Part shown: positions 1 to 32,557 of the stretch, in pieces
Layout: each line of letters starts with the position of its first letter
Numbering within the stretch: the first letter of the stretch is position 1
Origin: an uncultured Thermomicrobiales bacterium
GTDB lineage: Bacteria; Chloroflexota; Chloroflexia; Thermomicrobiales; CADCWN01
DNA: 32,557 nt
NCBI GenBank assembly: GCA_902806415.1
Contig: CADCWN010000202.1
Location: 1 to 32,557, forward strand
Direction: 5' to 3'
The notes under the pieces: generated by a model
Databases searched by the model: none
The model's input: the letters and a program-made list of their open reading frames with translations, nothing else
Told to the model about the DNA's origin: nothing
Translations under genes and position numbers: made by a program

Positions 1-91
1 GCAGCGTGAAGGCGTCGGGCGAGCGCAGCCCGGCGGTCAGCGTGTCGCGCTCGGCATCCGTGACCGGGCGCACAAACAATGGTGCTTTCAT
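1..91 (-). CDS. IS630-like transposase / HTH protein, N-terminal fragment (runs off left edge)
   Basis: An ATG on the minus strand at 91 opens a frame that stays open to the window edge (30 codons), too short for the ORF track. The peptide begins MKAPLFVRPVTDAERDTL and continues TAGLRSPDAFTL. This resembles the opening of IS630-family transposases and related helix-turn-helix proteins, where an ERxxLxxGLRSxDAFxLRR stretch precedes the DNA-binding domain. Only this N-terminus is visible, so an intact insertion sequence cannot be distinguished from a remnant. The neighbouring prepilin peptidase diverges from it. The assignment rests on recalled family similarity over 30 residues. Confidence 0.55.
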   Translation of the reverse strand, partial: MKAPLFVRPVTDAERDTLTAGLRSPDAFTL

Positions 92-280
92 GCGCCGGAT
101 CGTACCACGCACAGCACGTCTTCTGCGAACGCACTAGCGCCGCAGAGCCGCGCGGTCGAGTTGGGACCATCGGGGGATGGTCGCCTCGTCGCGCACTGAC
201 TATCCTGCGAGGTGTGGGTTAATGGATCCCCACCGCTGACGACCGGTGACTGCCGACCGCCGCTCATCCGAAGGGACACG

Positions 281-1015
281 ATGCTCGCCACCGTACTACT
301 CTTCGCCCTCGTCGTCGTCGGGCTCTGCGTCGGCACCTGGATCGATGCTGCCGCCGCCGCGATTCCCGCGCACCGCTCGCCCTGGCGACTCCCGGCCTGC
401 CCGGAGTGCGAGGCACCCTGGCGCGGCGCGGCGCTCGTGCCGTTGCTCGGCCCCCTGCTGGCGCGGCGCTGCCCCAACTGCGCGCAGCCGATCACGTTCT
501 TTCGCCCGCTGACTGAGGTGGCGACCGGTCTCCTCTTCGCGCTGGCCCTCTGGCGCGCGGGACTGACGGTCGAGTTCGCCGCGCTCGTCACCTTCACCAT
601 CGTGCTGCTGGTCATCTTGCGGATCGACTGGCAGAACCACCTGATCTTCCAGAACACGATCATCGCCGGGATCCTGATCGCGCTCGGCTACGCGGCCATC
701 GCCTCGCCCGAGCCGCGCGCCCTCCTCTGGGCCACGGTCGCGTCGGTCGGCGCGGCGCTCCTCTTCCTCTTCCTCTACGTCCTGGCCCTGGTGATCTACA
801 AGCGCCGCGCGCTCGGCTTCGGCGACGTGCTACTCGCCGCGCTGATCGGCGCGATGGCCGGGCAGAACGCATTCCTCGCCATCTTCATCGGGATGCTCCT
901 CGGCGCGGCGGGCGGCCTCCTGCTCGTCGCCCTGCGCGTCCGCACCATGCGCGACTACATCCCCTACGGTGCCTACCTCTGCGCCGGGACGATCATCGCC
1001 CTGCTGATTCGCTGA
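281..1015 (+). CDS. Prepilin peptidase (A24 family)
   Basis: A 244-residue polytopic membrane protein. It probably cleaves and N-methylates the leader of type IV prepilin-like proteins at the inner face of the membrane. The N-terminal part carries two CxxC pairs (C40/C43 and C64/C67) typical of the DiS_P_DiS domain. The two A24 catalytic aspartates are visible: D116 in RIDWQNHLIF and D182 in GFGDVLLAALIG. The rest is hydrophobic helices. The ATG at 281 is preferred over the track start (GTG 212) because AAGGGA lies just upstream and the hydrophobic first helix starts immediately. No pilin genes are in the window. A strong hairpin terminator follows, so it looks monocistronic. Confidence 0.85.
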   Translation: MLATVLLFALVVVGLCVGTWIDAAAAAIPAHRSPWRLPACPECEAPWRGAALVPLLGPLLARRCPNCAQPITFFRPLTEVATGLLFALALWRAGLTVEFAALVTFTIVLLVILRIDWQNHLIFQNTIIAGILIALGYAAIASPEPRALLWATVASVGAALLFLFLYVLALVIYKRRALGFGDVLLAALIGAMAGQNAFLAIFIGMLLGAAGGLLLVALRVRTMRDYIPYGAYLCAGTIIALLIR

Positions 1016-1036
1016 ATTGCTGATACCAACGTGGAT

Positions 1037-1077
1037 GGCGGGCGGCTGAAGCCGCCCGCCACCACCGCTTCCTTTTT
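1037..1077 (+). terminator. Rho-independent terminator after prepilin peptidase
   Basis: A perfect 10-bp stem (GGCGGGCGGC / GCCGCCCGCC) with a TGAA tetraloop begins 21 bases after the prepilin peptidase stop. A pyrimidine-rich tract containing five T residues follows within about 12 bases. Confidence 0.75.
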
Positions 1078-1098
1078 CCCCGAGTCAATATCGACCGC

Positions 1099-1115
1099 GT
1101 GGTACGCTGTACCAC
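1099..1115. promoter_or_regulatory. Palindromic operator-like site upstream of the methyltransferase
   Basis: GTGGTAC-GCT-GTACCAC is a perfect 7-bp inverted repeat with a 3-base centre, located 53 bases before the methyltransferase ATG. Its position and size fit a dimeric repressor site, but no regulator gene is adjacent. A similar but asymmetric string (GTACGCTGGTACC) occurs near 4573 before the YggT-like gene. Confidence 0.35.
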
Positions 1116-1167
1116 TCACCACGCCCGCCGTAGTCGTGATGCTGGTCGGGAGGAAGGGGGGGGCGAC

Positions 1168-1932
1168 ATGCCATGGTTCGGCGAGACAACCCTGCCGCAG
1201 CGGCACGATCTGCCGGAGTTGCTCGACGATCTCAACATGGATCGCCCGACCATGCTCGGGAATCTGCGCGACATCCGGCGCATTAATCGGCTCCTCCGCT
1301 GGGACACGATGGTCGCACGGGATGCGGCGCGGCTGATCGGCGCATACGTCCCGTCCCGCCAGCCGACAATCCTCGACGTCGGCTGCGGCACCGGCGATCT
1401 CCCGCTCGCGGTCGGCACGACGCTGCACCGCGCCGGGCGCGAGCCGCACTTCCTCTGCGCCGACATCCATCGCCCGATCCTCGCGGCGGCCCGGCACTAT
1501 ATCGGCGCGGCGCTGTCATGCGCCTACCTCTGCGCGGATGGGCTGCGCCTCCCGCTCCCGGATCGCGCGATCGACCTCGTCCTCTGCTCGGCGACGCTGC
1601 ACCACTTCCCCCCGCAGGCGGCGGCGTGCCTGCTCAGCGAGTTGGCGCGGGTCACGCGCGGGGTGCTCCTGGTGAGTGACCTGGCGCGGGGCTGGGGGCC
1701 GTACCTGGCCGCACGGGCGATCACCGCGGTCGCGATGCGCAACCGCGTCACCAGGCATGATGGGGTGGTGTCGGTCCTGCGCGCCTACACCGCGCGCGAG
1801 GTGCGCGCGCTCGCCAGCGATGCCGGGCTCACCGGCGCGACCGTGCGCGGCCGGCTACCGGGTCGCCTCACGCTCACCTGGGTGCCCACATTCGCGCGTT
1901 CGGCAGGTGCCGCCGCGCCAGAACTTAGCTGA
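1168..1932 (+). CDS. SAM-dependent class I methyltransferase of a type III PKS locus
   Basis: A 254-residue cytosolic methyltransferase. The SAM-binding motif I is ILDVGCGTGD near residue 70, followed by an acidic loop (CADIHRP) and a post-I segment (DLVLCSATLHHF) as in UbiE-like enzymes. The N-terminus (ELLDD followed by NLRDIRRINRLL) resembles methyltransferases that accompany bacterial type III PKS genes. The ATG at 1168 is chosen over the track start because AGGAAGGGGGG sits just upstream. It converges with the FAD hydroxylase 40 bases away. By analogy with the srsABC set of Streptomyces griseus it may methylate a polyketide-derived phenol or quinone; that substrate is inferred. Confidence 0.75.
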   Translation: MPWFGETTLPQRHDLPELLDDLNMDRPTMLGNLRDIRRINRLLRWDTMVARDAARLIGAYVPSRQPTILDVGCGTGDLPLAVGTTLHRAGREPHFLCADIHRPILAAARHYIGAALSCAYLCADGLRLPLPDRAIDLVLCSATLHHFPPQAAACLLSELARVTRGVLLVSDLARGWGPYLAARAITAVAMRNRVTRHDGVVSVLRAYTAREVRALASDAGLTGATVRGRLPGRLTLTWVPTFARSAGAAAPELS

Positions 1933-1972
1933 ACACGATCGAGCGAACGCTGCTGCCCACCGAGTGTCCCCG

Positions 1973-3262
1973 TCACCCCCCGAGTCGCGTCGGCCCCGCC
2001 CCGAAAGCGATCAACCGGGCGGGCAGATCGCGCACGCCGGGCAGGTCCAGCAGGAGGCGCAGCGGCGCGGGCAAGCGGTACGGCGTGGGCGAACGCAGCG
2101 CTGCCACGACGATCCGGCGCTGCACGAGATCCTGGCAGGTCTGGATCAGGCGGATCGCCACCGCGCGACGGCGCTGCACCCGCGCGAGATCAGCTGGGCG
2201 CACCCGACCGCTGTGCAGCCGATCCGCCAGGGTCCGCGCCGCGACGACCGCATCCTGGATCGCCAGGTTAATGCCGATCCCGCCGATCGGCGAGGTCGGG
2301 TGCGCGGCATCGCCGATCAGCAACAGGCCGGGCCGGGACCAGCGCCGCAGCCGGGCCGACTCGACGGTGAGCAGCGAGCAATCGCCCCACCCCCGCAGCG
2401 CCTCGATCCGGTCGGCGAACTCGGGCACCGCCTCGGACAACGCCCGGCGCAGCGCCTCCAGGCCGTCGGCGCGCACCCGGCCATAACCCCCGGCGGGGAT
2501 GATGTAGCCAATCTGCCAATGCTCGCCCTCCTCCATCAGCGCGATCAGGTTGCCGCGCCCGAAGCGGAAGCGTGTCGCCGCGTCCGGCGGATCGCCCGGC
2601 AGTCGCGGCAAGCGGAACCAGAGGACGTCCATCGTCGGCGCGACGCGCGTGGGTTCGAGGCCCGCCAACCGCCGGAGGCGCGAGGAACGGCCATCCGCGC
2701 CGACGACGAGCGCCGCGCGCACCTCGCGCAGCCCATCGACCGCCCGATAGCGGACCCCGCGCACAACACCACCCTCTTCGATCAACGCCTCCGCGCGCGC
2801 GCCCATGACGATTCGCACGCCGGGGAGGCGACTCGCTTCGGCGGCGAGATAGGCGAGGAAGTCGGCCTGGGGCAGCATCACCACGAAGGGATAGGGCGTC
2901 CGCAGGCGCGCGAAGTCCGCGAAGACCGTCTGGCGGGTGGCGGTCTGCGCGATGAAGCGCCGGGCCTTCGTGTGGCGCAGCCGCAGCAACCGATCGGCCA
3001 GGCCGAGTTCGTCCATGATCGCCAGCGTCGCGGGGTTCAGGGTGTTGCCTCGGAAGTCGCGCGCGAAGTCCCGGTGCGCCTCCAGCAAGACGACCGGCAC
3101 ACCGCGCCGCCCGAGCAGCAAGGCCAGCACCAACCCCCCCGGCCCGCCGCCGACGATGCAGCAGCCCGTATGGCTCGGGGCGATTCCCTCGTCAGCCCCG
3201 GTCGCTGCGGCGAACTGTCGGCCCGATTCGGGCATGGCGGCCAATTTCTCACCACCCGTCAT
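1973..3262 (-). CDS. FAD-dependent aromatic hydroxylase (PHBH/UbiH fold)
   Basis: A 429-residue flavoprotein monooxygenase. It shows the dinucleotide-binding GGGPGG motif near the N-terminus followed by VVLLEAH, the DG motif (VGADGRSSRLR) and the GD motif that contacts the FAD ribityl chain (LIGDAAHPTSPIGG), in the order of the p-hydroxybenzoate hydroxylase family. The RDFRGNTLNPATLAIMDELG stretch is common in FAD hydroxylases acting on polyketide or quinone-like substrates. The ATG at 3262 has GGGAGGA eight bases upstream; the 50-residue extension in the track is rejected. Lying between a methyltransferase and a type III PKS, it probably hydroxylates the PKS product. It diverges from the PKS across about 207 bases. 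Confidence 0.8.
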   Translation of the reverse strand: MTGGEKLAAMPESGRQFAAATGADEGIAPSHTGCCIVGGGPGGLVLALLLGRRGVPVVLLEAHRDFARDFRGNTLNPATLAIMDELGLADRLLRLRHTKARRFIAQTATRQTVFADFARLRTPYPFVVMLPQADFLAYLAAEASRLPGVRIVMGARAEALIEEGGVVRGVRYRAVDGLREVRAALVVGADGRSSRLRRLAGLEPTRVAPTMDVLWFRLPRLPGDPPDAATRFRFGRGNLIALMEEGEHWQIGYIIPAGGYGRVRADGLEALRRALSEAVPEFADRIEALRGWGDCSLLTVESARLRRWSRPGLLLIGDAAHPTSPIGGIGINLAIQDAVVAARTLADRLHSGRVRPADLARVQRRRAVAIRLIQTCQDLVQRRIVVAALRSPTPYRLPAPLRLLLDLPGVRDLPARLIAFGAGPTRLGG

Positions 3263-3324
3263 CGCGCGGTTCCTCCCGGCACATAAGTTGCGAAACGTCG
3301 ACTGGAAGTCATGACTGTCGCGCC

Positions 3325-3363
3325 GCCGCGCGGCGTGGAGCGGCGGGCACCACGCCGCGCGGC
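3325..3363. promoter_or_regulatory. Strong hairpin in the divergent FAD hydroxylase / PKS intergenic region
   Basis: A perfect 14-bp inverted repeat (GCCGCGCGGCGTGG / CCACGCCGCGCGGC) with an 11-base spacer lies between the two divergent starts, 107 bases before the PKS ATG. No T-run follows in either direction, so it is not an obvious terminator. It may act as an operator or a leader RNA structure. Confidence 0.5.
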
Positions 3364-3469
3364 AGCACCTCTCCTCATCCCTTCCCCCACACTTCCGCAC
3401 GGCCCGCACCACGGTAATGTCACCTCAGCACCGCACGATCGCGGGCAGGCGACCTGGAGTACCCGGATC

Positions 3470-4519
3470 ATGCCTCGGATTGCCGGCGTCGCGGTCGCGA
3501 CGCCCCCCCATGTGCTGCGCCAAGATGAGGCGCGGGAGATGGCCCGCCAGTTCTTCGCCACCGAGATCAAGGATGTGGAACGCTATCTCGGCGTCTTCGA
3601 GCACGCCGAGATCGACACCCGCGCGCTCGCGGTGCCGCCCGAGTGGTTCGCCGAGGCGCACAGCTGGGGCGAGTGCAACGACCGCTGGATCGACGCCGCC
3701 TGCACGCTCGGCGCGGAGGCCGCGCGCCGCGCCCTCCGCGCGGCCGACCTCAGACCGGAGGAGATCGGGCATATCCTCTTCGTCTCGACGACCGGGCTCG
3801 CGGCCCCGTCGCTGGATGCGCGGATCATGGCCGAACTGGGGATGCCCCGCCACACGCGCCGGACGCCGATCTGGGGCCTCGGCTGCGCCGGGGGGGCGGT
3901 CGGGCTGACGCGCGCCGCCGACCACGCCCGCGCGTACCCGCGCGAGCGCGCGCTCCTGGTCTGCGTCGAGCTCTGCTCCCTCACCTTCCAATTCGGCGAT
4001 CGCTCGCCGCGCAACCTCGTCGCCGCCGCACTCTTCGCCGACGGTGCCGCCGCGGTGATCGTCGAGGGGGACGAAGTTGGTGGCAACGGCCCGGCGATCA
4101 TCGCCAGCGAGAGTACCCTCTTCCCGAACTCCTTCGATCTGATGGGCTGGGATATCGTGGACACCGGGATGCGGGTCGTCTTCGGCACGAAAATCCCCCA
4201 CATCGTGCGCGAACATTTCCAACCACTGGCCGAGGGGTTCCTGGGGCGGCACGGACTGTCGCTCGGGGAGATCGACCACCACATCTACCATCCGGGCGGG
4301 GCGAAGGTGCTCGGGGCGTTCGAGCAGGCCGGGGGGTTGTCGCCCTGCGCCCTCGGCCACAGCCGCGCGGTCCTCCGTCAGTGGGGCAACATGTCCTCGG
4401 CCACGGTCCTGTTCGTCCTGGAACGCTTCATTAACGGGGGCATCGCCCCCGGTGAACACGGACTGATGACGGTCTTCGGCCCCGGGTTCTCCTCGGAGAT
4501 GGTCTTGATCGCCGGGTAG
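3470..4519 (+). CDS. Type III polyketide synthase (chalcone synthase-like)
   Basis: A 349-residue homodimeric-type ketosynthase that would condense a CoA-activated starter with malonyl-CoA units and cyclise the chain. The Cys-His-Asn triad is visible: C139 in WGLGCAGGAVG, H274 in HHIYHPGGAKV and N307 in RQWGNMSSATVLF. LFPNSFDLMGWDIVDTGM is characteristic of bacterial type III PKSs. The ATG at 3470 with a GGAG about 11 bases upstream gives a normal family N-terminus; the track ORF adds 53 unlikely residues. A methyltransferase and a FAD hydroxylase lie nearby, matching the gene content of the S. griseus srsABC phenolic-lipid operon but in a divergent/convergent order. Alkylresorcinol- or alkylpyrone-type phenolic lipids are the inferred product class. 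Confidence 0.9.
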   Translation: MPRIAGVAVATPPHVLRQDEAREMARQFFATEIKDVERYLGVFEHAEIDTRALAVPPEWFAEAHSWGECNDRWIDAACTLGAEAARRALRAADLRPEEIGHILFVSTTGLAAPSLDARIMAELGMPRHTRRTPIWGLGCAGGAVGLTRAADHARAYPRERALLVCVELCSLTFQFGDRSPRNLVAAALFADGAAAVIVEGDEVGGNGPAIIASESTLFPNSFDLMGWDIVDTGMRVVFGTKIPHIVREHFQPLAEGFLGRHGLSLGEIDHHIYHPGGAKVLGAFEQAGGLSPCALGHSRAVLRQWGNMSSATVLFVLERFINGGIAPGEHGLMTVFGPGFSSEMVLIAG

Positions 4520-4680
4520 CCGGGCTGTCCACACGGGAGTGAAAGGGCCGGGTGGCGGTCGTGGTGAGCCAAGTACGCTGGTACCGTGGCACCACTCCTG
4601 CGTAAAGGGGTAGTGCAACGTTGACGGAGTTCGCGACTACTCTGCGGACGAATGTCCCCGTCACGAGGAGGGTGGCCGGA

Positions 4681-5175
4681 ATGCGCAACGACCCGACCGA
4701 TCCGAGAGGACGCGACGCGGACCAGGAGATGATCGTTCGCAACGAGCGCCAGGATGTGGTCACCGGTGACGGCACAGTCGTCGGGCAGGATGTCGGCACC
4801 ACCGCGATGGTCGATCATGTGGAGGCGCGGCGCTCAACTGCCGATTGGCTGAGCGGGCTCATTTCCCTGATCATCGGCGTCATCGCGATCCTGATCGCGA
4901 TCAGGATCGTCCTCAAACTCCTCGCGGCGAACACCGCGAGCGGTTTCACGCAGTTCATCTACAACGTCACCGGCCCGCTTGTCGCCCCGTTCCAAAACAT
5001 CTTCGGCACCCCGGCGGCCGGCAACGGCGCGGTCTTCGAGATCTCTTCCGTCCTCGCGATCGCCATCTATCTCCTCATCGGCTGGTTGCTGATCAAGCTC
5101 GTCCAGTTGATTATCGACCGACCGTCCAAGGGGGTGAGCGTGACGCGCAACGTCGACCAGCGCACGCTCCGCTAG
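4681..5175 (+). CDS. YggT-family membrane protein
   Basis: A 164-residue protein with a hydrophilic N-terminal region of about 50 residues and two hydrophobic segments. IALRI-type motifs (IAIRIVLKLLAANTASGF) and FIYNVTGPLVAPFQNIFGTP match the YggT family, which has poorly defined membrane or osmotic-stress roles. The ATG at 4681 is preferred over the TTG at 4621 because GAGGAGGG lies about nine bases upstream. It is the first of three same-strand small genes (YggT-like, YeaQ-like, CsbD-like), each with its own strong ribosome-binding site, which ends at the terminator at 5819. The charged N-terminal extension is longer than in plain YggT proteins. Confidence 0.75.
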   Translation: MRNDPTDPRGRDADQEMIVRNERQDVVTGDGTVVGQDVGTTAMVDHVEARRSTADWLSGLISLIIGVIAILIAIRIVLKLLAANTASGFTQFIYNVTGPLVAPFQNIFGTPAAGNGAVFEISSVLAIAIYLLIGWLLIKLVQLIIDRPSKGVSVTRNVDQRTLR

Positions 5176-5240
5176 GTATCAACTCCGCTGGATGGTCCAG
5201 CGGAACGCGATATAGGCCCATCTTCAGAAGGAGGCTTACC

Positions 5241-5507
5241 GTGCTTGGGACATTGATCGGTTGGATTATTGTCGGCGCGATCGCCGGTGGCATCGCCAGT
5301 CTCATCGTGCCGGGTCGCACACCCGGCGGTATGATCGGTGCCATCATCGTCGGTATCCTCGGCGGTATTCTCGGTGGCTGGCTGCTCAACTCGGTGTTCA
5401 ATCTTGGTGTTGGTGCCAGCTTCATCGGTTCGTTGATCGTTGCGATCATCGGCGCGGTGATCATCCTCTTCGCTCTGCGCGCCTCGGGTGCCAGTTCACG
5501 CGTCTAG
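5241..5507 (+). CDS. GlsB/YeaQ/YmgE-family small membrane protein
   Basis: An 88-residue, glycine-rich protein with three hydrophobic segments. The pattern GWIIVGAIAGGIASLIVPGR followed by GGMIGAIIVGILGGILGGWL is diagnostic of the GlsB/YeaQ/YmgE (transglycosylase-associated) family of small stress-associated inner-membrane proteins. No catalytic function is established for the family. The GTG at 5241 is preceded by AAGGAGG at ideal spacing, so the much longer track ORF in this frame is not used. It lies between the YggT-like and CsbD-like genes, and the trio looks like a general stress/envelope unit. Confidence 0.85.
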   Translation: MLGTLIGWIIVGAIAGGIASLIVPGRTPGGMIGAIIVGILGGILGGWLLNSVFNLGVGASFIGSLIVAIIGAVIILFALRASGASSRV

Positions 5508-5566
5508 CTCTAACCTTCCTCTCCGGTCCGAAACGTGACGGTGCAGGAATACAAGGAGGTTCAGTT

Positions 5567-5794
5567 ATGTCCGGCTTAGGCGACAAACTGAAGGGTGCGG
5601 CCCAAGAAGCGGCCGGTAAGGCGAAAGCGGCTGTCGGTAACGCGACCGACGACCCCGGTATGACCTCAGAGGGCCACGCCGATCAGGTACGCGGCCAGGG
5701 TAACCAGTTCAAGGGCGACGCGAAGGGCAAGGTCAACGACGTGATCGACCGGGTCGGTGACGCGGTGAATGACAACAAGCGCAGGAATCCGTAA
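5567..5794 (+). CDS. CsbD-family stress protein
   Basis: A 75-residue hydrophilic, Ala/Gly/Lys/Asp-rich protein beginning MSGLGDKLKGAAQEAAGKAK, with GHADQVRGQGNQFKGDAKGKV further on. This matches the CsbD family, which is controlled by the general stress response in Bacillus. Molecular function is unknown. The ATG at 5567 has AAGGAGGT directly upstream at good spacing. It is the last gene of the three-gene unit and is followed by a perfect hairpin terminator. Confidence 0.85.
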   Translation: MSGLGDKLKGAAQEAAGKAKAAVGNATDDPGMTSEGHADQVRGQGNQFKGDAKGKVNDVIDRVGDAVNDNKRRNP

Positions 5795-5818
5795 GCCCGT
5801 CGCGTCAATAGAGCCCAA

Positions 5819-5852
5819 CCACAGGCCGGGGGCAATTGCCCCCGGCCTGTGG
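5819..5852 (+). terminator. Terminator of the YggT/YeaQ/CsbD unit
   Basis: A perfect palindrome, CCACAGGCCGGGGGC - AATT - GCCCCCGGCCTGTGG, begins 24 bases after the CsbD stop and is followed by the T-rich TATTTGCATTTC. Confidence 0.8.
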
Positions 5853-5965
5853 TATTTGCATTTCAATCGATCGGGGAGATCGCCGTACCACCAGCAGGAG
5901 ACGAAGTTCCCGGTTCACCGCCTGCCCGGTTCGCCCGACGACGGCAAGCGTTCGCGCGCCGCTGC

Positions 5966-5973
5966 GGTATACT
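5966..5973 (+). promoter_or_regulatory. Candidate extended -10 promoter for the helicase
   Basis: GGTATACT lies 59 bases before the helicase ATG and resembles an extended -10 box. No convincing -35 hexamer is present at 17 bases. The same GGTATACTG string occurs on the minus strand near 9730 before another gene. Confidence 0.35.
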
Positions 5974-6031
5974 GAGCGGGGTGTACATACGCTCAACTCT
6001 GCCTATTGTTCAGCGCCGTGAGGGCCGTAGG

Positions 6032-8464
6032 ATGAATCTCGAACAACTCCTCGAAACCTGGCGCGCGAATCCGCAGCGCCGCCATATCGTCCACTGGCAG
6101 ACGCAGGAGGCGGTCGAAGCCGAGTACGCCCCGCTCCCGGCAACGCTCGATCCGCGACTCGTCGCCGCGCTCGGCGCACAAGGGCTGGACCGCCTCTACT
6201 CGCACCAGGCCGCCGCCTTCGACAGCATCACCGCCGGGCAGCATACGTGCGTCGTCACCCCGACCGCCTCAGGCAAGACCCTCTGCTACACCCTCCCCGT
6301 CCTCAACGCTATCCTGGCGGATGACGGCGCGCGCGCCCTCTATCTCTTCCCCACGAAGGCCCTCGCCCAGGACCAGGCCGCCGTGCTACGCCGCTTCACC
6401 GCAGACATCACCAACGCGGCAGGCGGAACGGGGAACGGGGAAGTAACGTCGCCGGAAGAGATAAGCGTTGAGCCATCTTCCGGCGCAAATTCCGCGTTCC
6501 CCGTTCCGCCTGCCGCGTTCGTCAAGGTGCACACGTACGATGGTGACACCCCCGCGACCGCGCGCAAGCTGATCCGCACCGCCGGGCATGTGGTGATCAC
6601 CAATCCCGATATGCTGCACTCCGGGATCCTGCCGCACCACACCAAGTGGGTCCGCCTGTTCGAGTCGCTGCGCTACGTCGTGATCGACGAGTTGCACGGC
6701 TATCGCGGCGTCTTCGGCTCGCACGTCGCCAACGTGATCCGACGGCTGCGCCGGATCTGCCGCTTCTACGGCTCCGACCCGATCTTCATCCTCTGCTCGG
6801 CCACGATCGCCAATCCCGGCGAATTGGCCGAGCGGATTATCGGCGCGCCCGGCGGCGTGACGACGATCGATCGCAACGGCGCGCCGCGCGGACGGCGCGA
6901 GTTCATCTTCTACAACCCCCCGGTCGTCAATCCTGAGCTCGGCATCCGCCGCAGCTCGGTCCTCGAAGCGGCGGGGGTGGCGGGCGAACTGATCCGCAAC
7001 CGGATCCACACGATCGTTTTCGCCCGCGCCCGCACGACCGCCGAGGTCCTGCTGACCTATCTGCGCGAGGCGCTGCCGCCCGGTATCGACCGCGAGGCGA
7101 CGGTGCGCGGCTATCGCGGCGGCTACCTGCCGAACCAGCGCCGACAGATCGAGGCGGGCCTGCGCGATGGCGCGATCACCGGCGTCGTCAGCACCAACGC
7201 GCTGGAGCTCGGCGTGGACATCGGCGCGCTCGACGCCTGCGTGATGACCGGCTACCCCGGCACCGTCGCCTCCACCTGGCAGCAGGCCGGGCGGGCCGGA
7301 CGCCGCCAGGGGGTCGCGGCGGCGATCCTGATCGGGTCGTCGAGCCCGCTCGACCAGTTCATCATGGGCCACCCCGAATATTTCTTCGACCGCGCGCCGG
7401 AACACGGGCTGATCAATCCGGACAATCTGCTGATCCTCCTCAGTCACCTCAAATGCGCCGCGTTCGAGCTGCCATTCGACACGCGCGAGGAGGGCGGCGA
7501 CGACCCGCTCTTTGGCACCGCCGAGGCCGGGACGGTCCTCGCCGCCCTGCAACTGCTCGGCGAGGACGGCGTGGTGCAGGAGGTGGACGGTGCCTGGCAC
7601 TGGACCGATCAGGCGTACCCCGCCGAGGAGATCAGCCTGCGCACCGCCGCGCGCGATAATGTGGTGATCATCGACGAGAGCGAACGTGCCCGCCCGCGCG
7701 TGATCGGCGAGGTCGATCAGTTCAGCGCCCCGATGCTCGTCCACACCGAGGCGATCTACTTCCACGAGGGGCGACAATTCCACGTCGATCGCTACGACCT
7801 CGACGAGCAGAAAGCGTATGTCCACGGCGTGGCGGTGGACTACTACACCGACGCCGACATCGCCGTGCGCGTCCAGGTACTGGAACAGTTCTCGCCCGAG
7901 CCGGTCGGGTCGCCGCGCGCGCACGGCGAGGTGCTGATCGGCGCGCTGCCGACGAAGTACAAGAAGATCAAGCTGCACACGCACGAGAATATCGGCTGGG
8001 GCGAGATTCACCTGCCGGAGTCGCAGTTGCACACCGGGGCGTACTGGCTCTGCCTGCCCCACACACTGACCGACCGGATGCAGGTCGCGGAGTTGCAGGG
8101 GGCGCTCGTCGGGCTCACCAACCTGCTGGCGGTCGTCGCGCCTCTCTACCTGATGTGCGATCCGCGCGACATCGGGGTCCACGCCGAGGTGAAGTCGCCG
8201 TTCACCGGGCGTGGCACGGTCACGATCTTCGACAAGATCCCCGGCGGGATCGGCTTCAGCCAGAAGCTCTACGACACCCACGAGACGCTGCTCGAAGCCG
8301 CGCACGATCTGATCGCCGCCTGCCCCTGCGCGAGCGGGTGTCCGTCGTGCGCCGGGCCGACGGCGGAGATCGGCGCGCGCGGCAAACGCTTGGTCCTCGG
8401 GATCCTCAAGCTGCTGCTCGGTCGCCGCGTCGTCCCCGCCCAGGCAGCTGCCGCCCGCCGCTGA
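6032..8464 (+). CDS. MrfA/YprA-type DEAD/DEAH-box helicase with C-terminal DUF1998
   Basis: An 810-residue SF2 helicase. The Q-like region is LYSHQAAAF, motif I is TPTASGKT (residues 76-83), motif II is DELH (219-222), followed by a SAT motif and a motif VI of QQAGRAGRR type. The C-terminal DUF1998 region ends in a cysteine cluster CPCASGCPSC, the metal-binding four-Cys signature of MrfA. Bacillus subtilis MrfA acts in mitomycin C lesion repair with an exonuclease; no such partner is next to it here. The ATG at 6032 gives the normal N-terminus. Residues about 128-163 are encoded by an inverted-repeat element and appear as an extra low-complexity loop between ALAQDQ and the TYDGDTP motif. Whether the protein tolerates this is unknown. 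Confidence 0.85.
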   Translation: MNLEQLLETWRANPQRRHIVHWQTQEAVEAEYAPLPATLDPRLVAALGAQGLDRLYSHQAAAFDSITAGQHTCVVTPTASGKTLCYTLPVLNAILADDGARALYLFPTKALAQDQAAVLRRFTADITNAAGGTGNGEVTSPEEISVEPSSGANSAFPVPPAAFVKVHTYDGDTPATARKLIRTAGHVVITNPDMLHSGILPHHTKWVRLFESLRYVVIDELHGYRGVFGSHVANVIRRLRRICRFYGSDPIFILCSATIANPGELAERIIGAPGGVTTIDRNGAPRGRREFIFYNPPVVNPELGIRRSSVLEAAGVAGELIRNRIHTIVFARARTTAEVLLTYLREALPPGIDREATVRGYRGGYLPNQRRQIEAGLRDGAITGVVSTNALELGVDIGALDACVMTGYPGTVASTWQQAGRAGRRQGVAAAILIGSSSPLDQFIMGHPEYFFDRAPEHGLINPDNLLILLSHLKCAAFELPFDTREEGGDDPLFGTAEAGTVLAALQLLGEDGVVQEVDGAWHWTDQAYPAEEISLRTAARDNVVIIDESERARPRVIGEVDQFSAPMLVHTEAIYFHEGRQFHVDRYDLDEQKAYVHGVAVDYYTDADIAVRVQVLEQFSPEPVGSPRAHGEVLIGALPTKYKKIKLHTHENIGWGEIHLPESQLHTGAYWLCLPHTLTDRMQVAELQGALVGLTNLLAVVAPLYLMCDPRDIGVHAEVKSPFTGRGTVTIFDKIPGGIGFSQKLYDTHETLLEAAHDLIAACPCASGCPSCAGPTAEIGARGKRLVLGILKLLLGRRVVPAQAAAARR
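6413..6519. repeat. In-frame heptad-word hairpin element inside the helicase gene
   Basis: A 25-bp perfect inverted repeat (left arm 6413-6437, right arm 6495-6519) contains 7-base words (GGCAGGC, GGAACGG twice) and their complements. A second perfect 10-bp pair (CGCCGGAAGA at 6450-6459, TCTTCCGGCG at 6476-6485) is nested inside. The whole stretch is read through in frame as a Gly/Asn/Pro/Ser-rich peptide. Confidence 0.85.
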
Positions 8465-8565
8465 CAAGTCGGGCGGCGGCGCTCGGGCTGGGAGCTACAC
8501 GCATCGGCGAAACGCGGCGTCAAGAGCCGTGCTTCGCCAGTACCCACCGCCTCCGCACCATGTTC

Positions 8566-8597
8566 ACCCTCCCTTGTAGGGGAGGGTCGCCGCCGGG
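8566..8597. repeat. Intergenic hairpin repeat, copy 1
   Basis: ACCCTCCC-TTGTAG-GGGAGGGT forms an 8-bp stem about 100 bases after the helicase stop. The 19-base string GGGGAGGGTCGCCGCCGGG is identical to one at 16397. It may serve as a bidirectional terminator between the helicase and the convergent SH3 gene; no T-run is present. Confidence 0.6.
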
Positions 8598-8666
8598 CAT
8601 TGTCCTGACTTGCAGCAGGATGAATCCGGCTCATCCGGAGCGGCTGGGAGAGGCCCCCCCGCCCCA

Positions 8667-9623
8667 TCACTCCACCGGGGTCGTGTACTCCTCCGGTATC
8701 CAACCCTCGAAATCGAGGTAGCGGATATGCTTCCAGTTCTGCCCTTTAGTGTCGCGCTGATCATCACCGATGACTTCGAGGATGAAGCCCTCCGGGATAG
8801 CGAAGCGCCGTTCCCCGGCGGGCAAGACGTAAACGTTGGCACCCTTATTCTCGGTATTCGCGACCCGCACGCGCGCCGCAGCCGGCCCGGCGGTCGGGGT
8901 CGGGGGGAGATTCGCCGGTGTCGGCGTCGGGGCCGCGCGCGTCGGCGTCACCGGGCGCGGTGCCCCCGACGCGCCACCAGGGGCGACCGCGCCAGTCGGC
9001 ACCACGGGGGGCGCTGTGGGCGGTGGGGATTGCGCCGCGATCGTGGCGGTCTGCGCGCCGCCCACATTCGGCGACGGTGTCGCCTCCGCCGCGCCGCCGC
9101 CGAGAACCCGCACGCCGACTATGAATACCAGGACCAGCGCCAACACCGCCACCGCTGGCGCGACGATCGGCGTCAGCGAGGGATCGCCGACGCGCAGCGC
9201 CGCCGGCCACCACGCCGGCCAGCGTCCCCGCACGGCGGTGGCACTTCCTGCCGAGGCGGCCCCTGCCGCAAGCGGCGCGCCGGATACGGCACGCCCGCTA
9301 TCGGCGGCGTCGGGTGTCGGCACCAGGCGCGGCCGATTCGGCGGCAACGCGACGAGGGGACGTTGTAAGGCGCGGCGACCGCTGAGGGTGGTGCGCGGTC
9401 GCCAATAGCCCTCACGGTCGAGCCGCACCAGACCCAGAGTCTCCAATTCTTCGAGCGCCCGCCGGATCCGCTCGCGCCCGGCCGCTTGCAGATACTCATT
9501 CCCGGAGAGATCGGCGGGCAGGATATCGGCCGCGCGCGCGACGGTATACTCGTCGATCAGTGTGCCGGGGTTCCCCTCCATGTGGTGGATCGCCGCCAGG
9601 ACCGCACGCTGCTCTTCATTCAT
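8667..9623 (-). CDS. Single-pass membrane protein: N-terminal helical/winged-helix-like domain, TM, C-terminal SH3-like domain
   Basis: A 318-residue protein. Residues 1-75 are hydrophilic and mostly helical with the layout of a small winged-helix fold (RRALEELETLGLVRLDREGYW). A linker leads to one transmembrane segment at about 151-172 (TPIVAPAVAVLALVLVFIVG). The part beyond is a Pro/Thr/Ala-rich extracellular linker and a C-terminal domain of about 65 residues (KGANVYVLPAGERRF, later IRYLDFEGWIPEEY) that reads as a bacterial SH3-like domain. The combination suggests a transmembrane sensor or anchor, but the DNA-binding reading of the N-terminus is uncertain. It converges with the helicase gene. 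Confidence 0.6.
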   Translation of the reverse strand: MNEEQRAVLAAIHHMEGNPGTLIDEYTVARAADILPADLSGNEYLQAAGRERIRRALEELETLGLVRLDREGYWRPRTTLSGRRALQRPLVALPPNRPRLVPTPDAADSGRAVSGAPLAAGAASAGSATAVRGRWPAWWPAALRVGDPSLTPIVAPAVAVLALVLVFIVGVRVLGGGAAEATPSPNVGGAQTATIAAQSPPPTAPPVVPTGAVAPGGASGAPRPVTPTRAAPTPTPANLPPTPTAGPAAARVRVANTENKGANVYVLPAGERRFAIPEGFILEVIGDDQRDTKGQNWKHIRYLDFEGWIPEEYTTPVE

Positions 9624-9728
9624 CGCGCTCTTCTACCATTCGTCTGCGGCATGATCGCTCCTTGTGCCCCACGCCACAGCCGCGTCCAGCCTCGCATCCG
9701 CTTCTCGTGCTCGGAACAGTTCGTCGGC

Positions 9729-9734
9729 AGTATA
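9729..9734 (-). promoter_or_regulatory. Candidate -10 box for the SH3-domain gene
   Basis: On the minus strand GGTATACTG lies about 105 bases before the ATG at 9623. The -10-like TATACT is clean, but no good -35 is seen at standard spacing. Confidence 0.3.
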
Positions 9735-9810
9735 CCAGCGGGGGTGACAGATTGAGAACGGAACGAGGGATGGCGGCCTCGCATGTCTGCGGGATTGCCC
9801 GCCACGACCG

Positions 9811-10317
9811 TCATTCCTCCAGGTCGCGCACCATGGTGATATGCTCGATCCCGCCCATCATCCAGACCTTGCCCACCGTGCGGAAACCGAGCAAGCGGTA
9901 GAATCCGACCGCGTGCGTCTGGGCGCTGAGCGTCACCCGCGTGGCCCCGCGCTGCCCGGCGGCGGCCAGCAGGGCGTCCATGATCTCCCAGCCGATCCCT
10001 CGTCCCCGATAGGGCGAGAGGATCGCCACCCAGGCGATCTGCCCCTCGTCGCGCGAAACGTGCAGTCGTCCCACCCCGACCGGGCGATCATCGAGGAACG
10101 CCAGAATGTGTACCGCTCCGGAGCCGTGGTCGTAGGGATCGCGATCGACAACATCGGTCAGGTGCTGCTCATCGATGAACACCGCCCGGCGGATCGCGTT
10201 CACCTCGCGCAGATCGCGCGGGCCGCTCGCCGCGCGGATCGCGAAACGCCTCCCCTCGCCCCCATCCTCGCCGCCCATTTCGTCCCCGCGCACCCGGTTC
10301 CCTTCCCACCGCCCCAT
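9811..10317 (-). CDS. GNAT-family N-acetyltransferase
   Basis: A GNAT-fold acyltransferase of about 168 residues. The acetyl-CoA pyrophosphate loop (motif A) is SPYRGRGIGWEIMDALL. It is preceded by a beta-strand AWVAILS and followed by TLSAQTHAVGFYRLLGFRTVG, a common GNAT C-terminal pattern. IRRAVFIDEQHLTD near the N-terminus is typical of the ElaA/YjcF-like subgroup. Substrate is not predictable. The start is ambiguous: the ATG at 10317 has a GGGGGGAT tract about eight bases upstream, while the track start at 10359 adds 14 residues and one at 10278 would remove 13. It diverges from dxs. Confidence 0.75.
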   Translation of the reverse strand: MGRWEGNRVRGDEMGGEDGGEGRRFAIRAASGPRDLREVNAIRRAVFIDEQHLTDVVDRDPYDHGSGAVHILAFLDDRPVGVGRLHVSRDEGQIAWVAILSPYRGRGIGWEIMDALLAAAGQRGATRVTLSAQTHAVGFYRLLGFRTVGKVWMMGGIEHITMVRDLEE

Positions 10318-10492
10318 CCGACTATCCCCCCGGCTAGCGGCACCGGCGGATGATACCATGCTCTCCGATCCGATCGCGTGCTCGCCAACGAGCGCCCGTC
10401 ACCATCGGCGTGAATGTCGCTGGCATACCGCCTGCATTGTATCTCTCCGATGGTAATCGCCATCTGAAGCAAACCCGGACCCGTAACCTCGT

Positions 10493-10522
10493 TTGACGGC
10501 CGCGCGTTCATCATGCTAGGAT
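10493..10522 (+). promoter_or_regulatory. Sigma-70-type promoter of dxs
   Basis: TTGACG and TAGGAT are separated by 18 bases, about 95 bases before the dxs ATG. It is one of the best housekeeping promoter matches noticed in the window. Confidence 0.55.
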
Positions 10523-10615
10523 CAGGGTTGCTGCAACCACCGCGGGGGCTTTGTGCCGCCCGCGCCCACCTACGTGGTGCGGCAGTCAACACCACGGCGA
10601 AGAAGGAAACAGTTG

Positions 10616-12526
10616 ATGATTTTGGAGACGATCGATAGCCCCACCGATCTGCGCGACCTCTCGATCGAACAATTGGAGATCCTGGCCCGCGAGATCCGCG
10701 ACGAGATGTGGCGCGTCGTCAACCTGAATGGCGGCCATCTCGGGGCGGGGCTGGGCGTGGTCGAGCTCACCCTGGCCCTGCACCGCACCTTCGACTCCCC
10801 GCGCGAGCGAATCGTCTGGGATGTCGGACATCAGGGGTATCCTCACAAGCTGATCACCGGGCGGCGCGACCAGTTCGAGACGATCCGCAAGGCCGACGGC
10901 CTCGCCCCGTTCCTCTCGCGCGACGAGAGCGAGCACGACGCCTTCGGCGCGGGACACGCCTCGACCGCCGTCTCGGCGGCACTCGGGATGGCGGCGGCGA
11001 ACGAATTGAAAGGGCTCCGCTGGCCTGTCGTGGCCGTCCTCGGCGACGCCGCCCTCACCGGGGGGATGGCCTACGAGGCGCTGAACAACGCCGGGCAGAT
11101 GAGCGCCCCGCTGATCGTCGTCCTCAACGATAACGAGATGTCGATCTCGCCGAATGTCGGCGGGATGACCAAGTATCTCAACCGCGTCCGCACCAACGCC
11201 CACTATAACCAACTCAAGGGGATCACCGAGGACGTCCTGCAGCACCTCCCGGCGGGCGACATGCTCGTCGAGATCGGGCGGCGGATGAAGGACAGCTTCA
11301 AGGAATTCGTCGTCCACTCGATGATTTGGGAGGAATTGGGCTTCACCTATCTCGGTCCGGTTGACGGACACGACCTCCCGACCCTGTTGGAAACGTTCGA
11401 ACAGGCGCGGCGCGTGCTGGCCGAATATCACAAGCCGGTCTTCGTCCACGTCGTCACCACCAAAGGGAAGGGTCTCGACCTCGCCGCCGACCCGCTGAAG
11501 CTGAACTGGCATCAGCTGAGCCCGGCGGGCGGGGCGAAGGCGACCGCGCCGAAATACCAGGATGTCTTCGCGCAAGCGCTGATCGCGCAGGCGAACCGTG
11601 ATCAGCGGATCGTCGGGATCACGGCGGCGATGTCGACCGGCACGAGCCTCGACAAGTTCCAGAAAGCTTATCCCAAGCGCTTCTTCGACGTGGGGATCGC
11701 CGAGGAGCACGCGATCACCTTCGCAGCGGGCCTCGCGTGCAGCGGGATGCGCCCGGTGGCGGCGATCTACTCGACGTTCTTGCAGCGCGCATTCGATCAG
11801 ATCACCCACGACGTCTGCATCCAGAATCTGCCGGTCGTCTTCGCGCTCGACCGTGCCGGGCTGGTCGGCGACGACGGCAAGACGCACCAGGGGGTCTTCG
11901 ATCTGACCTACCTGCGCTGCCTGCCGAACATGACGATCCTCGCCCCGAAGGACGAATTGGAGTTGCAGCGGATGATCGCGACTGCCATCGCGCACGAGAC
12001 CGGGCCGATCGCGATCCGCTTCCCGCGCGGCAACGGCGTCGGGGTGCCGCTGGATGCCGATCCGCAGCCCCTGCCGATCGGGGTCGGCGAGACGCTGCGC
12101 GACGGCGACGACATCGCGCTCATCGGTGCCGGCACGATGGTCGCCGTGGCACAGGAAGCCGCGACGATCCTGGCGGCGGAGGGGATCGAGGCGACGGTGA
12201 TCAATGCGCGCTCGGTCAAGCCGCTCGATGAGGCACTGATCCTTGCGGCGGCGCGGCGTTGCGGCCACGTCATCACGATCGAGGAGAACGTCGTCACCGG
12301 CGGCTTCGGCGCGGGGGTCCTCGAACTCCTCTCCCGCGAGGGGGTGGTCATCCCGACGCACCTGATGGGCGTGCCGGACGAGATGATCCCGCACGGCTCA
12401 CAGGGGCAGCAGCGCGCCTGGTGCGGGCTGACCGCCGAGGGTCTGGCCGAGCACGCCCGCGCGCTCCTCGGACGTGCTGCACCGACCGCTGCCGCCGCCC
12501 TGGAAACGGTCGGTCGTCGCGACTGA
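10616..12526 (+). CDS. dxs: 1-deoxy-D-xylulose-5-phosphate synthase
   Basis: A 636-residue ThDP-dependent enzyme condensing pyruvate and glyceraldehyde 3-phosphate to DXP, the first step of the MEP isoprenoid pathway. DVGHQGYPHKLITGRR contains the conserved substrate His, GDAALTGGMAYEALNNAG is the GDG-type ThDP/Mg motif, and LNDNEMSISPNVGGM is highly characteristic. The catalytic glutamate lies in GIAEEHAITFAAG of the pyrimidine domain, and the C-terminal transketolase domain is complete. Length matches the family. The ATG at 10616 has AAGGA about eight bases upstream, so the 21-residue track extension is dropped. A promoter at 10493 and a terminator at 12557 suggest a single-gene unit. Confidence 0.96.
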   Translation: MILETIDSPTDLRDLSIEQLEILAREIRDEMWRVVNLNGGHLGAGLGVVELTLALHRTFDSPRERIVWDVGHQGYPHKLITGRRDQFETIRKADGLAPFLSRDESEHDAFGAGHASTAVSAALGMAAANELKGLRWPVVAVLGDAALTGGMAYEALNNAGQMSAPLIVVLNDNEMSISPNVGGMTKYLNRVRTNAHYNQLKGITEDVLQHLPAGDMLVEIGRRMKDSFKEFVVHSMIWEELGFTYLGPVDGHDLPTLLETFEQARRVLAEYHKPVFVHVVTTKGKGLDLAADPLKLNWHQLSPAGGAKATAPKYQDVFAQALIAQANRDQRIVGITAAMSTGTSLDKFQKAYPKRFFDVGIAEEHAITFAAGLACSGMRPVAAIYSTFLQRAFDQITHDVCIQNLPVVFALDRAGLVGDDGKTHQGVFDLTYLRCLPNMTILAPKDELELQRMIATAIAHETGPIAIRFPRGNGVGVPLDADPQPLPIGVGETLRDGDDIALIGAGTMVAVAQEAATILAAEGIEATVINARSVKPLDEALILAAARRCGHVITIEENVVTGGFGAGVLELLSREGVVIPTHLMGVPDEMIPHGSQGQQRAWCGLTAEGLAEHARALLGRAAPTAAAALETVGRRD

Positions 12527-12556
12527 CACGCCAGCGGTGTACGAACCGGAAAGATG

Positions 12557-12600
12557 AGCCCGTCCGCCGCCTCGGATTTCGAGGCGGTGGGCTTCGTTTC
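12557..12600 (+). terminator. Terminator after dxs
   Basis: CCGCCTCG-GATTT-CGAGGCGG forms an 8-bp stem, extended by GCCC/GGGC across an asymmetric bulge. It starts 30 bases after the dxs stop and is followed by TTCGTTTCG. Confidence 0.6.
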
Positions 12601-12713
12601 GACGCGGATCAACTTCGGTCGCCGATCGAGCTCCCGCGCGTAGAAGCATCGTTCGCAGCCCCGTATACTAGGTGAAGCTGGACACGATCGGTCGGGACTA
12701 GGGGGTGAGCGAG

Positions 12714-13322
12714 ATGACCATGACAACAGCGCCGCTCGAACTGGTGCTCCATTCATCAGAGGCGACCTGGAATCGCGAGCGATGGGACGAGTTGCCGGAT
12801 GACGGCAAACGCTATGAGATCATCGACGGGGTATTGTACATGAGTACCGCGCCGAGCCCCTGGCATCAGTGGATCAGCCGGCTAGCCCAGCGACTCCTCT
12901 ACACGCAGATCGACGATCGCGGCCTCGGCATCACGTTCAATGCGCCGGTCGGCCTGTTCATGCCAGGCTGTGATCCGGTGCAGCCCGATCTGCTGGTGCT
13001 CCGCCCCGACGATCGCAGCCTTATCTTGGAGCGACGGATCGAGACGATCCCGCTGTTACTGATCGAAATCCTCTCGCCCTCCAACCCGCAGCATGATCTA
13101 GTCCTCAAGCGGCAGGCATATGCCCGCGCTGGCGTGCCGGAGTATTGGGTGTTGCGACCACAGGAGCGCGACATCCTCGTCCATAGCGAGCCGGACCCGA
13201 CGCTGGGCCACTTCCTGCGCGTGCTCCGCATCCCCGCCGATGGCGAGCTCGTCTCGCCCACCCTCGCCTTCCGCGCCCCGGTCGCGGCGTTCTTCGCACT
13301 GCCGTCCGAGCCCGCCTCCTGA
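12714..13322 (+). CDS. Uma2-family (DUF820) PD-(D/E)XK nuclease-fold protein
   Basis: A 202-residue protein. The N-terminus LPDDGKRYEIIDGVLYM and the core VQPDLLVLRPDD ... LLLIEILSPSNPQHDLVLKRQAYARAGVPEYWVL match Uma2/DUF820. The putative PD-(D/E)XK residues are the Asp of PDLLVL, the Glu of IEILSPS and the Lys of LKRQAY. Uma2 proteins are abundant in Cyanobacteria and Chloroflexota; their function is unsettled, with links to mobile DNA proposed. The ATG at 12714 is favoured because AGGGGG lies nine bases upstream; GTG 12705 and ATG 12720 are alternatives. A possible -10 (TATACT) lies at 12664-12669. Confidence 0.85.
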   Translation: MTMTTAPLELVLHSSEATWNRERWDELPDDGKRYEIIDGVLYMSTAPSPWHQWISRLAQRLLYTQIDDRGLGITFNAPVGLFMPGCDPVQPDLLVLRPDDRSLILERRIETIPLLLIEILSPSNPQHDLVLKRQAYARAGVPEYWVLRPQERDILVHSEPDPTLGHFLRVLRIPADGELVSPTLAFRAPVAAFFALPSEPAS

Positions 13323-13515
13323 ACGCGCGCATCGCCCTCGGCATAGGCCCGGCCTCTCGCACCCCGCGACCGCAACGATCACCCTCACGAGCGCCGCGCC
13401 CGCCCAATCCCAACAGTGTTATCATTCAGCCGCACCGCGAATCTCTTGGGAAGGGGATTGGTGCGCGGTAGAGTGGCGCGTAGTATGGGACGCGCCTGGA
13501 TAGATTGGGGGCGGA

Positions 13516-15159
13516 ATGGCAACGCTGACCGGCGGACAAGCACTGGTCCAGTCACTGAAACGCGAGGGGATCGACACCATCTTCGGCCTGCCGGGTGTCC
13601 AGCTCGACTGGGCGTTCGACGCGCTCTACGAGGAGCGGGACAATGTGCGCGTGATCCACACGCGGCACGAGCAGGCGACCTCCTACATGGCCGACGGCTA
13701 CGCCCGCGCTACCGGCAAGATCGGGACGAACCTGGTGGTGCCGGGGCCGGGGCTGCTGAACGCGATGGCGGGGCTCTCGACCGCCTACGCCTGCTGCTCC
13801 CCGGTCCTCTGCCTGACCGGGCAGATCCAGTCGGACAAGATCGGCGTCGGTACTGGGCTGTTGCACGAGATTCCTCATCAGTTGGAGATGATGGCGGCGG
13901 TCACGAAGTGGGCGCGCCGGGCGATGCACCCCTCCGAGATCCCGGGGCTGGTGCGCGAGGCGATCACCGAGCTCCGCTCCGGGCGCCCGCGCCCGGTCTC
14001 CCTGGAAATCCCGCCCGACATCTTGCAGATGCAGGCCGAGGTCGAACTCCTCGACCCGGCGCAGGTCGAGCGCCAGTCGGGCGATCCCGAGCTGCTGAAG
14101 CGGGCGGCGGAACTCCTGGCGAAAGCCGAGCGACCGCTGATCTTCGTCGGCAGCGGGATCTTCACCTCCGAGGCGTGGGACGAACTGCGCGCGCTGGCGG
14201 AGGCGTTGCAAGCGCCGGTCGTGATGTCGGCGAACGGGCGCGGCGCGCTCTCCGACCGGCACCCGTTGGCGCTGAGCGGCAACGAGGGTCGTCTGATGCT
14301 GCCGCGCGCCGACGCGATCCTGGCGGTCGGGACGCGCTTCGCCGAGCCGCTGACCCGCTGGGGCGGGCTGCCGGAGGGCGTGCCGACGATCCAGATCGAT
14401 GTCGATCCCGAGGAGGTCGGGCGCAACGGCAAGCCGACGATCGGGATCGTCAGTGACGCCAAGCTCGGCCTCGCCGATCTACTGGCGAATATGGACGGCG
14501 CGAAGGGCGTCGGCAACCGTTCGTCGCGCGCCGACGAGGTCGCGGCGGTCAAGGAGTTCGTCGAGGATCAGCTCTTCGAGATCCAGCCGCAGGCGGCGTA
14601 CACGGCGGCCCTCCGGGCCGAGATCCCGGAGGACGGGATCCTGGTCGGCGAGATGACGCAGGTGAGCTACTTCGCGCGCAACGCCTACCCGACCTACGGG
14701 CCGCGCACGCAGATCAACCCCGGCTACCAGGGGACCCTCGGCTGCGGCTTCCCGATCGCCCTCGGCGCGCAGGTCGGGATGCCCGACCGCAAGGTCGTGT
14801 CGATCAACGGCGACGGCGGCTTCATGTTCAATGTGCAGGAACTCTCGACGATGAAGCGCCACAACATCCCGCTGGTGGCGGTCGTCTTCAGCGATGGCGC
14901 GTTCGGCAACGTCAAGCGGATTCAGCAGAACCAATTCGGGCGGCGGACGATCGCCTCCGACCTGCTGAACCCCGACTTCGCCAAGACGGCGGAACTCTTC
15001 GGCATCCCCGGTATGCGCGCGAAGTCGCCCGACGAATTCCAGGGCGTCCTGCGCGAGGCGCTGGCGACCGACGGCCCGGTGCTGATCGATGTGACGGTCG
15101 GGGAGATGCCAGAGCCGGGGCTGCGGATGGAGGCCGCCGCCGGGAAGCAGTGGTGGTAG
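13516..15159 (+). CDS. ThDP-dependent acetolactate synthase-like enzyme
   Basis: A 547-residue enzyme of the pyruvate oxidase/acetolactate synthase superfamily. The N-terminal Pyr domain has IFGLPGVQLDWAFDAL and the cofactor-activating glutamate in HTRHEQATSYMADGYAR. The central domain follows (RPLIFVGSGIF), and the C-terminal PP domain has the ThDP/Mg motif SINGDGGFMFNVQEL through DGAFGNV. Family members include acetolactate synthase, oxalyl-CoA decarboxylase, benzoylformate decarboxylase and glyoxylate carboligase. Absence of a regulatory small-subunit gene and the adjacent Ldh2-type dehydrogenase favour a catabolic or promiscuous 2-oxoacid role over branched-chain synthesis, but substrate cannot be read from sequence. 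Confidence 0.8.
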   Translation: MATLTGGQALVQSLKREGIDTIFGLPGVQLDWAFDALYEERDNVRVIHTRHEQATSYMADGYARATGKIGTNLVVPGPGLLNAMAGLSTAYACCSPVLCLTGQIQSDKIGVGTGLLHEIPHQLEMMAAVTKWARRAMHPSEIPGLVREAITELRSGRPRPVSLEIPPDILQMQAEVELLDPAQVERQSGDPELLKRAAELLAKAERPLIFVGSGIFTSEAWDELRALAEALQAPVVMSANGRGALSDRHPLALSGNEGRLMLPRADAILAVGTRFAEPLTRWGGLPEGVPTIQIDVDPEEVGRNGKPTIGIVSDAKLGLADLLANMDGAKGVGNRSSRADEVAAVKEFVEDQLFEIQPQAAYTAALRAEIPEDGILVGEMTQVSYFARNAYPTYGPRTQINPGYQGTLGCGFPIALGAQVGMPDRKVVSINGDGGFMFNVQELSTMKRHNIPLVAVVFSDGAFGNVKRIQQNQFGRRTIASDLLNPDFAKTAELFGIPGMRAKSPDEFQGVLREALATDGPVLIDVTVGEMPEPGLRMEAAAGKQWW

Positions 15160-15194
15160 GCCGGCAGGCGACCGCGTAGGGCGGATAGAGGGAG

Positions 15195-15301
15195 AACGTT
15201 CGCAGGAGACACGGAGACACGGAGGGGGCGGGGAGTGACGAGTGACGAATACATATCTTCCTCCCGTCCTTCTCCGTGTCTCCGTGTCTCCTGCGAACGT
15301 T
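15195..15301. repeat. Intergenic inverted repeat built from tandem words
   Basis: Two perfectly complementary 30-base arms (15195-15224 and 15272-15301) contain GAGACACG repeated with an 8-base period. The 47-base spacer carries the heptamer AGTGACG twice in tandem (15234-15247). The element fills the gap between the ThDP enzyme and the Ldh2-type gene, ending 22 bases before the latter's ATG and close to its ribosome-binding site. Confidence 0.9.
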
Positions 15302-15322
15302 CCCTCTTGATAGGAGGTGAAG

Positions 15323-16360
15323 ATGCCGACCGTGCGCGTGGACGACCTGCGGACACTCGGCGAGGCGATCTTCCGCGCCGCAGGGGCTACGCCGGAGAAT
15401 GCCGCCGGGGTGACCGCCTCGCTCGTCGGGGCGAATCTGGCAGGGCATGACTCCCACGGCGTGCTGCGCATCCCGAGCTGTATCGAGGAGATTAAGCAAG
15501 GCGGTCTCAAGCCCGCCGCCACCCCGACGGTGACGCACGAGACTCCCGCGACGGCGGTGGTCGATGGCGGCGCAACATTCGGCCAGCTTGGCGCGCGACT
15601 GACGGCGACTCTGGCGGCGGAGAAGGCCAAAGCGCTGGGACTCGGCGCGGCAACGGCGTTTGGCTGCGCGCATACCGGACGAATCGGCGAATGGGCCGAG
15701 ACCGGCACGCAGGAAGGCTTCATCACCTTCGCGGCGGCGGCGGGCGAGCACGGGCCGTTCCAGACGGTCCCGTTCGGTGGGCGAGAGCGGGCGCTCGGGA
15801 CCAATCCATTCGCCTGGGCAATCCCACACGCGAGCGGCGCGCCACCGATCCTCCTCGACTACGCGACAAGCGCGGTGGCGCGCGGCAAGCTGCTGGTGGC
15901 GCGCGACGCCGGCAAGGCGGTCCCCGAGGGCTGGATCATCGACCGCGACGGCCAGCCGACGACCGACGTGGGAGATTTCTTCGCGGGTGGCGCGCTCCTC
16001 CCCTTCGCGGGACACAAAGGCTACGCGATGTCGGTGATCGTCGAGATGCTGGCGGCGGGGTTGAGCGGCGGGCAGCGCACCCCGCCCGGCGAACACGACT
16101 CCTGCCTCTTCGTCGCCTGCTTCGCGCCATCCGCCTTCGGCCCTGCCGACGACTTCGCGGCGAGTGTCGAGCGGATCGCGAACCGACTCGCCGAGCAGCC
16201 TCCAGCAGTCGGCTTCGAGATGGTCCTGCTGCCGGGTGAGCCGGAGACGCACAGCCGCCGCGAGCGCGAGCACGACGGCGTACCGCTGGCCGACGCCACC
16301 TGGGACGCGATCATGCGCGTGGCGCGCGAATTGGACGTAACACATCCCGCCATCGCCTAA
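15323..16360 (+). CDS. Malate/L-lactate dehydrogenase family oxidoreductase (Ldh2/YbiC type)
   Basis: A 345-residue NAD(P)-dependent 2-hydroxyacid dehydrogenase of the type-2 malate/L-lactate dehydrogenase family, unrelated to classical Rossmann LDH. Visible signatures are HDSHGVLRIPSCIEEIKQG near the N-terminus, an AHTGRIGEWAE segment at the position of the catalytic SNHFG-type loop, GTNPFAWAIP and GHKGYAMSVIVEML. The ATG at 15323 has GGAGGT five bases upstream; the GTG at 15317 overlaps that site and is rejected. It follows the ThDP enzyme on the same strand, with an inverted-repeat element between. Relatives include ureidoglycolate and sulfolactate dehydrogenases, so the substrate is open. 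Confidence 0.85.
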   Translation: MPTVRVDDLRTLGEAIFRAAGATPENAAGVTASLVGANLAGHDSHGVLRIPSCIEEIKQGGLKPAATPTVTHETPATAVVDGGATFGQLGARLTATLAAEKAKALGLGAATAFGCAHTGRIGEWAETGTQEGFITFAAAAGEHGPFQTVPFGGRERALGTNPFAWAIPHASGAPPILLDYATSAVARGKLLVARDAGKAVPEGWIIDRDGQPTTDVGDFFAGGALLPFAGHKGYAMSVIVEMLAAGLSGGQRTPPGEHDSCLFVACFAPSAFGPADDFAASVERIANRLAEQPPAVGFEMVLLPGEPETHSRREREHDGVPLADATWDAIMRVARELDVTHPAIA

Positions 16361-16382
16361 CCCGCTGCCGGGCAATCTCCTC

Positions 16383-16415
16383 ACCCTCCCCGCGTCGGGG
16401 AGGGTCGCCGCCGGG
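16383..16415. repeat. Intergenic hairpin repeat, copy 2
   Basis: ACCCTCCCCG-CGT-CGGGGAGGGT forms a perfect 10-bp stem with a 3-base loop 22 bases after the Ldh2-type stop. It continues with the same TCGCCGCCGGG string as copy 1 at 8579-8597. It could terminate transcription or simply be a dispersed repeat. Confidence 0.65.
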
Positions 16416-16505
16416 GCGGCGGGGAGAGGTCCATCCGCCCTGCCTTCCCGCCAGCACCGACAGTACACTACGCCAACACGCGCGACGATCGACGAAAGGA
16501 CGCGG

Positions 16506-17306
16506 ATGAGCGTGGACCAGCACCACCCGGCGGCCCCGGAGCGTTATATGGGTGGGGATCTCGCGGGGGCGACGCGGTTCCCCGAGTTCCCGCGCTCGGC
16601 CCAATATCAGCCGGAGTGGATGCTCGAGAACCTGATGGGGCCGAATGCGGTCTGGCTGACCGAGGCGCTCTGCGAACGGCTGGACCTGCGACCGGGGATG
16701 CACGTGCTGGACATGGGCTGCGGCAAGGCGATGAGCGCGATCTTCCTGGCGCGCGAGTTCGGCGTCCAGGTCTGGGCGACCGATCTCTGGATCGCGGCGA
16801 GCGACAACTGGGCGCGCATCCGCGAGGCGGGGCTGGCAGACCGGATCTTCCCGATCCATGCCGAGGCGCACGCCCTGCCGTTCGCCGACGGCTTCTTCGA
16901 CGCGGCGGTGAGCGCCGATGCCTACCACTACTTCGGCACCGACAATCTCTACCTGAGCTACTACGCGCGCTTCGTGCGACCGGGCGGGCAGTTGGGGATC
17001 GTCGTGCCGGGACTGCGCGATGAGTTCGCCGACGGCGTACCGCCGCACCTCGCGCCGTACTGGGAGCCCGACTTCTGGAGTTTTCATAGCCCCGCCTGGT
17101 GGCGAGCGCACTGGGAGCGAACGGGGCTGGTCGAGGTGGCCGTCGCGGACATGGTACCGCGTGGCTGGGAGCACTGGCTCCGCTGGCTGGAAGTTGCCAC
17201 GGCGCACGGCTACCCGAGCAACGAGCGCGAGACGGAGATGGTGCGCATCGATGCCGGGCGCACTCTCGGGTTCACGCGCCTGATCGCGCGAAAGGTCGAG
17301 GGGTAG
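16506..17306 (+). CDS. SAM-dependent class I methyltransferase
   Basis: A 266-residue cytosolic methyltransferase. Motif I is VLDMGCGKAMSAIFLAREFG, the acidic post-I position is WATDLW, and motifs II/III appear as FFDAAVSADAYHYF and VRPGGQLGIVVPGL. Several aromatic-rich stretches (PYWEPDFWSFHSPAWW) lie in the C-terminal half. Such proteins are often labelled UbiE-like or methyltransferase domain-containing without known substrate. The ATG at 16506 has GGA about eight bases upstream. The stop is followed three bases later by the start of the GH5 gene, so the two are probably co-transcribed. Confidence 0.75.
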   Translation: MSVDQHHPAAPERYMGGDLAGATRFPEFPRSAQYQPEWMLENLMGPNAVWLTEALCERLDLRPGMHVLDMGCGKAMSAIFLAREFGVQVWATDLWIAASDNWARIREAGLADRIFPIHAEAHALPFADGFFDAAVSADAYHYFGTDNLYLSYYARFVRPGGQLGIVVPGLRDEFADGVPPHLAPYWEPDFWSFHSPAWWRAHWERTGLVEVAVADMVPRGWEHWLRWLEVATAHGYPSNERETEMVRIDAGRTLGFTRLIARKVEG

Positions 17307-17309
17307 CTG

Positions 17310-19061
17310 TTGGCGCGACGGGCGATCGCCTCCAAGCGGTTCAGGAACAGCCCTGGTATCGGCGCACCGCGCACCGGTTGGCGAATCGCGCTCGCATTCT
17401 GCCTGCTCTTCATCTTCCTCACGTTGACGCCCGCCGCGCGCCCGGTCGCCGCCGAAACGCCAGCGCGCGGCTTGCGGGTCGAAGGGGCGCAACTGATCGA
17501 CGCCCGTGGGCAGCCGGTACGGCTCCTCGGGGTCAACCGCGCCGGCACCGAATACGCCTGCATCCAGGGCTGGGGGCTCTTCGACGGCCCGCACGACGCG
17601 GCCTCGGTCGCCGCGATCCGCTCCTGGGGGAGCAACGCCGTCCGCGTCCCGCTCAACGAGCACTGCTGGCTGGGGCTGGACACGGTGGCGGAGGGGCTCG
17701 GCGGCGAGGCGTATCGGGCGGCGATCCGCGAGTGGGTCGGCACGCTGCGCGCGGCGGGGCTCTATGTCATCCTCGATCTGCACTGGGCCGCGCCAGCGGG
17801 CTTGCGCGCCGATCGGCTGCGCCCGATGCCCGATCGCGACCATGCGCCGGAGTTCTGGCGTCAGGTGGCGTCGGCCTATCGCGACGACGGCGCGATCCTC
17901 TTCGACCTCTACAACGAGCCGTTCCCCGATTTCAATCGCAATACCGAGGAAGCCTAGCGCTGCTGGCGCGATGGCGGCACCTGTCGCGGCTTCGACTACA
18001 CCGCCGCCGGGATGCAGGAGTTGGTGGACGCGATGCGCGGCACCGGCGCGCGCAACGTCATCCTGCTCGGCGGGGTGCAATACGCTAACGGCTTCTCCCG
18101 CTTCCGCACCTACGCCCCGCGCGATCCGCTGAATAATCTCGCCGCCTCCTGGCACTCCTACAACTTCATGCACTGGGACAACGAGACGACCTGGGACGCG
18201 CAGATCGGTATCCCCACCGCCGGGGTGCCGCTGATCGCCGGTGAGATCGGCCAGGATGACTGCAAGACCGCCTTCCTGGAGCGAACCCTGCGCTGGCTCG
18301 ACGCGCGCGAGGCCAGCTACCTCGGTTGGGCCTGGAATACTTGGGCGCGCTGCGACGGCCCGGTCCTGATCGACGATTACGACGGCACGCCGTCCGCAAT
18401 GGGCCGGGGGCTCTACGACCATCTGGTGCAACTCGGCCCGGCGCCGCTCGCGCCCCGGCCCGGCGAGACGAGCGGCGGCGCGGGGGAGATCGATCCGTCC
18501 GCGCCGGTCGCCGCGCCGGACCCGACGAGCGCGCTGATCCTCTACGATGATGTCGTTCCGGCCCCGTTCTGGGTCCGACCGGTCGGAGTCAACGCCACCG
18601 ACCCCTGCGACGGGCAGACGCGGGTCGGCGGGCGTTGTTCCTACGCCCTCTCGCTCAGTTCATGGGGGGCGCTGAGTATCGGAAGCGATGGTGGCTTCGC
18701 GACGGGCGGGTATGACCGACTCGAATGGTCGTTCAATACCCACTGGCAATCGCTGGCAAACTTCTCGATCGCCCTGACCGCGCAGAATAGCGGCGAGGCA
18801 ATCCGCGCAATCCCGCTCGATCAGGCCACGATCCTGGCCGACCTCGGCGATGGCTGGGTCCGCCTGGCCGTGCCGATGGCCGACCTCAACCCCGACGGCG
18901 GGGCGATCGGCGCGCTGATCCTGCGCAACGCCAGCGGGCGCGACCTCGGCACAATCCACCTCGACGACGTGCGCTTCGTGCCGGACACGGACAGCCTCGG
19001 CGTGGCGCTGACCGCCGGGGCACAGGCGACCGCTATCGATCGGCCCGCAGCGGCGCGCTGA
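17310..19061 (+). pseudogene. GH5-type secreted glycoside hydrolase interrupted by an in-frame TAG
   Basis: Read through one stop, this is a 583-codon gene. Residues 22-48 form a signal peptide or anchor. A (beta/alpha)8 cellulase-like domain follows with the acid/base Glu in DLYNEPF (E203) and the nucleophile Glu in IAGEIGQDD (E312), then a C-terminal beta-rich domain (about residues 410-560) resembling a carbohydrate-binding module. Codon 216 (17955-17957) is TAG, flanked by NTEEA and RCWRDGG in the same frame with no indel; related proteins usually have Trp here, so TGG to TAG is the simplest change. The truncated product would keep E203 but lose E312. The TTG start at 17310 follows a GAGGGG tract. 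A recent nonsense mutation, a sequencing error or suppression are all possible. Confidence 0.8.
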
Positions 19062-19172
19062 CGGCCTGCGGGGATTCTGCGGTATTGCCTGGAAATGGGT
19101 GAGCACGTCTACGTGCCAGCGACGAGATAGGGGTCGGCACGGGGGTGGATGGAGATCGGAGGGTTTTTTCGA

Positions 19173-19334
19173 TTAGGACAGGCCGGTAAACGTCGCATCG
19201 CTTGATATATCGATCATGTCCGCGTTGTTGAAGCGGGCGTCTTTCCCAACCGCAATCAATTGCCCGCCGCGAGCAGCACACCACAGGGCATGGCGGATAT
19301 GATCGTGGTCCCGCTCGGGGTGCTTGTTCGTCAT
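19173..19334 (-). pseudogene. Truncated HEPN (DUF86-like) partner of the MNT nucleotidyltransferase
   Basis: An ATG at 19334 overlaps the stop of the nucleotidyltransferase gene (ATGA overlap), the usual arrangement of MNT-HEPN pairs. The frame encodes only 53 residues (MTNKHPERDHDHIRHALWCA, then ARGGQLIAVGKDARFNNADM) before TAA. This resembles the first helices of DUF86 HEPN proteins, normally about 110 residues. The C-terminal RxxxxxH ribonuclease motif is absent, and I did not find it in the other frames downstream. It is probably a decayed toxin gene. Too short for the ORF track. Confidence 0.5.
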
Positions 19335-19630
19335 AGCGTTACAAGGTCCCCCGCGATCGCCTGGCGCAGGCGCTCACTCATTCGCGGCGAGCTGAGTGTA
19401 ATCTGCACAGCATGGCCGAGGAGGGCTTCGAGGGCGACGATGAGATCGCCGGGGAAGAAAGGCGGCGTGATCTCGGCGGGCGTGACGAGGAAATCGATAT
19501 CGCTCGTCTCGTCGGCCTCATCGCGGGCGACGGAGCCGAAAAGCTGGATGTCCGACGCCCCATGTGCGCGTGCTATGCGGACGATCTCCTCCCGCCGCGC
19601 CAAGACAGCTCGTCTGGTGAGTGTCGCCAT
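19331..19630 (-). CDS. MNT-type minimal nucleotidyltransferase (antitoxin-like)
   Basis: A 99-residue nucleotidyltransferase-fold protein. The signature GSVARDEADETSDIDFLV contains the GS motif and the DxD metal-binding pair of the pol-beta superfamily. It starts MATLTRRAVLARREEIVRIA. In established MNT-HEPN systems such proteins AMPylate and neutralise a HEPN ribonuclease. The ATG at 19630 has GGAGGGG just upstream; the 18-residue longer track start is rejected. Its coupled downstream partner is truncated, so this may be an orphan antitoxin. Confidence 0.8.
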   Translation of the reverse strand: MATLTRRAVLARREEIVRIARAHGASDIQLFGSVARDEADETSDIDFLVTPAEITPPFFPGDLIVALEALLGHAVQITLSSPRMSERLRQAIAGDLVTL

Positions 19631-19860
19631 CCAGCCCCTCCACTCCTTTCCCACAGTATATCGGAGATCAGAGCATACTCCCACAGCGCGAGAAGCGTCT
19701 ACCTATTCCACCCTAACAGAGCATTAGCGATTCTTTGGGAAGTATCTATGCGGCTTTCTTACAACGGTTGTCATTGAGCCTGCCCACCATCAGCGACGGA
19801 AGCCCATCCTTTCTTCTCTCGCAGAATTACCGGTGGCATACAATCTTCAGTCATCCTTGA

Positions 19861-20688
19861 TTACCCGCACAGGAATGCCTCGACCGCCGCGATGAAGGCT
19901 TCCTCGCGCTCGACATGGATAAGGTGGCCGGTGTCGGGGAATTCGACGACTTGGGCATCGGGGCGTGCGGCGAGGAGTTCGTCGCGCCCGCGCTCGCTGA
20001 GTGCGCCGCCAAACTGTGGATCGGCGCGGAGGATAAGCGTTGGCTGTGTGGAATCCGCGAGGATACCGGGCAGGTCGAGCGGGATGCCGTTGTTGCGCAA
20101 GGCGCGGAACGGGCCGTCGGCGGTGTTGATCAGGGCGCGGGCGCTCAGTTCATTGGTGGCGCGGTCGCGCGTCGGGTAGAGATCGGATAAGCCCTCGACG
20201 ACCTCCTCGAACGGCAGTTGCTTGAGTTCGAGCAGCGCGCCGAGCCAGGCCGCGCGACCGCGCGGGTCGGCACCGGGGCTGTGCGGCGGGTCTTCGAGGA
20301 TGAGCCGTGCGATCCGCCCCGGCGTCTCAACGACGGTTTGCGCCGCCACGAGCGAGCCGAGCGAGAACCCGAGCAGCGCCACCCGCTCGTGACCCAACCG
20401 TGCGAGCACCCCCCGCACGTCGGCGGCATAGTCCGTGATCGCGTAGCCGTCGGCGGGCTTGTCGCTGTCGCCATGCCCGCGCAAATCGAGGGCATAGAGC
20501 GTCTGCTCCCGCACCAGCCGCGCGGCCAGGCGCTCGAAGATCCGCCAGGTATCCCAGATGCCGTGCAGCATGATCAGCGGCGGTCGCCCGCTCGGGCCGT
20601 GCCACGCGACGGCGTGGATACGAAGGGGGGAAGTTGAAGGTCGAAGGTCGAAGGTCGTATGCGACGGTCTAATTGTGCTCCCGTCCAC
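19861..20688 (-). CDS. Alpha/beta-fold hydrolase
   Basis: A 275-residue hydrolase with the oxyanion HG motif (MLHGIWDTW), the nucleophile elbow GFSLGS, an acid residue likely in LRADPQ, and the catalytic His in FPDTGHLIHVE. DLRGHGDSDKP is typical of the esterase/haloperoxidase-like group. Substrate unknown. The GTG at 20688 is preferred: AGGGGAG lies about six bases upstream, while the track ORF begins inside repeat DNA. Its first residues (TTFDLRPSTS) are encoded by a tandem GAAGGTC array, so the mature fold starts only at about residue 22. Repeat-derived codons thus form part of the N-terminus. Confidence 0.8.
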   Translation of the reverse strand: MDGSTIRPSHTTFDLRPSTSPLRIHAVAWHGPSGRPPLIMLHGIWDTWRIFERLAARLVREQTLYALDLRGHGDSDKPADGYAITDYAADVRGVLARLGHERVALLGFSLGSLVAAQTVVETPGRIARLILEDPPHSPGADPRGRAAWLGALLELKQLPFEEVVEGLSDLYPTRDRATNELSARALINTADGPFRALRNNGIPLDLPGILADSTQPTLILRADPQFGGALSERGRDELLAARPDAQVVEFPDTGHLIHVEREEAFIAAVEAFLCG

Positions 20689-20771
20689 ATCATCTCCCCT
20701 ATTCGCCATTCGCACCCATCGCCCGTCATTCGGCACCCCTGCCACTCGGCACTCGGCACTCGGCACTCGGC
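20636..20771. repeat. Heptamer word arrays flanking the alpha/beta hydrolase start
   Basis: GAAGGTC occurs three times in tandem at 20636-20656 inside the hydrolase 5' end. ACTCGGC occurs four times in tandem at 20744-20771, preceded by degenerate seven-base words (ATTCGCC, ATTCGCA, ATCGCCC). The second array runs up to within six bases of the PsiE-like stop codon. Confidence 0.9.
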
Positions 20772-20776
20772 ACCCG

Positions 20777-21355
20777 TTACCCTCCCTCGCGGCGGCTCAC
20801 CAGGAAGAGGGCGAGCGCGACGATCAGGATGAGGCCACCCTCGACGACCAACTCGATGATCGCATGGTTAAAATCGTCCCCTTTAAGATCCTTGAGCGAG
20901 AGTTCGGCCCCGACGGAGAGGATACGTCGCACCGATGAGATGATCGCGACGGTCAGGAAGGGGCGCACCGAACTGGTGCGGGTGGTGATGAAGGTCATGA
21001 TGGTGCGAATGATCTCGACCAGGATGAGAACCAGCAGCAACTCGCTGAGGAGATTGGTGAGCGTGGTCGGCACCCCGTCGGCGAGATTCCTCGGGATACT
21101 GAAAAGCGCATACGCGAGCGCCGCCAGCGCCACCACGATCAGCAGGAGCCCGACGGCACCGTAGAGGAGCAGGGTCGCACCGTCGAAGAACGGCTCGAGG
21201 CGCCCCACGAAGTACTGCTGCTGGCGTGTACCGGGGGTTCCCTCTTCCTCCGCAACGGCATCGGCGACGGAAAGCGCCCCCTTGGCTGGTTTCCCTCCTT
21301 CGGGCTGAAGCTCCTCGGGCTCTCGCGGCGGGTCTTCTCGTTGCTCGTCCGGCAT
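20777..21355 (-). CDS. PsiE-like membrane protein
   Basis: A 192-residue protein with an acidic, Pro-rich N-terminal region of about 60 residues and four predicted transmembrane helices. LLLVLILVEIIRTIMTFI followed by VRPFLTVAIISSVRRIL matches the PsiE (phosphate-starvation-inducible E) family core. The E. coli member is induced by phosphate limitation; its biochemical role is unknown, and no Pho box was recognised here. The ATG at 21355 has TGAGGGG just upstream. The gene lies between an Hsp70-like gene and an alpha/beta hydrolase on the same strand. Confidence 0.7.
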   Translation of the reverse strand: MPDEQREDPPREPEELQPEGGKPAKGALSVADAVAEEEGTPGTRQQQYFVGRLEPFFDGATLLLYGAVGLLLIVVALAALAYALFSIPRNLADGVPTTLTNLLSELLLVLILVEIIRTIMTFITTRTSSVRPFLTVAIISSVRRILSVGAELSLKDLKGDDFNHAIIELVVEGGLILIVALALFLVSRREGG

Positions 21356-21500
21356 CGCCCCTCACTCTCAGAACCCTTCGCGGTGCTGTCCCCCTCGCCA
21401 AGTTGTGGCCGAACGAAGACGCCGGGGACATCACACAGCCACTTACTTGAGCATTGCTTCCGCAAATTGCGAGCCGCAACGCTGCGGTGCTCGCTCTTGC

Positions 21501-22868
21501 TCAGGCGGTGCGCGCGGAAGTCCCCTGCCCGGCGGCGCTGAGCGCGAGGCCGGTGGCGACGGAGGTGAAAGCATCCTGGAAGCGCAGCTTCTCGGCCCCG
21601 AACTTCTCGGACAGCATCCGCTGGAAGCGCGGGATCCCCGACGAACCACCGGTGCGAAGGACCGCGTCGATCTGGCCCGGCGCGACCCCGGCGGCGCGCA
21701 GCGCGGCGTCGAGGCAGCGCTCCGCCTGGCGCACGCGCGAGCCGATCAGCGCGTCGAACTCCTTGCGCGTGATCGGCTCGTTGATGGCGATCGCCTCCTC
21801 GAAGAACGCGACTTGATCGCGCTCACAACGCGAGAGCCCGATCTTGACGCGCTCGACCTCGCGGAAGAGCGGCCAGCCGTAGTTGCCGCGCACCAGGGCG
21901 ATCAGGGCGCGCACCTGGCGTTGCGCGGCGCGGTCGGTCTGGTGGGTGAGGCTGTCGAGGAAATTGATCACGCGGATGTCGTTGAGGACCGGGATCGTGT
22001 ACCAGCGCCGGATCGCCTCGATGATATGGCGCGGCATCGGCAGCCGCTGCTCCCCCCAGTGCAAATCCTCCCCGAAATATTTGAGCAGGCGACGGTCCAT
22101 GATGTCCTCGTCGAGGGTGTTGCCGCCGAGCGGGATCCCGGCGGTCGAGAGGACCTCGCGCGCCCCGCCGCCGATCCGCATCACCGTCACATCGAGCGTA
22201 CCGCCGCCGAAGTCGAAGACGATCACGTTGCTGGCCCGGGGCAACGTCGAGGCGAAATGGAGCCCGGCGGCGATCGGCTCAGGGACGAACGTGACCTCCC
22301 CGAAGCCGGCCGTCGCCAGCGCCGCCTCCATCCGTTCCAGCGCCAGGGTGTCGCCATCGGGATCGTTCTCCGCCCAGTGGACCGGTCGCCCGATCGTCGC
22401 GCGGCTGATTGGCCGCCCGAGCGCCTCCTCGGCGCGGCGTCGCATCTCGACCAGGAAGAGGGCGATCAGGTCTTCGAGGGTGCGGAACTGCCCGAAGGTG
22501 TCGGTCCCCTGATAGCTCGCGTCGGCGAGATAGCTCTTCAGCGCCTGGAAGAAGCGCCCCGGCTGCCCCACGTCGATGTTGAAGCGCACCACCTCGCGCC
22601 CGAAGACGGTGTCGATCTCCCGCTCCACCGCAACCTGCTGCCGGATCGTCGTGCGCCCCGCTTCGAGGCGCACGAAAGCGTTGATCGCGTCCTGCCCGAG
22701 GTGGGTCGCGCCCCCGCGCTCGATGTAGAGCAAGGTCGGCACAAGGGTCGATTCGGGATTGCCTCGGTCAAGGTGCAGCAGGCGCGGCGCACGCTCGCCC
22801 GGCTCGACCACGGCGATCGCTGAATTCGAGGTCCCGAAGTCGAAGCCGACGGCGATCTCATCGGACAT
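21501..22868 (-). CDS. YegD-type Hsp70-like ATPase
   Basis: A 455-residue actin-fold ATPase. The phosphate-1 motif is GFDFGTSNSAIAV, the phosphate-2 motif VFDFGGGTLDV, and a late adenosine-type motif is LRTGGSSGIPRFQ. It lacks the DnaK substrate-binding beta-sandwich and lid, as in the YegD subgroup, whose function is not established. The ATG at 22868 has AGGGGG about seven bases upstream; the 73 extra residues in the track are read from repeat DNA and rejected. A heptamer array lies 14 bases beyond the start, next to the ribosome-binding site. No DnaJ or GrpE gene is adjacent. Confidence 0.85.
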   Translation of the reverse strand: MSDEIAVGFDFGTSNSAIAVVEPGERAPRLLHLDRGNPESTLVPTLLYIERGGATHLGQDAINAFVRLEAGRTTIRQQVAVEREIDTVFGREVVRFNIDVGQPGRFFQALKSYLADASYQGTDTFGQFRTLEDLIALFLVEMRRRAEEALGRPISRATIGRPVHWAENDPDGDTLALERMEAALATAGFGEVTFVPEPIAAGLHFASTLPRASNVIVFDFGGGTLDVTVMRIGGGAREVLSTAGIPLGGNTLDEDIMDRRLLKYFGEDLHWGEQRLPMPRHIIEAIRRWYTIPVLNDIRVINFLDSLTHQTDRAAQRQVRALIALVRGNYGWPLFREVERVKIGLSRCERDQVAFFEEAIAINEPITRKEFDALIGSRVRQAERCLDAALRAAGVAPGQIDAVLRTGGSSGIPRFQRMLSEKFGAEKLRFQDAFTSVATGLALSAAGQGTSARTA

Positions 22869-22881
22869 GGTGTTCCCCCTG

Positions 22882-22909
22882 GGTCGAAGGTCGAAAGTCA
22901 AAGGTCGAA
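22882..22909. repeat. Heptamer tandem array upstream of the Hsp70-like gene
   Basis: GGTCGAA, GGTCGAA, AGTCAAA, GGTCGAA occur head to tail. The word is a rotation of the GAAGGTC word found in the alpha/beta hydrolase gene 2.2 kb away. Confidence 0.85.
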
Positions 22910-23222
22910 GGGGCAGCGTGGGCGGATCGTATTGTCGCGGTGCTGGGGGCGGCGCGCACCGACCCGATGAGGGGGATACCGCTGGCCTTTCGTACAGGGG
23001 TAACAGATCGCGGGTTTCAACGCACCATCTGGGGGAAAGGCGGCCAGGCACGCGAATGTTTGCTAAGCTCAGGGACGTGCTCTCCACGACTATCTCCTTG
23101 GCCTGCGGAAAGCGCCCGCTCGAAACCTTGACGCCAAAGCCGACCGCAGCAGAAGATGGACAAGGATGCGATGCGGCACACGATCGAGGCGCAGACGGCC
23201 AGGGATAGCGAAGAGAGAATCA
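22910..23222. other. Intergenic region before hicBA
   Basis: About 313 bases without a recognised gene between the divergent Hsp70-like and hicB starts. A 41-codon ORF from ATG 23155 overlaps hicB in another frame and matches nothing I recognise. No convincing promoter or operator palindrome was found. Confidence 0.5.
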
Positions 23223-23477
23223 ATGCTGAGCGCATATATCCGTGCTACGATGGCGCGCACTACCTACAAAGAGCTCGATGAGAGCGGCCGCTACTTCTTC
23301 GAGATCCCGGAACTCCAAGGGGTATGGGCGGACGCCGACACTATCGAGACGGGCCGCGCGGAATTGCAGGAAGTCTTGGAGGATTGGATCGCCCTCGGGT
23401 TATCGATGCACCAGGACTTCCCGATCCTCGACGGCATTGACATCAACCTCAAGCATGCCACGGGGATCGGTCACTGA
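23223..23477 (+). CDS. hicB: HicB-like antitoxin
   Basis: An 84-residue protein with the HicB partial RNase H-like fold. DESGRYFFEIPELQGVWADA, then TGRAELQEVLEDWIALGLSM fits the family core that binds and blocks HicA. Start at ATG 23223 with AAGAGAG upstream; the track start 19 codons earlier lacks a ribosome-binding site. Its TGA overlaps the ATG of hicA by one base, so translation is likely coupled. The antitoxin precedes the toxin, the reverse of the E. coli hicAB order but common elsewhere. No C-terminal DNA-binding domain is present, so this HicB may not itself repress the operon. Confidence 0.8.
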   Translation: MLSAYIRATMARTTYKELDESGRYFFEIPELQGVWADADTIETGRAELQEVLEDWIALGLSMHQDFPILDGIDINLKHATGIGH

Positions 23478-23653
23478 TGCCGCGTTTCGAGCCGATACGT
23501 CGCGCCGAATTGATCACCGCCTTCCGCGCGCTCGGCTTCACCGGGCCACACTCGGGATCTCGCCATAGTTTTATGCAGCGAGGAACCATGCGCGTGCGTA
23601 TCCCGAATCAAGATATTGGCAACCGGAACTTGCTACACGAGATTCTGCGGTGA
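23477..23653 (+). CDS. hicA: HicA-like mRNA interferase toxin
   Basis: A 58-residue basic protein below the ORF-track cutoff. It reads MPRFEPIRRAELITAFRALG, then GPHSGSRHSFMQRG and VRIPNQDIGNRNLLHEILR, matching the HicA double-stranded-RNA-binding-like fold. The conserved catalytic His is in SGSRHSFM. HicA proteins cleave mRNA and are neutralised by HicB. Translation is coupled to hicB through a TGATG overlap. The gene appears complete, although the C-terminus is at the short end of the family. Confidence 0.8.
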   Translation: MPRFEPIRRAELITAFRALGFTGPHSGSRHSFMQRGTMRVRIPNQDIGNRNLLHEILR

Positions 23654-23706
23654 CGCGCGGAATGGGAAGCGATCTAGCGCCGCAGGCACCGCTTCGAGAT
23701 GACCCG

Positions 23707-25428
23707 TCAGCGGTTCACTGCGTAATACGCCTCGATCACCTGGCGGGCGATCCCGAGGGCCGCGCCCGCGCCGGAGCCGCCGCGCTCGACGATCACCGCC
23801 ATCGCGATCTCCGGCGGCCCATTCGGCTTGCCGGCAAAGCAGATGAACCAGGAGTGGGAGTCGCCATCGCCGAGTTCGGCGGTGCCGGTCTTGCCGCCGA
23901 TGACGAGACCATCGATCTTCGCCCTGGTGGACCCGCCACGCTCGACGCTGGCGAGCATCAGCGTGCGGACCTGGTCGGCGGTGTTGGCGCTGATCGGGGT
24001 CAGCCAGGTCTTGGCGCGGGTCTGCTCCAGCAACTCACCGCCGGGGCTGCGGGCCGCGCCGACGATGTACGGCTCGGGCATCTTGCCGCCATTAACCATC
24101 GCGGCGGTGATCAGCGCCATGTGCAACGGTGTGGTCAGCAATTCGCCCTGCCCGAACCCGGTATCGGCCAGGGCCGGCTTGCTCGACAGGTAGTTCGGAT
24201 CGGACGAGATCGAACTGGCCGCGCCGCGCTGCCCGAGCGCATTCGACAGGCCGTTAAAGGGGATCTCCTCGCCGAACCCGAACTTCTTGGCATACTCGTT
24301 CGTCCGCACCGTGCCGGTGTCGAGGGCGATCTGCGCGAAGACGATATTGAGCGAGTAGAGGTAGCCCTCGGTGACGCTGTACTCGTTCTTCACCGGCTCG
24401 GGTCGGTTCAATTCGATGATCTGGTGACCGTCGATCACGATCTCGCCCGGATCGGGATAGATCTTGGTGGGCGAGACGATCCCGCCATCGAGCGCGGCGG
24501 CGACGGTGAAGGTCTTGAACGTCGAGCCGGGGACGAAGAGCCCTTGCGTGCCGCGCGGCAGGAGCGGATCGCCCGACCCCTCGGCGTTGAGCGCCGACCA
24601 GTACGCCTTGGCGCGGGCGACATCGCGCTCCGACTCGCGCGGATCGATCGCCAACTGCTGGGGATCGAAGCGCGGCGCGGCGGCGTTAACCAGGATCGCG
24701 CCGCTGCGCGGGTCGAGCGCGACGACCGCCCCGCGCCTGCCGGTCGCGTCGAGCGCCCGGTCGGCGACCTGCTGGAGGCGCAGATCGACGGTGAGGACGA
24801 CATCGTTGCCGACCAGGGGCTCGTGGAGGAGGTCGCCCGCGAGGGTTTCGAATGGGTTGCCGCCGGATGAACCGCGCAGATAGCGATCGTAGGCGCGCTC
24901 AATCCCCGCGAGGCCGTAATATTGCGGGCTGTAGTAGCCGACGACGTATGAACTGGTCGAGGGGTAACTGCGCAGGGCGAAGCCATCCGGGGTGATCGTC
25001 GTGTCGGCCAGGATCTGGCCGTTGCGATCGACGATCCGCCCGCGCTGCTGGCGCAGTTGTTCGAGCAGGATCCGCTGATTGACGATCGTGTCGCCGTTGG
25101 CGGTCGGTCGGCTCTCGGTCGCCAACTCGTCCGCCCGGACGACTTGCAGCCGGACGAGGTGGATACTGGTCAAGAGGAAGGCGACGACGAGCAGCGTGCC
25201 GATCCGCACGACGGTGCGATTAAAGGTCGGGAGGTTGGGCGGCAGGCGCGGCCAGAGGAGCAGGACGAAGAATGGCGCGCTGGCCGCGAGCGCCAGCAGC
25301 CAGCGCGCGTCGGTGTTCCCCTCGCGCTGCAGGATCCCGATCCCCAGGATCGCGGCGGCGGCCAGGAACGCGCCGAAGCGCGCCAAGCCGCTGCCGATGC
25401 CGCCGCCGAGTCCGTCGTCAGGTGTCAC
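23707..25428 (-). CDS. Class B penicillin-binding protein (PbpA/PBP2-like transpeptidase)
   Basis: A 573-residue membrane-anchored peptidoglycan transpeptidase. It has N-terminal hydrophobic segments (about 20-35, 43-60 and 73-90), a dimerisation-like region (RGRIVDRNGQILA), and the penicillin-binding motifs SxxK (S302-TF-K305), SxN (S359-L-N361) and KTG (513-515, GGKTGTAE). The layout, with more than one N-terminal hydrophobic segment, differs from the single-anchor form usual in E. coli PBP2/PBP3. The start is GTG 25428 with GAGGG about ten bases upstream. It lies 127 bases after a RodA/FtsW gene, its expected glycosyltransferase partner, as in the actinobacterial rodA-pbpA pair. The gap is filled by heptamer repeats. 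Confidence 0.9.
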   Translation of the reverse strand: MTPDDGLGGGIGSGLARFGAFLAAAAILGIGILQREGNTDARWLLALAASAPFFVLLLWPRLPPNLPTFNRTVVRIGTLLVVAFLLTSIHLVRLQVVRADELATESRPTANGDTIVNQRILLEQLRQQRGRIVDRNGQILADTTITPDGFALRSYPSTSSYVVGYYSPQYYGLAGIERAYDRYLRGSSGGNPFETLAGDLLHEPLVGNDVVLTVDLRLQQVADRALDATGRRGAVVALDPRSGAILVNAAAPRFDPQQLAIDPRESERDVARAKAYWSALNAEGSGDPLLPRGTQGLFVPGSTFKTFTVAAALDGGIVSPTKIYPDPGEIVIDGHQIIELNRPEPVKNEYSVTEGYLYSLNIVFAQIALDTGTVRTNEYAKKFGFGEEIPFNGLSNALGQRGAASSISSDPNYLSSKPALADTGFGQGELLTTPLHMALITAAMVNGGKMPEPYIVGAARSPGGELLEQTRAKTWLTPISANTADQVRTLMLASVERGGSTRAKIDGLVIGGKTGTAELGDGDSHSWFICFAGKPNGPPEIAMAVIVERGGSGAGAALGIARQVIEAYYAVNR

Positions 25429-25440
25429 GGTTGGGTAGCC

Positions 25441-25557
25441 CTCAGCTATCAGCGATCAGGGATCAGCGCGCGGTCCGTCCGGGCGCTCAGCCATATTAAC
25501 GCACCAGAGGACGACTCGGCTTGCTGACCGCTGAAGGCTGACGGCTAACAGCTCATC
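25441..25557. repeat. Facing heptamer arrays between RodA/FtsW and PBP genes
   Basis: Left array 25441-25468: CTCAGCT, ATCAGCG, ATCAGGG, ATCAGCG. Right array 25523-25557: GCTGACC, GCTGAAG, GCTGACG, GCTAACA, GCTCATC. The right words are imperfect reverse complements of the left ones (GCTGA core). The right array overlaps the RodA/FtsW stop codon by two bases. Confidence 0.9.
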
Positions 25558-26983
25558 ACCGCAGCGCGCCACGCCGGGGATCGGAGATATAGAGGAGGAG
25601 GCCGACGAGGACAAAGTTGGTCAGCAGCGAGGTGCCGCCGTAGGAGATGAACGGCAAGGTGATCCCGGTCAGCGGGATGAGGCGCACCACCCCGCCGACG
25701 ATGATCAGCGACTGCATCGCGATGATCGTCGTCAGCCCGACCGCGACGAGGCGGGCGAAACCATCGGCGGCGCGCAGGGCGATGTAAAGGCCGCGATAGG
25801 TCAGCAGGAGGTAGAGCGCGAGGGTGCCGATCGTGCCGAGCAGGCCCAACTCCTCGCCGATCGCGGCGAAGACGAAGTCGCTCTGGATGAGCGGGATGAG
25901 GCTGAGGTTGCCGTAGCCGAGGCCGGTGCCGAACAGTCCCCCCGAGGCGAACGCATACTGACTCTGGATGATCTGGAAGCCGGAGCCGAGGCCGCGCGGC
26001 CAGGGATCGAGCCAGATCGCCACGCGCGCGCCCACGTGCGGCGCAACGCGGTAGATGGCATAGGCCCCGAGTGCGAACGCTGCCAGCCCGGCCACGACGT
26101 AGATCAACCGACCCGAGGCGACGTAGAGCATCGTCAGGAAGATCGAGAAGTAGAGGAGCGCGGAGCCGAAATCATTCTGGATCGCGACGATCGCCAGCGC
26201 CAGCGCCCACATCAGGCCGAGCGGCAGGAGGTACGGGATCGGCGGCAAGCGCAGCGGGCCGAGGCGATACTCGGAGGCGAGGAGCTCGCGCTTATCGTCG
26301 AGATAGGCAGCCATGAAGAAGACCAGCAGCAGCTTGACCGCCTCGCCCGGCTGCACCGCGATCGGCCCGACGACGATCCAGAGCTTGGCCCCCTGGCCAA
26401 AGTCGGTCCCGACGAGCATTGTTAGGACCATCAGGCCGATCGCGGTGAAGCCGACGAGATACTTGTAGCGCCGGAGCAGGTGCAGCTGCCGGAAGAGGAC
26501 GACGATCCCCCAGAGCAGGCCGAAACCGACCGCGATGTAGAACGCCTGCCGCTGCGACACCCCGGTCAGGGGCGGATCCTGGCGCTCCAGGACGGGGTGC
26601 AGGCGTTGGATGATGATCAGCCCCAGCCCGGCCATCGTCGCGGTGATCGGCAGGAGCAGTTGGTCGCCCTGGAAGCCGATCGCGCTGAACCAGAGGTTGA
26701 GGATGTAGAGGAGGGCGACGAACGCCAGGCTGATCCAGATGTCGCGCCAGGTGAAGGCGGTGTCGCGTCGCGGCACCAGGAAGATCGTCAGCAGCCCGAC
26801 GACCGCCATCAGCGAGGGGACGATCAGCAACTGGAATTCGGTCAGGCGAAACCGGCGCAACACATCGCGGAACGCGGGGCGCGGGGCGCGGAACGCGGAA
26901 TTGGGGGAGGCGTGCGCTCCTTGTGCCAATGCTCCTGCCCCCCTACGCCCCTGATTCCGCGTTCCGCATTCCCCGTCCCGCAC
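25556..26983 (-). CDS. RodA/FtsW/SpoVE-family peptidoglycan glycosyltransferase
   Basis: A polytopic SEDS protein (up to 475 residues, about 10-12 helices) that polymerises lipid II. Conserved features are WLDPWPRGLGSGFQIIQSQY (region of the catalytic Asp), GGLFGTGLGYGN, AAIGEELGLLG, and the C-terminal GITLPFISYGGTSLLTN. The start is uncertain: the track GTG (26983) lies four bases after the DUF3090 stop but has no ribosome-binding site, and its first 40 residues come from repeat DNA. The next in-frame GTG (26863) gives a more normal N-terminus (LRRFRLTEFQLLIVP) but is also poorly preceded. It may be translated by coupling to DUF3090. It pairs with the downstream class B PBP. Confidence 0.85.
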   Translation of the reverse strand: MRDGECGTRNQGRRGAGALAQGAHASPNSAFRAPRPAFRDVLRRFRLTEFQLLIVPSLMAVVGLLTIFLVPRRDTAFTWRDIWISLAFVALLYILNLWFSAIGFQGDQLLLPITATMAGLGLIIIQRLHPVLERQDPPLTGVSQRQAFYIAVGFGLLWGIVVLFRQLHLLRRYKYLVGFTAIGLMVLTMLVGTDFGQGAKLWIVVGPIAVQPGEAVKLLLVFFMAAYLDDKRELLASEYRLGPLRLPPIPYLLPLGLMWALALAIVAIQNDFGSALLYFSIFLTMLYVASGRLIYVVAGLAAFALGAYAIYRVAPHVGARVAIWLDPWPRGLGSGFQIIQSQYAFASGGLFGTGLGYGNLSLIPLIQSDFVFAAIGEELGLLGTIGTLALYLLLTYRGLYIALRAADGFARLVAVGLTTIIAMQSLIIVGGVVRLIPLTGITLPFISYGGTSLLTNFVLVGLLLYISDPRRGALR

Positions 26984-26988
26984 TCATC
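26869..26988. repeat. Heptad-word inverted repeat at the DUF3090 - RodA junction
   Basis: Left array 26869-26903: GGAACGC, GGGGCGC, GGGGCGC, GGAACGC, GGAATTG. Right array 26954-26988: ATTCCGC, GTTCCGC, ATTCCCC, GTCCCGC, ACTCATC. GCGGAACGCGGAAT (26888-26901) and ATTCCGCGTTCCGC (26954-26967) are perfectly complementary. The words match those in the helicase element. Confidence 0.9.
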
Positions 26989-27532
26989 AATCGTCGCCCA
27001 GCCGCTCGGCGCGGGTCAGGTGACCATTCGAGGGCGGGCAGAAGTGCGGGCCGCCGGAGAGCGGCTGGCCGCACATTGTGCAGCGCGGGCGCCCGGTCGA
27101 GACGATCCCGGAGATCTGCTCACTGAGGCGGCGGAACTGGCCCTGCCGGATCAGGCAGCGCAAGGTGGGCGGCCCCTCGGGATCGCCCTCGATGTCGTGG
27201 GCCTGGAGGAGGCAGAGGCGCTGCTCAGCCTCGTAGCCGAGGGCGAGGGTGCCGATCTTGAACTCGACCGTCGGCGCATCCAGCAGCGGGCCGACCGGCT
27301 CGGGCGGGCGCGGGGCCAGATCGAGGCGCTTGAGGCGGCGCGGGCCGAGGTGGGCGAGGAGCCGATCGATGGCGTCGCCTAGCGCCTGGACCTGCTCTTT
27401 CTCGATCCAGAGGACCGCCGTCTCGCCGCGCTCATTGCCGAGGATCAGTCGAAAAGTGCGCTGGCCGGGCCGACCTATCGCCTCAGCCTCCAGCCGATTC
27501 ACCGTCGCGAAATCGTAGCGTATGTCGTCCAT
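26987..27532 (-). CDS. DUF3090-family protein with C-terminal zinc-ribbon-like motif
   Basis: A 181-residue soluble protein. DFATVNRLEAEAIGRPGQRTFRL at the N-terminus, LWIEKEQVQALGDAIDRLL and the C-terminal CTMCGQPLSGGPHFCPPSNGH match DUF3090, a family of unknown function from Actinobacteria and Chloroflexota. The C-terminal CxxC ... H-F-C arrangement suggests a metal site. The start ATG 27532 has AGGGGAGG immediately upstream, so the 21-residue extension is dropped. The stop lies three bases before the earliest possible RodA start. A link to cell-wall synthesis is suggested only by position. Confidence 0.8.
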   Translation of the reverse strand: MDDIRYDFATVNRLEAEAIGRPGQRTFRLILGNERGETAVLWIEKEQVQALGDAIDRLLAHLGPRRLKRLDLAPRPPEPVGPLLDAPTVEFKIGTLALGYEAEQRLCLLQAHDIEGDPEGPPTLRCLIRQGQFRRLSEQISGIVSTGRPRCTMCGQPLSGGPHFCPPSNGHLTRAERLGDD

Positions 27533-27730
27533 GCCCTCCCCTGGGGTCGCATTCGGGATCGTATCAGCATGCGGGATGCGCGAACAGCGAGGCACCGACG
27601 TCGACCGTCTGCCGGATAGGATCGGCGATCCGCACCACTTTAGGATAGCACCTCACCCAAACCGCTGCCAGCGAAGGAAACAATCCTGCCGTGATGAGGG
27701 GAGGCGGCGCTGCCCAGGCCGTTCAAAACC

Positions 27731-27765
27731 GCGCCCCGCCCCCGCTAATAGCGGGGGCGGGGCGC
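27731..27765 (-). terminator. Terminator of the giant muralytic-protein gene
   Basis: A perfect 15-bp stem (GCGCCCCGCCCCCGC / GCGGGGGCGGGGCGC) with a TATTA loop on the minus strand is followed by GGTTTTG. It begins 15 bases after the stop of the minus-strand gene at 27781. Confidence 0.85.
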
Positions 27766-27780
27766 AGCATACAGATTTGG

Positions 27781-30700
27781 CTAGCGCCCGTCGCCGCTGT
27801 CCTCCACAGGCTTGGGCGGGAGGATGAGCTCGACGCGGTCGGTGACGACGATCGTGCGCCCTTCCTCGTCGGTGAAGCGGACGTAGATCCGCTGCTCGCC
27901 CGGCTGGTCGAGGAGGGTGAGCACCTTGGTCGGGGCGAACGGCTCGGCCTCGGTCCAGGCGGTGCCGTCGAAGCTGAACTGCATCTTGATCCCGTTCGGC
28001 GCGAGGCCCTGTGTGGCGAGCGTCAGCCCAACATCCAGCGTCACCGTCTCATCCTGCCCCGCAGTGAGAAACTGCCCGGCACTGGCGAGCGTCGCCAGAG
28101 TCTCGGCTGTGGGTGCGGCCTGCCAGAGGGCGAGATCCTGGAAGGTCGCGTTGATGACCCGCCGCCCGTCCAGGTCGGAGCCGAGGAACAGCGTCGCTCC
28201 CGGCGGCAAGGCGAAGTCGGCGACCGCGCTCCACCCAACAATCTGCCCATCCCGCAGGAAGGTCAGCGTGCTGCGGTCCCAGGTGAGGGCGTAGTGGCGG
28301 GTGACACCACGCTCCCACGGCATCGTCGCAATCGTCTCATCATCCCAGCGCAGCGTCGCTTGAGCGCCCGCGACGGTCAGTGTCAGGCGATCGTCGAGCG
28401 CAAAGACGACGGCACCATCGGTGACCGAGCCGCGCGGCGTGGCCCAGAAGGCGAGCGCCCCGCCCTCCGCCCTGATCAGCCCGTCGAGCGGCAGGCGCGC
28501 CGCCGTCGGCAGGCGACCGGAGAGAGAGCTATCGGCCGCGCGGTCCCACCCGTAACCCGAGCCGAGCGCGCCATCGGCGTAGCTGGTGGCATACGGCTTC
28601 GCCTCGAGCTGCGCGCCGTCCAGCTCGACGATCGCGCCGATCGGCACGATGATCTGCCGCTCGGTCCCCGCAGTGCCGGTCGCGCCGCTGAAGGCGATCC
28701 GCTGCCACTCGGCGGTCAGCGGGGACTCCTGCGGGCGCAATCCCGACATCCCGAGGGCGATGCTACCCCCCGGAGTCGCGCTCTCCCCGGCGGGGAGCGC
28801 GCGAGCGTAGACCGACCAGGTCGCCGCATTGCCATCCCCGGCGGTCGTCGCGAGGATGACGGGCCCGGTGCCCTTCGTGTTGTCGATGCGCAGGCTGCGC
28901 TTGCCGAAGAGTGCGCTATCCGAAGGGAGGGCGGTCGCGACATTCTCCGGGGCGCTGCGGGTCGTCCAGCCTTCCGCGCCGCGCTCGAAGCTCGGATTGG
29001 TGACGAGGTTCGTCGTCGCTTCCTCCACCAGCAAGCCCTCGGCCTCGCGGACCTTGCCGGTCGGGGGTGTGCCGGTCGCGGCGACCACGGCCCCGGCACC
29101 CAAGGTCGCGCTGCCTCCCTGCGCGATCGGCGTCGCGAAACGCAGCGGGCCGCTGACCGTCAGCGCGCGCCCCCCGAGCGCGGGGAGGGTCGCGCCATCG
29201 AGCGGGATCAGCGCCGTCAGATCAGCGCGAGGGTTGGCAACGAGCGCGGCGCGCGGCTCACCACGGCGGATCGTGTAGCGAACGGCCGTCTCGGCGGTGA
29301 GCCCGCGGAAGGTCCGGTTGCCCGCCGCATCGGTCTGCACGAAGAGGAGCCGATAGGCCCCCTCGGCGACCGGCGCGGTCAGCCAGTCAATCTGTCCATT
29401 CTCGCCCTCGACCGACCCGATCGGCAACCACTGGCCCCGGTCGCTGCCGTCCCTGGCGCTGTTGACGTAGGCGTCGATCCGCGCGCCCGGCAGCCCATCA
29501 GCCCGGCCCGCCGCGACGATCGTCACCTTATCGGCATTCGACGGCCCGGCGGGCGCGAAGCCGAATTCCAGCGCCCGCGCGCCGGTGTCGCTGGCGATCG
29601 GGCGGTTGGTGCTGACGATGCTGAGGCCGTTCCGCAGGTATTGTCCCTCCATCGGCTCGGGGCGGATCGACATCCACTGGCCGTCGCGCAGGATCCAGAG
29701 GCCGAAGTGGAGGTGCGAGCCGGTCGAGTTCCCGGTGCTGCCGTTCAGGCCGATCGGCGTGCCGTGCAGGACCGCCTGGTTGACCTTGATGCCGGGGTTG
29801 ATCCGCGGGTCCCCCTTCAGGTGGACATAGAGGGTGCGGAGTTGCGAGCCATCAGGCGCGACGTGATAGAGCTCGACAACCCACGCGCCCGCCCCGTCCT
29901 GATAGACGTTGTTCACGATCCCATCGGCGGCGGCGAGGATCGGCGCGCCATCGTCCTCTTCGCTGCGCGGCCAGGTCCCCTTGTTGAAATCGACCGTGTA
30001 GTAGTTGCCCAGCCGGTCGGTGTGGTAGCCATCGCCGTAGAACGAGCCATCGCCGCCGACATACCAGGTCTCCCCAGCGGTCCAGGGGGCGTACAACTGG
30101 ATCGGCGAGGCCATGTCCAGGTGGCGCGAGTTGCTCGGCAGCAGCGGATTCTGCGGCGCGGCGAGCGGCGTCCCGCCGGTGCGGCTCGGATCGAGCAGAT
30201 TGGGATCGGGGATCGCGCCGCCGAGATAGTGGCTGGCCCAGGAGAGGATCAGCTCGACGTACCAATTGGCGTTGTTGTAGGCGAAAAGCGCGCGGCGGAT
30301 GTCGCCGGGGGCACCGCTATCTTTCAAGTAGAAGGCGGCGGCGTAGATCGCCGACTCGGCATCCCAGATCCCCATCATCCCGAGACCCTTGCCGGTGGCC
30401 GCATCGACGCGCTGCATTACCATCCGGTAGGTACCCGGCAAGAACTGCATCATCCCCAGCGCGCGCTCGTTCTCGGTCCCCGCCAGTTGCGGGATGAACG
30501 GGCCGGTCGCGCTCGGAGTGAAGTTCGACTCGACGCGGGCGATCGCCAGCAAAATCTCCTGCGGCACGCCGGTCAGCGCGGACGCCGCCGCGAAGGTCGG
30601 CAGGAGTTGCGACGGCGCGACCGCCGGCCCGGCGGTCGGCGGGGGAATAATCGGCGTCGCGCCGTTCGTGCCGGTATCCGTGCCGGGCGCGGTGCTCGCG

Positions 30701-32139
30701 CCCGGCGACGGCGAACCGCCCGGCGCGGGTGTGGTCACCAGAACCAGCAGACCGGCCACGATCCAGCCGTTCGCGCCATCGGCCTGCACCGGCCACCAAG
30801 CGTACCCATCAGCGCTCTGGCTCGCGCCGATCACATTCAGGACGGTGCCGCTGGCGATCGTCCGCAGGATCGTCGCGCTGGTCGATGGCTCGGCGCGGAG
30901 ATTCGCGGGCGAGCTGACCGTCACCTGCACACCGGGGCCGATCTCCGTGGGGGCTGGCGCGGGCGCGGGGGCCGGCGAAGCGGAAGGCGACGTAGACGGG
31001 GAGGTGGTTGGGGCGGTGGCAGGGGCCGACGCGATCAGGTCGGCGATGATCCAACCGGTGAACCCTGCCCCGGCGACAGGCCACCAGCGGTGCCCCTCGG
31101 CATCCTGCGCCGCGCCGCCGATCGTCAGCACCGTGCCGCTATTGACGGTGCGCACAACCGCCGCCGCCGCCGGCTGCGCGCGCACGGCGGCACTGCCGGT
31201 CGGCGAGTTGACGATCACCTGCGCGCCGGGCGCGAAGCCGCCCGCGGCGGGGGCTGTGGGGGCGGGCGAAGGCGCGGGGGTGGCGGTGGGAGAAACCGTC
31301 GGTGCGGGGGCCGCGCCCGGTGAGGTCGCGGGGACCGGACTCGCGCCCGGCGCGGTGGAGGACGACGGACTCGCGTTCGGTGACGGGCTCGGGCTCGGCG
31401 CGGCACTCGGCGCGCCGGAAGGGGCGGGGGCCGCCGAGGGGGCGGGCGCAGGGGAAGGTGCCGGCACACCACTCGGTGCCGCAGTCGGCGCGGGGACAGA
31501 CGGCGCGGGCGTCGGCGTCGGTGTGGCGACGGCGGTTGGCTGTATGGGGGCCGCAGTCAGGGCGGGGGGTGGCGTGGACGTCGCTGGCGCAGGCGTCGCC
31601 GGGGTCGGGGCGGCGGCTTCGCCGGCGGGCGTGGTGCGCGCGGGCGGGGTGGCCGGGGTGGCGATGGGGGAAGCGCCCGGCGTGAGGGTCGCGGCGGAGA
31701 CCAGCGGCGCGCTCAGCGCGAAGTCGCCCTGCTGCTCCCGGCCCGAGTCGCGACCGCGAACGATGACGGTCCAGTCACCGGCCTGATAATTCGCCGCCGT
31801 GCGGAGGGAGAAGGTGAACGCGCCGTTCGCGTCGGCGGTGACGGCACCCCCGCCACCGGCGGAGCCGACGCGCAGGGTCGGCGGCGTGCCACCCTGAGAA
31901 AGGAGCGCGAGGGTTTGGCCGTAGGGGGTGATGACGGACGGATCGAGCGCCTCGTTCGGCGCGAAGTCCGCGCCGCTCACCGCGATCGCCGTTCCCGCCT
32001 CAACCGCCTCGGGCGTCGCGACGAGGGTTCCGGTCGCCCCGGCGGTGGGGATGCGCGAGAACGACGCGACGCCGAGATGCTGAATCAGTAACAGGGCGAT
32101 TAAGCCCAGGAATGGGGCACGCCACACACGCTTCCTCAC
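27781..32139 (-). CDS. Giant secreted multidomain protein: SH3-like pair, lytic transglycosylase and M23-like domains
   Basis: A protein of about 1452 residues, numbered here from GTG 32139. A signal peptide (RVWRAPFLGLIALLLIQHLG) is followed by a beta-sandwich (about 35-145), a 150-residue Pro/Ala/Ser/Thr linker, and two SH3-like repeats (about 305-370 and 402-465, each ending in GWI). A lytic transglycosylase domain (515-635) has the catalytic Glu in IARVESNF (E537) and ALGMMQFLPGTY. An M23-like domain (690-825) has D717, YVHL (H773) and SHLHFGLW (H809, H811). The C-terminus holds several beta-sandwich modules, including a LamG-like one. At the canonical M23 first ligand position (HxxxD) there is Tyr713; H705 might substitute. 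GTG 32139 sits directly before the signal peptide with GGAG upstream; the track ATG 32268 is the alternative. Confidence 0.8.
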   Translation of the reverse strand: MRKRVWRAPFLGLIALLLIQHLGVASFSRIPTAGATGTLVATPEAVEAGTAIAVSGADFAPNEALDPSVITPYGQTLALLSQGGTPPTLRVGSAGGGGAVTADANGAFTFSLRTAANYQAGDWTVIVRGRDSGREQQGDFALSAPLVSAATLTPGASPIATPATPPARTTPAGEAAAPTPATPAPATSTPPPALTAAPIQPTAVATPTPTPAPSVPAPTAAPSGVPAPSPAPAPSAAPAPSGAPSAAPSPSPSPNASPSSSTAPGASPVPATSPGAAPAPTVSPTATPAPSPAPTAPAAGGFAPGAQVIVNSPTGSAAVRAQPAAAAVVRTVNSGTVLTIGGAAQDAEGHRWWPVAGAGFTGWIIADLIASAPATAPTTSPSTSPSASPAPAPAPAPTEIGPGVQVTVSSPANLRAEPSTSATILRTIASGTVLNVIGASQSADGYAWWPVQADGANGWIVAGLLVLVTTPAPGGSPSPGASTAPGTDTGTNGATPIIPPPTAGPAVAPSQLLPTFAAASALTGVPQEILLAIARVESNFTPSATGPFIPQLAGTENERALGMMQFLPGTYRMVMQRVDAATGKGLGMMGIWDAESAIYAAAFYLKDSGAPGDIRRALFAYNNANWYVELILSWASHYLGGAIPDPNLLDPSRTGGTPLAAPQNPLLPSNSRHLDMASPIQLYAPWTAGETWYVGGDGSFYGDGYHTDRLGNYYTVDFNKGTWPRSEEDDGAPILAAADGIVNNVYQDGAGAWVVELYHVAPDGSQLRTLYVHLKGDPRINPGIKVNQAVLHGTPIGLNGSTGNSTGSHLHFGLWILRDGQWMSIRPEPMEGQYLRNGLSIVSTNRPIASDTGARALEFGFAPAGPSNADKVTIVAAGRADGLPGARIDAYVNSARDGSDRGQWLPIGSVEGENGQIDWLTAPVAEGAYRLLFVQTDAAGNRTFRGLTAETAVRYTIRRGEPRAALVANPRADLTALIPLDGATLPALGGRALTVSGPLRFATPIAQGGSATLGAGAVVAATGTPPTGKVREAEGLLVEEATTNLVTNPSFERGAEGWTTRSAPENVATALPSDSALFGKRSLRIDNTKGTGPVILATTAGDGNAATWSVYARALPAGESATPGGSIALGMSGLRPQESPLTAEWQRIAFSGATGTAGTERQIIVPIGAIVELDGAQLEAKPYATSYADGALGSGYGWDRAADSSLSGRLPTAARLPLDGLIRAEGGALAFWATPRGSVTDGAVVFALDDRLTLTVAGAQATLRWDDETIATMPWERGVTRHYALTWDRSTLTFLRDGQIVGWSAVADFALPPGATLFLGSDLDGRRVINATFQDLALWQAAPTAETLATLASAGQFLTAGQDETVTLDVGLTLATQGLAPNGIKMQFSFDGTAWTEAEPFAPTKVLTLLDQPGEQRIYVRFTDEEGRTIVVTDRVELILPPKPVEDSGDGR

Positions 32140-32231
32140 GGTTGGGTATTCTCCATCTCGTCGTATCGTCCCACGCTGGCACAGCGTCCCACCTGGCGTA
32201 CCATCGCCGCCCAGGGTTATTTCAGTCCGGT

Positions 32232-32237
32232 AGTGTA
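32232..32237 (-). promoter_or_regulatory. Candidate -10 box upstream of the giant secreted protein
   Basis: TACACT on the minus strand lies about 95 bases before GTG 32139 but downstream of ATG 32268. If real, it would support the shorter start. No -35 at ideal spacing was found. Confidence 0.25.
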
Positions 32238-32385
32238 ACGCACTTATCCGCCGAGAGGTTGCAACCATTCGGGACGATCGTCCCGAGCGACCGCGCGTTG
32301 CAGCGTGCGCCGCGAAGGTGCACGCCTATGTCCTGGAAAGATCGAACGGTACTCTAGCGGCGCGCGGGCCGATTGGCAAATCAAA

Positions 32386-32418
32386 GGCCGGGGCTCCCGC
32401 ATGGTGGGAGCCCCGGCC
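32386..32418 (-). terminator. Terminator of a minus-strand unit entering from the right edge
   Basis: A perfect 13-bp stem (GGCCGGGGCTCCC / GGGAGCCCCGGCC) with a 7-base loop. On the minus strand it is followed by TTTGATTTG, on the plus strand by no T-run, so it probably ends transcription coming from beyond 32557. Confidence 0.65.
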
Positions 32419-32557
32419 CTCGCAGCGATAGCGTCGCTAGGCGCTTATGGCATGTAGCCGCCCGCCTCGGGCCATTCCCGCTTGCCAGGGCGGTCTATGG
32501 TGCGCGAATTGCGAATTCATGGTGACATGCCTCGTTCATGCGAGGCCCATCTCCAGA
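32419..32557. other. Right edge, unresolved
   Basis: The last 139 bases hold no ORF I can assign. On the minus strand three frames close here; one stop (TAA at 32445-32447) follows a plausible tail reading WPEAGGYMP shortly before the terminator, but a TGA lies 24 codons upstream in that frame. The 3' end of a gene lying outside the window is the likeliest content. Confidence 0.3.

Follow-up and report, generated by a model that had tools for sequence, protein, structure and literature searches.

The stretch of DNA analyzed here (32,557 nucleotides, hereafter the window) makes up an entire contig of a draft genome of 5.16 Mb. An initial annotation had reported tandem short words at six loci, and we found them at all six, where it had placed them; the one array to which it had assigned a period of 8 (GGAGACAC, 15205-15224) also has that period. 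The first locus is a hairpin of the GGAACGC class (6413..6519, + strand) that lies in frame inside the gene for a DEAD/DEAH-type helicase (6032..8464, +), whose protein is 80% identical to that of its nearest named relative, a Thermomicrobiales bacterium (Chloroflexota). Its arms (6413-6442 and 6490-6519) flank a 47-nt loop and have the ends AACGCGG...CCGCGTT, with a GGAACGG array at 6425-6442. The second hairpin (15194..15302, +) is built of period-8 words (GAGACACG) and has perfect 31-nt arms (15194-15224 and 15272-15302). It lies between the stop codon of the gene at 13516-15159 and the Shine-Dalgarno (SD) sequence and start at 15323, and its loop contains a GAGTGAC heptad pair.

The remaining four loci are more varied. 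At 20.6-20.8 kb, a left-type array, (GAAGGTC)3 (20636..20657, +), is partnered by a non-complementary right-type array, (CACTCGG)4.4 (20743..20773, +), whose word is the commonest in the sampled genome. A solitary GGTCGAA array (22882..22911, +), with no facing arm, stands directly upstream of an Hsp70-like gene (21501-22868, - strand). The gap between the genes at 23707-25428 and 25556-26863 is filled by an imperfect heptad hairpin (25442..25552, -), in which ATCAGCG words at 25442-25468, also readable as a TCAGCGA array, face GCTGACC, GCTGAAG and GCTGACG words at 25523-25552. Another hairpin of the GGAACGC class (26866..26982, -) fills the gap between the genes at 25556-26863 and 26987-27532; its left words span 26866-26907 (CGCGGAA array at 26866-26900) and its right words 26948-26982 (TTCCGCG array at 26955-26981).

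The three longest inverted repeats in the window with arms less than 200 bp apart are those at 15.2, 6.4 and 26.9 kb. Single-strand RNA folds fell far below those of shuffled sequences at 6.4 kb (z = -10.9), 15.2 kb (-13.6), 25.4 kb (-4.9) and 26.9 kb (-2.9). In contrast, the 20.6-20.8 kb pair, with its differing words, folded no better than shuffles (z = +0.8), as did the unpaired array at 22.9 kb (z = -0.9). Given these values and the missing complementarity, the earlier description of most loci as having facing complementary arms holds for four of the six (6.4, 15.2, 25.4 and 26.9 kb) and fails for the other two. The window had no match in Rfam 15 above the gathering score. Some mechanically derived open reading frames begin inside the arrays, namely a hydrolase frame at 19861-20766 and one at 25556-26983 (window 20571-20776 and 26863-26987), so automatic annotation could assign such proteins false N-termini.

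We quantified the family in a 1.24-Mb sample, about 24% of the window's genome, in which many contigs had been picked for containing hits and density is therefore biased upward. The sample contained 169 exact period-7 runs, while the next-commonest short period had 38. In 517 kb, there were 77 exact period-7 runs against 3 in a fifth-order Markov model, a clear excess that excludes chance and that had no comparable counterpart at any other period except 14. Likewise, 28 hairpins with 7-periodic arms were present, and a null sequence of this type gave 1. Across the full 1.24 Mb there were 89 such hairpins; setting period 14 aside, no other short period exceeded 12. Just 31 words account for all 169 arrays, and AGT/ACT occurs inside 106 of them, compared with 13% of composition-matched random heptamers. 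Seven hairpins were found in the blindly taken contigs C1-C21 (134 kb); from this number and the upward bias of the larger sample, a reasonable estimate is 270-370 copies per genome. Hence, the arrays are real and belong to one genome-wide family of hundreds of hairpins of about 100 bases with stems of tandem 7-base words, which bears out the proposal of a dispersed family with a single architecture and several words. Like STRRs, they are dispersed, intergenic tandem 7-bp units that are over-represented relative to chance.

Among the 89 hairpins, arms measured 15-39 nt and loops mostly 40-60 nt, with a mode of 43. Polarity was fixed, with the AGT arm on the left and the ACT arm on the right (32 versus 0 reversed). 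Same-word array pairs less than 150 bp apart comprised 32 in the +- arrangement, none in -+, none in ++ and one in --; for 32 of 32 to share one polarity has a chance probability of 5e-10. Beyond 150 bp, same-word inverted pairs were not in excess. Facing arms were 95.8% complementary, and 87% of heptad variants were mirrored in register on the opposite arm, compared with 32-39% at shifts of 7 or 14. Because arms were located by their pairing, the raw 87% is uninformative and the evidence lies in the comparison between registers, which with fixed-length arms was 66% versus 40-45%. The arms extend to the ends of the elements as terminal inverted repeats, as in MITEs (e.g., AACGCGG...CCGCGTT), and the inverted pair of conserved ends, variable spacer and extragenic position are those of REPINs. 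The arms are not themselves palindromes, since tandem heptads such as (AGTCCGT)n lack self-complementarity.

Placement relative to genes, which were called with a home-made codon model rather than a standard gene finder, was equally consistent. Intergenic positions held 81 of the 89 hairpins versus 20% for random positions, and most hairpins sat between co-directional genes. Across 62 tandem gene pairs, the element started a median of 3 nt past the stop codon and stopped a median of 20 nt short of the next start, so that the SD sequence of the next gene was intact. Tandem gaps of 90-220 bp were occupied by a heptad hairpin in 52 of 217 cases, or about a quarter. Loci in the window follow the same stop-to-start rule, with the one at 6.4 kb being intragenic. 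By inspection of the listed junctions, right arms lead into SD sequences and no T run of an intrinsic terminator was seen.

Entry of arrays into coding sequence, also proposed in the initial annotation, was confirmed by the copies in the helicase gene and in leuS. All clear coding copies belong to the GGAACGC class. The leuS element is 111 bp long and in frame, lengthening the protein by 37 residues. In two relatives (G001 and G005) the flanking alignments, at about 80% identity, abut without extra sequence, and in the 21 relatives listed the protein passes directly from a GD-like turn to the TTRPDT motif. Judged against these related genomes, the leuS copy is a clean in-frame insertion; no target-site duplication was visible at this, the only clean site. 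The helicase linker of relative L049 is 20 residues shorter at the insertion point, which would fit an insertion there too, albeit less cleanly than in leuS.

Loops provided a separate view of how elements are related. Homology was clear among five loops whose arms carry the word variants AGTCCGT, AGTCGGT or AGTCGGC, in both orientations; iteration added two more. For example, the loops at L009:8388 and L139:2014 share 30 of 45 nt (score 45, against 35 for the best of 2000 shuffles), while all heptads differ on both arms (AGTCGGC versus AGTCCGT). These homologies between elements with differing arms indicate that whole elements have been copied at least sometimes, that loops drift and that arms have changed words in concert. 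A search of the whole genome found other copies, 77-88% identical, for 6 of 28 loops and no detectable second copy for the other 22. Copying of whole elements is therefore demonstrated only for a minority.

Word turnover was visible at orthologous spacers within another genus, g15, represented by G018 (replicons of 2,741,033 and 1,252,731 bp), G028 and G034, with flanking-gene identities of about 91% for G028 and about 80% for G034. The spacers retain heptad arms on a TGCGTNN skeleton. The words differ, as do the cores enclosed by the arms, in some cases completely (for instance, upstream of the gene that follows L079:2651); one site is almost identical in G018 and G028. None of the g15 spacers compared was a cleanly empty intergenic site. 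A palindrome, CCCTCACCCCCGGCCCCTCTCCC, recurs as the core between heptad arms, forming nested elements (L079:2553-2651, L070:6769-6964 and other spacers of the three genomes).

Counts of a repeated AGTN4 pattern ranged from zero to several hundred per genome, both within the same order and across the phylum, and many relatives had none. Words were lineage-specific: AGTCGGG and AGTGCTG in G001, AGTGACC in G012 and AGTTATC in G121. The last, a Chloroflexota genome with long AGTTATC arrays on its contig C1, thereby carries the TAACTGA word of other phyla, which is absent from the words sampled in the window's genome. G004 had long plain arrays and no heptad hairpins in 200 kb, implying that tandem growth is separable from arm pairing. 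Some of its long arrays without a facing arm switch word mid-array (among L097:2249, L098:5269 and L098:9005).

Two other dispersed hairpin families were encountered. One consists of GTAGGGGCGTATTGCATACGCCC with a facing arm, at L014:13563, L020:4674, L020:12036, L020:13090 and L028:2226 in the window's genome and L092:2439 in G001; several copies are about 92 bp with visibly related loops, and it looks like an ordinary MITE-like family. The other is a palindrome family with GTCATCCTGAGCGGAGC ends (L093:5755 and L095:17069 in G001; L085:16576 and L074:12403 in G018).

We consider it somewhat probable (roughly 0.55) that these are small intercistronic hairpin elements of about 80-125 bp, with a REPIN-like plan assembled from STRR-type heptads, that are inserted and then remodeled in place. 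For these elements we observed the period-7 excess, polar inverted arms of the same word, mirrored variants and placement between stop codon and ribosome site. Sequence comparison further shows that leuS carries a clean insertion, that some loops at unlinked loci are homologous, and that words and cores turn over at orthologous spacers. Each element would consist of two facing tandem-heptad arms of one polarity around a loop of 40-60 nt, and its spread would depend on an activity that inserts hairpin DNA. After insertion, one-heptad slippage may homogenize the arms individually, and changes may pass from one arm to the other by template switching. The stem would thereby remain paired while its word changes and its loop drifts. 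The main reason for their persistence would be that an insertion is least harmful between stop codon and SD sequence, with any effects on the mRNA being secondary.

A broader claim is that a dedicated, replication-linked process rewrites words on both arms together while keeping period, polarity and pairing. The spacer would then be inherited as architecture rather than as sequence, and lineages across Chloroflexota, Cyanobacteria and Proteobacteria would have developed vocabularies independently. We hold this claim only tentatively and think it doubtful as a whole.

The main rival to inserted and remodeled elements is selection for RNA structure, in which mRNA hairpins in operon gaps serve 3' end protection, processing or partial termination, pairing is selected, and slippage lengthens the stems into heptads. 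The location of nearly all hairpins between the stop codon and SD sequence of co-directional genes is as expected from such selection, as are RNA folds far below shuffles. G-U mismatches on the sense strand also exceeded A-C mismatches (31 versus 20), although not significantly (p = 0.16). However, selection on RNA leaves unexplained the AGT-left polarity, the small vocabulary common to separate loci, the coding copies and the clean in-frame insertion in leuS, and joint word changes on both arms require more than point mutation. We therefore regard it as unlikely to be the primary explanation.

Still less probable is that the hairpins are genuine REPIN-like elements whose mover is a RAYT/IS200-type (Y1) transposase, in line with the REP-associated or IS200-like, hairpin-recognizing enzyme suggested at the outset. 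Elements of this kind share the overall plan of inverted conserved ends, variable spacer and extragenic location (PMC3116915). Y1 transposase genes are present in the window's genome, and strong Y1 matches were commoner in array-rich genomes (11 of 19, versus 6 of 42 others; p = 0.0013, uncorrected for kinship or size). Yet none were found in the array-rich relatives G005, G012 and G021, the heptad arms lack palindromic units, and the five Y1 genes inspected were flanked by other palindrome families and not by heptad elements, whereas a RAYT gene of a REPIN system would be flanked by the elements it belongs to. Unlinked to the heptads and missing from three array-rich genomes, Y1/RAYT was rejected as the mover. 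Y1 loci (L056, L131 and others, in G018, G004, G014, G059 and the window's genome, G000) are framed by palindromes of their own, such as GGGCTAAAGCC... with AAGCCCACTGAAGGGGCT in G018, and likely represent a REP/RAYT system distinct from the heptads.

Other candidate causes fared no better. A reverse transcriptase was rejected as RVT_1 is absent from the window's genome and from most array-rich relatives. An autonomous element framed by heptad arms was likewise rejected, there being no excess of same-word inverted pairs at 150-8000 bp in the 1.24 Mb that would reveal a longer relative with heptad ends. Loss of mismatch repair is not the cause, because the 28 most complete genomes all had mutS, whether rich in arrays or not.

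Independent local origin, whereby slippage builds each array from local sequence and inversion or fold-back makes the facing arm, had also been suggested by the initial annotation. In many genomes, slippage favors heptads as its unit (Mrazek et al., summarized in PMC4679880), and most loops are unique. We nevertheless judge this origin very improbable in view of only 31 words for 169 arrays, the single polarity, homologous loops at unlinked loci and the insertion of a whole element in leuS. That the arrays are a chance or compositional artifact of a 67% G+C genome has nothing in its favor but the general abundance of short repeats in high-G+C genomes, and can be dismissed given the Markov nulls, the specificity for period 7 and the zero counts in many relatives.

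For decades, heptad repeats have turned up in many bacteria, to our knowledge with no mechanism to explain them. The family described here makes their mechanism testable, as it offers hundreds of copies, measurable polarity, mirrored variants, a copy cleanly inserted into an essential gene, and three congeners whose orthologous spacers kept the arms and changed the words. With about a quarter of mid-sized co-directional gaps occupied, the elements are relevant to annotation, where they can give rise to spurious starts and peptides, and perhaps also to how operons are expressed.

Several known systems resemble parts of this family. In cyanobacteria, heptad repeats were reportedly described by Mazel in 1990, Jackman and Mulligan in 1995 and Elhai in 2008, with Elhai et al. 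said to have found SDR elements of 21-27 nt embedded in heptad arrays. Rickettsia palindromic elements are inserted in frame in conserved protein genes, whereas the present family is mostly intergenic and only one of its word classes enters genes; we know of no heptad structure in the Rickettsia elements. Heptads outnumber all other long simple repeats in many genomes, and polymerase slippage has been proposed for them (PMC4679880). The intergenic TAACTGA direct repeats of Beggiatoaceae, Cyanobacteria and Bacteroidetes (MacGregor 2015, PMC4679880) differ in being direct arrays of one word just upstream of starts, with one inverted case in the described genome. REP/REPIN sequences are extragenic inverted pairs with a variable spacer that form hairpins and number hundreds per genome (PMC3116915), but REP arms are single palindromic units tied to RAYT genes, while the present arms are tandem heptads unlinked to the Y1 genes examined.

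Two systems contradict the initial view that pairing of heptads into inverted arms belongs to no recognized element. In Nostoc and Calothrix, the P6b stem of trnL has pairing arms of 7-nt repeats with free positions (TDNGATT or NNTGAGT), and several lineages have independently replaced the entire stem (Kaasalainen et al. 2015, PMC4476775). That stem is a single locus in a group I intron, whereas the present family is genome-wide and intercistronic. Xanthomonas genomes each contain about 185 GGGAATC arrays, 89-93% of them intergenic and near the end of the upstream gene; they form close inverted pairs of a single polarity, about 70 per genome (Rehm et al. 2015, PMC4692102). These arrays match ours in intergenic location, proximity to the upstream gene's end and one-polarity pairs. 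They differ in having one G-rich word and in having been studied for G-quadruplexes, and the section consulted reports neither a vocabulary of several words nor mirrored variants, homologous loops or insertions into coding sequence. Heptad arrays, even as inverted pairs, are thus already known from Xanthomonas and Nostoc; new here are the stems of many words, their tight polarity, rewriting in place, placement from stop codon to SD sequence that fills operon gaps, and insertions into coding sequence.

Follow-up and report, generated by a model that had tools for sequence, protein, structure and literature searches.

Does the hydrolase gene near the upper end of the window, by which we mean the whole analysed stretch of 32,557 nucleotides from an uncultured Thermomicrobiales bacterium, encode a single secreted protein able to cut both the glycan strand and the peptide cross-link of peptidoglycan, and if so, for what purpose? 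The question is sharpened by its peptidase domain, which carries a tyrosine at the position of the canonical first zinc-binding histidine. The reading that we favour, with some reservation, is that of a two-activity peptidoglycan hydrolase of this Chloroflexota lineage that remodels the cell's own wall, with an M23 domain that probably works through an upstream histidine, H749.

The coding sequence occupies positions 27781..32139 on the minus strand, to which all coordinates below refer, and encodes a multidomain protein of 1452 amino acids with a GTG start at 32139 and a GGAG 11 nt 5' of it. In the same frame a longer reading frame (27781-32268) begins with an ATG at 32268 and encodes 1495 amino acids. 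Residues are numbered according to this longer form (P0001); the numbers in an earlier note on this DNA are lower by 43. The GC content by codon position (0.67/0.61/0.86) is the coding pattern of a genome with 68% GC. An open reading frame of 1210 amino acids on the opposite strand was rejected as a shadow, since the GC by codon position marks the hydrolase frame as the coding one.

The chain starts with a probable signal peptide (VRKRVWRAPFLGLIALLLIQHLGVASFSRIPTA, 32041..32139), seen in the sequence and aligning to MHRLPVVGLVCLLLAS... of a relative, in which no lipobox cysteine was seen. It is followed by an N-terminal Ig-like region (31705..32031; a weak NCBIfam match to GxPGS_dom, E 0.19, kept in the orthologue described below), a linker whose sequence is rich in Pro, Ala, Ser and Thr (31243..31701), and two SH3b repeats (31033..31227, matched by SH3_3 in two stretches, and 30745..30933, matched by SH3_3 at 455-508). 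The two putative catalytic domains come next, a GH23-type SLT domain (30271..30594) and an M23 domain with its N-terminal loop (29629..30126). The C-terminal part comprises another Ig-like region (29251..29592; a weak Big_13 match under the curated cut-off), a beta-sandwich of the spike-fibre/CBM-like type (28579..29031; NCBIfam NF048003, E 1.6e-10) and a LamG-like domain (28099..28470; Laminin_G_3, E 1.6e-8). The Pfam matches to SH3_3 (two, 7e-16), SLT (4e-12), M23 (9e-14) and Laminin_G_3 (2e-8) all exceed the gathering cut-offs. The reading frame, its codon-position GC and the Pfam and NCBIfam matches thus agree with the initial proposal of one secreted chain holding glycan-cleaving and peptide-cleaving domains.

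The assignment of the SLT domain is supported by its score (PF01464, 46.2 bits against a cut-off of 21.3) and by the alignment with other SLT domains, in which the catalytic glutamate E580 within IARVES and the subsequent GMMQFLP and AYNN motifs all have their counterparts. An AF2 model of the SLT-M23 segment, built from a 16-row alignment, resolved the SLT domain alone, with a pLDDT mostly above 90, and Foldseek matched this model to phiKZ gp144, Slt70, MltE, MltC and MltF. The domain would be expected to cut the glycan strand, leaving 1,6-anhydro ends as a lytic transglycosylase or reducing ends as a muramidase; the SLT-annotated domains of CwlP (PMC10653849) and PrgK (PMC11323569) are muramidases.

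For the M23 domain (PF01551, 51.9 bits against a cut-off of 28.7) a separate AF2 model was based on a 36-row alignment. Sequence rows for the modelling were supplied by searches with generic alignments of M23 and of SLT. Its core is predicted with a pLDDT of 84-96 in ten-residue blocks and matches lysostaphin, LytM and DipM with a Foldseek probability of 1.00. The loop 727-753, which carries H749, has a pLDDT below 50, so that the prediction leaves the zinc geometry unplaced. Instead of the canonical HxxxD motif the domain reads YYTVD, with Y756 (30001..30003, codon TAC) replacing the histidine that is found in the closest relatives; this is exactly the Tyr713 that had been pointed out before. 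Of the five canonical positions, the -4 histidine is the only one missing. The aspartate of the zinc site, D760 (29989..29991), the catalytic H816 of YVHL (29821..29823) and the HxH motif H852-L-H854 (29707..29715) are kept, as is the histidine at -11, H749 (30022..30024), which is invariant in the paralogue and the orthologue. In the proposed metal site H749, in an H(x)10D arrangement, D760 and H854 would bind the zinc ion and H816 and H852 would act in catalysis, while Y756 would not be a ligand.

This arrangement, seen in GETWYVGGDGSFYGDGYHTDRLGNYYTVDF, fits a wider form of the motif with the first histidine on an upstream loop. The H(x)nD spacing of M23 peptidases varies, with published values of n between 3 and 12, among them 12 in LasA and 7 in gp13 (PMC9662197), and n = 10 lies inside this range. 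Most of the Chloroflexia M23 domains that we examined have the -4 histidine, and one subfamily (GAEWQVTAGWEAANHQQAWNYYAVD; GEQWRIIQGYACGTHNGWDRYSLD; and relatives) lacks it; its members have a single histidine 9 or 10 residues ahead of the aspartate, Tyr or Arg at -4, and intact YxHL/M and HLHF motifs. This comparison kept the correctly anchored rows, and mis-anchored loci (e.g. L021, L055, L057, L089) were left out. In hhalign, H749 is paired with the loop histidine and D760 with the aspartate at 98.6% probability; the core of the window's M23 domain aligns better to canonical M23 domains than to the loop-histidine set. The profile of this set matches LasA (3it5) and pseudoalterin (6ik4) across the loop, unlike most other PDB matches, and gave no match in the PDB when restricted to its N-terminal part. 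The M23A enzymes LasA and pseudoalterin and the Chloroflexia subfamily thus resemble the window's domain in drawing the first histidine from an upstream loop with n above 3, while the spacing is not the same, n being 10 in the window, 8-9 in the Chloroflexia subfamily and 12 in LasA, and no SLT fusion was found among the relatives examined. Of the earlier reading of a degenerate M23 domain, little is left beyond the one changed position. The upstream histidine that it offered as a substitute is indeed the better alternative, although the residue is H706 in that numbering (H749 here) and not H705.

A caution comes from the closest relatives, which have histidines at both -11 and -4. LytU of Staphylococcus aureus shares with the window's paralogue the spacing of the two histidines before the aspartate (KYQHSPFDGKHYGIDF), and its zinc ligand is the -4 histidine, H76 (PMC5519744), the one that is absent from the window's protein. 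The window copy may therefore have lost the true ligand. In the strongest of the alternatives, which we consider rather unlikely, its M23 domain has lost the metal site and binds the wall or regulates the SLT domain, and the paralogue remains active. Of the copies, only the window's has exchanged the canonical His for Tyr, and a precedent exists in PrgK, whose metal-free LytM domain down-regulates its SLT/muramidase domain (PMC11323569). However, the LytM domain of PrgK is degenerate at both the HxxxD and the HxH motif, whereas a single canonical position is changed here; the evolution of the M23 domain does not appear relaxed, with a dN against the orthologue of 0.172 compared with 0.175 for the SLT domain; and loop-histidine M23 domains with Tyr at -4 exist. 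We consider the M23 domain likely to be active. The window copy may rely on H749 or may have lost its ligand through a single CAC-to-TAC change, which in a metagenome may also be an assembly error.

A search of the genome contigs gave no match with the whole window protein, but did so with the SLT-M23 alignment. The nearest named relative is the metagenome-assembled genome Thermomicrobiales bacterium YX1bin8 (JAUJMV010000009.1 and JAUJMV010000003.1). The window's family has one further member, G001, whose contig C12 encodes the orthologue, a protein of 1455 amino acids with SLT, M23 and LamG domains and no SH3 match. A paralogue of 1024 amino acids on contig C22 of the window's own genome combines NlpC/P60, SLT and M23 domains, and its counterpart in G001, on contig C76, is frameshifted. 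The two copies in G001 share 97-99% DNA identity over most of the SLT domain and the first part of the M23 domain, with the identity falling to 76% across the linker and to about 60-75% over the greater part of the C-terminal region, an identity pattern that is that of a gene conversion of the catalytic cassette. A tentative, rather speculative extension would be that the zinc ligand has been handed over within one M23 lineage, from the -11/-4 histidines of the relatives to the loop histidine alone in the window copy, and that gene conversion exchanges the catalytic cassette of the triple NlpC/P60-SLT-M23 paralogue.

The combination of domains had been called unusual outside phage tails and conjugation systems, which holds in part. 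In the genomes searched with the SLT-M23 alignment, SLT and M23 occur together in the window's family only (2 of 158 genomes of the class, 1 of 400 of the phylum); however, combinations of SLT1 with M23, NlpC/P60 and CHAP were already listed in a 2019 review (PMC6403190). Bacillaceae plasmids carry SLT-M23 fusions, adjoining TraG, and SLT-C40 fusions, other Chloroflexota have SLT-NlpC/P60 and SLT-C39-like proteins beside conjugation-type membrane proteins, and a further genome (G005) encodes a C39-SLT protein. A close counterpart is CwlP (YomI) of the Bacillus subtilis prophage SPbeta, which like the window's protein holds SLT and M23 domains in one large chain and in which both are reported to be active, as muramidase and DD-endopeptidase (PMC10653849); CwlP is a phage tail protein, whereas the window's gene has neither a phage context nor a detectable phage relative. 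PrgK of pCF10 (LytM-SLT-CHAP) and SLT-M23 proteins from conjugative plasmids of Bacillaceae (WP_252222728.1) also unite, within a single chain, a glycan-cleaving domain and one of the M23 type, but are membrane-bound parts of conjugation systems, and the Bacillaceae plasmid M23 keeps a canonical HYGTD motif where the window's domain has YYTVD. Hence, the fusion itself is already known, and the window's protein is a variant of it by its chromosomal rodA-pbpA setting and its C-terminal lectin-like modules.

This setting can be followed downstream of the gene. A hairpin resembling an intrinsic terminator (27729..27765) has 17-bp perfect arms at 27731-27765 and the tail GGTTTTG, and folds with a z of -7.5 against shuffled sequences; it was missed by a consensus terminator scanner because its T-run is short. 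The dedicated terminator described previously is thus borne out. The next gene, 185 nt away, encodes a DUF3090 protein (26987..27595; its synteny is kept in G001), followed by an ftsW/rodA-type gene (25556..26983) and a pbpA-type gene for a class B PBP (23707..25428), both identified in the neighbour analysis; HSP70-like, PsiE and alpha/beta hydrolase genes are further neighbours. The noted proximity to rodA-pbpA, on the same strand, holds in a second genus as well, as G001 keeps the order hydrolase-DUF3090-ftsW-pbpA-HSP70. Another 12 genomes of the order contain DUF3090 without an ftsW gene within roughly 1.5 kb on either side, so that the linkage of the hydrolase to rodA-pbpA, known from two genera only, may be a trait of the window's family.

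Domain content and neighbourhood together make remodelling the best reading of the "wall-remodelling or predatory role" that the earlier note had left as a choice, and no evidence of predation was found. A role in attacking or scavenging other bacteria, as an exported lytic enzyme, would account for the secretion and the sugar-binding-type modules; we regard it as improbable, as immunity-like or secretion-system genes were not recognised nearby and the gene adjoins, in both genera, genes for the synthesis of the cell's own wall. A wall-opening enzyme of a conjugation system or phage tail, as other SLT-peptidase fusions next to TraG or conjugation-type membrane proteins would suggest, is very improbable, given the chromosomal-type neighbours and the rodA-pbpA synteny, the lack of T4SS, secretion, tail or relaxase genes among the window neighbours tested (the contig end cuts the upstream side of the gene), and the lack of relatives in phage and viral collections scanned with the SLT-M23, M23 and loop-histidine alignments.

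In the preferred reading of a hydrolase acting on the cell's own wall, the SH3b repeats and the C-terminal sugar-binding-type modules would anchor the protein to the wall, where the SLT domain would cleave the glycan strand and the M23 domain the peptide cross-link. Its likely job would be that of an autolysin, remodelling or opening the wall during growth, near the elongation machinery.

Wall hydrolases of the Chloroflexota have been little studied, and this lineage, away from phage and conjugation settings, joins two or three different peptidoglycan-cutting domains in each secreted chain. If the zinc ligand has indeed been handed over, metal affinity or substrate may have changed with it. 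The window's protein and its relatives amount to a natural experiment on the choice of zinc-binding histidine in M23 domains without HxxxD, many of which annotations would wrongly describe as inactive.

The two copies of the hydrolase gene in G001, another genome of the window's family (L042:6524-10891 and L043:6086-11187), share 97-99% DNA identity over most of the SLT domain and the first part of M23, while most of the C-terminal part is only about 60-75% identical. This contrast suggests that their catalytic cassette has been exchanged by gene conversion. In the window genome, a paralogue on contig C22 (L010:570-3644, minus strand) combines three hydrolase domains, NlpC/P60, SLT and M23, in a single chain, and its M23 domain has both candidate zinc histidines (FHNDGAGMHYDVDF).

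Within the window, a GH5 cellulase-like gene on the plus strand is broken across two frames (17310-17954 and 18012-19061, covering profile positions 2-132 and 148-269, respectively), a split due to a frameshift or an assembly error. Close to the contig end lies an inverted repeat (32386-32418, read on the minus strand; 13-bp perfect arms, GGGAGCCCCGGCC, and a 7-nt loop), after which the minus strand reads TTTGATTT; it probably terminates transcription of the gene that lies upstream of the hydrolase.

A protein with SLT and a partial M23 domain was also observed in G017, a genome from the same order (C205 and C247; L046, L047). Its linker style differs, and the contig is possibly foreign to that bin. 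In genome G005, a protein on C371 (L079/L044) joins a C39-like peptidase to an SLT domain in which Asn replaces the catalytic Glu (ARVNSGF), so that this domain may lack activity. The sister protein, encoded on C394, retains ARIESGF. At two loci of other Chloroflexota (L190, L192), SLT-C39-like or SLT-NlpC/P60 genes follow a gene for a multi-pass TrbL/VirB6-like membrane protein, a gene order which suggests uncharacterised conjugation systems.
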